From Boothiomyces macroporosus (taxonomy: Eukaryota > Chytridiomycota > Chytridiomycetes > Rhizophydiales > Terramycetaceae): 64,000 nucleotides of DNA. How positions within the stretch are numbered: the first letter of the stretch is position 1; each line of letters starts with the position of its first letter. The notes beneath the pieces were generated by a model. That model searched no databases and was not told the DNA's origin. It saw nothing but the letters and a program-made list of their open reading frames with translations. The stretch is from NCBI GenBank assembly GCA_027604185.1, contig JADGKB010000017.1:62001-126000 (forward strand), written 5' to 3'. A program made the translations under genes and the position numbers. Below, in pieces: positions 1 through 64,000 of this stretch.

Positions 1-298
1 GGGCTTTAGGTAATGCACTGTCTGGTGAATTATAGGGCACTCTGATCCCATCCATATTAATATCCAATTCATTAAAAGTCAAAGGTTCAGGCTGGGGTCT
101 TTTGCTTCCATTTTGCTGCGTGTAATCCATTACTCCTATGGGACTTTCGTTAACACCTGGCTGTAATGCAAATTTATCGAAAGGTGTCGAATTTTGGGGG
201 ATATATGGGCCTCTTTGTTGCGGTATGTGCTGCAATGCGGAGTTGGCCAAATTGACTTTTTTGTACAGTTTGTCTTGCTGCAACTGATTACTAGCCAT
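1..298 (-). CDS. Unknown protein, N-terminal 99 codons (runs off left edge)
   Basis: Reading the minus strand from the ATG at 298 gives an uninterrupted frame to the window edge. It begins MASNQLQQDKLYKKVNLAN and is rich in Gln, Pro and Asn. It contains a Pro-Gln stretch near residues 24-35 and a D-I-N-M-D-G-I-R segment near residue 80. No signal peptide or membrane segment is visible and I recognise no family. Codon composition matches neighbouring genes and there is no stop in 99 codons of A+T-rich DNA, so it is probably real. The C-terminal part lies outside the window. An intron near the edge cannot be excluded. Confidence 0.6.
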   Translation of the reverse strand, partial: MASNQLQQDKLYKKVNLANSALQHIPQQRGPYIPQNSTPFDKFALQPGVNESPIGVMDYTQQNGSKRPQPEPLTFNELDINMDGIRVPYNSPDSALPKA

Positions 299-784
299 GA
301 TAAATTAGTTTGGCAGATTTTAAAAAAGAGGCTTTTTGTATTGGTTGCCTTATTGCTTGTATTGTTTAAGATCCCATTGTTGTAACATCATACACCCGAT
401 CACTAGTCAGGGAACTACAACTTAATTTGGGTTTTTTTTCATCAGCTACAACGAATAGATTACAAGCTAAGGGTCCATTTAGACTGGCTATCAATTTATC
501 TTTTAAAGACGTGAACAGAGTTGATCGATGAGGCTTAATTTTATCTTTTTTGAGCGTGTCGCAAGGATACCATTATCAAAACTAAAATGGACTTATTGAA
601 TGTAGTCTGTCTCAAATCATGTTTTTAGTTGTTCCAAACAATGTAGTTCCCTGTAAGGTTGTTGACACTGCCAAACATTTTGCATCATATTTGATGGGAC
701 CTGTCATACCAAAAAGGGAATACTAAAACAGCTTTGAGTTCCTCAGTAAAAGTGAGTTTCATTGATCGAATATACTTGGATTTA
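299..784. other. Intergenic, 486 bp, nothing firm
   Basis: This lies between the start of the left-edge gene and the stop of the FCP1-like gene, both on the minus strand. The only hint of coding is a plus-strand ORF of 35 codons at 619-726 beginning MFLVVPNNVVPCKVVDT. It has no match I recognise and no supporting upstream exon. No RNA gene or repeat is seen. Confidence 0.4.
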
Positions 785-2212
785 TTAAATTCTACTGCTA
801 CTGATTTCGGCAATTTTGCCACTAAGCTCTTTCCTCATGTACTCTTTATAAAACGTTAGACTCGTCGGAGGCAGTCCCCTAATCGAGGGGTCGGCAGCAT
901 TCCAAATGTCCAGCTGTTTGAAGTAGTTTTCATGAATGAATGCCAGCACTTGTTGCACTACTGGAAATAGCGCAACATTCCACACTTTAGAGTCTACCAT
1001 TTCTCTAATAACCTACATTTAAAGTCAAAGTACTATAATGTTGTCCTGCTGATCCATTGGCCACATAGTAGCGTTGTCATCTAGTATTAGCGGCTCCACA
1101 AAAGGAACATCATCACTTCTATTGGAATAAAAGGCAAACAAAGAGTTTAAATCTTTTGGGGGTCTTCTGGCATTTGGTAAATTGCCGTTTTGAGTTAAAT
1201 ATAAATATTCCCCACGGGCAGAGTATGCAACCCCTCCTCGGATAATTTGATTTTCTTGATTTAAAATCTGAGCCACCATATCTACATATGATTGATCTCC
1301 CAAAGAGCAAAGTGATATTTCATAGAGATTAGACGCCCAATTCAAGAATTCGTGAACCCTGTCTGCCAGAACTACCTTCCTGCCATCTTTCAACTCGCGC
1401 ACTCTGTGCATAACTAAATTAATCCAGCATTACCATGCTCGATATCTTGTTCGGGAACATATCTTCCAGGGGCATTTCCCACTACTCTAACTAGAGTGTC
1501 TATATGAGTTCTTTTTTACCATCTAAATCTAACACTAACGGCAATTTTCTAGTTCTCAGAAAGCTCTCTGATTGCTCTTCTATTACTTTTCTAATGTCCG
1601 CCGGCTTGCACAGATATCCAAAAATTACTCCTTTTGATGGTTTCAAGTGCAGTTCCCAGTCATCCCCGGTATTTGTTTCAACAAAGATTAGCTAATAATT
1701 ACCAATCTTTACAAAAGTGCTCTGTCTCATACCCGTAAGCTCCTGTATAAATGTATTTGGGATATCTGGATTGGCCAAATTGAACACAAATGTGTGGCCA
1801 ACCTTTAATTGATACAAAATTCCAAAGAATGATCGGGGTAACACTTTTTCAATGCTATATCTAGATTCAAGCTTGAATGAAATTGGTGATGGTTTGAGAG
1901 GAAATATCTCCAATGTTATCAAATTAACGGGTGAAGCTCCGTACTTTGCAGGAATCTCCAAATTTGGTTGCCATTTATTTGGTTGTACATACGACATGTA
2001 ATTAAACGTCAGGGCTGCATTAAATTACAGTTACCAGTATTTTGTTGCAGAAATGCAAAGTCACTTTGATTATTTTTGATTATCTCTCCAAGCTTCAGAA
2101 ACGCCTAAGATTAATTCGTGTATACATCTCTTATTGCTAAATCTGAAGATCTGCTGGGAGCATTCATTGAAATCGTCGGTCTGCGAAATATCTTTGGTGG
2201 TTGAGATTGCAT
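785..2212 (-). CDS. FCP1-like HAD (NIF-type) CTD phosphatase
   Basis: Six introns of 20-21 nt (2105-2125, 2015-2034, one near 1682-1712, 1500-1519, 1414-1433, 1013-1033) are removed to give 434 aa. The start is the ATG at 2212, 18 bp after the neighbouring stop, because two short exons upstream of 1997 read in frame. The catalytic motif LDLDDTLVRVVG (DxDxT) is created only by splicing intron 1500-1519. It is followed by the family pattern of a Leu-rich segment (HEFLNWASNLYEISLCSLGD) and a downstream LDDNATMW motif. The FCP1/SCP family removes phosphate from Ser residues, classically of the RNA polymerase II CTD. No BRCT domain is present, unlike canonical FCP1, so the substrate is uncertain. 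Residues 1-170 are not recognised. Confidence 0.75.
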
Positions 2213-2230
2213 TTAAAAAGTTAAAAATTA

Positions 2231-4776
2231 TCATAGTTGAGCAGATTTATTTACATTTACAAACTTGGCTCTGTCAACTTGGGAGATTCTTGTGCACCTG
2301 GTACCGATGTGGTATTTCAGCATGCCTCCTCGTTCCAAGTTCTCCTTGGCTCCTGGCTGGAGGATCAAGTATGAATGTGCAATCGTTTCATCGTCAAACA
2401 GTTCAATGCCTATTGGATATCTACCTTTTGAAGATAAATTGGCTTCAAATTTGAAGAATTTTCTCGGCTTTGGTGGAGGATTGAGCAACTGCATCGCAAT
2501 TCTTTCATTCCTGAGTTGTCTATTTCTCCTTATCCGGTTGTACAACAAGGATATCGAAAACAGCGCTATTAATACTAATGATAGAAGGGTAAAGTAATCC
2601 ATATGAGGTCCAGACGAAGTAACCACAACCTTTGATATTCTCAATGTATATGGTGTGCTAAAACCAATTTTAGACGAATCAAAGGGTATTGTGCTTGTAT
2701 CAGCAGGGCTAAAAAACCCTCCTTTATCATTCGCCCATGATATTCGAATGGTGATATAATATTGATCAGGAGCCGGGTTACTAGCAAACAGTAGTGCAGT
2801 TAGACTGGTCGGTGTATAGGGAAGCACCTCGAGCACAGTAATTCTTAAATCTGCACTAGAGTCGTAGTTAAAAAGTTGAATTTGATATTCATCCGATTCC
2901 AGATCGCTTTCTGTGGAATAGTAGTAATCTTGGTAACTACCATAGGTTAGTGTGCTAGTGTACAAGCTATTGAGCGTCAAATTTACTTGAATTAATTCTT
3001 TCTACCTCTTTGGCAGCTACCCGCTTGACTGCTCAAACACAAAGCATAATTTGATGGTAGCAACGTAGAATTCACGCCGGGCAAGGGGTAGCTATCCAAA
3101 CTGTACCCACAGAACCCAGGACACCAGTTGCAATATCCGATTTTCGAACACCTCTCACACGTATAAAAAGTTGAGCAGTAATTATTTACTAGATGTAAAC
3201 GCAAGAATACCTTTGCACAAATTCCTGCTTTGCGAATCCGAGCTGATTGTAATTGGAACTTCTAAAACATCACCGTGAAGTAAACCATCATTGCCTCCGA
3301 ATATAAAAATACTTTCATTTCTAACAATAACTGCTTGTCCTTTTCTGTGGAAATTTGTATCCAAGACACTCCACGAATTGCAAGCTAATTTAGCAAGTAT
3401 GTACGTAAATCTAGTACTTGTAACGAAGATTCAAAGCAAGCGTCAGTAGACGATGGAAGTATCCCACCATAGACGACAGCGTAATTGTCCCCGAAATAAT
3501 TTGCAGTTGACTGATATCTCACTTGGTCAACACTTCTTGGCGCAACTACAATCCAAATATCGCTGTCGATGGAGTATTCAAAAGTGTATAAAATGTGATT
3601 GTTGTAGTATTGATCATTTACAGGATACCCTGAAACTACCCTGATTGAGTTTGTTTCATTGACATATACAGCTTTTGCACCTTCATAACCAACAGGCCCA
3701 TCTCTAAGTTGCACCCATGTATTCGATATTGAACTATATCTGTAAAGAGAGTAAATTGCGTTGTAATCCCTTCCATCTATCCCGCCATAGATGTATAAAT
3801 CAAATGAGGATTGTTTCGGCACAAAAACAACCGCTGATTCAACCACAAATAGCAAGCTCTGAGGGAAAGATAATGCATTCAATTGAATCCATTCATTTAA
3901 ACCTAGTTAACAAAAGAATTACTAGGATCGTATTCCCACAAATCATGGTAAATATCGTAATTGTTGTAACCTCCAAACAAGTATAATTTGGAATTATAGA
4001 ACCATGTGTAATGATCCACTCTAAAATTATATTCATTTACCTAGCTGGAGGATTTATCGTGTTGATTAAAGTCCAGTTATTGGTTTTGAAATTGTAGGAC
4101 CAAAAATCAGATTTTATGGGCGATAAGCTATTCCAATCGGTTCCAAATGTAAGATATGCAATCTAATATTAGAGGGATGTTACATCGTTTTGGTTATCGT
4201 ATGCTGTAGAATGTCTTTCACGAGCTGAGTAGGAATTATTGTCATACTGACATAGTTTCCCAGAACTATTACTTGAGCAGACACACGATCCATTAACACA
4301 TACTCCATTTGGTCCACAGTTGTTGTCTGATAAAGTGCAATACTGGTTGCTATCTACCGTTAAATTTGAATACTCAATATCTGAAAGGTAGCATTAAATC
4401 CCCGTCTAACCCCAGAAACATCTGATATGAATGTAATTGCCAAAGTGCTTCCATCTGATACAAAAGTATTCTCCAAGTTCGAACTGGAAAATCTGTTTCC
4501 GCATAATTGAGCAATAGAAGTTGTCTGAGCGTAATCATTAGAAATATAGACATAATCGTAACCGCATTCTGTGTCAAAGTATTGGAATGACAGCTTTATT
4601 ATTGCTCCAGGGTCGGATGATGTTATGTACCATTTACACTGCGCGTCATTGAGATATGTAGGAGCAGACTGTGAATATATATACCCTACAGATACATCAT
4701 TGTATTCCGTATATGGGGCGCAATAACTCCCAGCTGTAAATCTTTTCAAAATCGCTAGTGTAAGCAAGTTTAACAT
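2231..4776 (-). CDS. Attractin-like type I membrane protein (CUB-EGF-kelch-PSI-TM)
   Basis: Seven introns of 20-22 nt give 800 aa. The order is: signal peptide (MLNLLTLAILKRFTAGS); CUB domain with FDTECGYDYVYI; EGF-like module C-GPNGVC-VNGSC-VC; kelch repeats with the signatures LYLFGGYNNYD, LYIYGGIDGRDYN and IFIFGGNDG; PSI-like Cys cluster CERCSKIGYCNWC; a Thr/Tyr-rich ectodomain; TM segment near FTLLSLVLIALFSISLLY; basic stop-transfer; cytoplasmic tail of about 100 aa with TRCTRIS. This order is that of animal attractin. Attractin-class proteins act at the cell surface in adhesion and signalling; the role here is unknown. It ends 18 bp before the start of the FCP1-like gene and diverges from the gene at 4962. 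Confidence 0.8.
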
Positions 4777-4961
4777 GACGTGAAAGATTTTGCTTGCAAA
4801 ATGTAACGGGCAGAATTTATATTTGAGTGACTAACTGGCAGAAATGCAGATATTTTATAGGCAGCCCATCTGCACTTGTCAAATCTGTTTTTCCATAATC
4901 CTTAGTAAGGGTTAGTCAGTGAGGCACCAAAGACCTTGATTTTTTTTAGACTCAAAACAAA

Positions 4962-6530
4962 ATGTCCCTGAACGCCAAGGATAAATTTGCATTGATAGCA
5001 GTAGTAGGAGCCGTTGTCACTGCAGTTGTTTACTTTATTAGCACTCCTAATACTGTTGTCCATAGAAAAAAAAGAGTGCCAAGGAAGGCAGTTCAAAAGA
5101 AACCGAAACAGGAAAACAGAGAAGAAATTCAAATGGAGGCCATCGCATCCAGGGAAATTGAACGGAAAGTCCCAATTGCAAAAGTTATCGAGACAAAACC
5201 AAGTCCGACTTTTCAAGAAATTCACAATTCTGAAATCAGTAATTATTTCTACAAATCTGATAGTGGGATTGTCGGCTATAACCATCACCAAGACTTGGCT
5301 TTTCAATATGTTGCACCTGCTGATGAGGTATTGGAAATGGGATGCGAAACTGTTCACCTTGAAACAACAATATCAGCCACCAACAACAAAAATGAAATCG
5401 AATTGGTAATTGAACCTGAGTATATGTCCTATGAAGAGAGCAATTTTTGTTACAGCAGCGTCAGTTTATACTTGAATAATGATTGGGCATACGTGTCTCC
5501 TATTTCCAATGCTATGAAAGCAGATGTTGAAATCTCGATTGAAACAGAACCAGTTGTAGATTTGACTCTGAGCAAGTCTCTTGAACAGGAGGATGTGGCC
5601 GTGATTGACAATGTTGCAGATGTTTCAAGCAATGAAAGGAACACCAATTGTGGGCAGGATATTAAACCACATGAAGAAGTGAAATATTTATCCTCTCAAC
5701 AGGTCCTACATGGCGAACGATCAAATTACTTTTATCAAGTAGATGACCAAATGCTACTTAATTACACACAAACGGACTTTGAAGAAACTAAATCTGCCCA
5801 GCTTCACCATCAATCACCTCTGAATACCAAGGGTAAGTCGACCAAAAATCAGCCTGCAAGTGTAATGGATGCCCCTTCAAAGTCAAAGATTACCCCAGAT
5901 TTATTGCAGCATTCGGAAATTTCAAATCAGTTCTACCATCAGGATGGCAATTATTTATTTAATGTTCACCTCCTGCATGATTACCAGGACAAGTTTACCA
6001 GTCAGATTGGATTAAGCTCCACACCTGAAACTATCGGATTAAAGAAAGATCAATCTCCAGAGGATTTTGTATTCCATGGAGGAGTTCTTTTACATTCTGA
6101 AGAATCAAGCATGTTCTATGTAGAAGATGGTGAAATTGCATTTAATCACCTCTCATTGAGAGTTAGCCACTTGGATCAGCTGCCACTATCAACCACAACT
6201 GCAAAACCTAGTATGCTTCTAGTGGACGAATGCAGGTCGCCATCGGCAGCATCAACTGAGGGACAAATCTCTCCAACATGTTCGCCTTCACCCCAAGAGA
6301 AGACGCCATCCAGTCCCAAGCCAGTATTTCAAGCACCAAAGAATATCGCCCCAAATATCTCAAAGATCGTAGAACTTTACGAAAAGGAAGCTTTCAAAAG
6401 GAGGCGAAGTCAAAGTGAACCAGTCAAATGTAATCCTGACTTGACCATAGTGAAACTATCAAATCAAAAATCGCAAGAGACTCTAGTTAACGACGATGAT
6501 TCCATGTCTGATATAACTGCTGTCCAATAA
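4962..6530 (+). CDS. Membrane-anchored protein with five Ser-x-x-Phe-Tyr repeats
   Basis: A single exon encodes 522 aa. An N-terminal hydrophobic anchor (about residues 9-27) is followed by a Lys/Arg-rich segment, so the bulk is probably cytosolic or lumenal with a signal anchor. A degenerate repeat of about 22 aa occurs at residues 86-108, 247-268, 315-337 and 376-396, with a weaker copy at 155-175. Its core is (L/I)-H-x-E-x-S-x-x-F-Y-x-x-D-x, for example LLHSEESSMFYVEDG and LQHSEISNQFYHQDG. Spacers are acidic and low-complexity. The tail is Ser/Pro-rich with RRRSQSEP, a basophilic kinase or 14-3-3-like site. I recognise no family. It converges on YOS1 with a 10-bp gap. Confidence 0.75.
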   Translation: MSLNAKDKFALIAVVGAVVTAVVYFISTPNTVVHRKKRVPRKAVQKKPKQENREEIQMEAIASREIERKVPIAKVIETKPSPTFQEIHNSEISNYFYKSDSGIVGYNHHQDLAFQYVAPADEVLEMGCETVHLETTISATNNKNEIELVIEPEYMSYEESNFCYSSVSLYLNNDWAYVSPISNAMKADVEISIETEPVVDLTLSKSLEQEDVAVIDNVADVSSNERNTNCGQDIKPHEEVKYLSSQQVLHGERSNYFYQVDDQMLLNYTQTDFEETKSAQLHHQSPLNTKGKSTKNQPASVMDAPSKSKITPDLLQHSEISNQFYHQDGNYLFNVHLLHDYQDKFTSQIGLSSTPETIGLKKDQSPEDFVFHGGVLLHSEESSMFYVEDGEIAFNHLSLRVSHLDQLPLSTTTAKPSMLLVDECRSPSAASTEGQISPTCSPSPQEKTPSSPKPVFQAPKNIAPNISKIVELYEKEAFKRRRSQSEPVKCNPDLTIVKLSNQKSQETLVNDDDSMSDITAVQ

Positions 6531-6540
6531 ATTCTTTATT

Positions 6541-6817
6541 TTATCCAAATACAATTTCGTATGCAATCACCAATACGTTCAATATGACTAATGGTACTAA
6601 ATTAGCAACTCTTACTTCTAAGTAGTGTCCGGACCGCTGATATCATGTTTACTAGCTTATGTTTAAAGGAATTTGGATCGTAATTTGAATTTGCCAGTCC
6701 GACTAAATATTAATCCGGGTTACTTTGCGCCAAAAATCTCTCCTCGTTTAGTATGGCTACTGCGTTAATCAAGAGTAGAACGACATAGAACAGCGTCCCA
6801 AAGCCAAAAAGCAACAT
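6541..6817 (-). CDS. YOS1: Yos1/IER3IP1-type ER-Golgi membrane protein
   Basis: Two introns (6703-6723, 21 nt; 6597-6615, 19 nt) are spliced to 78 aa, the usual size of the family. The N-terminal TM reads MLLFGFGTLFYVVLLLINAV, then AILNEERFLAQIG, the conserved VNMISAVRTLLRIPLV segment and a second hydrophobic stretch ending YEIVFG. Yos1 forms part of the Yip1-Yif1 complex needed for COPII vesicle transport from ER to Golgi. The I-G and R-I-P codons are rebuilt exactly by the two splices, which supports both introns. Starts of this gene and of bL17m are 41 bp apart and divergent. Confidence 0.93.
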
Positions 6818-6858
6818 TCAGATTGGGGTTGCAAATCTCTTTTTTTTTCCATTTCAGA

Positions 6859-7730
6859 ATGAAGCATGGAGTAAGATTCTGGCAAAAGAAACTTGGAAGG
6901 AAGCCAAATCATCGTTTATCGCTGCAATCTAATTTATTGGCTGAATTGGTTGACCACGAGCAAATTCAAACGACAACCGCCAAAGCAAAGTTCATCAAGC
7001 ATGAAATGGAAAAAGTACTGGCTTCCTAATGTAGATTATTAATATGGCAAAGAAAGGAGCACCAAAGGATTTGGAGTACATTTCAAGCAAGTTGAATGGC
7101 AACAACAAAATTGTCCCAAAAGTCATGCACCTATTAGCAAAGAGATATCAAGACAGGAATTCTGGTTATGTCAGAATACTAAAGAATGGGTATCGAGGAA
7201 ACGGGTCGGATCGCGCTGCACTATCGATAATCGAGCTGGTGAACAATCCAAATGACATTGTTTACAACATGGCAAAGAATAATCTGTCCGTCTTGAAGGA
7301 AAAGTTGGACTCTATTGAATCACTCAAGTACAAGAAAACCGTTTTAAAATTAAAAGATTTAAGCAGCGGAGAACCAACAGAATTTGTGAATTTAGAAGAC
7401 AGACACGATATTGCTGGACGTGAGAGGAAAATCGCTAGTGCAAAAGAAAGATCGGCACACAAAGTTGTAGCTAAATATGAACGAGTTTTAAAGAGTTATC
7501 CAGAAGCCAGAAACGCGGATGAACAAGCAATTGAAAAATTAAAGGAAATGATTGAAAACAAAGCATATCCAAAGGATTTGCTTGATGGATTTGTGCAGCC
7601 GGTTAAAGCAGAAATGAAGATCAAAGAGCTTGAAGAGCCTGTAGAAGTAAAGGAAGTCGTAGTTGAGAAGGCCCCTGAACCATCTAAATCCTTCATGGAA
7701 AAGTATTTTGGGAGATTTATGAAAAAATAA
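6859..7730 (+). CDS. Mitochondrial ribosomal protein bL17m
   Basis: The start is the MKHG methionine, the conserved N-terminus of bacterial L17. One 20-nt intron (7015-7034) joins HEMEK to IINMAKKGAPKDL. The protein is 283 aa, with the L17 core in about residues 1-130 (LGRKPNHRLSLQSNLL, the QTTTAKAK segment and the GNGSDRAALSIIELV end). The extra C-terminal 150 residues are charged and predicted helical, as in fungal mitochondrial L17 proteins. It is a component of the mitochondrial large ribosomal subunit near the exit tunnel. No clear targeting presequence precedes the core. Confidence 0.93.
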
Positions 7731-7819
7731 AACGATTTTGAACTAGTCATTTAGTCCTTCAAAAAGCAGGTGATAGCAATTCATCCACCAGATTTTTTGG
7801 AGATGAAAAAAGTTTCCAA

Positions 7820-8718
7820 ATGGAAAGATATACTCCGCTGGAAATATTTCTTGACAAATACAGCGCTACCCTGGCAGCTTCCACTGCGGGGATATGTAGT
7901 GTAATGTGTGGATACCCGTTTGATTCCCTTAAAACCAGAATGCAAGCTTACAGATACAAATCTACAACAGAGTGTATTCAGCATACCGTAAAACAGGAAG
8001 GATATTTGGGGTTCTATCGAGGAGTCGTTCCGATATTAGTCTCTGTATCAGTGTCTAGATCAATATCATTTTCAATATATGTTAAATCAAAAAAATATTT
8101 CACCAAAATATTCAGTAATACCACCAAATTCCAATCACTTATGCTTTCTTCGCTGATATCCGGCGGGATAACTGGTGGGGCGGTTGCGTTATTTAGTGCC
8201 CCTATCGAGTTTATTAAAGTGCAGAGACAACTGGAAGGATCAAAACTACAGAAAAACACGTTGGAATGGGGTAAATTCATTTTCAAGAATCACGGATTAT
8301 TTGGGTTTTACAAGGGATTACCTCTTCATTTTCTTCGCGACGTATTTGGAACAGGGTGTTATTTTACAATTTACGAAACATTCAAATATGCTAGTATGCA
8401 GTTTCTGCAGCCGGGTCCAATGGTTCACTTGGTTGGCGGAGGCGTGGCAGGAGCCCTTAGCTGGATTGTACTCTTTCCTATAGACCTTTGCAAGAGTGTG
8501 ATGCAAAGAGAAGCACTCAAACCTCATCCGCAATACCAGTCAGTGTTTGAGTTTATCAAGCTGAGATACTCCAATGAGGGAATTTATGGATTTTACAGGG
8601 GAATTTCTCCTCAATTGGTCCGAAGCTTTCCTGTGCATGGGATTAATTTTATAGGTAAATTTGAGCTAATTTAGTACTTGAGAAGGTGCTGTCTTATTTA
8701 AGAATCGAAAAGAGTGAT
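7820..8718 (+). CDS. Mitochondrial carrier family (SLC25) transporter
   Basis: This is 292 aa after removal of one 20-nt intron (8655-8674). Three tandem Solcar repeats carry the carrier signature: GYPFDSLKTR (residue about 35), APIEFIKVQ (about 130) and FPIDLCKSV (about 220). Each is followed by a gly-x-FYRG/FYKG block. Six TM helices are expected in the inner membrane. The first two signatures resemble the amino-acid/carnitine-type carriers, but the substrate cannot be assigned from sequence alone. The splice rebuilds the C-terminal helix FIVLEKVLSYLKNRKE. It lies 89 bp after bL17m and 65 bp before the SEL1L gene, all on the same strand. Confidence 0.88.
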
Positions 8719-8783
8719 AGCTTGTAACCCTAATGTATTCCTCATAATATACTGTACAATTGAAAGTTCTCGAATTTTTCCCA

Positions 8784-11048
8784 ATGATCTTGCAATTCAT
8801 TTTGCTTGGAGCTGCACTCGCAGATTCCCCCGATTGCTCAAATATAAGTGAATTGAAAGGCCAGATTGAAGCGTACGACGAGATTATCAGCGAAGAAAAT
8901 ACAATACTCTCCAACTTTATTACAACCAAGCAGGAGGAGATCGAGCCAATTGAAACTCCAGAAAAGATGAATGCTGTTCATACAATTCTCCAATGTGACA
9001 AAAAGTATGTTGCGGATTTATACTTTTATGGGGATTACATCAAGCAAAACACCACGAGAGCATTTGAATTATACAAAGAGTTATCAGATGCGGGAGAGAA
9101 AGAAGGCCACTATATGGTTGGAATGTGTTACGCAACAGGAATGGGGACAGTCCGGGATTATTCAAAGGCGCAGGTTTATCTCTCTTTCGCAGCTTTGCTT
9201 GGGGAAAAGAGAGCATTTCAAACATTGGGATATCACAACCATGCTGGGATAGGTAAAGAAAAAATCGAAATAAACCATGAACAGGTTAATCTTAGGAATG
9301 CCAAAATCTTGTTTAAATGCCCTATTTCACTATCAACAAATTGCGGATGAGGCTATAGAAGAATGGAGAAGTGGTCCGCCATTTGGAAAAAAGCTTCCTC
9401 CCTTACCAATGAAGCTGGATGAATTACAAGGAGGCATCTATGGAAAAGGCGCTAGTGGGATGGGAAATCCAGAATTGAATATGAAAGAAAGTAAATTGGA
9501 CGAATTGGATTTGATCATGCTGTACCGTCTTCAAGCGGAGGCCGGGGATGCTGTATCTCAAGTAAAAGTGAGTTAATGTAGTTTCTTCTGGCACAATTTT
9601 ATTACTTTGGATCCGCAAAAGTACCAGTAAATTACAAAAAGGCGCTGGAATACTTTCAACAAGCTGCTAAACAGTATCCTACTTCCACAAAAGCAGACAA
9701 ATCTGAAGATGCTAAGCATTTAAAAGAAGTTTCAATTGCAGCATCTAGAAGTTGTGGGTTTCTCGGTCAGATGTATTGGAGAGGAGAGGGGGTTGAACCA
9801 GATATTGAGCGTGCACGCAAATGGTTTGAAAGAGGAGTGTCCCAAGATAATGCAGCGAGCCACTACGGGCTGGCTCTAATGTACATGGATGGAGTTGGGA
9901 TACCAAAAGACTTTGCCAGAGCTTTGCGGCTTCTGAACGAAGCGAGTACAATGGGCAGTAATGAAGCTCGTGTGCTTTTGGCTGAACAGCTTCTTGGAAA
10001 TACCTTTGTTGATTTCACTAAAGTCGTCTCGTTGTTAGAGTACGCAGCTAAAGGAGGATATGCCCCGGCATATTACCATTTATCAAAGTTGCTGGGTAGT
10101 GGCTATCCTGGAACATCACCAAATTGCAAAAATGCACTCATTGTAATTGTTTATTGATTGTAGTATGCCAAGTTATTTGTAGAAAGAACCAACTGGCATG
10201 ACTCTACTTTGGAAAAGGCGGATTTAGCCTTCAAGAGATCAAAGTTTTCTGCCGCGTTAGCATACTATTCAATAGCTGCCGAGCAAGGTTCTGAAATTGC
10301 ACAAGTGAATGCTGCTCTGATTCTGGACACGAAGATTGCCCCAAAACATCCTCCCTTGATGTACTCCTTTGAAAAGTGGAACCCGTATGATTTCGCGATT
10401 GTCTTGTATCATCGAGCAGCGAATCAGGGCCATGTTGATGCTCGCGTGCGAGTGGGTGATCTTTACTACTACGGGTTTGGCACAAATGGAACTTTGGATG
10501 ACGAATTAACATTCAAGGGCCCGCGTCTTTCCCATGTAATTGCTAAGCAGATCCACAAAGATATTCCAATGGCCCCAGATTTTGCTCAAGCAGTTTTGCA
10601 TTATAGCGCTGCGGCAGAAGGAGAATTCTCCCACAGTAGCATCGCCATGTTTAATTTAGGCTACATGTATGAACATGGAATGGGGGTTGAAAAGGTATGC
10701 AAATCATTGATGTAGGATTATCATTTGGCCAAAAGATGGTATGACTTGTGTTTGACCACCAATCCGGGGAGCTACTTGCCAGTGCAGATTGCTAGTGTTA
10801 AACTACATATCAAGTGGGTTATTTCAGATCTTTTCTCTCTGTGGAGAAATTTATTCAGAGAGAAAGCAAAGTCGCCTCAAAGCCAGATCCCTGGTGAAGA
10901 ACTGATAGAAGAACCTTCAAATGCATGGGGTAATGAAAATAGCCTGATTTTCTCTTTGGTTGCTGTATTTTTGGGACTAGTTTGGTACCGTCGTCTGTTA
11001 ATGGGCATGTTTAATCAACGTGTAAATCCTCCAGCTGCCCTACAATAA
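8784..11048 (+). CDS. HRD3: SEL1L/Hrd3-like ERAD adaptor
   Basis: The start is the ATG of MILQFILLGAALADS, a cleavable signal peptide. Four introns are removed: one of 43 nt starting after HNHAGI, and three of 20-21 nt. This gives 719 aa. Many Sel1-like repeats follow, with motifs such as YMVGMCYATGMGT, YWRGEGVEPD, ALMYMDGVGIPKD and FNLGYMYEHGMGV. A single C-terminal TM near LIFSLVAVFLGLVWY ends with a short cytosolic tail. Hrd3/SEL1L sits in the ER membrane, receives misfolded glycoproteins and stabilises the Hrd1 ubiquitin ligase. Length and topology fit. The 43-nt intron is twice the local norm but restores GIGMPKSC, which matches the family block. Confidence 0.87.
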
Positions 11049-11108
11049 ATATCCAATGAAAAAATAGTTTATTTTCAACGAGTAATAAGTTTAGTTTAAT
11101 CTATGGGC

Positions 11109-12802
11109 TTATTTCAATTTCTTTTTTTTCAAAGAAGATTTGGTTGGTTGTGTCTTTGAGTCTGATAATTCGTAATCGTCTGGATTGACGTAACCGTATT
11201 TCAATGCCAACTCTACGGATACTTTTGAACCTGTATTTATGATTTCATTTGAAACTTTGTCTCTAGTACTTTTTTGGCCCAAAGTATATAGATAGTCAAT
11301 TTGCTCATTTGTTATCCATGGTACAGTGCGGGCTACAACAGTGTCATCTACCGAGCTATCTCCACTAGCTTCTTGCCATACTTCGCTGTATTCTGAAAGT
11401 AAGCCGAGAATTGCTGGGAAAACTACCTTTTCTTGGCCTTCACCCCACAAGAACTGCAAATGCTCATATTCTTTGTTAACGAATAACTAACCTTGAACGT
11501 TAAGGCAGAATACTGGCTCGTTTATATTTTTCAAGATATAACGAATGTCTGGTAAAGTATCTTTTCCACCATGGAAAATAGCAATCGGTGTTTGAATTTG
11601 GGAAGTTGGATAGGTCGGTACTTTGTAACCTTGCTTTTGCATACCAGGCATTACAGCAGGTGAATCGTTGTACATTTGAAAGGTTTCGTTTTGCATTATC
11701 TGGAACCAATGAACAACACATTTTACAGCAGTGTAAGAATACAGATGTCTGTAGATGATATGCTTACTATTCATGAATTTGGATTCCCATCCAAACAAAC
11801 CCCACATTGAAATGTCAATCGCCCAACTGAAAGTCCAAGGAGTCAAGATACTTTGCCAAAAGATTACTGAAGATAACAGCGCCTTTCTCCCGAATAACAG
11901 GTAAATAACTTCGGGAGATGCGTTAACAAGCGAATGAATTGTTTGATTTTCCAATCCTAACATTAAATAACTATAACCCTTCGGTTTGGTGGCTGGCGCC
12001 AATGCGATAAACAGGTTGATTTTTTTGTTTAAACTTGGATTAATAGAAAGTGAAGAGAATCCTTGAGCAGTTCCTTGTGAGAATCCGATGTAGGTAAGGG
12101 AAGGAGCTCCAGTAAAATTCAAGATGTAGTCAACTGAATCAGGTAGGTCAAACATTGCTAATTGATCCATTGAGAAATCCCAAAACTTTTCTTCATTTGG
12201 CTTATACTTTCTGTGCTTGCAACTGTACTTGTTTCCCCTGGTATTACCTAACCAAACATCGTATCCAGCATCTGCCAAGGTAAGAGCTAAGGATTCCAAA
12301 GAATTTGGACTTGATACCCACACTTCAGAACACATGAGAAAACCGTGCCATAAGATAACCACTGGACGGTTTGGTTGCGCGTCATCAAACGACAAATGAG
12401 AACGCTTTCTTCCAATGTTATTCTTGTTTTTCAAGTTTTCCGCCCTGGAAAATGGAATTCTATGTAGCGCAAGAATGTATCCATCCTTTGTAGTAACATA
12501 ATGCGTTTGAAACGGAAACCCCCTGTTGTTAACACCAAATACCAAAAGTTTACAAATTCTTCCGTGGAATTCAACTGGCTGAACACAGCCTCCACGGTCT
12601 TGGTCTTCCCATTTACGTGCTCTTCTTGAGAAGGACCAAAAAGTCCAGAAATCCTCTTTACAAAATTGTCAACCACCCAACGTAATGGAAGGATGGCAAA
12701 CACAATTCTGAGAATAGGTTCAAATATTAAAATAGTAAATGCCAAAACAATCCGAACATAATCTGACAAATTGAGTCGTCCAAGAATTGGAATATTTATC
12801 AT
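11109..12802 (-). CDS. Membrane-anchored acid lipase / steryl ester hydrolase
   Basis: Two introns (12523-12542, 20 nt; 11471-11491, 21 nt with donor GTTAGT) give 550 aa. An N-terminal hydrophobic hairpin (residues about 14-45) anchors it. The AB-hydrolase lipase entry motif GFPFQTHYVTTKDGYILALHR follows, but only after splicing. The oxyanion block is LWHGFLM, the nucleophile elbow is GFSQG, the acid is in HGGKDTLPD and the catalytic His is in EYEHLQFLWG, again rebuilt by splicing. The architecture resembles yeast Yeh1/Yeh2/Tgl1, which hydrolyse sterol esters or triglyceride at lipid droplets or the plasma membrane. The C-terminal tail is Lys-rich. Confidence 0.9.
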
Positions 12803-13567
12803 ACTAACTTTCAGTCAAGTGAAGCAAAAGAGGTGAAAATTTTTCGTGCGCCTTTCATGTGCTTCATTTAACACTAATGAGAGTCGGATTTCACCCACTC
12901 AACTCACAGTAAATACTTTTAGATTATTAAGTCTCTTGTATTCACCCCATTTGACGATGTTCATACAGGTTTTGTATTGGGCGATGCAATTAACGCACAG
13001 ATATCTGTGCTATCCAACCTTTCCACCGTGCCGAGCTGTTTTTAAATATAAGCAGAGTTGTAACGTAATTCAAAGTTATGCGAACTAGTTTGGATATATT
13101 TCCATAATGATCATTCAGCAAAAAAGCTTAAGGTCATGTTGAAACTATTATGCTCAAATTCGACCAAAGTACTTTTGTAAAAATAGGTGTTCCCTACAGT
13201 AATTTCTTTGCTCTATCTAGGAATCTGTTATATCTTTCTTACTATTTTGAAATGTTATGGTATCAAATCTAACCCTAATTCAAGGATTCTCATTCTAATC
13301 TAAGTTAGAATTCTTGTCCCAAAATCTAATCCAATGTGGGCTGCGGGTCCGTCTTATTTGGACTGAACATTTAAGCAAATGTTTATGAACCAAATGGGAA
13401 TGAATACAATTTAAGCGAAATATATTCAGTAAAAAGTGTCTAGGGTGCGCTATTATACGTATAGCTCAGCAATTTTCTATACACTACACCTAGAATAATA
13501 CATAAAACTATGCGTAGAGCTACATTTAGTCAGGCGAACCCTTTATTGTAATTCTACAGCAGTATCA

Positions 13568-13717
13568 TCACATCATATTCCAACCCATCATAATATTAAC
13601 CAAATTGTTCTCCTTATCCACAATTTTAGAATTCATATAAAGCTGCACTAATTTGGTAACTATCTCTGGAGATAAACGATTTCTACGTTTAGTCACAACT
13701 TCGACAATGAAACTTAG
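13568..13717 (-). mobile_element. hAT-type transposase C-terminal remnant
   Basis: A minus-strand reading of 49 codons gives LSFIVEVVTKRRNRLSPEI followed by VTKLVQLYMNSKI. This resembles the end of the hAT dimerisation domain, where an R-N-R-L-S/N-P block is followed by K-L-V-x-L. No upstream transposase or catalytic residues are seen. Two copies of a related string, gtccgtcttatttggac near 13350 and ggccgccttattcggaac near 13792, lie on either side in the same orientation. They could be degenerate terminal sequence. It is a fossil, not an active element. Confidence 0.45.
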
Positions 13718-14128
13718 GTACAGTGTAAATTCGATATACTTTAAATAATACCCTTTTAGTGTATACTAATACTCTACGTATAGTGTTGGGGCCGCCTTAT
13801 TCGGAACTAGTGCAAGCATATCATACGGAAGTGGTGTTTTAGACAAAATGCTAACAGTTCTCACAGGAAACTCACCACTTACATGTAGGGTTATTTACAC
13901 TGGTTCAACTACAGCAATAATATATATTAACAGTGATAATAACAGAGTTTGGAGCTATAAGTCAAAGTATCGTTGAAAGTGTTAGTAATTATACATAGAA
14001 TAAAGATGATTGTAACCACAAATATGTGGAAGTGTAACATTTTGACATTAACTCTGTGGCTCAAAATAACAGCTACTATTATCCTTGCTCTTTTTATAAA
14101 TAGTAAAAATTTACTTTAAATACACTAA

Positions 14129-14366
14129 TGTTTTTCACAGAAGAAACAACAAATTTGAAAGGTTTAGAGAAAGAAATGTTAAAACTAATTAGAGCTGGGT
14201 CTCATTATATCCACATCAAGAAAAAACAAAATGTCATTCTGAATGAAATTCAAGCAATTAATACTGAAATGTGTGATACTTATATCTTTTCATAACTGGC
14301 AGCTGAACTTTCCATGAGAGAGTCAAAAGAAAAAAGTCTGAATAAATTTTTATAAAGTGCGTTTCT
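14129..14366 (+). pseudogene. Interrupted coiled-coil coding tract
   Basis: From the ATG at 14129 the frame reads a helical, charged sequence (LKGLEKEMLKLIRAGSHYIH, then KKKQNVILNEIQAINTEM). It meets an in-frame stop and continues with LAAELSMRESKEKSLNKFL before a second stop. Amphipathic spacing is reminiscent of BAR-type helices, but this is weak. No splice pair of the local type removes the stops, so I call it a decayed fragment. Confidence 0.25.
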
Positions 14367-14570
14367 GTATGAGAGATGAATGAACTATTTAACGGAGCAA
14401 GTGCTCCCCTTTGATTTTGAGGTTATATGAGTGATAAATATGAAAATTTGTATGACATGCCTCACATAAAGGATGTAAATGAGGGGAAGCAGGTAAATTG
14501 AGAATGATATTAGAAAGTTTGAAAGAAAATCAGAAAGATAAAGTTTGAATAATTGAAGAATTATTAAATT

Positions 14571-15368
14571 TTCAAATAATTTCTGGAATTACCTGCTCCC
14601 TAAATATTTGTGTGAGAGGTTCAAAATAAGATTTATCATTTGTATGATAGATTTTTGGGAAGCAGTTAGCAAGTGCACCTTCAGATTCGAAATAACAGTT
14701 GAGAATACCAATAGAAAAGGTAAACTGTCAGTGAAAAAAAAATGAGAACGAGTGAAATTAGCTTCTTCCCATCTGTACCTGGCTTTCTTCATTCAGGTCA
14801 GAAATTACTGCAGCAGCTTGAGACATTCTTGCAGTATTTGCTCTTCTAATGTAGCCTTCACTTGATTTACTAAAGTTAATGTAATAAACCTAGGTAAATT
14901 TCCAAATAGATATACCTCAAAAACGTACTCTTTTGTACTACGTTGTTGATGGCTCCTCCTAAAGCCATCTACTAAGCGATACAGCTGTTGCTCACCACCT
15001 GTTGTGTGCTGCTTAAAATTGCAGTACTTTACAGTACAACCAGTTCTGTACCTTGGATTAATGCCCTAATACTCCAACTCTTGAAAATCTGGATGAAAAA
15101 GGTTCCAATTAATTTCTGGTGGAAGTATTGCATTGAGCTCTGCCATGAACATTTCTATGCTCTTGTTAGAGTCAATCACAATACTTGTTTCAATTGGATA
15201 ATACTGTTTTAATTGTTTTAAAAGTTTTGGTCCCCATATCCTATTTCTTAGGTGTGATCTAACTTTTATGGGAATGTTCCAGCTTCCACAACTCTGAATG
15301 TTTTCTGTTTGATGGCAATTTGGTTTATTCTGTTTAGATATAAAGTTGGGCAAGCTCAAAGAAAATAT
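14571..15368 (-). CDS. Unknown spliced gene or relic
   Basis: Four exons can be joined on the minus strand with introns of 21, 26 and 54 nt, giving a continuous reading that ends FREQVIPEII. Segments include SKQNKPNCHQTENIQSCGSW, SIVIDSNKSIEMFMAELNAI, EYRTGCTVKYCNF and GYIRRANTARMSQAAAVISD. The first junction uses the local style intron (gta...attaatccaag), which argues for real coding history. The 5' end is unresolved: above 15368 three frames each carry short coding-like stretches with stops. I recognise no family. It may be a fast-evolving lineage gene or a transposon-derived pseudogene. Confidence 0.35.
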
Positions 15369-15841
15369 CTAGAACTATGGTTTTGTAGAGAATCTAAGGC
15401 AACAATAGCATGGAAGAGAAAAGTGTTTTTGAAGCTATTCATACTGCTTCAATATTACATTTCTTTTGACAGATTCCTAATATTCTCTGTGTACCATCTG
15501 CTGAGGCAGGTAGTCATTTTCGAACGTATTCCGGCATTCAAGGTGGTTTTTTGGGCCAGTGAGCACAATCACTTTGACTCAATCGGTTGCGAATTGATAA
15601 AACATGGAATTGTTAACTCTGCTTTTAATCCGTTGTTCATTAAATAAAGTTACTACTCTATGAACAGTACCATTTACCTTCACAAAATGTGTAAGAGTAT
15701 TCCTAGGTAACACTGAATTAGATTTTCAAGACCAATATAAATTAAACTGATCTATATTTTCTTTGAAATTTTTGATCATAGTTAGATAATTTCAAATAAA
15801 CACGGGAAACAGAAGGTAGCTATTTAATTTCGGTATAATCA

Positions 15842-16589
15842 TGGCATTCTAATGCTCTCTGCAATTTTTCTCCTTTTCAAGTGTGCATAAGTCTGTCAAG
15901 TGAATTTAGAGATAAGAATTTATTAGGAGATGATCAAACAGGTCAAATATATGTGGCTGAGAAGACTTGTTAGAACCACATATTTCAATTCTGTCTCAAA
16001 GGATTTAACACAAATCTGCATTTTTACATATGCAAAAATCTGGTCCAAGTAATTTCTCATCAATAATGAACCCTTTTCACTCAATAGAAGTATGAAAACA
16101 TCAAATTATTGAATTTTCGTAATGTTTTGTTTTCTTTTGACCAAATGTCCAATATTTAAAACCTACTAGTCTTGGGCAAAATTTATTCCAGCCAGTGAAT
16201 TATTCATTTGGAGAATGTCATAGTGAAATCAGAAAATCTACTTTTCATATCTTACTGTGTTTTACAGCTATACTATGAAAATATTTTCCAGTTGCAAAAG
16301 TCCATTTCAAATAGTTGAAATAAGTCAACCAATGAGTAAATTTGAAATTCAAGTAAGCGAATAAAGATTGCAGTGTATTAAGGTATTCTATTTGACAGAG
16401 GTTGTGAACTTGTAAATTCGAGCAACAGAATCGGTGGAAATTTATGAGTATATATCCTATGTTCAACCAAGTCGTTCTACAAATATACTGGATTCGGTAA
16501 TACGGATTGCAAGATTTGCTATAACTTTAATATTTGGCTATGTTTTCACCAACAGTGAAATACGAAGCAACAACAACCCAAAGAAATAA
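15842..16589 (+). pseudogene. Plus-strand decayed coding tracts
   Basis: Two stretches read like protein but carry stops. At 15842-16053 the frame includes VCISLSSEFRDKNLLGDDQT and QIYVAEKTC, an in-frame TAG at 15970, then NHIFQFCLKGFNTNLHFYIC. At 16416-16589 it reads SVEIYEYISYVQPSRSTNIL, then DSVIRIARFAITLIFGYVF. No local-type intron links them cleanly. Whether they belong to one former gene is unknown. Confidence 0.2.
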
Positions 16590-16804
16590 CCATAAAAACA
16601 GTTTAAGTTCACCTTTGTAGCTTGCCTTTATACTATCTGTGGAGGAATTGTTTGAACCTATAGGACCTCATCATGACACAGAGCAACTGTAAATTTAATA
16701 GAATCCTAATTTTATGCCAATTTTGAAATTAGTGTCAACTCAGACTCGAAGTGTATTTCCAAAAAATTTAGTATGCGTTTATTTTTTAAAATAAATAATG
16801 GATT

Positions 16805-17908
16805 TTATTTCATCAGTACCAACAAGATGAGGAAACCAATGAATATTGAAATTGTTGAGCGTACAGAGGTAGAAGCTGCAGGTTGAAAAACCGTACCTTG
16901 GTTCAAAACTGTGGGTATGCCACAAGTGTTTGTTATATTTGCTCCAGTTAATTTATCCAGCCCATTGAAATCACATAGTGCCCCGTTATCATCTATATGG
17001 ATACTGCCCTTGACGTTGCTTGAAGAAAATGCAGCTATACTTGACAATGCAGCATTTTTGTAGATGTTCAAGTTTACTATCGAGCTGAGGCCGCTAAGCC
17101 CGTCCACATTTTGCAAAAGTTTGGTATTTGTTATACTTACAGTGGTTCCACTCAAATCTGATAATAGATTACTCAGTGGATCTACAGTACCAATTCCATA
17201 CATGTTGTCGATCGTGATATTTCTAACTCTCATTACCGCTTGGGGAAATCCAAGTAAATTGGAAACTAAGGGCATTCCTGATAAATAGATGGTGTTGCCA
17301 ATACTGGTAATTTTTGATAGGCCAGCTATGGATCGTAAATCCACGTTGTTGACTAAAATTACGCCCAATGAATATTCTGAATTGCCAAGTATTGATTGAA
17401 GGGACAGCATACCGTTAATGGTGATCAAGTTTCTGTTATTCGTAACTGTTAAACCGTAGTTGATAATTCGAAGGTTATCGAATCCAAAGAGATTGAGCAG
17501 CTGTGCATTATTATCAATAATTAGCTCTTTCCCGATATATTGAAGTTGTGATAGTCCTGTGATTGCTGAAAAGGTGTTTGCCTGTAGTTTTAGGGTTCCT
17601 GTAATTGTCTGCAGTGTCAAATTTGACATGTCACTAACACCAATAATAGTGATGTTTCCATCAAAAGTGGAGCAATGATAGCTGCTAAAATTATTTAAAT
17701 CAGTTTGTCCAGCAATTATAATTGATCCACTGCATGGATTTGGTGCTGTAACAGTGGAGTTTGAAATTGTAGCGTTACTGGAGGTCGTTATCGTAGAATT
17801 TCCTGAGATAGTACCATTTGAAGTGTCAGCATATACATTCAATATGGCTGCGAGCACCAGTATTAAATTCATTGAAAACAAAAAAATTGACTTTCCACCC
17901 TTTTGCAT
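16805..17908 (-). CDS. Ecm33/Sps2-like GPI-anchored cell wall protein
   Basis: This is a single exon. The start is set at the ATG at 17908 (MQKGGKSIFLFSMNLILVL), because the longer frame from 17974 would overlap the golgin stop; the ATG at 17872 is equally possible. It encodes about 367 aa: signal peptide, a Thr/Ser/Asn-rich N-glycosylated linker, then receptor-L-like leucine-rich units (GTLKLQANTFSAITGLSQLQ, LIIDNNAQLLNLFGF, LTVTNNRNLITINGM). A hydrophobic C-terminus after Ser/Thr-rich sequence suggests a GPI signal. Ecm33-type proteins are required for fungal cell wall integrity. The Cys pair at the start and end of the L-domain (PCSGS and the CDFNGL/TCGIP region) fits the family. Confidence 0.8.
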   Translation of the reverse strand: MQKGGKSIFLFSMNLILVLAAILNVYADTSNGTISGNSTITTSSNATISNSTVTAPNPCSGSIIIAGQTDLNNFSSYHCSTFDGNITIIGVSDMSNLTLQTITGTLKLQANTFSAITGLSQLQYIGKELIIDNNAQLLNLFGFDNLRIINYGLTVTNNRNLITINGMLSLQSILGNSEYSLGVILVNNVDLRSIAGLSKITSIGNTIYLSGMPLVSNLLGFPQAVMRVRNITIDNMYGIGTVDPLSNLLSDLSGTTVSITNTKLLQNVDGLSGLSSIVNLNIYKNAALSSIAAFSSSNVKGSIHIDDNGALCDFNGLDKLTGANITNTCGIPTVLNQGTVFQPAASTSVRSTISIFIGFLILLVLMK

Positions 17909-17973
17909 TGCTGAAACAGGTGGAGCGCCACTTGGAAAAAAACAATCCAGGTCTTTAATATGTATGTATTTCA

Positions 17974-20900
17974 CTACAAGGATTTTTGTGCAGCTTTAAG
18001 CTCATCAGGGGTAAAATTAAGAAGTATCCCCAAGACGCCAACCAGCTGAACTCTTTGCGCCTATTTTACACTCTATTTACCTTTTTGCTAGATTCCAGGA
18101 ATTTCAAAACTACATTTTTTAAATACTCTGGCTCAAGAGGTAGCTGAGGTTTGTTTGATTGGATAGAGTTTCTTGTGGGCGAAACTGCAGGTGGAGAATA
18201 CTTCATTGCGGGAGGGATATCATGTGAATCTGCCCGCGATAATCTGGGAGAACTTACCACACTGGATGCAGAAGACCCAGGTTTCGACAATTTCTTCACC
18301 TCTTCTTTCAACGTCTATAATCAAATTGCAAGTTACTTTGTTTAAATTCTTCAGTTGAAACTCCCTCATTCGAAAATCTGAGAGCAAGTTGTCTTTTTCT
18401 ATTGTCCAAGCAACCTTCTCTTTCGATAGCGTATTTATTTTTTCTTCCAAATCCCTAATTTTTACCTAAATGTTAATATTTAGGTACTGTAAGTAACGCA
18501 GACTGCTGGATCATATCTTCATCACCCCTCTGGTTTTCTTTGTGCAACTTTTCCAAGTTCTCTAATTTTGATTTTGCTTCATCCTTTTGTTGGATAACTT
18601 TTTTCATTTCAGATTCTGCATCGTTTTTTAATTTAATAGAATGATCTAACTCTGCTTGCTTTGCCTGAAGTTGATTTTGAATTTCCTCTATTTTCTTTTG
18701 CCCCAAATTTACAGCGTTCTTCAGTACAGAGTATTCTTCTGTCAGCTTTAACTGCTCCTGGCTACTTTCAAAGTATTTAACCTCCATTTCTGATATCGAA
18801 AGTTTCAAATTATCATTTTCTATACATTTCATTTCAAACAGCGATTTAGATGTTGCAAGTTCTGAATCAATATTTTCGATTCTGTTATCAGCAGCAGTTA
18901 AATTTGATTGCAATTGCTCAATTTCTCCTTTCAACTGTTTAATTTCATTCTTCAATCCTTCTTCATTCCCAACATGGGATTCCGAGTGTTGCTGAATTTT
19001 CAATTCGTATTCTTGCTTGATTTCCTCTATCTTTTTGGCCATCTCAGTCTCCGTTGTGACTGCCTTTTTCTGCTCCTGCAGTAATTCTTTTTTCAAGGAA
19101 TCCATTTCCAAATTGAGGGCGTGCATTTTTTGCAATCTGTTTTCTTGCTCTTCCTTCTGTAATAGAAGCCCAGATAGTTGGATTTCCTTTTCTTTCAACG
19201 ATTTTTCCTTCATTTCCAAAATTTTCAATTTAGATTCCAATTCATCCTGCAATTTTTTCGCCTCGTCACTTTTCGTTTGAACCTCATTTTCAAGTTTTAG
19301 AATCCTGTTTTTCGAATTACGCAATAGTTGAATAGATTTTGTCTTCTTTTCTTCTTCCAGAGTAAGTTTTTTCTGAGTTTCCTCCAACTCTTTACGGGAT
19401 TCAGAAAGTTGCTTGTCTAAAGAACGTTTTTCGTCTTCCAACTTCTGCACTTCTCCCTTTAGAGAATCCATTTCTTCATTCAGTTCCTTAATTCCTTCGG
19501 TTTCTTGACTTTGACCACTTAAGTTTTCGTTCTTTAGTAAGAGATCAGAGATTTGCTGATCTTTTTCATTGCAAGCTATTTTTAGTTCATTAATCTGGGA
19601 GTTTAAAAGTTCCAATTCTTCAGGATTTGCCAGGTTGGATTCCTTTTCTTTAAAAGAGTCAAGGTCATTCTCCAAATCACGAATTTGAGACTGCAATTGC
19701 GAATTTAGCTGGGTATATTCGAGGAGTTGCTCTTCAATAAATCCATTTTTACCTTCTAATTTAGCCTTTTGAACTAGTTGGTTCTCCATGAGCTGTTTTT
19801 TTTCTTGATTTTCCAACTTCAAGTTGTTTAAATTATTTTGCAGCTCTATATTGTGAGTTTTAAATGTTCTGATTTCTTGAGTTAACTCGTTCAATTTCTG
19901 AAAGACCTCTGAATCTTCATTGGTAACTGTATTATCATCAGGAATGTCTTCTTCTATGTGAGGGGTTGGCTTTTGCAAGATAATGCTATTAATATTTGCG
20001 AATAAATTCCTAGCCTTTTGAAGTGCAGTAATATCGAGATTTTCAGCCAATCCTTCGTTTGTAGTGATAATCGACTCGATTTCCTCCAGCCGAAGTATCA
20101 AATTACCAATATCATCAGCTTCTACATGGATATTTTGATTGAAACTTTCATAAATATCCTTCATTTCTTCAAGTTGCTTTAGCTTCAACTTTAGATTTGC
20201 GTTTTCGTGTTTTATGCTGGAAGCTTTAGATAAATATTCTGCTTGTTGCGAATCCAGTTCTTGTTGAAGCTTTATGGTGGTATCAACCAACTCGGATTCT
20301 TTTCCTTGAGCCTTTATATTGATCTCCTCCAACGCGCGGGCTTTATTCTGTAAAACCAAATTACTGGATTGTAAATCTGATTCTCTTTGCTCCATCTCTT
20401 TAATTTTCGACGACATCACTCCCTTTTCTTTTCTTTCTTGTTCAAGGTGTTTCTCAAGCTTTTCAGCTTGTCCTTTGAGTCTTTTTTCCAGCACATCCTT
20501 TTCCTTTTCCATCTTTTTCATTTTGAGATTTAAATTTTCGTTGGTTGCCAAAGTATTCCGGACTTTGTTTACTAATTCTTGGTTCTCTTCCTTTAATTTC
20601 GCAATCTCATTGTGCACCCCCTCCAACTCTGCCTTGAACTTGTCCACAGTTTCCGAATCGCTTATTTCCTCGTTTCTGTCGCTTGACTTTAAAAGTGTCA
20701 ACTCATTGAGTAATTCCACATTAGAATTTTCAGAAGTTTCCAGTTTTTGTTGTACAGTCCGAAGTCTGAACTCGAGCGCAGCATATCTTTCTCTGGCTTC
20801 TTGACGTACTTGCTCCAATTCCGAGGCTGAGCTAGGAATCTCTTTCAATTGTTGATTTAAAGTTGAAATTTTACTCTTTAACTTCTCCGATTCGTCCGTC

Positions 20901-21874
20901 AACTCTGCAAGATCATCCACCATGGCAGTTGCTTGAGCCCGTAACTCTGCAATAGTTTGATCGTCCTTTTTTTTCTCTTCTGTAAGCATTTTGCTGTTTT
21001 TAACTGCTGCTTCGTGTTCCGAGGTTAGAGTTTGGATTTTCGATTTCAACGCAGATATGGTATTCGATTGTGTGCTGATCTTCATTTTCAAATTACTATT
21101 TTCTGCCTCCAGTTGGCCAGCTATATCTACCTTTTCAGGCAGTGAATCCTGTGACGAATTTGTGGATAATCCACCATTAGATTCAACAGTTTTGAGCTTT
21201 TCAATTACGCTGTTCCTTTGTTCAGTAACATTCTTCAATGCAGTTGCCAATTCCCTTATCTTCAACTTTAATGTGATTGGGTCTGTGGAAGTAGGAGTTG
21301 AGACCCCAGAGTTATCTTCAGTTGGAGTTGAGGTGCCTTCAAGTTTAGACAGTTTGTGTTTCAAACGATTTATTTCCTCTTCTCTACTAATCAGCTTTGA
21401 CTGCATAGCGCTGTACATATCCGCATTTGTATCAGCTTCCTTTTCATAGCTTTGCTTCATATCATTAATTTGATTCAACAACTTTTTGATTTCCTTATCC
21501 GCTTCGAAGCTCTGCTGCGATGTCTTTATCATATTCTCCAAATTGGCAAAGTCATTTGGTAGTTTCAATTCCGTAATGGTGGAATTTTGAGTGATTATAT
21601 TCTCCACTTGATCATATTTTGACTTTAACGCTTTGTAAGCCCTCGCCAGTTCTATAATAAACGAACAGTTACCAACAAACCTGGATTCCATTTTCTTCAG
21701 CCTTTCAAACTCTGAGGCATCACCGTTCTCACTTTTTGGGAGTGTTTCATCTTTGATTTCTTTGGTTTCCTTTATCTCTGGCTGACCCATCTGGTTCGCT
21801 AGAGACATGCTGAGCCTTGTCGCTTGCTCCAACCTGGCCTGAATTCCTGAATAAAAGGAATTGTTGTTTGACAT
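17974..21874 (-). CDS. GRIP-domain golgin (long coiled coil)
   Basis: It encodes 1278 aa after three introns of 20-22 nt, all near the C-terminus. The start is the ATG at 21874 (MSNNNSFYSGIQARLEQ). Longer readings begin with non-ATG codons and would enter the divergent MIP gene. Over 1000 residues are heptad-rich coiled coil. The final 47 residues form a GRIP domain: EYLKNVVLKFLESSKK joined by splicing to AQRVQLVGVLGILLNFTPDE, with the invariant Tyr. GRIP domains bind Arl1-GTP at the trans-Golgi; yeast Imh1 and animal golgin-97/245 are examples. A Ser/Pro-rich linker precedes GRIP. The start codons of golgin and MIP are only about 40 bp apart. Confidence 0.9.
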
Positions 21875-21914
21875 CAGATTTTGCAATCGCTTTGAATTTT
21901 GTAAAAACGAGCCA

Positions 21915-24115
21915 ATGTTCACAAAAAGGATTGCAAAGTCAGCGCTGATTTACGGATTCGACAGCTTCAATCATGTTAACCATTCCTTGAAACCCACCGG
22001 ACTATTTGGGTATAAAGGATTGGATAAACCAGACGGATTATTGAAAGCAGCAGAGGCATGCGTTAAACAAGCAATAGCAATTACGACCGACATTTGTAAT
22101 GCGCATACGCAGGTAGAAATCGAAAAGACTGTGAAAAGAATTGACACCATTTCCGATGTGCTTTGCACTGTACTAGACTGTTCGGAACTAATACAAAATG
22201 TCCATTCTGACGAAGAGTTTGCAAAAGTAGCCGGCGATGTTTCTAATTTATTGAATTCATTCCTCAATCAATTGAATACCCACCAAGGATTGTACTCTGC
22301 CCTAAAGCAAGTGGTTGAACATCCTGTTGTTTGCAACAGATTGTCTAAACAAGAATATGCAGTGGCAAAGCTGCTATTGCAGGATTTTGAAAAGTCCGGA
22401 GTGCATATGCCTCAAAGTGAGAGGAATCAATTCATTGAAATAAATGACTCAATTCGGAAGCTGGGGCTAGAGTTCTCGGCAGTATCTCATCCTGCAGACT
22501 CGCAAATTATCCTGAAAAATCAAAATAATCCTCTTGAAGGCGTACCTCCTCAACTCTTGCTTTATTTGGAGAATAGGAAAGATGGGTCAAAGCTGTCGAT
22601 CCCTGCTGATACTGGAATTACTAATCTAATACTAAAGACTGCTAAGAAAGAAGAAACAAGAAAGGCTATATTCATGGGAATGAATTCCGCTTCAAATGAT
22701 CAGGTCAATAAATTGGAGGAATTATTGAAAGAGCGTGCACGTCTTGCACAGTTACTCAACAAGGAAAGTTATGGGCATATGTACTTGGTTGATAAAATGG
22801 CAGGAAGTCCAGGTATTAATTATTTAACCCAGAAATTGTTGATTCCTTTCTCAAATCTTTGTCCCATAGCAATCTCCCGGCCGCAGCGAACGATTTTAAC
22901 CAGTTACATCGTCTTAAGCAAGAGGATATGGGTAAAGATGCCGTTGTTAATGCATGGGATAAACTCTACTACTCTCAAAGACTAATTCCACAAGCAAAAA
23001 CTTCTCCGTCACATTCGCTCAGTGAATTTTACTCTGTTGGAACTGTTTTTCAAGGGTTATCAGACATTTTTGAGGCGATTTATGGTCTCAAATTTGAATT
23101 GGAAGTGACTTCACCTGGAGAAACATGGCATGATCAAGTCCGGAAAATTAATGTCGTTCATGAAACAGAAGGGAAGATTGGAACTATTTACTGTGATCTA
23201 TTCGAGCGAGGAAAAGATGAGCCACCAAAATACGTGAATGCAGCTCATTTTACTGTCAGGTGTTCCAGAAGAATCGACGACGACGAGTTTATTGTGAAAG
23301 AGCAGAATTGGAGAATGAAAAACCCTAAATCTGAAAAGACAGTAAGAACTAAAGAAGGCACAAAATGCCATCAATTGCCTATCGTTGCTCTTGTGACAAA
23401 TTTCCCCCGAGCTCACAGAAATTCACCTTGCTTTCTGAATTTAAATGACATTGAAACTTTGTTTCATGAGATGGGTCATGCGATGCATTGTAATTCGTTG
23501 TTAATACTAGCGATGTTGGCCCAAACAGATTACCAGCACATCTCTGGAACTAGAGTGGTTATGGATTTTGTCGAAGTGCCATCAATACTGATGGAATATT
23601 TTGCCAGAATGCCCGAACTTTTGCATGATATTGGCAGACACCATCAAACAGGAGAGCGCCCACCCAAGTCTTTGATAGATTTGCATTTGTCATACCAAAA
23701 TATTGGAAACGGGCTGGAAACTCAAAATCAAATTCAATTGGCAATGCTGGATCAAATTTATCACTCTGCTGTGGTAAAGGACCCACATTTTGATAGCTCA
23801 GCAGCGCTTTACAACCTTTCCAAGGAAATGAACCCAATACCTATGCCACCTCCATCCAAATGGCAAGTTCAATTTTCTCATTTGTTCTCGTATGGATCTA
23901 TATACTACACTTATCTGTGGTCAAGAAGATGGGCCAGCAGAATATTTACAAAGCACTTTGCGAATCAGCCTCGTAGTGATTGGCGAAAAGGCGGTGAGCA
24001 GCTTCGCCATGAAGTTCTAGGTGTTGGCGGAGGAAGAGATCCCTTCATCGGATTGGAAGCCGTAGGGGTCGTGAAAGAAGGGGAAAGAGAGGGTATTTAT
24101 GAAGATATGTTGTAA
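21915..24115 (+). CDS. OCT1: Mitochondrial intermediate peptidase (M3 metallopeptidase)
   Basis: It encodes 719 aa after two introns. The first (22813-22832, 20 nt) restores frame into IVDSFLKSLSHSNLPAAAND. The second (23490-23510, 21 nt) contains no stop and is a multiple of three, so an ORF finder keeps it. Its removal restores HEMGHAMHSMLAQTDYQHIS, the exact family spacing after the HExxH zinc motif (LFHEMGHAMH). The following VMDFVEVPSILMEYF block is diagnostic of M3. A short N-terminal presequence (MFTKRIAKSALIYGF) is basic and suits matrix import. The enzyme removes octapeptides from imported precursors after MPP cleavage. Confidence 0.92.
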
Positions 24116-24148
24116 TAATATATATTGACTATTTGCAAATGACCAGTG

Positions 24149-24580
24149 TTAATAAGTGTCGACGCTGATTGAGGTCAAAGCTTCTTGAAGGTTGAGAGCC
24201 AGCAGATTCGCCTATATTAAAAAGACCTACCCTATTATTCAGTAGTCCTAATTCCACTTCAACCCCAGCTAGAATTCCAACCAAAAATGTTCCTACTCGA
24301 ACAACACAAATATTTCCTTCTTCGTTGTTGATTATCAAAGAGTTGAGGCTTTTCCGATTCGACATTACATTTGGCGTTCCATGCTTCATGTATGCAAACC
24401 ATGCATTATCCAATAGAGCAGAGAGCACTTTGATTTCCGACAACTCCCCACCATAGTGTGAAACTAGCCGACCATCCTTATCGCTTATGCTAATTTAGTG
24501 GTTATTTACAATGCTGATTGCATTCCTTCCTCCAGAGCGTCAGACAAAGTTTGCCGTATTCCTGATGCACTCAACAACAT
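24149..24580 (-). CDS. LAMTOR2: Ragulator subunit LAMTOR2 (roadblock fold)
   Basis: Two introns (20 and 19 nt) yield 130 aa, close to the 125 aa of the animal protein. Features aligned with the family are the N-terminal helix IRQTLSDALEEGMQSAFISD, the central LDNAWFAYMKHG block (animal NIWAAYDRNG), the beta-strand segment ICVVRVGTFLVGILA and the terminal helix ANLLALNLQEALT. The terminal helix appears only after the 19-nt intron is spliced. LAMTOR2/p14 with LAMTOR3 forms the Ragulator/EGO scaffold that tethers Rag GTPases to lysosome or vacuole for TORC1 activation. Divergent from VTI1 with 134 bp between starts. Confidence 0.85.
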
Positions 24581-24714
24581 TTTAAAATTTGGAAATTATT
24601 CCAGGCGACCCGTCGTATATGTTGAAATTCGCTTGTGAAATTGAATTGCGGCTTGCTTTATCTTGTACTTTTGTAGTGCTGGAAATTTAGGTTTTTCGTT
24701 TCACTGCATCACAA

Positions 24715-25484
24715 ATGGGAGACTCGCACATTTACGACACTTATGAAAAGGAATACAAAACCCTGTACGAGGGCATTTCAAAGAAAATCGCCTCCTTGAA
24801 AACTTCGGGTATCTGGAATTAATATAGACCAGCGCAATTTGCTTACTAATCAAATCAATCGCGAATTGGAGGAGGCTGATGAAATCGTAAATACAGACTA
24901 AATTAGCTTGGGCAAATGGAAATGGAACTGATGTCGCTATCACCACAGAAACGAAATCAAAATACTGTTACACTAAGGACTTACAAGGATTCCTTAAAGA
25001 AATTAAAAAAAGAGTTGGTAAAGGAACGCTAAAATAGAATACGGCTTCATTGTCTGAAAGAGACCAGCTTTTAGGTTCTCAAATAGTAATGCTAGGTTCT
25101 CATGCAATCGATATTGGACACGAAGAAACCAATCAGAGATCCAAATTATTGCAAGGGACTGACCGTCTAGAAAATGCGAGCAAGAGGCTCGAAGGAGCGC
25201 AAAGATTAGCGTTGGAAACAGAAGCGATTGGTATTAGCACTCTGGGTGATCTGCATCGGCAACGTAACCAAATTGAGAGAACCAGAGATGGAGTAAGCAG
25301 ATCAACTAACTTTAGCTGGTGCATGCAGATACATGGATAGCCAAGAGTCAAGGGGTATTGAAAGGCATGCAGAAAAAGTAAGTCTCCTTAACGTAGACTG
25401 ATGGAAAATAAGCTTTTGATGTGGGCAATCGTTGCGCTATTGGTAATCCTTATTCTTGCAATCATCGTTGCTAAAGTAGCATGA
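24715..25484 (+). CDS. VTI1: Qb-SNARE Vti1
   Basis: Five introns of 19, 20, 20, 23 and 19 nt leave 222 aa. The N-terminal Habc domain begins SHIYDTYEKEYKTLYEGISK, with the LEEADEILGQMEMEL motif split by an intron. The Qb SNARE helix contains LLQGTDRLENASKRLEGAQR, ALETEAIGISTLGDLHRQRN and the central Gln layer region. A C-terminal TM anchor (LLMWAIVALLVILILAIIV) ends in A-K-V-A. Vti1 mediates fusion in Golgi, endosome and vacuole traffic. Five introns in 770 bp make it one of the most intron-dense genes here. None of the exons is long enough to stand out as an ORF except the middle one. Confidence 0.92.
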
Positions 25485-25525
25485 TTATTAATATATTTTT
25501 TCAACGTTTTAAATTTTTCCATTCG

Positions 25526-27042
25526 ATGGAACACACTCAAAAAAAGTTGAAGGTGGATACTTCGAAAGATGAATCAGAGGAAGATGAATGGGATGATATT
25601 ATACCGAACGAAACAGCAGCACCGGAATACAATGCACCGGATCCGCAGGTGAAGAATATCGAAATCGTAATTGAAAACAAGCTACCAAGCAAGACTGGAA
25701 TCAAAAAGAGAGATCGCATACTAAGAAGAAATATTCACCACGTTCATCTGCTGTGTTTGCTCTCGTCCGTAATTCACCGAAACCATTGGATTAACCAACC
25801 GTCAACATTGGCAAATCTTTTATCGCTAATACCAAAGAGCTTTTCCATTATAAACAAATCCAACATAAAGAAATTTGCGATCTGGTTCCATCACTATGTC
25901 ATTAGCGAAAAATTCGACTGGGATCCATTTGGAGAAGTAGAGTTGCTATTTGTTGGGGCCCTGAGAGCTGCAAATGTACAAACCAGACTTATTGCATCAC
26001 TCTATCCAATATCTCTATCTTTAGCAAAAAGTACCCCAAATTGTCCTGTCATTTATTGGGGAGAGGTGTTTCTGGATTACGAATGGATTGCAATTAGCTC
26101 TGAGGGAAATTTGGGACCTGATCATTTTGTTAATAGCTCCAATAGCTACATAATTGCATTGGATACAGAGTTTGGGATTAAGGATATTACAAAAAAATAC
26201 AGTCATCAATGGGGTGCTATTACTAGTAAATTACGAAGCGAGGAATGGTGGAATAGTACACTATGGCTTTACTCTAAATCACACAGCACAGCTGGTGATA
26301 TGCTAGATGACTTGGAGATGCAGAGAAATGAAGCCAATGAAAAGATGCCCTCAAATCTAAAGGGATTTCTTAACCACCCTTTGTACGCTTTACAGAGGCA
26401 TTGTAAGAAAAATGAAGTAATTTACCCAGATGGAAAGAAACACGCTGTTGGAATGTTTAAGAGTGAACTAGTCTATCCGAGGACATTGGTGAAGATGGTA
26501 AAATCTCATTAACATTTGCTTTTATCAGAAATTGCCTGGAAAAAGGAAGGTAGGCAAGTCAAAGAAGGGGAGGAACCATTTCGAATTACAAAAGAAGATT
26601 CAGTAAGCGCTCAGTTATATGGGGAATGGCAGACAGAAGTGCTTTCAAGGCCAATTCTTCAAGTAATTGAGACCTAACCTAGAACATGGCGCTTCCGTCG
26701 AATAAATATGGAAACTTTGAGTTATTCCATCCCAATATGCTTCCGGTTGGCTGTGTGCATCTGAGTGGTCCGTACTACAAGAGAATCGCAAAGTCATTGG
26801 GGATATCGTTTAAAGAAGTGGTTACAGGATTTGAATTTCGCAATAGGCGAATGGTACCAGTTGTAGATGGAGTCTTGGTTTTTGAACAAGACGCTCCTGT
26901 GCTTAAAGACTCTGTTCAAGAATTCATCGTGCAAGAACGCCAGAAAATATTAAAGCAAAAGGAAAAGACTATTTGGGAGCGGTGGAGAAGGCTGATCATG
27001 AAATTACTATTGCAAAAGCGTTTAGAAAAAGAGTATTTATAA
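25526..27042 (+). CDS. RAD4: Rad4/XPC nucleotide excision repair protein
   Basis: It encodes 491 aa, shorter than yeast Rad4, from the ATG of MEHTQKKLKVD. An acidic N-terminus is followed by the transglutaminase-like segment (VGALRAANVQTRLIASLYP) and BHD1 (LNHPLYALQRHCKKNEVIYP). BHD2 lies in VKMLLSEIAWKKEGRQVKEG and BHD3 in NKYGNFELFHPNMLPVGCVH with TGFEFRNRRMVPVVDGVLV. The C-terminal WERWRRLI matches the family end. The intron at 26498-26518 must end in TG, not AG, to keep the BHD2 frame; the second intron (20 nt) is canonical. The protein recognises helix-distorting damage together with Rad23 and a centrin. Confidence 0.88.
26498..26518 (+). other. 21-nt intron with TG 3' splice site
   Basis: The sequence starts GTAAAATCTC and ends ATTAACATTTG. 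Removing exactly these 21 nt joins VKM to LLSEIAW in frame and gives the same spacing (V-x5-S-x3-W) as Rad4/XPC BHD2. The nearest AG (end of TTTATCAG) puts the following exon in the wrong frame, which then runs into a stop. Confidence 0.65.
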
Positions 27043-27057
27043 ATTATTACATGTAAA

Positions 27058-27650
27058 CTATTCATCCTCTTCTTGAGGCATGGCATTATCAGCCAAGAAT
27101 GCTTCCAATTCGTCATTTTCAAGTCGCAGCTCTTCCAACTTTCTTTCCATTACAGTCTTTTCTGCTTGTAATGTATGCACTCGATCGCGAAGTCTACATT
27201 AAATTCAAGATACTCTCCCATTTCATCACTGACTCTTTTTTGTTCGTTATCCAACACTCTACATTCTTCTTGCTGTATTTTGCACTGATTTTTTATTTCA
27301 ATTGAAGTCTGCATTAGCAACTCTAGCTCTTGTCTTGATTTCTGGGTTCGATCTACCAATACGTCAATGTGCTTGATTATCATTGCAAATTTTGGATTCT
27401 CTTTCACTTTCTTCATATCCGCAATATCCTCTTCCGTTAGAATCTGAGCAAATGCGATTTTCTTTGCTGCACCCAGAGTCGAGTTGTCTGGATTTAGCTT
27501 GTCCTTGTTCTTGTTTGACACTGTTCGCTCTCTTTCATTTTGGGTTGGAGGATTATCCTGATTGAACAAATCTTCATCGGAGGCCGCAGCTGCGAATGAT
27601 TTCCCAGAATTATTAGACGGCTTTGGAATAACAAATTTATCGTTTTCCAT
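27058..27650 (-). CDS. Small coiled-coil protein, unknown
   Basis: One 20-nt intron (27194-27213) is removed to give 190 aa. The first 80 residues are polar with an Ala/Asp/Pro-rich stretch. From about residue 85 the protein is a continuous coiled coil: MIIKHIDVLVDRTQKSRQEL, then ELRDRVHTLQAEKTVMERKL and ELRLENDELEAFLAD. It ends in acidic PQEEDE. I recognise no family. It converges with RAD4 across 15 bp and lies 24 bp downstream of nothing but the MIOS stop, so it is a tightly packed independent gene. Confidence 0.7.
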
Positions 27651-27674
27651 GAGATTTGATTCAAAGTTTTATTT

Positions 27675-30367
27675 TTAGTTGAAATTACACAGGCAGTCAC
27701 AGTTCGCTACTGGGCACTGAATATTACTTTCAAACCATTCAAATATATGTTTGGAATGTCCGCCATGGCTACAAGATTGACACCATGTAAACCACAGATC
27801 AAACTTGGACAGCGGATCTAAATTAAAACAAGATTACCGATGGTATTTATCTTTTTAGGGTTAATGGTATCGAGGGTGGTATCATACGGTACGCCAACAG
27901 ACATCAGACATAATGAGCATTTTGGAAATGCTTTTTGGCAAGACGGACAATTAGATATTTTAGATTTCAATGCACCAACTGGCACCGATATTGATTGCGT
28001 ATTTGATTTTTTAGCCAACTTTAATATTGGTGATATTGGTTGACTGCAAAATTGACATTTTACATGAATCTGGGGAGGGACATCTACCTTTGGATTTTGG
28101 ATTTGCAACCGAGCTATATCAAATTCGGCACGTATGTGGAACAGCTCCCACTGATCCAACAATTCTAGATAACTTGAATTAGTAAAGTTTACGTTTCAAT
28201 CCAGATTTCCATTCTTGGATCGCTTTCCATTGGGTATAAACTAAGCAACAATACTACGGATTGAATATCCCCTGTTTTATCAATATACTTTTCCATTAAT
28301 GTTATCGAGTTGGTTGTCCATCCTGTTATTAAGAGTCCGTCAATACGTCCCTGCTCAGTGACTTTACTTGACCATTTCGTTATGTAGGAATTTAACTTGC
28401 TTAACACTAGTTTACCTCTTGATCATTTAAAAATAAAAGTGCCATAATCATTCTCTCATAGAGCGGAAGTGATGTTTCTGACAGAACTAGATTCCAATTT
28501 CCCTCAGAGGACATGATCCCAAATAATGCCCTGAGGTATGGGTCAGCCAACTGATAAGATAGATTCTTGCACAAACTCTTCCAAATACTTCGATCAGAAT
28601 CGGACGATAAATTGCCAAATCCCCCAGCGAGTGCCGCAGCAACCAGCATAAGTCGTTCATCTACAATTAGCCTCAAAATACTTCTACTGGAGTTTAAACA
28701 CTCGATGGTTTTGCTTAAATCTGCATAGTACAAAAATGTCAACCCTGCAGCCTTTTCATATTCGCCATCATATTCAATTCTAGGTTTACACACAAGTTAC
28801 TTTCTAATTGCCTCTTGGAACTTTACATGGTCGACTTCAGGATCGCGGTAGTGCCAGCCACATAGATACAAACCCAAATCTCTCACTTGGTTCTTGTATA
28901 TCTTTATGTTGAAACCCAACCGCAGATCAATGATCTTTTCTTTCGTTACTTGAAAATTACCTTGACTTTCTTGCATTGACACCATCATTTGCTGAAGACC
29001 GACGAGACCTAGTGCTTGATCTACCTTCAGATTTGGGGGCAAGTTCTTCAATGCTAGAATTAGGTTCACTTACCATACGCATACCTCCATGCGCATTTCA
29101 AATGGTCTTCAAATTTGATCGAGTTCAAATTAGTCTCCACCTTTGATTAGCACTCGCATACGTTTAAGGCATATCCTTGAATTGCCCTAGATTGCATAGT
29201 CTCTGATATATCATCATTTTTAAATTTAGATTCTTTGATTTTAGAGGTGTAGTGCAAAATCCTGTTGTTTTCTGAAGCTGAAATATTCAAATTCGGAGAC
29301 CAGCTTGAAAATCGAATTGGTGGGATTTGATAAGGCTCCAAACGCAATTCTTTCCCTGAACAAAGCAGCACAGAATATCCAAGCGATTTTATAGTGTTTT
29401 TCTGTATCCATGCAATATTGTTAATATTCAAATCAGAGAATTTCACTAGGCTAAATATTTAGAGTACCACTCCGTGTTCGATATACTACAGTATTTTTTA
29501 CTTCCACACTATTCTGCACCAAGTCAAATTGACTTTTAGACTCGCCAGTTGATTTAATTGAATCTATTCCCATTTGGGCATTGAAACAAACTGAATCCGT
29601 TTCCCACAATCTTACTATCGGAGATTCCTTACCAAATCCACTTAAAACTCCATTTCTTGCGTTACACCACGCAATTCCTCCTATTCCAAATCTAAAATCT
29701 GAATTCACAGTGAGAATTGCTTCGCTTATTTTCCTAGTATCCCATACTTTAATTACCCCGTCCTCTGCAAAGGATGCAAACCTTTGTATTGCAAACGGAT
29801 CACTGGTTATTCCATGAACAGCTTTTGTACTAATTGTAAAAATAGGGCTAGCATCTGGATTATCCCTCAAATCATAGCCCCGAATTAACTGTTTGCCCAT
29901 TCCTGCAACAACAGTGTCTGAAGAGTTTAACCAGGATGCCGAAGTAACACCTTGAGAGCTGCCATGTTTAGATAACACAGCATGCTGATGTCAGAATAAA
30001 TGTACCGTATTATTAACATCCCAAAACAATAAGCCGAATTCGTTTTTTGCTTTGTCCAACCCAGATAATAGAATATTCCTTCTCGAAGGACTCCATTTGA
30101 CTACATTACAGTTCCTCGATGCTTTGGTCCCTAAATCGTTTACTAGGCTCGTATCCGTGGTTTTTACCAGCTTGATTTGCCCTGAAGCAAACCCAAGTGC
30201 TGTGAGCGTCGACTGGCTTGAAATGCAACTAATCAGCGGGAACTCTGTGTTTATCTGAACAAGCTTTGGTTGGGGCGAAAGGTCGTATATCCGCAAATCT
30301 GATCCGGCAATTATACATTTTTTGTCAATTACTTCTATGCTTTTTTAGCAGATTCTTACTTTAGCAT
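27675..30367 (-). CDS. MIOS: MIOS/Sea4, GATOR2 (SEACAT) subunit
   Basis: Nine introns of 20-22 nt leave 835 aa, near the 875 of the animal protein. The N-terminal WD40 propeller includes CIIAGSDLRIYDL, SRRNILLSGLDKAKNEFGLL, ASFAEDGVIKVWDTRK and IVRLWETD. A helical middle follows. The C-terminal zinc module has CQFCSQPI, NCPSCQKAFPKCSLCLM, LWFTWCQSCSHGGHSKHIFE and CPVANCDCLC, the RING-like signature of MIOS/Sea4. The last of these is joined by the final 20-nt intron. GATOR2 antagonises GATOR1 to keep Rag GTPases active toward TORC1. LAMTOR2 lies about 3 kb away, in the same pathway, though nothing in the sequence shows co-regulation. Confidence 0.92.
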
Positions 30368-30569
30368 TTCAAAAAATGTCAAAATTTTAAGGCTTGGAAT
30401 ACAAGATATCTGACTAATCAAACATCACTAGATTAGATTTTGTTATTGGGAAGAATCTTGTTCTTTGTGTATCCAGATTTCAAGCAATAGAAACCTTTGG
30501 TAATTAATGGAAAGTAATTTGAACCCAAAGAAGAAGGAATTCTTTAGTTTTAACTAGATATTGATTTTA

Positions 30570-33500
30570 ATGTCCGAATTTCAAAACTTGCTCATGATCT
30601 CAGAATCGGACGACAAGAGTGAGAAAATATTTCAAAACCATGTTTTATCAGTGTGTAATGCATTGGGCGGGCATGAACAAGATGTATATATTCCTGGGGA
30701 CGAAGCTTATGGTAATCAATACTGATGCAGACTGTCTGCGTGATCTAAAACGATTCATCAAAATGGATGAAAATGAAGGAACAAAGAACGCTCATTTTTT
30801 ACTTGGGAAATGGAATATAATGACATCGGATTTGATCCCACTGTTTTTGCATTCGGCTGCAGATCCAGATATTACAAAGGAGAATATGCGAATATCCCTA
30901 GGGTCTCTGGATGTCATGGTTAGTTTAACTATGCCACTAAAAGAACGGGATAACACCTTTAATCAATTTTACATGACTTACAAAGGAGGGTTTTTAAAGA
31001 CAGGATTTTGGAAAGCAGTCTTGAATGTTATAGTGCACCTGCTCTCTACTCCCCAACAGTGATCTTGTTGTTAATCGTAGTAAAAGAGATGAACTGCACA
31101 AGCAAAAGCTCCTCTTACCAATCACGCTAATCAGAAATATCCTTGCTATTGATGACATTCAAGAATCTACAGCAATGTCAAATAATCAATACGTAAAATC
31201 CAAGTTGCAGGAAGAGCTGGTAGAAAAGCTGAATCAAGAAGGTGTCATTGAATTCATCATGTCACTTGGCGGTTCACTGACAGACTTTGAATATAGGAGC
31301 TTAAATACCCTTACTTTGGAAATTTTTCACCATATATTCTATGGAAGAAATATTGATGACTTTTTCCAAACTTCTGGGACTGCAAAGTCTAATTTGCAGG
31401 ACATGCTAAAGAAAGAAAAGCTGTCAAGGAAAGTAATTGTTAATCTAGGAAAGCGACAAACACGAGACACTCCAGATTTGGAAGTACCTATGCAATCAAA
31501 ACCAATAGTGGCCAGCAAGTTCACACGACTGCAGTACCCACACAAATTGGGCTGACATTGGACAAGACCAAAAAACCAAACACTCGAAGTACCAAATATG
31601 AGGTAATCCAGACTTATATTAGTTTGACAATGTAATTGAAAAACCTTTTGTTCTGAATAGCTCAGTAGTTACCCACAAAGAAATACTGTTTAATTTTTAT
31701 GAGAATTGCTTTAACGGTAAATATTGCTGAAGTAGTCGTTATGGCATCTGTAAAAAGGGATTTTGACATCGACTCTACTTCTGTCATTGATGAAGATTAT
31801 AGACACTATTTTTCAGTCCTTGGGTTCATGCTTGCTTACTTTCTTGAGCTTCCAAATGTAAATCTCGATTGATTTAGAATGAACGATCGTTTGAAAACAT
31901 TGCTGGAGTAATCAACTATCCTACTGTATACTTGATATTCAAGAAGCTTGATACCTACCGGTCAGAAAAAGTATCACTTTTCTAACTAAAGAATTGGAAA
32001 GATTTGCAAACCACCTTGGTTGCATTTCGAAATATGGTATTTTCTTAATAATTTAGCTACTTGTGATCGATATCATGTACAAATCAAATCTAAATGATTT
32101 GATTGATTTATCGGTTCAATTACTGAGCAATCTGTTCTATGAACAAGGAAATATTCATTTGCTTGTAGGTCTTACCAGAGATTCTGCTCCAAGGGGACAA
32201 AAGTATTCTTAATTAACGAGATATCTGCAGGTTTTGGTAGAAACTATCCATACTGTTTTTGATCTGTTAAAGAACAATTTCCGTAATGGTATTGTGATCA
32301 GACGCAAAATTGACAGGCCAGCTGGTAATATTGACTGATTGTTAGGAGATGATGGAAATGACAGTGATGATGAAGCATTTCAGCAAGTTTCTTCTGAAAG
32401 AGTTATGAGCGTATCACAGTTCGAAAACGTACTTTGGATTAATGATAGTTATTTGGTTACGAATCTGTAATTGCAACATATATTGCGCTTTTAGAGTATT
32501 ATGAAGTTCTCTCGGAGAAATATATCAAATATATCCTCGAAATGCTCCAATGTATTTCCAGCACTGATCAATGCGATAAAGAAGCACTCTTGTATCAAGT
32601 AAATTGTAGACATAATCTAAGGCTCACACATTCCATTTGTTCAATAGAATATCACACAGCCCTCTTTCAAAGGCTAGTAAATTTACAGAATTGGTGGCCT
32701 TTATCAATCTTATAACCTCCGCAGCAATTAAAAGACTGTCAGAAAACCCCACATTGGTTTTGGAGCTATTTTTTTCGAAAACTAGGAGCGATTGTATTAG
32801 AATTATGAACAATCAGTTTGAGACTGAAGATTTCGATGAATATTTAAATGAGGTAACTCCCTTTTAAGCAAGATTGCTGGAGATACAGAAGAAAAAATAA
32901 CAGAGAAATATTCAGTACCAGCGACGGACAAGGGGTAAAACTAATTTTTAATCTAGTGAATTACTGCAGCAAATCAGATCCCTTTCAGAATTAATTAGAA
33001 AAAATCCAAGAGGAAAATTGTTGGTTAAATGGATTTCTCGGGTTCGTCAAATTTAACTTAGATCATGCGTCTAGTGATGCACGATGATTTGGATGACTTT
33101 GCTGTTAATAGAGAAAGCGGAATATTAGTAAGTAACTTTATTTGGGAATCAGCCGCTCCGTATGATGCTGAAGAGTTTCTCACAAAAGAATCCGTACAAT
33201 ATTTGATGAGCCTCTTGGGTTTTACTAAATTTGAAGATACATGGATGTTTCCAAAAGAAATAGAGTTGGAAACAATTGAAAATTTGGAAAATCTCAGTTT
33301 GTTCTCCAAAACCACAAAGTTAGGCAAAGGTATAAAGCGTACTGCCAACGCTCTTGAAAACAGCGTGGACAGTAGTACTAATATCCCGTTGGAAAAGTCC
33401 CCATTAAAAGTAATCATTTTTAATATAGCAAATTGCCGAGCCTATCACAGAAATATTCAGTAGCGATAAAGTCGAAATGCCAGTTGATTGGGAGGAAGAC

Positions 33501-33605
33501 GGAGATGATTTTCAGCAGAGTGAACTTGAAAATAGCAAGAAGAAACGTGCTAGGATAATTGAGGTAATCTTTAGTTCATTCCAGTTTTCTGACGAAGACG
33601 ATTGA
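30570..33605 (+). CDS. TOF1: TIMELESS/Tof1/Swi1 replication fork protection protein
   Basis: About 17 introns of 18-26 nt can be placed, leaving 894 aa. The N-terminal TIMELESS domain begins LLMISESDDKSEK and contains DCLRDLKRFIKMDENEGTKN, LIPLFLHSA, SLDVMVSLTMPLKERD and LPITLIRNILAIDD. Splicing then gives TRHSRFGSTYAIK, the strongly conserved HSRFGGT block. Downstream are YFSVLGFMLAYFLELPN, HTVFDLLKNNF and TLVLELFFSKTRSDC, matching VELLFWKT of the family. Tof1-Csm3 travels with the replisome and mediates checkpoint signalling and fork pausing. The third intron (26 nt, donor GTCAAG) is the least certain. The last 21-nt intron is optional since it has no stop. Confidence 0.88.
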
Positions 33606-33633
33606 TGCTTCCATTACAATAAAAACAATTTAT

Positions 33634-35413
33634 TTAATTTGATTTGGTAGTTAGACTTGTCAGCATCATAACAAGGATAAAAACTATCACAATGGTGCAA
33701 ATGCTACTTGCCAGCAAAATGCATTTGTGATTATGTAAAAATCGCAGTGCTGGAGACATTCTGCTGAGTTCTTCTTCACTGGGATAGCAGCACTCGCATG
33801 GGAAAGCCTCTCCTATAATTTCGAAATCTTGTGCATTCGCTTCTTCTCCCGTGTACTCTTTCATTTCAAATAATTTTGCATCTTCAGGATTAATCGCATT
33901 GTTTCTAAATATTTGACGAATTTTAGAGGTCTCCAAGAATTCATTATCGTTTGCAAAATATACAGCATCATAAAATATGGTTTCTTGTTCCTCTTCTCTT
34001 ACTCCATCAATTTTATTCATCTGAATAACTGGTAGTTCCTCCTCTTCATCGTCTCTAATTGTTTCCAGCTGAGGGGAGAGTGGTGATTTTATACCTGGTG
34101 AAAGCGGCGATTTCATACCACTAGGGAGTTCTGCTGTTGCAGAGAACGGCCGAACTTGGTCATAGTGATCCCCTTCTGGTTCCGTTTGTTGATTTTTCAG
34201 CATTCTTTTTTCTTCCTCCACCATTTTGGTCCATTCCAGGAAGGATGCAGGCGCCCCAGATGCAGATACAGCATTTCGGTATGATAAAGATCGTCTGTGA
34301 CCTTTTTGAGTCTTTGGCACAATATTTGGGAGCTCTTCCTTTGGAATAGGGACGGCAAATCGGGTAATTACTCCTTTCTCTCCTATAACTTGATTATTCC
34401 CATTGACCATCAGTTGTCCGGTTGGAAGCATTGAAGTTACATTTAATACAGCTGATCCTCTTCTATCTTGCTTAACTGGGGAGGTGACTTGAGTGATTGG
34501 AAACTCAAAAACGGTCTGTCTTCTGCCACTGTTGGGACCCTTTCCTTCAAGAAACTCTTCACGTTTTGTATCTGCAAGTGGTGTGGAAAACTTTCTTTTA
34601 AACTGATTCATAACTGCAGGGACATTTTTAGGCTGAGACAATTCATCATATGCAACCTTGTGCGTTGCAATAGTTACTTGGCCAACCTCTTGGTCGGCTG
34701 GATTCACCATTGGTATATTTGGAAGGGGTGACATTGGTGTTCGAGAGGAAGGTGACAATGGAGAATTTTGGGAAGCATTTGATTTGAAAGAAGATATTTG
34801 AATAGACAGTCGCGGCTTCAAAGAAGATTTTCGGCTCTCTGTTGAATTGCTTGCTGGCTGGGGTGGACTAGGACCAGTTGACTTTCTCGCTTCCTCACTT
34901 TTCTTTCCATTATCAGACTTTCTACCAAAAGAAGCGGTTTGGCCCTTTTCAACATTTACAGCCAGAGGGGCACTTGAGTCTTCTGTTTGAGGAGCAGCTG
35001 GGTCGATTGTGATTGCAACTTCTGGATTTGGCTGGGGAGTGGGTTTGACTATATAATACATGACGTTTCCTATAATATCTGAATTAGTGAGAGGATTCAA
35101 AACATGCAGACGATGTATATATCTCTTTTTTAGATAAATTTGAGTTTGGAAGAGAGTTTTGTTTAGATGAAAAGCATTGTAATATGAGTAGAAGGCCTGG
35201 GGTTATTAATTCTCGTACCTTTCCCGGCATCTTTGGATCTAGCGTTTGAACTCTGGCAATTATAAAGCCTTTGGTGTTTTTTGGTTCAGCATTGAAATGC
35301 ATTTGGACAAGATCTTCGAAAGTTTCCAAACAAAAGGAATCTTCATAGTCCCCAGATATGGAATCAGTCACTTCTTGAGCATCTCCTTCTAAGAGTCTGA
35401 TGATAACACCCAT
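33634..35413 (-). CDS. Unknown tandem paralogue 1, C-terminal TM protein
   Basis: One 22-nt intron near 35197-35218 is spliced to 585 aa. It shares with its neighbour (35511-36745) an N-terminal domain of about 120 residues: SGDYEDSF, EPKN-KGFIIARVQT, FYSYYNAFHLNK and HRLHVLNPLTNSDIIGNV. Both also share a later block RRSLSYRNAVSASG ahead of FLEWTKM. The middle is Ser/Pro/Lys-rich and phosphosite-like. The tail has a Cys cluster FPCECCYP and a single TM (about residues 556-578, SSICTIVIVFILVMMLTSL). No family is recognised. The topology suggests a tail-anchored or type II protein with a large cytosolic domain. Its ATG lies 97 bp after the stop of its paralogue. Confidence 0.78.
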
Positions 35414-35510
35414 TTTTTATAAAAAGCAAACGCGTAATTCTCAAAGCACATTTGAATGACGTCTTGCAAATCACCTTTGAGAAACTATCTCTAAAAATAT
35501 ATTTGAATTA

Positions 35511-36745
35511 CTACATCCACTCGCAAAGACTTGATTGAGTTTCATCTTCATCTTGCTCTCCTTTATACTCCTCCATTTCAAACAGACGAATTTCCTCGTA
35601 ATTGATAGCATTAGAACGGAACACCTGCCGTATTTCAGAAGACTTTAAATAGTCGCTATCGGTGGCAAATAGGTAACCGTCGAATATAGTAACGTTTTCA
35701 TCAAAGCTTGGGCCTTCTGGTGTAATTTGTTCAGGAGAAGCTATTGTGGTAGAAGTTATCGTGAAAGGTTTTACGTTATCGAAATTGCCGTCTTCTTCTG
35801 AAACATTATCAATAGTTTGCCTGTCTTCTTGGATCATTTTCGTCCATTCGAGGAACGTGGCAGGAACCCCACTTGCTGATATTGCATTTCGATAGGACAA
35901 GGACCTTCGATGGCCCTTCTTTGTTGCTGGTACAATTTTCGCAATGTCCTCTTTGGGAAGAGGAACTGTAAACCTTGTAATTACACCTGGTGGAATATTG
36001 ATGCGCTCAAATTTGTTTACATGTAATAACCGATTTGGGAATTTTGCAGTGAGAGTGATATCAGATGTTCTTCTTTTAGGTGATGCGTTAAATATTTGAT
36101 TTGCTTGAACTTTGACCAATTTTTCGCCATCGTCTATGCTAATCGAAGGTCTCCCAACTGAAGAAGGAAGTATTACTGTGCTTTTAAATTGAATGTGTGA
36201 CAGCTCGTCATCATTGACTTCATCCATAACGATTTGATGTCCACTTATTGTCCACTCAGCTTGAACCCCACTTTCAAACTCTTTCACGGTGGGAGTTGGT
36301 GCCTTTTCTTCGCCTGCGGCTGCCAAGGTTTTGATCGTTTGAGCCCTTTTTGCTTCAGCTTCTGATATTGGTGGAGAAACGTGGAAATACAACACATTGC
36401 CAATGATATCAGAATTGGTCAACGGATTCAGAACGTGTAATCGATGAATATATCTTTGCTTGAGGTATATTTGAGTTTGAAAGAGAATTTTGTTGAGATG
36501 AAATGCATTGTAGTATGAGTAAAACACCTGCGTCAATCATATCGGACCTTTTCTGGCTGCTTTGGATCCCATGTTTGAACCCTAGCTATTATGAATCCCT
36601 TGCGATTTTTAGGTTCTGAATCCAGATGCATTTGACACAAGTCTGCAAAAGTATCAAGTGTAAATGAGTCTTCATAATCCCCTGAAACGGAATCTATGAT
36701 TTCCTTTCCTTGACTGTCCCAGAGCCTAATAATTACGTTTCTCAT
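35511..36745 (-). CDS. Unknown tandem paralogue 2, lacking the TM tail
   Basis: One 20-nt intron with donor GTCCGA is removed, giving 404 aa. The N-terminus (VIIRLWDSQGKEIIDSVSGD, then YEDSFTLDTFADLCQMH) aligns residue by residue with paralogue 1. So do HRLHVLNPLTNSDIIGNVLY and RRSLSYRNAISASGVPATFL. The C-terminal IRQVFRSNAINYEEIRLFEM is also shared, but the protein stops at SSLCEW where paralogue 1 continues into a Cys cluster and membrane anchor. The intron sits at the same place in both genes, so they arose by tandem duplication after intron gain. Function unknown. Confidence 0.78.
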
Positions 36746-36890
36746 GGCGAAAGACGCGATTGGATTTTCTGTTTATTTTTTAATTTAAACGCTCAAGTCT
36801 TTTGTTTACCAATGACGATTGATAAAAGCTATTTATGCTGTCCAAAAACTTTGCTGCGCCAATCAAAGTATCCCTGGTGTTACAGAAACA

Positions 36891-38966
36891 TTACCTCGAT
36901 GGAGATTTTTCAATCTTGCTGTATAATCTCAAAAAGGAACTTTCAAGAAATTTAAGATCAGCAGGAGTTGAATTAGTATTTGGAATGAAATCGCGAACGC
37001 AGTCTGAAATCTTTTGGTAATATTTCGTATCTTGATCCACATTTATGCAAGTTTCCAGACATATTAAAATTGATCGGGCAACAACTTTTTCATAAACCCA
37101 CCTTTTAATAACTGATGTGGGAAAGTATTTTTTCCATATCATGATATTTTTTATCAGCTATTGTTAGTACATTTTACTTTAAATTGGGACTCCAACCACT
37201 TCTCCTTCGCTAATGCCTCTTGATTATTGCCTGGGTATGAATTGACTGGCCCAACATGATCCAATAACTCCTTCACCACATCGGTTATTCTATCTTCTAG
37301 CGAATCAAGCAAATCTTGAAATGGGTTGGATTTCTTTGATACATAGTCCAGAATATTGTTCAAGCATTTAAAGAGATTGTCCGTTTGAGTGTTAGAATAG
37401 ACATCATAGTTGTTTAATATGATATTTCTCAACTTTGGAATAATAGTTTTTTCAACAATGCTGGCTACTAATTGGTCGTCAGGATCTACGACACTAGATG
37501 TCATTCCAAATTTGGACAGCTCGTCATGCCATTTCATGTTTTCTAACTTTGTAAAACTCTATCGTTAAAATGCTTGAACCTCTAATGGATTCCAATTCAG
37601 TAGCTCGTGACGGACATACATATCAAACACTCCAGCCAAACTAAGGGATCCATAAGCTTGCTCATATTCCTTTGGGTATTGAAGTTTCCAAGTTTCTAAT
37701 TTTGCTTTCACAAGGGATAGATTTTTATAATTCTTTGATGCATCTTCAAATAATAGCAAAATCCCATGATCAATATCGCTTTCTATAATTAATTTGAGAG
37801 TACTTGACTTTACATCCAAGTTCATTTCCTCGTTTAGAGCCTCTGGCACTTTGCCTTTAAAAATAATATTTCCGTGGGTGTCCATTTCCTGATACCTTTC
37901 AAAATAACTCTGCTTCACAGTTTCTGAATTCAAGTCCAAGATGTCCTGCTCGATTTGCTCCAAGATTGGCATTTTTGCATCCATAAATTCGGCTAAATCT
38001 CTAATATAACTGCTCAGCTCCTGAAAGTAGTCAAAACGCTGGGATTGCACCTCTGTTTCGCCCTTCATCTTGGATATTAGCTCATTAGATTCCATGATTT
38101 GCTTGTTTGATACATCAACCTGCTGTAGATGCCCCTCCAGTGTAACCTTCAAGTTATCGACAGAATATTGCAAGTGTCTAACTATTTCATCTACGGGAAG
38201 CAGATCTGGTATATTTGGAACTGTCTTTAGTCTTAAATTTACTTGGTATAGAAATAGGTTTTTGCAATCCACGCTCCTCCAATATAATTTCCTGTTTTGC
38301 CCGTTTACCCAGATGAATCCTTTGCATTTCCCATTCACGAACTTGCTCGTCATCGGATTCCTCCCCTTTATTCCTTGAATTAGTCTCATAATACTGCAGC
38401 AAATCCAATTTTTCTTTTTTTGCTAGCTCCTTTGCTTCTTTGACTGCATTCATCCCAAAGACTATTGATTTGCCCTTGTAATCATCAAACGCTTCCTCTG
38501 CGTCTAATTCATCTTCGTCCACTTCCAATCTGGACTCTTCTTGTGCTTTGGCAACTGACTTTTCGTGAATTGGAATATATTCAACATTGGATGCCTGTTC
38601 CGCTTGTTTCCGACGTTCTTCCCTCAACTTTTTGGTAGCATTGATACTTTCTTCATCTGGGATATACACATCTACTGGATTTTCCAATTCAGCATCAGCG
38701 AAATTTCCTGGACGAGTGGTATTCATTTTCAATTTCATTTCCTCCAATTCAGCCTTAGAGTATCCGCTGCGTGCTTGCGACACTGTGGGTTCCTTGACAG
38801 TATTTAATAATCTTTTCTCATATTTCAATTCCGGACCTTCTGATTCCATGCTGGTTAAAATCTTTTTCCTCTTGATTGGCTTTGCTATTACTACTGGACC
38901 GTCATCTTCTTCCTCGTCGACTTGTTTTTTCCTAAAGCTTTTTTTCTTTCTGGATGCAAAGTTCAT
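36891..38966 (-). CDS. PAXBP1: PAXBP1/GCFC1 family spliceosome-associated protein
   Basis: Three introns (22, 21 and 20 nt) give 670 aa. The N-terminus is basic then acidic (MNFASRKKKSFRKKQVDEEE), with PDEESINATKKLREERRKQ, KGKSIVFGMN and EQVREWEMQRIHLG, the last matching the animal LSRWEQEQIRKG. The GCFC domain includes FQELSSYIRDLAEFMDAKMP, ETWKLQYPKEYEQAYGSLSL and LLNWNPLEV, then IVEKTIIPKLRNII, all aligned with the family order. GCFC proteins act with the Prp43 helicase in intron-lariat spliceosome disassembly (yeast Ntr2-like) or in transcription. Its presence fits a genome with very many introns, but this is not evidence of a special role. Confidence 0.87.
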
Positions 38967-38984
38967 AGATCAAAGTCAAAAAGT

Positions 38985-40964
38985 TTAACCTTTTTTTTTA
39001 TTCTTTAAATCCAAGGTTGCTTTGGTTACTGCCACGGTTGGTAAAATGTTTCCTATGATTAGCACTCAGTACCTTTCGAAGCGGTAGCGATTTCCGCCAA
39101 GTTTTCATTCCTGGTGAGATACCTGGTAGAAATTCCTTTAGGGATCAGAGAGGTTTTCAATAGTGAATCCAATTGATTTTGCAAGCGCTGTACTTGTTTG
39201 TTATGCTTCTCGAGGGATTCCTGTTCAGCTTCCTGGTCAGAATCATCAGAAACCAAAATATCTGCTTCTTCGGCTGCCTTTTTGAACCAGTCTTTAGAGT
39301 TTTGAGACTTCTTTTGCTTGTGTTTCAACTGGTCAAGCTGGCGAGCAATAGTCAGTCTTTGTTTCAAGACGGATGTTATCGAACCATCTACTGGGAAGTC
39401 GTCGATTTGATCTAATTAATACTATTTTACCTCTTTTCAGCGTGTAACAAATCTTTTTGTACAGAGTCTGCTCTTCAGGAGAACAAAGCATAATACTCAC
39501 TCCCTCGCTATTCAACCCTCTTGCGGTTCTTCCAGATCTATGCACATAAATTTCTGCAGATCTTGGGAGTTGATAATGGATGACATGGTCAACTAATGGA
39601 ATATCCAATCCTCTGGAGGCTACATCGGATGCAATCAACACTGCATTTGGAGCTTCCTTAAACCTTTCAAGATTCTTGATTCTTTGTTTTTGTTGCATTT
39701 CTGCGTGTATTCCATAGACATCTGGCAATAGCAGTGATAAAATTGGTACCAATCTACGGATAGCATCAATACTGTTAACAAACACAATGCTTTTGCCTAA
39801 GTACCTGCACAATATATAATAAACCATCAAATCTTTGTCGGTTTTCAAACAGTCAATCTTTGATTCAATTACTCCTTTTGCTGTAACTTCTTTTCGAGAA
39901 ATGTTTACATAAATCGGAGACTTGTCTCTGAACTCAATTTTGTCAATCAAGTTTTCCAAAAGAGCACCTTCGCCAGTAGTCGATTTTGATTTCTTGACTT
40001 TCTTGTTTTTCAAATTTGCAGATTCGATCATGGTAGCTGAAAAGATGAAAGTCTGTCTTTTAATTGACCTGATTTCGTCTTCACTCAGTTTGCTAACAGA
40101 AATTGCACTAATAATTTCATGCAAATCTTTAAAGTGGCCAGCTTCGAGCATTCTGTCCGCTTCATCCAACACCAAGAACTTGATTTTCACCAATTTTTCA
40201 ATAAGCTCTGGCGTCTATGTTAATTTATATTACTGTTTGCATAATCGCCCACAGCCGTCCTGGCGTTGCTACTATGACATCTGGTGTTTTGGAAATTAGC
40301 CTATTTTGCTTTTCGATGGACATACCTCCAACAATTGGTACCACATACTTGGATAGATTCGAACCCGCTTTTTTTAAATGTTCTGTGACTTGCAGTGCCA
40401 GTTCTCTTGTCGGGACAAGGATAAGTCCTGTCACGCAGTCCAACTGTTCAGTTTCGTTTGCCAAATAATTTAGTATCGGTAATCCAAATGCCAAAGTTTT
40501 CCCAGAGCCCTAAAGTTAATTCAAAATACTGTTTCTGCGGCACCAATTACGTCTTTATGATGAACAATTGAATGTTTCAAGGTTTGTGCCTGAATTTCAG
40601 TCGGCCTAGTATATCCCAACTCTTTCAGATTGTTCAAAATAACTGAATGTAGATTGTAGCCGCTCCAAAGCTCCATACCAGCGCTGTCAATTGCTTCTGG
40701 CTCTGTTTCCTTTGGTATATCAACTGCCGTCATCTTTTTCAGCTTTTTTGGCTTCTCCTTTTCTTTCTCAGCAAATTCGTCCAACGGAATGAAATTTGAC
40801 AAATCCAAATCGTCCTCAACCTCGTCTGCGCTAACAAATTTCCGCTTCTTAGTTTCTGGAGTGCTCTGCATCAACTCTTCCTCCGTAATCTCCTCTAAAG
40901 AGTAAAAGCTGGCATCTGCACACCCAAGGAATTTATTTGTCTTTACTGGCTTCCACTTTCCCAT
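38985..40964 (-). CDS. MAK5: DEAD-box RNA helicase, DDX24/Mak5 type
   Basis: It encodes 633 aa; four introns (20, 19, 19 and 20 nt). The start is the ATG of MGKWKPVKTNKF, the usual Mak5/DDX24 N-terminus. Helicase motifs in order are RPTEIQAQ (Q), AETGSGKT (I, made by splicing 40510-40529), PTRELALQ (Ia), TPGR (Ib), DEAD (II), SATM (III), IASDVASRGLDI (V) and HRSGRTAR (VI). The region between II and III holds a Lys-rich insertion typical of this subfamily. After the core comes a coiled segment with DWFKKAAEEADI, also in DDX24. The family works in 60S ribosome biogenesis. Starts 23 bp from the divergent TRF4 gene. Confidence 0.92.
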
Positions 40965-40987
40965 AAAAAACAAAAAAAAATAATCAC

Positions 40988-42701
40988 ATGGAGGATTTTA
41001 TTAAATTCGAATTTTCAGACGAGGAACAATCGGAAATATCAAAAGAATCCGAATTTGAAAAATCTTGGTTAGATAAAGATTATCTATCGGTCGATCCATT
41101 GACACCACTCCCAATCCCACCTTGGGTTGGGAAAAGGAAAACGTACTCTAGCGATTATGTGAAGATGTAAATATTTTATAATCCAGGCTCAACCAGGAGA
41201 TTAGGGATTATATAGATTATGTCCGTCCTACAACTGCGGAGCATCAAATGCGGATAATCGCTGTAAAGAGGCTGGAAACGGTTGTCAAAAGTGTGTGGAA
41301 GAACGCAAAAGTACACAATTTTGGAAGTTTTGAAACTAGACTATATTTACCATCAAGGTAAGACTGATCGATGCCAGAGGGTTCCATTTTGAAAGAACTT
41401 TTGTTGGTCTTTCAAAATGGAACCCTCTGTGCAAAGATTCATTAGAAAAGATTCTAACCGATTAGCGATCTCGATTGTGTTATAATGGATAGTTCGCTGT
41501 ATACTCCACAATGTTTATTTGACCTTCGAAACGGATTGGAAAAGGATGGAATAGCAAGTAGAATAGATGTTATCGCAAAATCCAAGGTAATTGCAAGGTT
41601 AATCAGGTCCCAATTGTAAAATACGTAGATTCATTCACTAACTACAACGTTGATGTATCATTTAATGTTGGAAACGGAGTTGAAGCGGCTAAAATTGTAA
41701 AGAGAAGTGTGGAAGATAAGAAAATAGGCAACACTGTCAGAATGCTCATGCTCCTGCTTAAGCAGTTTCTGGTTCAGAGACATTTAAACGAAGTGTTTAC
41801 TGGAGGGCTTGGGAGGTAACATATTTTTTACTCAGTTATGCTTTGCTATGCCTAATAACTTCATTTTTAAAAGTACTTTACTATTAAATTAGCTACACCC
41901 TCGAGTTCAAAGTGGTGAGATCGACCCAGAGGAAAACATTGGGGTGTTGCTTATTGAATTTTTTGAATTGTATGGAAAGAACTTTAATTACGCAAATGTT
42001 GGTATAAAATTCCAAGGAGATCGAAGTATATACTTTCCAAGAGAGAAAGCAGCGGGATATAGTGGGTTTGGTAAACCATCACCACTTCAGGTCATGGATC
42101 CTCAAGATGCTAGTAATTTGAACTTGATTCAGCGAACGATATAACAAGAGGCTCCTATAACTATCAGGTGGTTAAAAATGCGTTTGGAAGAGCGTTCATG
42201 ACGCTAACCTCCATGATAGGAGCGGGATACGAAAGAAAGTATACCAACCGTAGAATTGATGGCGAATTCGCAGATAACGAGCGGTACATGATAACCATGC
42301 TTGGAAGTATCTTGACTATAAGCCGTTCGGTGATGGAGCATCGGGACTTTATCGAAACTAGGTATGCCAGCTATTCAAAAGGAGACTGGAGCGACTTTGG
42401 CAATCAAAATTACTTGAATACAGACAAGCCTGCTGAAGTTCAAAAAAGGAAGAGGGACGACAGCTCGGATTCTGAATCTATTCATGAAGTCGATGAAGCT
42501 GAATTTCTGCATTTGAGCAAAAGGGCTCGAAATCATTCAGCGCGAAGGTCCAATGACAGCAAGGAGTCTGGAGAGCTCTCTGATTTCAAAAGTTCTGGAA
42601 ATTACGACGATGAGGATGAATTAATCTCCCATAAGAGAGGCAACAGTAATAGGGGATTGACTTTAGGGAAAACAAAGAAGAGTTTCAAGATTAATAAATG
42701 A
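40988..42701 (+). CDS. TRF4: Non-canonical poly(A) polymerase, Trf4/Cid14/PAPD5 type
   Basis: It encodes 501 aa; six introns, five of 20 nt and one of 108 nt (41358-41465). The nucleotidyltransferase site HNFGSFETRLYLPSSDLDCV (GS-x(n)-DxD) is completed only by splicing the 108-nt intron. The third catalytic Asp is in YNVDVSFN. The central and PAP-associated parts contain LLLKQFLVQRHLNEVFTGGL, GSYALLCLITSFL and GVLLIEFFELYGKNFNY. The C-terminal tail is Arg/Ser/Glu-rich. As the catalytic subunit of TRAMP-like complexes, Trf4 adds short A tails that target nuclear RNAs to the exosome. It shares a 23-bp start-to-start spacer with DDX24/MAK5. Confidence 0.93.
41358..41465 (+). other. Oversized 108-nt intron of TRF4
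   Basis: Donor GTAAGA and acceptor CCGATTAG bracket 108 nt, five times the local intron length. Splicing restores LPSSDLDCVIM at the polymerase active site. A 20-nt local-style intron could end at 41377, but that would leave a reading with stops and break the motif. The extra length is the hairpin at 41375-41429 plus flanks. Confidence 0.75.
41375..41429. repeat. Perfect intronic hairpin, 22-bp stem, 11-nt loop
   Basis: Arm 41375-41396 (begins cagagggttccatt) is the exact reverse complement of arm 41408-41429 (ends tggaaccctctg). The loop is acttttgttgg. Beyond the stem, TGC and GCA can add three pairs across a one-base bulge. No similar inverted repeat was noticed elsewhere in the window. 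It could be a small inverted-repeat element inserted in an intron, or a hairpin RNA precursor. Confidence 0.85.
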
Positions 42702-42737
42702 TTTCTACCCACGTTTTTGATTTTGATTTTTTTTGTG

Positions 42738-43814
42738 ATGAAAGACAAGGACAAAAAGGAGGAAATATTACCCCCTTTACCTGGGCCAACCGAGGCACCA
42801 ATAGTTGGCATTCCGGGGTTGCTGGCAGGGTTTGCAAGATCGTTTGCGACCAATGTATCGTTCGTATTAATCGCAATGTTCAAAGGAACTATTGGATGGT
42901 GGTTCAGGTAGATAATATATTAAAAAGGGTTCCTATAAAGATGTTTAGACCTTACGCAATTAATCCTTGGGCAATATTCTTTGAATTGGCTCAGCAAGAA
43001 GGGACTAAGCTTACTCCTGCATTCATCACAAAAACTATACGGAACGAAGGCTTTAAAATTGTGCAACTGAACGTACTCCCGTTCTTGTTTGCAAATGCAA
43101 TAGTGGGAGGGGTTTTGTTCAATGTTTACACCATTTCAGGAGATTATTTAAAGAGCCTTTCGCCAACACATCAATGCTGGCATGATTTTTCTGCAGGTGC
43201 TATTGCTGGATGTGTGCAAACTTTGCTATCCACACCACTAGCCAGATTTCACACGGAATTGCAGAAAGCTGATTTTGTAAAAAGGCGGCATGACGGTTTA
43301 CATAAAATTTCCAATGATGTCTACAAGCAAATCCCTGGTGAAAAACATAAACATTTGTTTCGCGGAATGGGATATAACTGTATTCGGTATGTGTGCGACT
43401 AATTGCAGAGATACCGCTGGGTTTAGTATGTTTTTTGGTGTTTTTGAATCGCTGTCATATTATGGAAAGATTTTCAATTCAAAACTATGGAAATTCGATC
43501 GAAATTCACACAACAGCAGGCCTACAACTTTAGCATGTGCTGATGGACTAATTGTGATTGGCTCTGGAGCATTTGCTGGCGCGGCATACCAAAGTGTCGT
43601 CTATCCTCTGGATAAACTGAAAAAGGAAGTTCAAAATGTAAAAAAACTGACAAATCAAACCTCTAATCTAAGAATAGCATCATCGATTGTGCAGCATAAT
43701 GGTGTTGGATCCTTTTTTAGAGGAATTGCTCCACAACTGGTCCGAGTCATGCCACCCAGTGCTCTTGGGCTTTTTGTCTATGAACTTACTAGTGAATGGA
43801 TTCAAAAGCTGTAA
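42738..43814 (+). CDS. Divergent mitochondrial carrier-family protein
   Basis: It encodes 344 aa after introns of 20 and 22 nt. Start is the ATG of MKDKDKKEEILPPLPG, 36 bp after the TRF4 stop. Carrier-like features include STPLARFHTELQ (second signature, degenerate) and YPLDKLKKEVQN (third signature). Gly/Arg blocks KHLFRGMGYNCIRDTAGFSM and GSFFRGIAPQLVRVMPPSAL also fit. The first repeat lacks the classical P-x-D-x-x-K motif, so the protein is a diverged member. The substrate is unknown. The acidic N-terminal extension with PPLPGPTEAP is unusual. Confidence 0.78.
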
Positions 43815-43974
43815 TATATATCACTTGCTTAATTTTCCAACTCTCACGTTTACCACACATAGTGCGGTGGTTTAAGTTTTATCGGTCTGTTATTGTACAC
43901 TGGTCCGTGAGATAATTTTCTTGAGTTGTAGGTGAAGACTTTGACTAATCCAGCGAGGAAAATTCGCGTTTCCT

Positions 43975-44976
43975 ATGAATCAACAAACAATAGAACAGCT
44001 CTGGTCATCTTTAGATGATATGGCAAGGAGAGATCCAAAGGTGAACAAATTGCTGATTTAGGAATACAGGCAGTATATTGACTCGCTAACGAAACAAGCA
44101 GATATTGATTCCAGAGCCATAAAGCCAGGTTATTACATCAAAGCAGAATCAGCAGATAAATCAAAGCATATTCTAAATATCTGCTATTCCAAAGCGGTGG
44201 AGGACTCTCCGGATAATTACAATATTCCCACTCTCATGTCAGAGCAGAGAGTACACATGGATAAGGACGGTAAATACTCTTTAACCGCAGAGAGTGTTTT
44301 CGTTTATGACGCTGTCTTTCACCCAAACATTTATAGCAAAAAGCAGATTGAAAAGGATGTGAGAGATCTGGCTGTAAGTTGCGTGCTGGAGCTGTTCAAA
44401 GTGCGCTTACTTCCTTCAAGTACTTGAAAGTTTAATCTAGCCTTCCAAATTGTGGAAGATGAATATTTTGGACCTTATGGTTGGGATGACACTAAAGGCA
44501 AAGCAATAACAACAGAAGAAATAAAGAATAAAGGCGAGAAGCAACTTTCACTGGCTGAAATTGAGAGGCTTCTAAATGGGAAAAATATATCCTTACCATC
44601 AGCTTCTATTTCGGCGGCACAACCAGATAATGACAATTTTGAAATGAAGATGCCAAATGAAAAGTCCGCTCAATCAAAACCAATGATCCAGGAGGTAAAG
44701 GAAAAGGAAATCAAAAAGTGGATAATACCGGAATTCTCTACCAAGAGCACGGGGGAATGTATGGAAGTAACGGTATTCTTGCCAGAAATAGAATCTAGCA
44801 AAGACATTGAATACACGCAGCTGGAACCAGGAAAATTTCAGATTAAGGCAGGTGAAAGGTATCTGTTTCAACACAGTATTCCAGAAACTTTTGACTGTGG
44901 GAATATGAATGGAAAATTCGTGTTAGCAAAGCGAAAATTGAAAATGAAGTTTTTTAAAGCATCTGTGGCCGCTTAA
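43975..44976 (+). CDS. PIH1 domain protein, PIH1D2-like
   Basis: Two 21-nt introns (one with donor GTGAAC) give 319 aa. The N-terminus IEQLWSSLDDMARRDPKEYR resembles PIH1D2 (FWSMLDDLAQNNPAEYQ). The PIH1 region includes KSKHILNICYSKAVEDSPD, IPTLMSEQRVHMDKDGKYS and VYDAVFHPNIYSKKQ. A C-terminal CS-like beta domain (CMEVTVFLPEI to LAKRKLKMKF) follows an acidic linker. PIH proteins are HSP90 co-chaperones; several assemble axonemal dyneins, and PIH1D2 tends to occur in ciliated organisms. This supports, but does not prove, a flagellated stage. Confidence 0.78.
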
Positions 44977-45088
44977 TAAAGATAAATGAAATCGCTAGTG
45001 TATTATTTAACAGAATGTGGATTAATTTCATCGGCTTTTTTACCTTGATTTCAACAAGGAATTAGCACGCCACTTGCAGCCACACGGG

Positions 45089-45096
45089 TATAAATA
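45089..45096 (+). promoter_or_regulatory. TATA box of the PHD gene
   Basis: TATAAATA lies 26-33 bp upstream of the ATG at 45122, inside an otherwise G+C-richer stretch (cacacggg before it). Position fits a very short 5' leader, as expected from the compact spacing. Confidence 0.45.
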
Positions 45097-45121
45097 GGGA
45101 AAGGTTTTACTAATCACAAGA

Positions 45122-46663
45122 ATGAAGCGAAGTAGAATTGATGACTCTGATTCGAGGTAATCACTGTGTAACAAAGTGGTCCAAAGTCAAAGAGTTTGAA
45201 AATTCGAGATTTAGTTGAGTCTTCAGATGAAAGTGACGAAGGATCTGGATCTGAAGAAGATGAAGTAAGTACATGCTAATCTAGCCATGTGTAATTTGTG
45301 GGGACGAGGAAACAACCTCAAAAAATCTTTTGATATTTTGTGACGGGAAAGGTAAACCTTTGCTAATATTTTGATTGTGACATTCCAGTTCATCTCAGTA
45401 GAAAAAGTTAATTTTAGAGTGCTATGGAGTGGATGAGGTTCCACCAGGAGATGAGAAATGGCATTGCCATAGGTCTATACCTTCTAACCTAGATGCGAAG
45501 ACGGAGTTGCAGTAAATGAAACTGAGGCTATTTGCTGCCCAGTCAAGGGTGGTGCATTTAAGCGGACGAATTTTCCAAAAAAGTATATCCATGTTGCTTG
45601 TGCATGGTGGAATCCAGCGGTAGAGGCCAATAAGGATGGATATGCAGTAGAGAAGTGGCTATTGGACAAACAGGTACTTTTGCACTTACCAAGACGTGCT
45701 ATATTTGCAAATCTAACAAAGGGCTCACCATAAGATGTAAATCGCCTGGTTGTAAAAAGTAGAATTCATTTAATGAACAGATGGTTTCACGTTTTATGCG
45801 CCGTTGAGAATGAGACCTTGAAGCTATCTAAACCAAAGGACGTCAAGCATGCAGTGATGTGTGATGAGCATAACGACGATAGCAAATCTTCAAATCTCTC
45901 ACAAAAAAAGAAAAAGAAAGTCGATGATTCCTATAGTGCCACCGAAGAGGAATCTAGCCAGGAATCAGAAAAGGAAGTAGTGGAGAAACCAAAGCCAAAG
46001 AAAATTACAACGATACCAAAGCATATTCAGGAGAGGATGAATGGCAACAAGACGAATGGGACCCCCACGAAACCAACTCCTGTAGATATTAAAAACACAG
46101 TAATTGTTCAACTAAAAAAGAATTTTAGTGAATCCAAGCCCTCCAAGTCACCAAACTTAATTAATAACCCTTGGAATTGGATAATGGATAAAATCAATAT
46201 TATAAAAGAAGCATCCCAGAGTATCGAAAATATACCTATTGAAGTTAGAGGTACAGCTGATTTAATATTAGGAAATATCCTCCCTACACCAAAAAAAGAG
46301 GCAAAGGCATCTCCACTAGACTCTCTTTTAGATAGTGCCTTTGATGAAAGCCTTTCTAAAACTGTGGAGCAAAAAGATCAGGAAATTCAATCCCTGAAGG
46401 CACAGCTGTCTGCAAGACCAACAATTGACGTAATTAATAGATTGCAGGAGGAGAATAATCTGTTGAAATCAAAAAATGGAGTAACAGCAGATTTGAACTT
46501 GATTGCACAATACCGCACCAATCAAGAAAATGTGATTGCAATATTTTCTCATCTGCAGATACCAAACTTAGGGCAACCAAATGAAACAAACATATCACAA
46601 TTTTTATCATCCCTAAGATCAGTTCTTGAACGAACAAACAATTCAAATGATACTAAAAATTAA
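45122..46663 (+). CDS. PHD plus extended-PHD chromatin reader
   Basis: Seven introns of 20-22 nt, six of them within the first 650 bp, give 465 aa. The first PHD has CVICGDEET, LIFCDGKDCDIPVHLSCYG and WHCHRC. The extended PHD follows: CCPVKGGAFKRT, YIHVACAWW, CYICKSNKGLTIRCKSPGCK, then WFHVLCAVENE. This PHD-Zn-ePHD order is that of JADE/BRPF/AF10 proteins, which read unmodified histone H3 tails. The rest is Lys/Ser-rich with a coiled coil near residues 380-410. The third intron (45352-45373) needs a TG 3' splice site to keep the fourth zinc ligand. Confidence 0.88.
45352..45373 (+). other. 22-nt intron with TG 3' splice site
   Basis: GTAAACCTTT to CTAATATTTTG. Removal gives FCDGK|DCDIPVHLSC with the PHD Cys and His spacing intact. 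The next AG (CATTCCAG, 14 nt later) would delete the DC zinc ligand and lead to a stop. The end CTAATATTTTG resembles the branch region of other introns here, with TTTG in place of TAG. Confidence 0.7.
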
Positions 46664-46681
46664 TATATTTTTGGATTTGTA

Positions 46682-49600
46682 TTATAAATCAGCTGAAATG
46701 TGGATTGCGTAATCTGCAATAGCCTTCTGCCAGTCATTTTGATGTGTACGGCTAACGTTAACAGGAAATACGATTCTGCTCTACATAGGTATGCTAATTT
46801 GTCGGAAGGAGACAGCTCTATCACTTTTGAAAATGCTTCTTCAGATTTAGCGTGCTGGCCGAGGCAATTGTAGAGATATCCTAGGTTAAAATATGCCATA
46901 GAAGAATTAGGATTCAGATTGATGGCATTATGCAGATCCTCTATACTCGCTTCGTATTGTTTCGACATGGCATATGCGATTCCTCTATTTAATAGTGCCT
47001 CCTCGTCTTTTGGGCTTAATTTGATTGCCTAGAATTATAGTAAATTACGGTACTGAGATATTCTATTGCTTTTTCCCAGTTTCGTTGCTTGAGATAGTGA
47101 TTTCCAGCGTTGTAGTATGCGAGAGCGTAATTGGGATTGGCCTTTATAGCAATCTAATATTATGAATGCAGTACTTTGTAGTTCTGTAGTGCAGAAACGT
47201 TATCATTCATTGCTTCATAGATTACCCCTCTGTTTGTCAAGAATTCTGCATTGTGTGGTGATATTTCCTATTATTAATTCCACTTACTATCGCTCTTGTG
47301 ATATCTAAATAGGCAGCAAATTGGTTATTAAGTAGAGAGTTGATTAGGGATCTTCCTTCTAATGCTGATGTACAAAGGGGATCTATCGTGAAGGCCATTG
47401 TAAAGAATTTCCAAGCGAGTTTGTATTCTCCTTCACTTTGCTTTGTGTAGGCGATGTTCACGTACGTTTCGGCATTAGTAGGGTACATGTGCAGAACTCT
47501 GCAGTAGTCCCGTCTACTAAGTTCAAGCTCTTTCATATTAGCATACACGTTTCCTCTTCCTAAAATTGCCTCTTTGGTAGAAGGCTCTAATTTCATCGAC
47601 TCGGTAAATTCAACGCAACTTTCTTGTAACTTTCCAACTTTTTGGTATGCGAGACCCAGTAAGGATCTCAGTTTGGCCTCCTTTGGGCTTATTTTGACTG
47701 CTTCGATAAAGTCACATAAGGCATTTTGATTATCGCCCAATTTCCAATACAGAATAGCCCTCTGTCGATATGCATTCTACATGAAATGATTTAGTACCAA
47801 ATTGTTATCGTTTAGAAGTAAAACTATACTGTAATCCTTGATTGCATTATGATGGTCACCTGAAGCTTCGAATGCCATAGCCCTATTGAAAAATGCAAAA
47901 TAACTCGTCTGTATGTTAACTATATGCACCTTGTCGATTGTTGCGGCCTTGGTGTAATCCATTATAGCAATTCCAAATTGATTCAGCCTGCATTTGCTGT
48001 TACCTCGTAAAATATGTGCCCTAATACTGGTTGGCTCAATTTTCAAAGCTTCATCGCAATCAGCAATCGCCTTTTGGTATTGCCCTTTACTTTCATAATA
48101 TGCAGCCCTCGTAAGATATGCATCAAAGAATTTAGGATCCAGTTCAAGAGCATAGTTCAGATCCTGCTCTCCATCTTCATTGCCTTGAGCAAACCTGCAT
48201 ATACCCCGATGGAAATATGCTTTAGAAAACTTGGGGATTAGGCCAATGCACTTTGAGAATTCCTCCTCCGCCAAGGACCAGTTTTTTAAATGTTCGTAAC
48301 AAATACCTTTTTGGAGCGAAATTTGTGGATCATCCTTCCCTGCATCAGACACAGAAACTAGATCGTTTAGCGCACCTTGATAATCACCGTACTGGATCCT
48401 TGCTTTGGCTACAATTGATAACAGTACAGGGTCGTCGATATGCTTGAATCGTTTCTTCCGCTCGTCAAATTCATCAATCACTTGTTTGTATTTCCTTTGG
48501 AAGGATAATATTAGTGCACGCTGAATAAGTGAAAAATCACCTGTATGAATGTCTGTGCTATGCCAGAATTCAAGTCAAACGCTGCATGGAAATCTTTAGT
48601 TGCCTCTGGCACCTTTCCCTGACTGAGTAGCATCCTTCCACGATACAAAAACAGCACATAATTACTTGGTCTGATATGAATAGCACGGCTGTAGTCTTTT
48701 ATAGCCAAATACGCATAGGATTGTACCATTTCTAATTTGTTTCCTCTGATGGCTCTTTTCGAATTATGGGTTGTTAACGTCAGCAAACTTTCCTTGTAGA
48801 TCTTCTCATACAGTTCTCCCCGGTTGATGTAACCCCTTAGGTTGCAAGGGTCTAACTTAATTGCGAATTACCTGCTGATATGGCTAGATTCAGATTATGT
48901 TTCGCTTCAGCATAGGTACTAGAGTTTTTCATGTATAGAGCACCCAAGTTTAAGAACGCTTTTGCTTTTCGAGGATCAAGCTCAATAGCTTGAGTTAGTC
49001 CAAGCTTACCAGACATGTAATCTGCGATCGCCAAATTATCAAATCCCAGACGTTGATATAGCAATGCTCGATGGTAGAAAGCATCAGAATTAGTTTCATA
49101 GGGATTTAGTAATATCGAAACGCTTAGGTCTTGGATTGCCCATTGAGGGTTTTGCTCTCTTAAAAGACACCCTCTGTGAAAAAAGTATCTGAAGTTGTCT
49201 GGACTAATTCTAATAGCTTGCGTGAGATCCTAAGATCAGAAAAGTTTACTTCCATTGCATCATAATAGAAGGAAAGAGCAGCATACGATCTACCCCGAAA
49301 CATGTAAGCATCTGCATCTTCTGGATCAATTAATATTAATTTGGTAAATTCGTTTATCGCGTCAGACCATAATTGACGCTGAAATGAATACATTGCTAAA
49401 TTTTGTATAGCTTGGTCATTGTTTGGATCCAGCATTCGAACTATTCTAAAATCTTCATTGGCAAATGTAGTTTCCTAAGTTAATATGGGATACGTGATCG
49501 ATTTCGAAGAGACACGCTCGATTGTAGTAGGCATCAGCGCAGTCAGACTTTAATCTTATAACCGTCGAATAGTTTATAATCGCGAGCTTGAACATTCCTA

Positions 49601-52600
49601 GATTACTTTAAAAATACCTATAGCTTGGTAAATTCGTGCCTTTGCCTGGAAAGCAGCTAGATGGATCTTGTTATTTTCGGTTATTGCATCTAGATCCCTG
49701 AGTGCGGATTCTGCATCGTTATATCTCAGGTATAACTGGTGTCTATGCCACAGACCATCAGAATTAAAGGGGTCTATCATTAATTTGGTTTACCAAACTG
49801 AATGGCCAAGTCCAAATCCTCCATGGCTCTGATAAATTTTTCCATTCTGGAAAATATTACACCTCTCCTTCTGTGATGTGCAGGAATGGGTACTTTACTT
49901 GCTTCAATTAATTGATTGATTTTCTCCAGCTCTTCTTCAAAATTAATTTCCTGAACGGGACTAGCAGCTCCATCTTCTTTTAGGATAGGAGTTCCTGTTG
50001 CGTCCAGAGGAGGACCTGCATATTAGATTCAAATACCAGGGTCATCAAAGGTAGGATATTTAATACGCTCCAATGGGGTGAGACCTAATTTTCTCCTTTT
50101 AATGTTGTGGACTACTTCATACAAAGTGGTAGAGTTTTGCTTTGTGTATCCATTAATGGCTAAACCACTTCGTATGGTGCCAGTGTGAATGGCTTCGACT
50201 GAATCTGGAATTAATTTATATTACCGGTTGCGCTTGGTTTATCTCTTTCTGCTGGTAGCCCTATTACTGGTCGCAAAGTCAAATTTAAATCCAGCTTGTT
50301 GGTAAGAGGATCCACGGTCTTTCTAGTGTACAGGTGAGGGTTCTTAATCATATCAATCGCTCTTCGTTGATTGGTGTAGTATGTTTTCGGACTAATTTCG
50401 TTGCTGCTTTGCGGTTTTGCAATTACCTCATTCTTTGGCTCCAATTTCTCAATCAGCTCATCAGCAGCAGCTGGAGGAGCCACATCCATAACTTCACTTT
50501 CCGGTTCTATCATCAACTTTTCAGGTTTAAGAGCATTAATAAGTGTTTTTTTCATTATATCTTTCTTTAAGTAACGCCAAAGTTGCTGTGCTTTGAGATT
50601 TGGCTTCTTTTCCTCATCTGGCTCTTCTTCTGTGATATATTCATCCTCCGTTTCAACATTTTCCTTTGGTAATTGGAAAGTCGCTGTTGACTTTCGTCTG
50701 TCTTTACTCTCTCTTGGAACTACTTTTCTTTTCTCGTATTCTTGCAATGCTTTGATCACATATCCATCCAACGGGTCATTAGAGTTGCTGTAATTCAAAG
50801 ACGAGATCTGCCCCAATGACGTACTGGACGTATGAACTGTGTAGGGGGTCTGCTCAATCTCATCTTTGTTGAGGGATAAGAAGAAATCAGGGTGCTGTAC
50901 AGCCAACTTTCCTTTTTTCAATCTACCTTTGGTAGCGGTATTTATGATAAAGTCTGGCAACGCCTTTTTTACAAATCCTGGTAGCTTATCCTTTACAAAA
51001 TCTATGGTATCATTCAAAGTGACTTTGGTCAAGACTTTTCCAGTATCTGCGAGTCCAATATTTTTTGCCACTTTCAATGCCAATTTACTTTGTTCAACTT
51101 CTGGTTTATGCTCTGGTTGCAATGAACCAATTACTGCAGTTCCTGCTCCACCAAGAATAATGGTGTTATCAACAGCAGCTCCTTTTACCTCTAATAATTC
51201 TGCTTCTTCCTCATCATCTTTTGGGATGGCGTTTGGTGTTTTAGGTGGGCTATTATCTGTGTCAGTTTGCCCTTCACCCATTTCCTCTTGAACCTCTTTA
51301 GCTATTTCAGAGGCATCTTTTGTAAGTTCATTTTGCTTTTCGAAAAGCATCAGCATGTGCTTTAAATTATTTTTCTCTCTAATATTATTAAAAGTTACGC
51401 CAATTCATCAAGTCTTTGTTGATATCTAGATCGCTTCGTAGGAGGGTCCGGTTTTAGCGAATTAGTTATATCTTCTTGCGTTGCATACTTTGCAAAGATT
51501 AACGTCTTTTGAGGGATTTCCTTTCCATGTTTTCTCCGTGTAAATTTAGGTTTTGGCAATTTTGGAGGTTTGTTAACAGCAGTTTTTTTCTGAATTGACT
51601 TTTGTACCATCTTTGGAATATCTTTGCCAGTAGATTCCCTTGTAGTTGTAGTTTCAGATGTTGATTCTCCAGTTTTAGGGCGTGAATGTGATTGTGCAGC
51701 TGACAAGCATCTGGAGCAGTTCGAGTCAGAAATAGGACAAGAGCAACTCCAAGTAACAGAATTTGACGGTGTATTATCTACTGTAGTTCCAATATTGGAG
51801 GCAGATTTTACATCTCTTTTGATGACACCAGACTCCAAGTTTGATTTAAAGGAAATTCTCGCCGAGGTTGACAATCTTTCCGTTTTTGCAATATTTTGGC
51901 CATTTTCTTTGATGTTTATTCCTGAATCGACATCTGGCACTTCTATAGAAGGGCGAATTGCAATGGACACTAGCAAATCATCCTGAATGTTTAATTCAGC
52001 GTGAGGTGTACTGGGTTTATCACCTGTCGGCATTTCATCTCCTTGGATCTCACCTTTAGTTTCGTCCTTTTTTGTGAAAACAGGAACATTCTTGAACTTT
52101 GACAAATCATAGTCGGATGTTGTCCGCTCAGTGTAAAGAGTTTTCTTTCTATTTTCTAAAATCGACGCAAAGTGAGTTACGATACTGTCAACATCGTCTA
52201 TATTTTGGAAACTTCCAATATCAACAGATTCTTCAGACATTGGTTTCTCTTCTGTTACTTCCGTTTCTGCCTCTGGCTCCACACTCTCATTTTTTATGTA
52301 AACAGGTTCTAATTCTTCAGGGGTTTCTTCTCTCTTTGGAATTGTAATTGGATTTTCAATGGTAATGGGCTTTGATTCAACAAATTTTTGTGGTTCATAG
52401 TTTACTTTTTGCCCAACTAGCATAACAGATAAAAGATCCTGCTTTTCATGCTTTGTTGGGCTATTGATTTTAGATGAGTTTAGTCTACCCGTTGGTGCTT
52501 TGCTGAAGTCTGAATGTTTCGATTTTGTTTCTAGACGTTCCTCATCGCTGGTAAAGTCTGACGAATAACTCTTTTTTAAAACTTGAGAATCGATTAATAC

Positions 52601-53743
52601 AGTCTTGGGAGTCTTTTTAGTGGATACAGATTGAGCTGGTGCAGGCTTTTGTTCAATTTCACTTTCAGGCTCGCTCTCTGTCGGCTCCTCTGTTTCTTCA
52701 ATTATTTCTTCGTCTTCATACATTGATGAATTGAATAATGAATTTGGATCAAACGTGTTTCGTCTCCCGGGTAGTCTATTTGGGTCCAACGTAGTCCGTC
52801 TCCTATTTGGACTATTCGGATTGAAACTTTGTGTATCAACGGTGCTTCGTCTTTTTGACATGCTACTTCTGCTTCCAGATGGATCAGCTGCCCTTCTGCG
52901 CGATCCTAATACCCCATTTGCATTATCCAAGGGATTTCTTCCAGAGCTTGCATCCGATATCCTCGCATTATCATTTATACTCTTTCGTTTGTCCACAAAG
53001 CTATTGTCCTTTGATGAATTCGCACTTGATTTTCCATATTCCATGGTGTTTTCTCTAGTAAGAAACATGCTTCTCGGCGATTCTTGATTATCTTCCTCCC
53101 TTTCAGCATTTAATGCACCCCATGTTGTCCTGAAATTATATCTTTCGTACCTTCTACTCCGTGCCTTTTTTATATTAGCTAGGTTTAACGCTGACCCTTT
53201 TAGCGTAGCCTCCTTGGTACGTTTAGGAAAATCATCAGTCTCTTTATCTGGATGGTTACTAACTGACATGTTGACATTAAATAGATCTTTTCCGTCGTCG
53301 CTTTCTTCTTCTGGATCCGCTATGACATGCATTCTTTCAGGAGGATCGTCTTGTTCCATACTCCTCCTCCGGGCTAAAAATATCAAATCTGTTTCAAGGG
53401 AGGCTTTTGAATTCCTGGTATTAAATAATCGAACCTTCTGATCTTTGTATTTATCGCTTGTATATCCAAATCATTTGAAGTGGGGGAAGTGACGGAATTT
53501 CTGAGTGAATTAAAGGTACCTTTCTGAAGAAGGAACAAACATTTGCGTCAATGAATTCGCTGAAATTGCCATTTTTAACGGGGTGAAACCTTCTTCTGGT
53601 TTATCATTCAGATTCTCTGTACTTTCACGCGCTTCTTCTATTACAATCCCAGGAGCGGACTCGTCCACTTCCACCAAATCTTCTCCCAGCTCTTCCTGTA
53701 ATTTTTTGCGAACAATGTTTGTCAGATTACTCCTCTTTTTCAT
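46682..53743 (-). CDS. Giant tetratricopeptide repeat protein, TTC6-like
   Basis: Eighteen introns of 19-21 nt unite the whole interval into one frame of 2232 aa. The first 1300 residues are low-complexity and charged: RR-x-T-x-D-P motifs near KRRSTVDTQSFNP, RRRTTLDPNRL and GRRNTFDPN, a CSCPISDSNCSRC cluster, and many acidic tracts. The last 900 residues are TPR units (AYFHRGICRFAQGN, AYLTRAAYYESKGQYQKAI, AYFNLGYLYNCLGQHAKSEE). TPR phase is continuous across splices, including two introns of 21 nt with no in-frame stop. Long TPR proteins of the TTC6 type are linked to cilia in animals; the assignment is by architecture. It starts 23 bp from the divergent HAD gene. Confidence 0.82.
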
Positions 53744-53766
53744 GTCTGTTCGTGTCTACAAAAAAA

Positions 53767-54382
53767 ATGTCACTGAAAAATCCTTTTAAAATATTGGTGG
53801 TATTTGACTTGAATGGGACACTGATGACAAGGCTGAATGCAAAGGAATACAGAGTTTTCAAGAAAGCGAATAGTATAGCGCCTGATTTTACGGTAAATAA
53901 ATCCAAAGTATTTAAACGACCACATTGGGATAAATTCCTGGAAGCGCTGATGAAATTACCACATATCGAAGTAGCAGTGTGGACTTCTGCTCAGCCAAAT
54001 AATGCTGTTCCCCTTACTGAAAAGCTGTTTGGGAAATATGTAAACAGGCTGCAATTTATACTGGATAGGTCGCACTGTGAAGATGCACCAATGGGGGTCA
54101 AAGTGGATACTGCAGTTAAAAACCTTGAACTGGTATTTGATACTAAACTGTCTAGTGGGAAATGGGATATAGTAATTGGAACTAAATTAGACAAATACCA
54201 TTCTCGTTGATGATTCAAAATCCAAAGCCAAGAAACAAACTGAAAACCTGGTTGAAATACCGACCTTTGATGTTACAATTTCTTCGTCAGATGATTTCTT
54301 GCTTGTACTTTTGAATTGGTTGAGTACACTGAAACCAGGCGATGTTAGGGAAACAATCAGAGAAAACTCTCCATTTCAATAA
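53767..54382 (+). CDS. Small FCP1/NIF-type HAD protein with DLNGT motif
   Basis: One 19-nt intron gives 198 aa. The N-terminal motif is VVFDLNGTLMTR: the nucleophile Asp is present but the second acidic residue of DxDxT is Asn. Downstream are FKRPHWDKFLEALMKL, VAVWTSAQPNNA (motif II-like Ser/Thr) and TNTILVDDSKSKAKKQTEN (the DD acid motif). The overall length and order fit NLI-interacting-factor-like phosphatases. A D-L-N-G variant is known to me among fungal members of this group, so it may define a subfamily rather than loss of activity. Catalysis is therefore uncertain. Confidence 0.78.
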
Positions 54383-54387
54383 ATTTA

Positions 54388-54546
54388 TTAAGGTGTATAG
54401 CATGGTAAATAATCGTTATCTCTGTATGCAGGCGGCTTGATTTTATCCTCTTTGTATATAGTTAGCCCCGCTTGAAGCAACACTAGTATCGAGAGCAGCT
54501 TACCAGTAAATGCTGCTACTGCCACCGCATAATCCAGATCTATCAT
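54388..54546 (-). CDS. Tiny single-pass membrane protein with PPxY tail (1)
   Basis: From the ATG at 54546 the protein is 52 aa: MIDLDYAVAVAAFTGKLLSI, a continuing hydrophobic TM, then a short tail with KPPAYRDNDYLPCYTP. An in-frame ATG at 54639 would add 31 residues. I prefer 54546 because the layout then matches the neighbouring gene at 54996-55253 (acidic start, TM, PY tail). PPxY and LPxY motifs bind WW domains of NEDD4/Rsp5 ubiquitin ligases. Convergent with the HAD gene, 5 bp apart. Confidence 0.6.
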   Translation of the reverse strand: MIDLDYAVAVAAFTGKLLSILVLLQAGLTIYKEDKIKPPAYRDNDYLPCYTP

Positions 54547-54639
54547 TAATTGAAAAAGATTCAACTCCCGAAAAGGATTCCAAATCGAGAACTCCCGAAA
54601 AGTTTCAAACCTGACTCTTTGCTCTTTGATGGGGACCAT

Positions 54640-54995
54640 TATATTAGGAGACGTTGTAAATCCAAGGTCTGTTGCCTGGGTTCAGTTTGTCTATTCCCTA
54701 ATACATCTTGCTGTCAAAGTGACTTGTCTCTGTAACGGGAGCTGTAGTGCCTTGATATCATATACCGTATTTTAGATGGCATAAGACCCGAGTCACACTA
54801 ACATTGAGCAAGCAGTACATTCTACTGAAACGAAGACAGCAATCCATTTGGGCTTTATTCTATAGTATAATTTAATATTGAACCACCACTTAAATTCCTC
54901 CAATATTTGACCATATTTACTGATATCGCACTTGAAGAGAGGTGCCACGGGATCTTATAGTATGTAAATTACGTTTAAACAACTAATCTAATTTA
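54640..54995. other. Intergenic, about 350 bp
   Basis: No ORF or spliced reading of the local type was found on either strand, and no RNA gene is evident. It separates two minus-strand PY-motif genes and probably holds the promoter of the first. Confidence 0.5.
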
Positions 54996-55253
54996 TTAAT
55001 GATACTCTGGTGGAGCTTGTCTAGTTTTTTCATAGTCGGGCAATTCAGCACACTTTTCTTCTGGTATATATTGCGGTAATGGCTCTGAATGGGCAGCAGC
55101 AATGGCTTCGATATCTATTCTTTCTTGATTTTGCTTTCTGGAGTTTAGTTGTTGGAAGCAATCGATCACCACTATGACAGCCAGGAACAAGATGAATATA
55201 CCAGATACCTACAATTACTGATGGATTACGACTATGGTTGTTTCCAAGTCCAT
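54996..55253 (-). CDS. Tiny single-pass membrane protein with PPxY tail (2)
   Basis: One 21-nt intron splits the TM segment: MDLETTIV joined to VSGIFILFLAVIVVIDC. The mature reading is 78 aa. The cytosolic tail is acidic and carries LPQY, LPDY and a C-terminal PPEY-H. Three PY-type motifs in 50 residues suggest an adaptor or substrate of a NEDD4/Rsp5-type ligase; this is inference. The organisation resembles the gene at 54388-54546, so the two may be distant paralogues. Confidence 0.68.
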
Positions 55254-55458
55254 TTATTTCTATTTTTCTATAAGTAATCAGACCAACAATTTTTCTGCAT
55301 TTATACAGTCATGAAACAGATTAAATGGGCTCAACTCCAAATTAGTACATGATGACTTTCAATCAAGAACTCAAAGGCGGAAAGTTTAACAACGTTAGGT
55401 TTGGGCTCTATGTACCTCCACTGGTAAAAGTATTTCTTTAAATGCCCATCTAGAACAG

Positions 55459-55627
55459 ATGATTAGGAATAAAGAGTAAGCAGCACACCGCAATAGGCTG
55501 GACGTTTACGCCGCCAAGGTGAAATTGAATGACACGCCCACAAAGATTAGTTTGGTGCTGGCATCAATATCAAATAGATGTACGATTTTTGGGATAGCGG
55601 TTGGGAAAATTTTTGAAGAATCAAAAA
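55459..55627 (+). CDS. Unresolved small coding tract upstream of tafazzin
   Basis: A reading MIRNKE|LDVYAAKVKLND, continuing TPTKISLVLASISNR, is joined by a 21-nt intron of the local type (55476-55496). An 18-nt candidate intron follows near 55581. Upstream, a reading from the ATGs at 55350 and 55353 (MMTFNQELKGGKFNN) is open but no splice joins it in frame. The 3' end runs into the tafazzin start in another frame. It may be a small gene whose exons I could not complete, or an untranslated leader. Confidence 0.25.
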
Positions 55628-56429
55628 ATGATTCCCCCGATGGTTCCAGTATCCAAGTGGGAAAAGAGATTTGTTATAGGATTAGGAGGACTGACATGCA
55701 AATTGGTTTTAAACACAATCGTCAATTTCAAAGTCCAAAATCTGAATATTCTACAAGATGCAATTCGAACGAATAGACCATTAATTACAGTATTTAATCA
55801 CGATTCTACAATAGATGATCCGCTGATATTTGGTACCATTGAACTAACAAGGAATGCTGGATAGCAGTATCCTGTTGGATGTTAACCGTTTTAGATGGAC
55901 GTTATGTGCCCAGGAAATATGTTTCAAGAATAGATTTCTAAATTGGATGTTTTCCGCTGGTCAAGGGATTCCTATTATACGGTAATACAATGGTAATATA
56001 GCGGAAACGGGATCCACCAACCTGGAATAGATATGGCTATAGATATCCTCAATAATAATGGATGGGTGCATATATTTCCAGAAGCAAAAATAAATAACGA
56101 GCCGCAAAATATCCTTCCTTTTAAGTGGGGTATTGCCAGGTAAGATATAGTTAACAAGGTTAATTAGGGAATCTCGCAATCCCCCGTTAGTTGTTCCAGT
56201 ATACCATAAGGGTCTGGCAGAGATACTACCTCCTTTAGAATATAGAAAAGGCCCACATTTGTTTAAAGATCTACATGTTATAGTAGGCGAACCAATTGAA
56301 TTCGACAGTATTGATTACTCTACAGGTCTGGATGAAGAGAAATCCAGAATTGATATTACTCGTAAAGTGGAATCTGAAATGCGAAACCTACATTCACAGT
56401 TCCTATCACTACAAAACAATAATATTTAA
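55628..56429 (+). CDS. TAZ1: Tafazzin (cardiolipin transacylase)
   Basis: Three introns (19, 20 and 19 nt) give 247 aa. The acyltransferase motif H-x4-D is in PLITVFNHDSTIDDPLIFG. Splicing continues into MLDSSILLDVNRFRWTLCAQ and ICFKNRFLNWMFSAGQG, both characteristic of tafazzin. Then come GIHQPGIDMAIDILNNNGWV, HIFPEAKIN and PFKWGIARLI. Tafazzin remodels cardiolipin acyl chains in mitochondrial membranes. The N-terminal hydrophobic segment FVIGLGGLTCKLVLNTIV anchors it. The protein is shorter than yeast Taz1 and about the size of the animal enzyme. Confidence 0.9.
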
Positions 56430-56959
56430 TTTCCAATAAACACCACAAACATCCAGCCTTATTTTCAACGTGATTAAAGTTGAATTAGTTGTGGAGGGGT
56501 AGCCTGAAATCGATCATCACCTGTATAGCCATCCGCCGATGGACACTATGGCAACTAGATGCAACTAAATTGAACTTTCTCACATAAACTTTCAATTCTG
56601 GCCCTAGTTCTCGTGTTGTGATTTTTTGTGTTATTTCTTTTAATTAAGGATACCATTAGCCTATGTGCTCCCGAAATAAGGGTGTGGCTTCTTTAGTTGC
56701 ATACACGAGAATAATATATGGAAAATCCTCAAAGAAACTCAATGAAGGGTGAATTACGTCGATACATAGATATTACTAGTCACCCGAGAGTATGAGGGTT
56801 AATTTGATTTGATTTCTAATCTTCTCGGCAATGGATGAATCATAGAGGAAAATGGCTTTTAAAAAATCTCAAAGAGACTCCGCCCAAAGCTTTGTCACTC
56901 AAAAGGACGTGGCTGGTGCACGTATAAATACAGCTTGAATCATCTTGTAATTCAATCAA
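56430..56959. other. 530-bp spacer upstream of the secreted array
   Basis: This is the longest spacer outside the gene-poor tract. It has no ORF of note. It ends in a TATA box (56923-56930) 30 bp upstream of the first ATG of the secreted cluster, so it probably carries upstream control sequence for that gene. Confidence 0.5.
56923..56930 (+). promoter_or_regulatory. TATA box of secreted paralogue A
   Basis: TATAAATA 30-37 bp before the ATG at 56960, preceded by a G+C-richer stretch (ggctggtgcacg). The same octamer precedes the PHD gene at a similar distance. Confidence 0.5.
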
Positions 56960-57754
56960 ATGTCTGCAATTATTTCACTACTTGTTTCTGCCGCACTATC
57001 CCAAAGCGTTACCGTTTCCAATGTTCAAACTTCAGCCATTGCCAGTGCAACTGGTGCTGCTGTAACTACTGTTGCAGTCACTACTACCACTAATGCACCA
57101 ACTGCAACTACTACCAATTCAATGTCATTCCCAACTGGAATTGATTATGGATTTCAGAATTTATCTGCTGGATGTCAAGCTGCCATCCAAAAATACGAAA
57201 ACTCCAGCCCTCAAGGATGTAACCTACCACAACAAGTTAGCGTGACTAATATTACCGCAGGATCATATGGCAGCGCGCTTTCAACTTTGAACAATCAAAA
57301 CTTGGATGCCGTTTGCTCTTCTACCTGCCAAGCCTCCATTAAACCTATCGCCTCTGATATCGCTGCAGCTTGCAAGAATGACAACATGTACTTCCAATAT
57401 TACTCTCAATTGATGACTGCCTTCTTTGATGTTGCATGTGTTAAAGATGGCTCTGACTATTGCCTGGTAAAAGAAGTTCAAGACCTTACTCCAATTCTCG
57501 TTAACCATGCACCAATTGAATCTTTGATTCAAAACACCACTTTTCTTTGCAGCAAATGTATCTACTCGCAAATCACTGTATTGGATAAGGATATTACTTC
57601 TTTCCCACAACAAATGCAGCAAGAATATACAGCCTTCTCAACCAACATCAAGAGCCAATGTTCTTCACAATACCAAAAGTTTACCTCCAGTGCTATTGCG
57701 CAACCAGTTTCATTGCTCGGCGCGCTCTCCTTGGTATTTATTGCGTTCTTTTAA
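56960..57754 (+). CDS. Secreted cysteine-rich GPI-type protein, tandem paralogue A
   Basis: An intronless 264-aa protein. Signal peptide MSAIISLLVSAALSQS, then an Ala/Thr-rich linker of about 45 residues, then the shared cysteine domain. Its blocks are CQAAIQKYENSSPQGC, LDAVCSSTCQASIKPIASDI, ACKND, FFDVACVKDGSDYC, TTFLCSKCIYSQITVLDKDI and CSSQYQKF. About ten Cys are conserved with paralogues B-D. The C-terminus is hydrophobic after small residues, as in GPI signals. No known family recognised. Absence of introns is notable against the intron-dense background. Confidence 0.8.
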   Translation: MSAIISLLVSAALSQSVTVSNVQTSAIASATGAAVTTVAVTTTTNAPTATTTNSMSFPTGIDYGFQNLSAGCQAAIQKYENSSPQGCNLPQQVSVTNITAGSYGSALSTLNNQNLDAVCSSTCQASIKPIASDIAAACKNDNMYFQYYSQLMTAFFDVACVKDGSDYCLVKEVQDLTPILVNHAPIESLIQNTTFLCSKCIYSQITVLDKDITSFPQQMQQEYTAFSTNIKSQCSSQYQKFTSSAIAQPVSLLGALSLVFIAFF

Positions 57755-57857
57755 ATAAATAATTTTTGTCTGTATTCTATGTGGTTTGGTGTGATTGTCA
57801 CAATCTCCATAACCAGAATTTCCAAATGCGGCGATAAAACAGCTTTTACTTTTTGTA

Positions 57858-58619
57858 ATGGCATTATTCATTTCATTCATTGCTGGACTAGTAGCAGCTC
57901 AAAAGAGCAACGCTACCGCTACTCTCAACACTACCGTTTCATCGAATTCAAGTACTACTGTTGGGGGCTCAACCATTCCATTTAACACCACCCAAACAAT
58001 TCCAACTTCAAACTCATTCAACCAGACCCAAGCGTTCAACAGCTTGTCCCCACAATGTCAAGCAGCAGTAAAAAAGTACAATGGCACCACACCACAGGGT
58101 TGCACAGATATCCCACAACAATCCACTAATTTTAACATTGACGCAAACGAATTGAATTCTTTGAATACAAAAGAATTGGATGGTATTTGTGTACCTGCTT
58201 GCCAATCGTCAGTCAAGCAAATGGCTTCTGAAATTTCCACTGCTTGCAAAAACGACAGTCCAGACTATCAATACTTGAGTGCCTACATGACAGCTTACTT
58301 TGATGTCTTGTGTGTCAAAGATGGCTCCCAGTACTGCATTTCTGAAGAAATTCAGGGAACAGTTTCTGCTTTACAACAAGGAAAGTCTCCCATTGAACTT
58401 ATTTCAAATACTACCTTTGCGTGCACAAAGTGCTTTTATCAACAACTTACTGCCCTTGATACGGACATTACGGCGTTTCCGAATATAACTCAACAAACAT
58501 ACAAAACTTATTCCAGTATCATTCAGGGAGAGTGTGCCAGCCAGTTTAAAGCATTCGCATCCTCAGCTGCAACTTATTCATCAATAACCCTACTTGGATT
58601 CGTCATTTCATTGCTTTAA
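57858..58619 (+). CDS. Secreted cysteine-rich GPI-type protein, tandem paralogue B
   Basis: Intronless, 253 aa, same layout as A: signal MALFISFIAGLVAAQ, Thr/Ser/Asn-rich linker, then CQAAVKKYNGTTPQGC, LDGICVPACQSSVKQMASEI, ACKND, YFDVLCVKDGSQYC, TTFACTKCFYQQLTALDTDI and CASQFKAF, and a hydrophobic C-terminus. It begins 103 bp after A. A and B are the closest pair in the array by eye. Function unknown; a surface or wall role is inferred from the signal and anchor. Confidence 0.8.
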   Translation: MALFISFIAGLVAAQKSNATATLNTTVSSNSSTTVGGSTIPFNTTQTIPTSNSFNQTQAFNSLSPQCQAAVKKYNGTTPQGCTDIPQQSTNFNIDANELNSLNTKELDGICVPACQSSVKQMASEISTACKNDSPDYQYLSAYMTAYFDVLCVKDGSQYCISEEIQGTVSALQQGKSPIELISNTTFACTKCFYQQLTALDTDITAFPNITQQTYKTYSSIIQGECASQFKAFASSAATYSSITLLGFVISLL

Positions 58620-58825
58620 ATAAAGAGAAATTCTAGACATATCTCTATTGGTTTAACTGTATAAACCACATCTCTAGTTATATTGGTTTCATTGATGAAG
58701 TGATTAAGCTGCCACATGAATACACAACCGCTTCATTTGTGTTTGATTGATGGCGCATAATTTTAATGCTGCAAGCCTCTGTCTGGGCTCAAGAGTAAAC
58801 TGAGGCAGTTAATTTTTGACAAAAA

Positions 58826-59497
58826 ATGGTCTTGGCGATACTATTAGCTTCCTTTACTCTAGCACAATCATTAAACACTACCGTTAATCAACCACCACTT
58901 TCTACCGCTTGCCAAGCAGTGTTGCAAAAATACGCAAACGCAACTCTTGCTGGATGCACACTTCCACCACAAACTTCAGCAGCAAACTTGACATCCTTGA
59001 ACGCAAACTCGTTGAATACGCTTACAAGCGCTCAAAACTTGGATGGTATTTGTGCTTCCACTTGCCAATCTTCAATCAAAGCAGCTGCAACTGATATTGG
59101 AAATGGGTGTGCCAATGACAAGATTGAAGGAATGTTTTCTTATTCGCTTGCGCCAGCAGCAGTTACAGCATTATTGGATGTTGGGTGTTACAAAGACGCT
59201 GGGCAGTACTGCTTGATAAGCGAAGCAAGTATTCTTTCCAGTGCACTTGGCAACGGAACTGCAAGCACTGCTTTGCTCACTGATCAAAACTTGGTATGTA
59301 CAAAGTGTATGATGAACCAGCTATTGATTTTGGACAAGGACATTACTGCTTTCCCTACCGATATTCAAAATGAATACAAAACATTTGCCACCATGATTAG
59401 AAATACTTGTGCAACACAATACAAGTCATACTCTTCCGGCGCATTGTCTGCTTCAATTGGACTGGCTGGGTTAGTTTTGGCAAGTTTGCTCCTTTAA
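58826..59497 (+). CDS. Secreted cysteine-rich GPI-type protein, tandem paralogue C
   Basis: Intronless, 223 aa, the shortest member because the linker is nearly absent: signal MVLAILLASFTLAQS is followed at once by CQAVLQKYANATLAGC. Shared blocks are LDGICASTCQSSIKAAATDI, LLDVGCYKDAGQYC, LVCTKCMMNQLLILDKDI and CATQYKSYSSGAL, then a hydrophobic tail. It shows that the cysteine domain, not the linker, is the conserved unit. Confidence 0.8.
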   Translation: MVLAILLASFTLAQSLNTTVNQPPLSTACQAVLQKYANATLAGCTLPPQTSAANLTSLNANSLNTLTSAQNLDGICASTCQSSIKAAATDIGNGCANDKIEGMFSYSLAPAAVTALLDVGCYKDAGQYCLISEASILSSALGNGTASTALLTDQNLVCTKCMMNQLLILDKDITAFPTDIQNEYKTFATMIRNTCATQYKSYSSGALSASIGLAGLVLASLLL

Positions 59498-59533
59498 CTC
59501 AGTGGTTTTCGATGGTCTTTGATTGCCACTCGC

Positions 59534-59542
59534 TATATAAAG
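59534..59542 (+). promoter_or_regulatory. TATA box of secreted paralogue D
   Basis: TATATAAAG lies about 23-31 bp upstream of the ATG at 59565, in the 67-bp spacer after paralogue C. Confidence 0.4.
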
Positions 59543-59564
59543 AAAGCCAAGCGAATAAAACTCG

Positions 59565-60515
59565 ATGAATTCAATTATATTATTATTTAGTTCAGTACTA
59601 GGTCAATCCAGCGAGAGTGTCGCGCTCCCTACTGGAATACCATTGGACTCTATTCCGTTAGTTGGAGTGCCAGTGGGGAAAGCAGTACCAACAACAGCTA
59701 ATGCTATTCCAACAAACAATCCTCCGACAATCGGAAATTTACCTCCCAGTACAAGCTCTACAACTGCTGCTCCACTACCTCCAACCACTATAGCACCTTC
59801 AAACCCCACCACTGTTCCATCAACTGCAGCTACCCCATTACAGTCATCCACTCCAGGCCAAGTTCTTCCATTAAAAGGAACTGGTACATTAATCAGTGCA
59901 GGAACTGGACAGCAACTAACTCTAAACCCAATAATTTCCAGTAACTGTAAATCAGCCTTAAACTCACTTACTGCTCCATCTTGCTGGTCTGTTCCAAACA
60001 TACCAAACTTTCTATCTACCAATTTGAATATATCCCAGTTAGGTGGTGCATTTGATTCAATTTGCAGTGATACATGTCAATCAGCTCTGGCAGCAGATAT
60101 TCAAAGTGTAGATCAGGCTTGCGGATCGATTCCAGTCTACGCTTACTGGACAGCAAAACAAGTATTGGCAATCTCGCAAGCTCTGATTGCGTTTTCTTGC
60201 GTAAAAGACCCCTCGTCGGGAAATTATTGCCTTGGTTCAGAGTACTCTATCGTCTCTACTTTGCTTGCAAGTGGGACTAGTCCATCTTCCATCCTAGCAA
60301 ACACCACTATTACGTGTTCCAAGTGTGCATACAATCAAATTGCAGCTATTCAAAAGGAATATTCCGAGTTGGGTTCTGGCACAAGTCAAGTTCTGAATTC
60401 ATCTGTTACTCAACTTCAAAACCAATGTGGTGCCCAATACAAGTCTTACCAATCGTCCGCCATCTCAGTATCTACCGGAATACTGTTTGTTTTGCTCCTG
60501 AATGTACTACAATAA
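59565..60515 (+). CDS. Secreted cysteine-rich GPI-type protein, tandem paralogue D (mucin-like linker)
   Basis: Intronless, 316 aa. After the signal (MNSIILLFSSVLGQSS) comes a Pro/Thr/Ser-rich linker of about 90 residues, typical of heavily O-glycosylated stalks. The cysteine domain is the most diverged of the four: CKSALNSLTAPSC, FDSICSDTCQSALAADIQSV, FSCVKDPSSGNYC, TITCSKCAYNQIAAIQKEY and CGAQYKSYQSSA. It ends in a hydrophobic GPI-like tail. The linker length varies from none (C) to long (D), which suggests display of the same domain at different heights on the surface. Confidence 0.78.
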   Translation: MNSIILLFSSVLGQSSESVALPTGIPLDSIPLVGVPVGKAVPTTANAIPTNNPPTIGNLPPSTSSTTAAPLPPTTIAPSNPTTVPSTAATPLQSSTPGQVLPLKGTGTLISAGTGQQLTLNPIISSNCKSALNSLTAPSCWSVPNIPNFLSTNLNISQLGGAFDSICSDTCQSALAADIQSVDQACGSIPVYAYWTAKQVLAISQALIAFSCVKDPSSGNYCLGSEYSIVSTLLASGTSPSSILANTTITCSKCAYNQIAAIQKEYSELGSGTSQVLNSSVTQLQNQCGAQYKSYQSSAISVSTGILFVLLLNVLQ

Positions 60516-60561
60516 ATTGCTTCAATTATCTGTAAATTTTCCTCTTGCTTTTTTCTTGCAA

Positions 60562-61008
60562 ATGGACCAAATTAAAGAAACTCTACAGCCAATCGTAGAA
60601 GCACTATCAAAGCCAGTCCTCGGACCAATTACCGGATGGCCAATCTTACTAGTCATCTTGTACGTGCTTTACACCAACATCGCCGAGTTCATGTTCCCTT
60701 CTCTAAAAATCCGTGCTTCTCACATTCTTGTAAAGACAAAGGAAGAGTGCGAAGAAATCAAGAAAAAGCTGGACACTGAAACATTCGCTGAATTGGCAAT
60801 GAAGCATTCAATCTGTCCTTCTGGCAAGAAGGGAGGCTCTTTGGGAGAATTTGGACCTGGACAAATGGTATCGGAATTCGACTCTGTTTGCTTCTCTCCA
60901 GAATCTAAAGTTGGAAAAGTCTACGGGCCTGTAAAGACACAATTTGGATATCACTTGATCCTGATTACTCATAAACCAGAACCAAAAGATAAGAAAAAGA
61001 AGGAATAA
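60562..61008 (+). CDS. Membrane-anchored parvulin-type peptidyl-prolyl isomerase
   Basis: A single exon of 148 aa starting at MDQIKETLQPIVEAL. One N-terminal TM segment (about residues 28-44, WPILLVILYVLYTNIAEF region) is followed by a complete PpiC/parvulin domain: RASHILVKTKEECEEIKKKL, FAELAMKHSICPSGKKGGSL, GEFGPGQMVSEFDSVCFSP and GPVKTQFGYHLILI. A Lys-rich tail ends it. Membrane-tethered small parvulins are uncommon in fungi as far as I know. The compartment is not shown by the sequence; a bitopic ER or mitochondrial outer membrane protein is possible. Confidence 0.85.
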   Translation: MDQIKETLQPIVEALSKPVLGPITGWPILLVILYVLYTNIAEFMFPSLKIRASHILVKTKEECEEIKKKLDTETFAELAMKHSICPSGKKGGSLGEFGPGQMVSEFDSVCFSPESKVGKVYGPVKTQFGYHLILITHKPEPKDKKKKE

Positions 61009-61304
61009 TAAACAATCTAGTTACGCATCTGTGTTTCTTTACTAGCTGCCTGGTCACAGAGCAGCTGCGGTCCTATTCTTGTACAAGCGGCACAAAAAAA
61101 TAGGAGAAAGGGACGGTTAGTGGATCAAATTAACTCTTTGTCCTGACTAAAGAGAATCCATCGGTCAGAGCATTTCCCTTACGTAATAGCCCACCAATCT
61201 CGATATTTTATCATTCAAATAACTTGGACTTGAACAACCAAATTTCTAGTCTCAAACAATTTTCCCCATTTCGTTTTTCCAAATTTTTGGAGAACAGTTT
61301 CACA

Positions 61305-61953
61305 ATGTTGCATAAACTAGTTATCTTGGGAGATGGTGGGGTAGGAAAGACCGCCCTTACGATACAATTTTGTCGCTCGCAGTTTATTGGTAATTCTAAT
61401 TGACAGTAGAGGTAAGCTTCAACTGACAAGTTTTATGATCCTACAATAGAAGATTCGTATCGCAAGCAAGTGGTAGTAGATAGGCAGCCTTGCATTCTTG
61501 ATATACTGGACACTGCGGGTCAGGAGGAATTCGTTTCGTACTTTATATTTGACATAGGCTTCGGGATCAGTGGATAAAAGATGGAGAGGGATTTCTACTT
61601 GTATATTCTGTAACTTCAAGGAGATCATTTGACATGATTGAAGGCTTAAAACAACAAATTATGGATGTAAAGGAAACCGAAAATGTACCAATAGTCATAG
61701 TTGGAAACAAATGCGACAAGAAAGAGAAAGAGGTTTCATATGCGGATGGAGTAGCATTGGCAGCAAAATTGTCAAATAACAGTCATATTGGATTTGTGGA
61801 AACTTCGGCAAAGACAGCTTTCAATGTTGACTTGTAATTTGTTTTAACAGCAGGGCTTTTTATACACTGATCAGATCTATAAGGGGAAACGGTGTGTACA
61901 TGAAGAAGCAGAAGAAGGAAAAGAAGGAAAAGACAAAGTGTTTAATCTTGTAA
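61305..61953 (+). CDS. Ras/Rap-like small GTPase with CaaX box
   Basis: It encodes 189 aa after four introns (61390-61409, 61412-61430, 61538-61557, 61834-61853; 19-20 nt each). Motifs: P-loop [10 protein letters not shown], switch [24 protein letters not shown] and ETSAK. The tail is Lys-rich and ends CLIL, a CaaX box of geranylgeranyl type. Between the first two introns only two bases (AG, 61410-61411) are retained, completing the Glu of [11 protein letters not shown] at the exact length seen in Ras and Rap (FVEKYDPTIED). Any single canonical intron across this span breaks the frame. GTPases of this class control growth or polarity signalling. Confidence 0.88.
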
Positions 61954-61978
61954 ACTAGCATTAATAAATTTGAAGAGT

Positions 61979-64000
61979 TTATTTTGAATTTTTGATGAAT
62001 TTGGAAACCAAATTAGGATCTTTGATCCCTTTAGAAGCCTCTACCCCTGAACAAGCATCTACAAAGACCGGTTTCAACTGACTTGCTTCCTTGACATTTT
62101 CTGGTGTGAGACCGCCTGCCAATCCTACTGGAATTCCTAATTCAGCCAGCTTGCTGACTAAAGACCAATCAAATGTATGGCCTGTTCCACCAATTGCGCT
62201 GGGAGTAGTTGTATCTAAAAGAATGGCTTTTGCACTCAACTTGTAGCGCTCGACACCAAGAACAACTTGGTTGAACACATCTGTTGCAGATGCATCCACA
62301 CCAATCACTTGAATAACGGGTTTGTTTAAAAGCTTGTGGAATTGAACTGATTTTGGTTTGTGTAATTGTATATAGTCCAAATTACAGAATGCAGATATTT
62401 CATTAATTTCAGCTGCGGTATGGCTAGTAAAGACTCCAACGATTGCTGGTCTTTGATCGAATTTCTGGGTTGAAAACCATTCAGATGATGTGATTGGAAT
62501 CGTTAAAAGGTTAGAATCGCCCAAAATCTTTTCAGCTTTTGGGTAGACTGCTCTAATTGCATCGACAATGGTTTTTGCAGCATCTTTGGTTACATATCTA
62601 GGAGATTTTTGTTCAAAGATTAAACCAATAAAGTCTGCTCCGCCATCACAGGCGTGTAATGCATCTCCAATGTTTGTAATCCCACAGATCTTTACTTTTT
62701 GAGAAGCGCCGTCAGGTTTTCTCGCACCAAGGAGCTCTTTAACCATCTCTGGCTTGTTAGCAGCTCTCATCAACGCTTCTCCAACCAAAACACCTTGTGC
62801 ACCAGAATCAATGTAGGTTTCAACATCTTTTCTTGAAGTAATTCCACTTAAGGCCAATAAAATAATATCAGAATTTTCAGTCAAGGCTGAAAGAGTTGTA
62901 GTTCTGTTCATGTCAACTTGGAAAGTATTCAAGTCTCTATTGTTGACACCAATTACTTTAGCTCCCAAGTTGATTGCCCTTTTCATTTCAGACACCGCAG
63001 CTACTTCAACTAGCGGCTCCATGCCAAGATTTCTAGAGTAATCAATCAATTTAGTCAGCTGTGCATCTGTCAGCATTGCCACAATCAACAGTACAGTGTC
63101 GGCTCCTATTGTTAACAATAATCACCAGCTAAACGTGCTTCAAGGATCTGATATTCGTCAAAAATAAACTCTTTACGAAGAACGGCAGGTCGGTTAGTCA
63201 ATCTTTCTAAGCTAGCCCTAACTGTTTGCAGATCAGCTATAGATCCTTTGAACCAATTTGGCTCCGTCAACACTGAAATACATGCAGCACCACCATCTGC
63301 ATAGAGTAGCGATTGTTGCCCAGCATGTGCGTACATGTCAATCTCTCCTTTGGAAGGAGAAGCTCTCTTCACCTCTGCTAAAACCGCTACTCCGTGTTGA
63401 TTAATGGACTGTTTAAGTCTGTCAGGAAAAGAGATTAGAGTAGGTGCCAAACCAAGCGCATACGATCGTTCAAGATAAGCCATGGAGAACCCTGGAAGAT
63501 TTTTTTGGTCGAATACATCCTTGATTCTTTTTTGGTAAATCTTTTGCAAGATTGATTCATTCTCCACTTTTAACTGTGCAGGTTTGGCGGTAGAGTTCAT
63601 CTTGGAAGCCAAGTGTAATGGAATACCATGACCCACATCCTCCTGCTCTTCTGATTTTTGAGTGAATTTCAGATTATCTCTATTGACTTTGAGCTCTGAC
63701 CACAGTCCGCCTTCCCATGATAAGAAATTGGCAAACATTTTCTCGCCCTCTTCGCTTGCAATACTTTCCGGATGGTATTGGACACCCTCCATGACAAACT
63801 GCTTGTGTCTTACACCCATTATAATTCCACTTTCAGTCCATGAAGTTACTTCCAGTTCCTTTGGTAACGTCTTTGGTACTCCAGAAAGAGAATGGTATCG
63901 CGTACATTCAATATTCTGCGATACTCCGTCATACAATCCTTTTCCATCATGCTGCACCGGTGTAGTTTTTCCATGAATCAATTCTCCACAAGGAGCAACC
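61979..64000 (-). CDS. TRP1: Trifunctional tryptophan enzyme (GATase-IGPS-PRAI), N-terminus outside window
   Basis: The frame runs off the right edge. One 20-nt intron with donor GTGATT (63106-63125) joins EARLAG to ADTVLLIVAML. Domains in order: C-terminal half of the anthranilate synthase glutamine amidotransferase (RYHSLSG and MEGVQYHPESI carry catalytic His and Glu); indole-3-glycerol phosphate synthase (VLAEVKRASPSKGEI, VLRKEFIFDEYQI, IGVNNRDLNTF, LSGITSRKDV); phosphoribosylanthranilate isomerase (VKICGITN, DFIGLIFEQKSPRYV, VGLAGGLTPENV, DACSGVE). This G-I-P fusion is a hallmark of filamentous and other fungi. It performs three steps of tryptophan synthesis in the cytosol. Confidence 0.95.

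Follow-up and report, generated by a model that had tools for sequence, protein, structure and literature searches.

Results

Genes and predicted introns of the window

The window, the whole 64,000-nt stretch of DNA that was analyzed, contains 45 model genes on both strands, 33 of which are interrupted by predicted introns (Table 1). In the final models, 123 of the 126 introns are 17–23 nt long, with a mode of 20 nt (17 nt, 1; 18 nt, 1; 19 nt, 14; 20 nt, 62; 21 nt, 33; 22 nt, 10; 23 nt, 2; and one each of 26, 31, and 37 nt). A first-pass annotation of the window had described near-uniform introns of 18–23 nt with a mode of 20–21 nt, in agreement with this distribution. It had also counted about 118 introns in 29 genes, versus 126 in 33 here. 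The same size class (17–23 nt) comprised 281 of the 284 introns in the stretches sampled beyond the window and 404 of 410 predicted introns over 275 kb, with a density of 1.76 introns per kb of coding sequence. The bulk of the introns are shorter than 25 nt and lie within a few nucleotides of each other in length. Introns were capped at 40 nt for these final counts because models allowing up to 200 nt merged adjacent genes; the flat-prior runs described below are free of this length assumption. Divisibility of the spliced lengths by three is built into the gene models and is therefore no independent test, whereas the homology checks are independent. About one-tenth of the predicted introns are low-scoring and are matched by exonic decoys (a cut-off keeping 364 of 405 also passes 127 decoys), so that single weak predictions may be wrong.

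Table 1. Predicted introns and the genes carrying them, with positions in the window
Positions	Strand	Feature	Remarks
785..63125	both	Stretch with 126 predicted introns	Final models; length peak versus decoys
30570..33605	+	Timeless/Tof1 (topoisomerase 1-associated factor 1) gene	17 predicted introns
31423..31448	+	Timeless, predicted intron, 26 nt	No support in the aligned relatives (six of 20)
32203..32220	+	Timeless, intron, 18 nt	Gapless in P0241
32325..32345	+	Timeless, predicted intron	Alignment gap 7–8 residues from the junction
32429..32448	+	Timeless, intron, 20 nt	Deposited protein of Terramyces sp. JEL0728 keeps seven extra residues; P0241 holds the insertion VNSSNCQ, P0243 gapless
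32853..32872	+	Timeless, predicted intron, 20 nt	Outside the 14 gapless junctions
39412..39430	-	DEAD-box helicase, intron, 19 nt	Same gene as 40510..40529; gapless with 5ivl
40510..40529	-	DEAD-box helicase, intron, 20 nt	Within Walker A (AETGSGKT); aligns with 5ivl and 11aa without a gap
61305..61953	+	Ras-family GTPase gene	Four predicted ultra-short introns; best match KRas (E 6.7e-59)
61390..61409	+	Ras, intron, 20 nt	First of the pair around the 2-nt exon in switch I
61410..61411	+	Ras, inferred 2-nt exon (AG)	Frame and switch I length
61412..61430	+	Ras, intron, 19 nt	Second of the pair; frame and switch I length
61538..61557	+	Ras, intron, 20 nt	Junction gapless with KRas
61834..61853	+	Ras, intron, 20 nt	Junction gapless with KRas
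63106..63125	-	Indole-glycerol-phosphate synthase/PRA isomerase, intron, 20 nt	Junction gapless with 1pii

Specificity of the length peak and branch-site geometry

Without any gene models, GT..TAAY..AG stretches of 20 and 21 nt numbered 56 and 40, compared with 23 and 21 in dinucleotide shuffles (ten shuffles), and the remaining lengths between 12 and 60 nt deviated from the shuffles much less. When gene models were built with a flat length prior and no site model (window and eight loci), 40 of 83 GT-AG introns fell at 19–22 nt, versus 1–6 of 55–79 introns for the 13 decoy dinucleotide pairs in the same run; GT-AG gave the sole length peak among the 14 pairs. It also stood apart from three trained decoys. 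Using trained sites and a flat prior of 12–100 nt (window and 20 loci, 259 kb), the gene finder placed 296 of 372 GT-AG introns at 17–23 nt, versus 36 of 342 for GT-TG, 58 of 326 for AT-AG, and 26 of 325 for GA-AG. When the flat prior extended to 64 nt, 334 of 379 introns were 17–23 nt long, and no single length from 24 to 64 nt was represented by more than four of the 379.

Most of the introns carry a U2-type branch motif that is able to pair with U2 and places an adenosine near the 3′ end. Of the 367 introns in the first trained set, 242 had a TRAY motif ending 4–5 nt before the intron end (2–3 nt ahead of the AG) and 73 had none. A TAAY- or CTAAT-like motif ending 2–5 nt before the AG had been proposed earlier; this position holds for the former group, and the latter has no TRAY motif. 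In the final models, branch sites were assigned to 400 introns by a procedure that tolerates mismatches. The branch A was at position 14–15 in 315 of them, a tail of 5–6 nt followed it in 326, and the splice site was the first AG 3′ of it in 383.

Homology at the predicted junctions

Removal of the predicted introns restores conserved proteins, with gapless junctions in Prp8, Timeless, Ras, TRP, two positions of a DEAD-box protein, and Topo II. All five Prp8 introns (19–22 nt) are missing at the exact junction from most homologous proteins (gapless in 112, 118, 110, 115, and 117 of 120 homologues). In Timeless, 14 of 17 junctions are gapless for ~9 residues on either side in at least one relative (six of 20 relatives aligned). 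Four junctions were considered in the DEAD-box gene; one adjoins a gap of 2–3 residues, and one lies beyond the alignment. In switch I of Ras, removal of 39 of 41 nt gives 16 residues that align with KRas without a gap, and the 39 nt are read as two units (20 + 19 nt) around a putative 2-nt exon. In the deposited proteins of two close relatives (Boothiomyces and Terramyces), most of the checked introns are gone, and one in each is kept as spurious residues.

These data bear on the possibility that the frames are broken by assembly or sequencing errors, with a GT-AG pattern read into the segments, an explanation that had been named beforehand as one of two that would refute the intron reading. 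Apart from the general fact that errors can produce apparent frame breaks, nothing speaks for it. Errors would not add pieces of 19–22 nt with a GT start, a fixed branch-like motif, and an AG end, the decoy dinucleotides lack the length peak, and the deposited proteins of the two relatives lack most of the pieces that were checked. Based on the motif and homology evidence, we regard this explanation as practically excluded.

Spliceosome components of the host genome

The 15.2-Mb genome encodes a Prp8 with 99% identity to its counterpart in Boothiomyces sp. JEL0866, which places the source close to Boothiomyces among the rhizophydialean chytrids and bears out the initial impression of a "fungal-type" window. 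The snRNA search covered U1, U2, and U6. The U1 match (68.8 bits, slightly under Rfam's 69.5) has the 5′ end AUACUUACCUG, U2 is present in two copies and carries GUGUAGUA, and U6 carries ACAGAGA. Matches above the cut-offs were obtained for Prp8, SF1-HH, Isy1, Cir_N, and Saf4/Yju2. U2AF65 was matched exon by exon with an E value of 1.1e-67, yet under the curated cut-off, and U2AF35 was matched in four pieces. The U2, U6, SF1, and U2AF genes, whose survey the first-pass annotation had suggested, were thus all matched, U2AF65 below its cut-off. Cwc25 begins with MGGGDLNLKKSWHP, retains MGGG, and aligns from residue 1 with solved Cwc25 chains; loss of its N-terminal glycine plug, as in the steric-avoidance model for Stentor, was not found. 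That model also involves divergence at the N-terminus of Isy1; here, the best alignment of Isy1 to a solved Isy1 begins at residue 37, and the first exon of the Isy1 gene model is doubtful.

The presence of these RNAs is also relevant to removal of the segments by a route other than the spliceosome, either DNA elimination resembling that of ciliate internal eliminated sequences (IESs) or ribosome bypassing. The shortest ciliate IESs have a similarly narrow length range. However, the GT-AG ends and the branch-like motif 5–6 nt from the 3′ end fit U1, U2, and U6 of the same genome, and we know of no IES system in fungi. Such a route is considered very improbable. Together, the decoys, the motif geometry, the homology, and the presence of U1, U2, and U6 led us to reject assembly errors as well as the two routes that do without the spliceosome.

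Tandem intron units

Some of the longer introns divide exactly into two or three complete ~20-nt units (dimers and trimers), which abut as AG|GT with zero exon between them. The tandem arrays include C6:28632–28688, C8:114397–114453, C41:27782–27819, and L031:2308–2347 in Topo II, along with the Ras pair at 61390–61430 of the window. Four of the 12 model introns of 36–46 nt split exactly into two such units, versus none of 7147 GT..AG stretches of the same length range in spliced coding sequence; the eight units of the four dimers belonged to the 405 introns that trained the score. Recursive splicing via zero-nucleotide exons relies on an AG|GT abutment that regenerates the 5′ splice site, and the arrangement found here suggests removal unit by unit. 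Stwintrons, in which more than one intron occupies one place, are nested, whereas whole ~20-nt units stand head to tail here, two or three at once.

Two wider scans were also performed. Abutting high-scoring pairs numbered 5, 4, and 3 at three cut-offs, versus means of 0.63, 0.32, and 0.14 per spacing of 4–60 nt (321 kb). A pair in U2AF35, found at every cut-off, was rejected because its first half is coding. A genome-wide tandem pattern gave 154 matches, versus 44 for a reversed control, and the spacing was zero at 17 of the 100 places listed, versus a mean of 2.8 per spacing of 1–30 nt. Some excess at zero spacing is expected because the exon consensus puts AG before 27–29% of the introns (~6% was estimated from base composition). 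Neither scan is counted as proof; the test with 7147 decoys and the homology cases carry the tandem claim.

The spliceosome of this lineage may remove essentially only ~20-nt units, and arrays of two or three that arose by tandem duplication of an intron would leave one unit at a time via exons of zero (or 1–2) nt, as longer introns could not be defined. We put this forward tentatively, at somewhat less than even odds. Removal in one step, as single introns of ~40 or ~57 nt with chance internal repeats, has nearly an even chance. The homology of Topo II shows only that its array as a whole is gone, two units of the C8 trimer are identical, as simple tandem duplication would leave them, and the zero-spacing excess may partly reflect the exon consensus. 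One-step removal is disfavored by the exact splits missing from the exonic stretches, by the two nucleotides left between the Ras units, and by the low counts at every length of 24–64 nt in the flat-prior run.

Discussion

Here, we propose that the segments are ordinary major (U2-type) spliceosomal introns, which the chytrid lineage appears to have shrunk to near the spliceosomal minimum (probability about 0.95). Ultra-short spliceosomal introns account for the peak in length and its restriction to GT-AG, for the branch motif, for the recovery of homology, and for the presence of the spliceosome parts searched for, which supports both this reading and the spliceosomal one of the first-pass annotation. 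Each unit consists of GTA, mostly AT-rich filler, a YTRAY-like branch motif with its A mostly at position 14–15, and 5–6 bases up to the intron end, which is usually TAG. In the cell, such a unit would be recognized by intron definition inside one footprint of ~20 nt. U1 would bind the 5′ splice site first, followed by U2 at the branch site, and the next AG after the branch site would serve as the 3′ splice site. An intron of ~20 nt leaves no room for a polypyrimidine tract. The two-step chemistry would then proceed on a lariat loop of ~14–15 nt with a tail of 5–6 nt.

The first-pass annotation correctly named ciliates and a chlorarachniophyte nucleomorph as precedents, and mikrocytids, with introns of 16–17 nt, are to be added (excerpts of PMC10245619). 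According to PMC9505925, the introns of the heterotrich ciliate Stentor coeruleus are a narrow class of 15–16 nt, A+U-rich, with GU-AG ends. The chytrid shares with Stentor the narrow length class, GU-AG, A+U-richness, the presence of snRNAs with the conserved U6 ACAGAGA, and a tail of ~5 nt after the branch A. According to the same paper, the branch A is at position 10 in Stentor instead of 14–15, its consensus is not strong there whereas it is clear in the chytrid, intron-holding genes mostly have one intron instead of 1.76 per kb of coding sequence, and the Cwc25 glycine motif that the chytrid keeps is absent. The retention of the plug here and its absence in Stentor suggest that its loss is linked to the 10-nt loop or to ciliate history rather than to short introns as such. 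Nucleomorph introns (18–21 nt, as quoted in excerpts of PMC10245619) have almost the same range, but they belong to a relict algal nucleus with >800 introns in ~300 genes and not to a 15.2-Mb nuclear genome. Mikrocytid introns are likewise many and uniform, but the mikrocytid spliceosome is strongly reduced (17–19 proteins found, same excerpts), whereas the chytrid keeps the factors searched for. Among fungi, Cryptococcus neoformans also has many introns; their mean of 63 bp (excerpts of PMC8476143) is about three times the length in the chytrid.

Among the matches listed in a literature search that included few subscription journals or preprints, no paper describes fungal introns of ~20 nt. 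The word "intron" did not occur in a term search of PMC5701793, PMC10716661, and PMC10470594, and the available excerpts of PMC12913720, PMC12075339, and PMC11797018 do not mention short introns. Populations of ultra-short introns were known in ciliates, the nucleomorph, and mikrocytids, and the chytrid adds fungi. Introns of ~20 nt, close to the smallest known size, provide a new test case for a splicing machinery with little room, and a 15-Mb genome with the factors searched for helps to separate the demands of short introns from extreme genome reduction. Should the relationship to Boothiomyces be as close as Prp8 indicates, this chytrid probably belongs to a culturable lineage. The tandem arrays allow intron definition and recursive splicing to be tested in a natural setting and at the smallest scale. 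Gene models that keep or drop such introns corrupt some deposited proteins of these fungi.

Length class of the introns

Segments of the form GT...AG with TAAY near the 3′ end were counted on both strands of the window independently of any gene model, with ten dinucleotide shuffles as the background. An excess over the shuffles was found at 20 nt (56 versus 23) and 21 nt (40 versus 21), and the TAAR control showed no comparable 20–21-nt peak on the same two strands. Sequence from the rest of the genome (15,203,306 bases in 216 contigs; the window is G000:C17:62001–126000) comprised 20 stretches (195 kb) on 20 contigs, including the window's own contig, plus 16 kb around Prp8, U2AF65, and SF1. 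The 20 stretches look like one organism because their G+C content is 0.37–0.41 throughout.

A purpose-written gene finder used codon usage, start and stop codons, and introns that preserve the partial codon. When all lengths from 12 to 100 nt were equally likely (flat prior) and no site model was supplied, 40 of the 83 GT–AG introns in the window and eight loci were 19–22 nt long, and GT–AG gave the best total score among 14 dinucleotide pairs; the 13 other pairs placed only 1–6 of their 55–79 introns in that range. The uniform ~20-nt introns described in the first-pass annotation were borne out with iteratively trained sites, still under the flat prior, in the window and 20 loci: 296 of 372 GT–AG introns were 17–23 nt long (mode 20, n = 134), versus 36/342, 58/326, and 26/325 for three decoy pairs trained identically. 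Because GT–AG peaks under a flat prior and the decoys do not, the length class is a property of the DNA itself rather than of the method.

The final models, in which introns were limited to ≤40 nt and gene starts were cheapened to lessen fusion of neighbors, yielded 410 introns over 275 kb, a density of 1.76 for each kb of coding sequence; 404 of these introns were 17–23 nt long. The window holds 126, in 33 of its 45 model genes, and 281 of the 284 beyond it are 17–23 nt long. The score cut-off that retains 364 of 405 sampled introns also passes 127 exonic decoys (intron-like stretches within coding sequence), and the median score (203 introns) passes one. Low-scoring single introns in the window list may be wrong.

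Coordinates of predicted introns in the window and of model introns that split exactly into two units (L, stretch fetched outside the window)
Feature	Coordinates	Strand	Basis
Predicted introns, window (1)	6430-6450 7015-7034 8655-8674 9562-9581 10143-10163 10695-10715 22813-22832 23490-23510 24809-24827 24887-24906 25018-25037 25293-25315 25378-25396 26455-26471 26498-26528 26663-26682	+	final gene models
Predicted introns, window (2)	30712-30730 31059-31080 31423-31448 31603-31622 31717-31735 31858-31877 31971-31991 32037-32056 32203-32220 32325-32345 32429-32448 32599-32621 32853-32872 32935-32956 33042-33061 33410-33428 33564-33584	+	final gene models
Predicted introns, window (3)	41167-41186 41358-41377 41587-41606 41816-41835 41873-41892 42113-42132 42908-42927 43387-43408 44041-44061 44270-44290 44420-44440 45157-45176 45265-45284 45352-45388 45398-45417 45473-45492 46251-46271	+	final gene models
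Predicted introns, window (4)	54172-54190 55982-56001 56140-56158 61390-61409 61412-61430 61538-61557 61834-61853	+	final gene models
Predicted introns, window (1)	1013-1033 1414-1433 1500-1519 1692-1712 2015-2034 2105-2125 2986-3005 3189-3210 3385-3404 3903-3922 4021-4040 4163-4183 4354-4373 6597-6615 6703-6723 11471-11491 11957-11977 12523-12542 14870-14889 15052-15072 18061-18080 18315-18336 18466-18487	-	final gene models
Predicted introns, window (2)	21652-21672 24212-24230 24490-24509 27194-27213 27818-27837 28173-28192 28396-28415 28661-28681 28780-28800 28940-28960 29054-29073 29141-29161 29446-29467 29985-30005 30340-30359	-	final gene models
Predicted introns, window (3)	35197-35218 36528-36547 36769-36790 36874-36894 37158-37177 37559-37579 37783-37803 38221-38242 39053-39072 39412-39430 40215-40233 40510-40529 46752-46771 47029-47048 47154-47174 47268-47287 47777-47797 48521-48540 48852-48871 49230-49249 49475-49493 49598-49617 49774-49793	-	final gene models
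Predicted introns, window (4)	50016-50036 50205-50224 51379-51398 53415-53434 53501-53519 54483-54503 55209-55229 63106-63125	-	final gene models
Exact two-unit model introns	L005:89-131, L016:6978-7015, L017:8325-8364, L034:1358-1396

Homology at the splice junctions

The introns of Prp8 (L034, where the gene model extends past the stretch end) are 20, 19, 21, 21, and 22 nt long. After their removal, the alignment was gapless for about nine residues on each side in 112, 118, 110, 115, and 117, respectively, of the best 120 homologues, which were listed from fungi, animals, plants, and protists. The top match, Prp8 of Boothiomyces sp. JEL0866 (a Rhizophydiales, Terramycetaceae chytrid; 99% identity over the long exon), matches four of the junctions in its deposited form. 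The first intron is retained there as seven additional residues (LSFTNCR), at a site where 112 of the 120 listed homologues are gapless. For the Timeless gene of the window, 20 relatives were found and 6 of them aligned. At 14 of its 17 junctions, one or more of these relatives aligned without a gap; one junction had a gap 7–8 residues off, one was undecided in the alignment, and a 26-nt predicted intron received no support from the six relatives. In Timeless of Terramyces sp. JEL0728, one intron is still present as VNSSNCQ; in the Boothiomyces Timeless protein, residues are missing at several junctions. Two junctions of the Ras gene, apart from the pair around a 2-nt exon, and one of the TRP gene were gapless, as were two of four in the DEAD-box gene, where another lies beside a 2–3-residue gap and the last beyond the alignment. 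Since the deposited relative proteins mostly lack the checked introns, the annotators of two relatives had already spliced most of the checkable ones, imperfectly. Among the deposited Boothiomyces and Terramyces models, single ~20-nt introns appear as coding residues in P0121 and P0241, and residues are absent at other junctions in P0242.

Intron anatomy and tandem units

Introns begin with GTA (90% have A at +3), followed most often by A, T, and T. Only 13–14% of introns in the window and loci have G at +5, yet U1 retains AUACUUACCUG. With mismatches permitted, a branch A was assignable in 400 of 405 introns of 17–24 nt; among these, it occupies position 14 or 15 in 315 introns and precedes the last G by 5 or 6 nt in 326, and the 3′ splice site is the first AG past it in 383. 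The stricter TRAY motif is absent from 73 of 367 introns. The six donor bases carry ~5.8 bits of site information and the final ten bases 6.8 bits; the effective number of lengths is about four, and the A+T content of the introns is 71%.

Four model introns of 38–43 nt split exactly into two complete GT..AG units with an AG/GT joint. Of the 12 model introns of 36–46 nt, 4 split in this way, versus 0 of 7147 equally long GT..AG stretches in spliced coding sequence, the units of the four being among those that trained the score. Homology was examined for one of the four, L017, whose protein shows weak similarity to an endosulfine-type protein (E 0.081), a one-residue gap lying next to the junction. 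In the Topo II gene (L031:2308–2347), loss of both units (40 nt) is needed for NAADNK-VRDPSM, which is gapless with human Topo II. Three array sites were selected from a genome-wide pattern search and then fetched. On contig 8 (L047, C8:114251–114650), a trimer of 19-nt units, two of which are identical, has no exon between its members, and the homology search for this trimer found none. Removal of three differing 19-nt units on contig 6 (L048, C6:28451–28850) yields VFDHNAW-DNVEF, a joined motif typical of METTL2-like proteins; the protein matches METTL6 from 15 residues past the joint. The third site (L049, C41:27601–28200) is a predicted 38-nt pair of units with no exon between. Within the switch I region of the window's Ras-family GTPase (61390–61430), an inferred 2-nt exon lies between two units, and one reading of Isy1 gives a possible 1-nt exon. 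Intron duplication is the simplest origin of the arrays. Removal unit by unit would be favored over removal in one step, because individual lengths between 24 and 64 nt account for at most 4 of 379 introns each in a flat-prior run and because of the 2-nt exon.

Splicing machinery and proposed recognition

A survey of the genome for U2, U6, SF1, and U2AF, as the first-pass annotation had suggested, found matches for all. U6 carries ACAGAGA, and U2 is present in two copies with GUGUAGUA. U1 (L037, C34:106388–106550) scores 68.8 bits, slightly below the Rfam cut-off of 69.5, and its 5′ end is canonical. The U2AF65 model reached 230.7 bits versus a curated cut-off of 310.3 in an exon-by-exon search with 25 matches, the weaker of which are probably other RRM proteins; an N-terminal stretch of the joined model presumably resembles the U2AF35-binding ligand. 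U2AF35 was found in four pieces (C1:324316–324904). Prp8, SF1-HH, Saf4/Yju2, Isy1, and Cwc25 are also present, and the glycine plug of Cwc25 is intact. The best solved Isy1 aligns with the Isy1 model (L040, contig 39) only from residue 37, and the first exon of the model is doubtful.

Recognition most likely proceeds by intron definition, spanning one short footprint, and the catalytic core would have to hold a 14–15-nt loop plus a 5–6-nt tail. A study on Stentor gives a loop of 10 nt with a tail of 5 nt (PMC9505925); the tails are alike (5 versus 5–6 nt), whereas the loops are not (10 versus 14–15 nt), and the tail therefore seems to be a common floor. The same study proposes that a clash with a tight loop may be averted by two changes, loss of the Cwc25 glycine plug and divergence of the Isy1 N-terminus (PMC9505925). 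The intact plug in this chytrid counts against plug loss as a general need. Ultra-short introns are already known: one report lists heterotrichs (15–16 nt), mikrocytids (16–17 nt), and a nucleomorph (18–21 nt) (PMC10245619). A survey of 644 fungal genomes calls the mean of 63 bp in Cryptococcus relatively short (PMC8476143). No report of ~20-nt introns in a fungus was found in the literature searched. What is new is a fungal case that retains the early factors looked for and has stacked units.

Other features of the assembly and window

Pairs of identical or equal-scoring matches were found on contig 20 (66653/111720 and 74242/119309, at a constant spacing of 45,067 bases), on contig 36 (46891/89075 and 45043/87227, at a constant 42,184 bases), and between contigs 49 and 100 (L042 and L043). 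Such pairs suggest that the assembly contains large duplications or haplotypes that were not merged. In the window, four adjacent genes without introns (56960–60515) encode secreted-looking cysteine-patterned proteins with hydrophobic C-termini and are apparently tandem paralogues. Two adjacent paralogous reading frames at 33634–36536 have the common segment FYSYYNAFHLNK..LFQTQIYLK..RYIHRLHVLNPLTNSDIIGNV.
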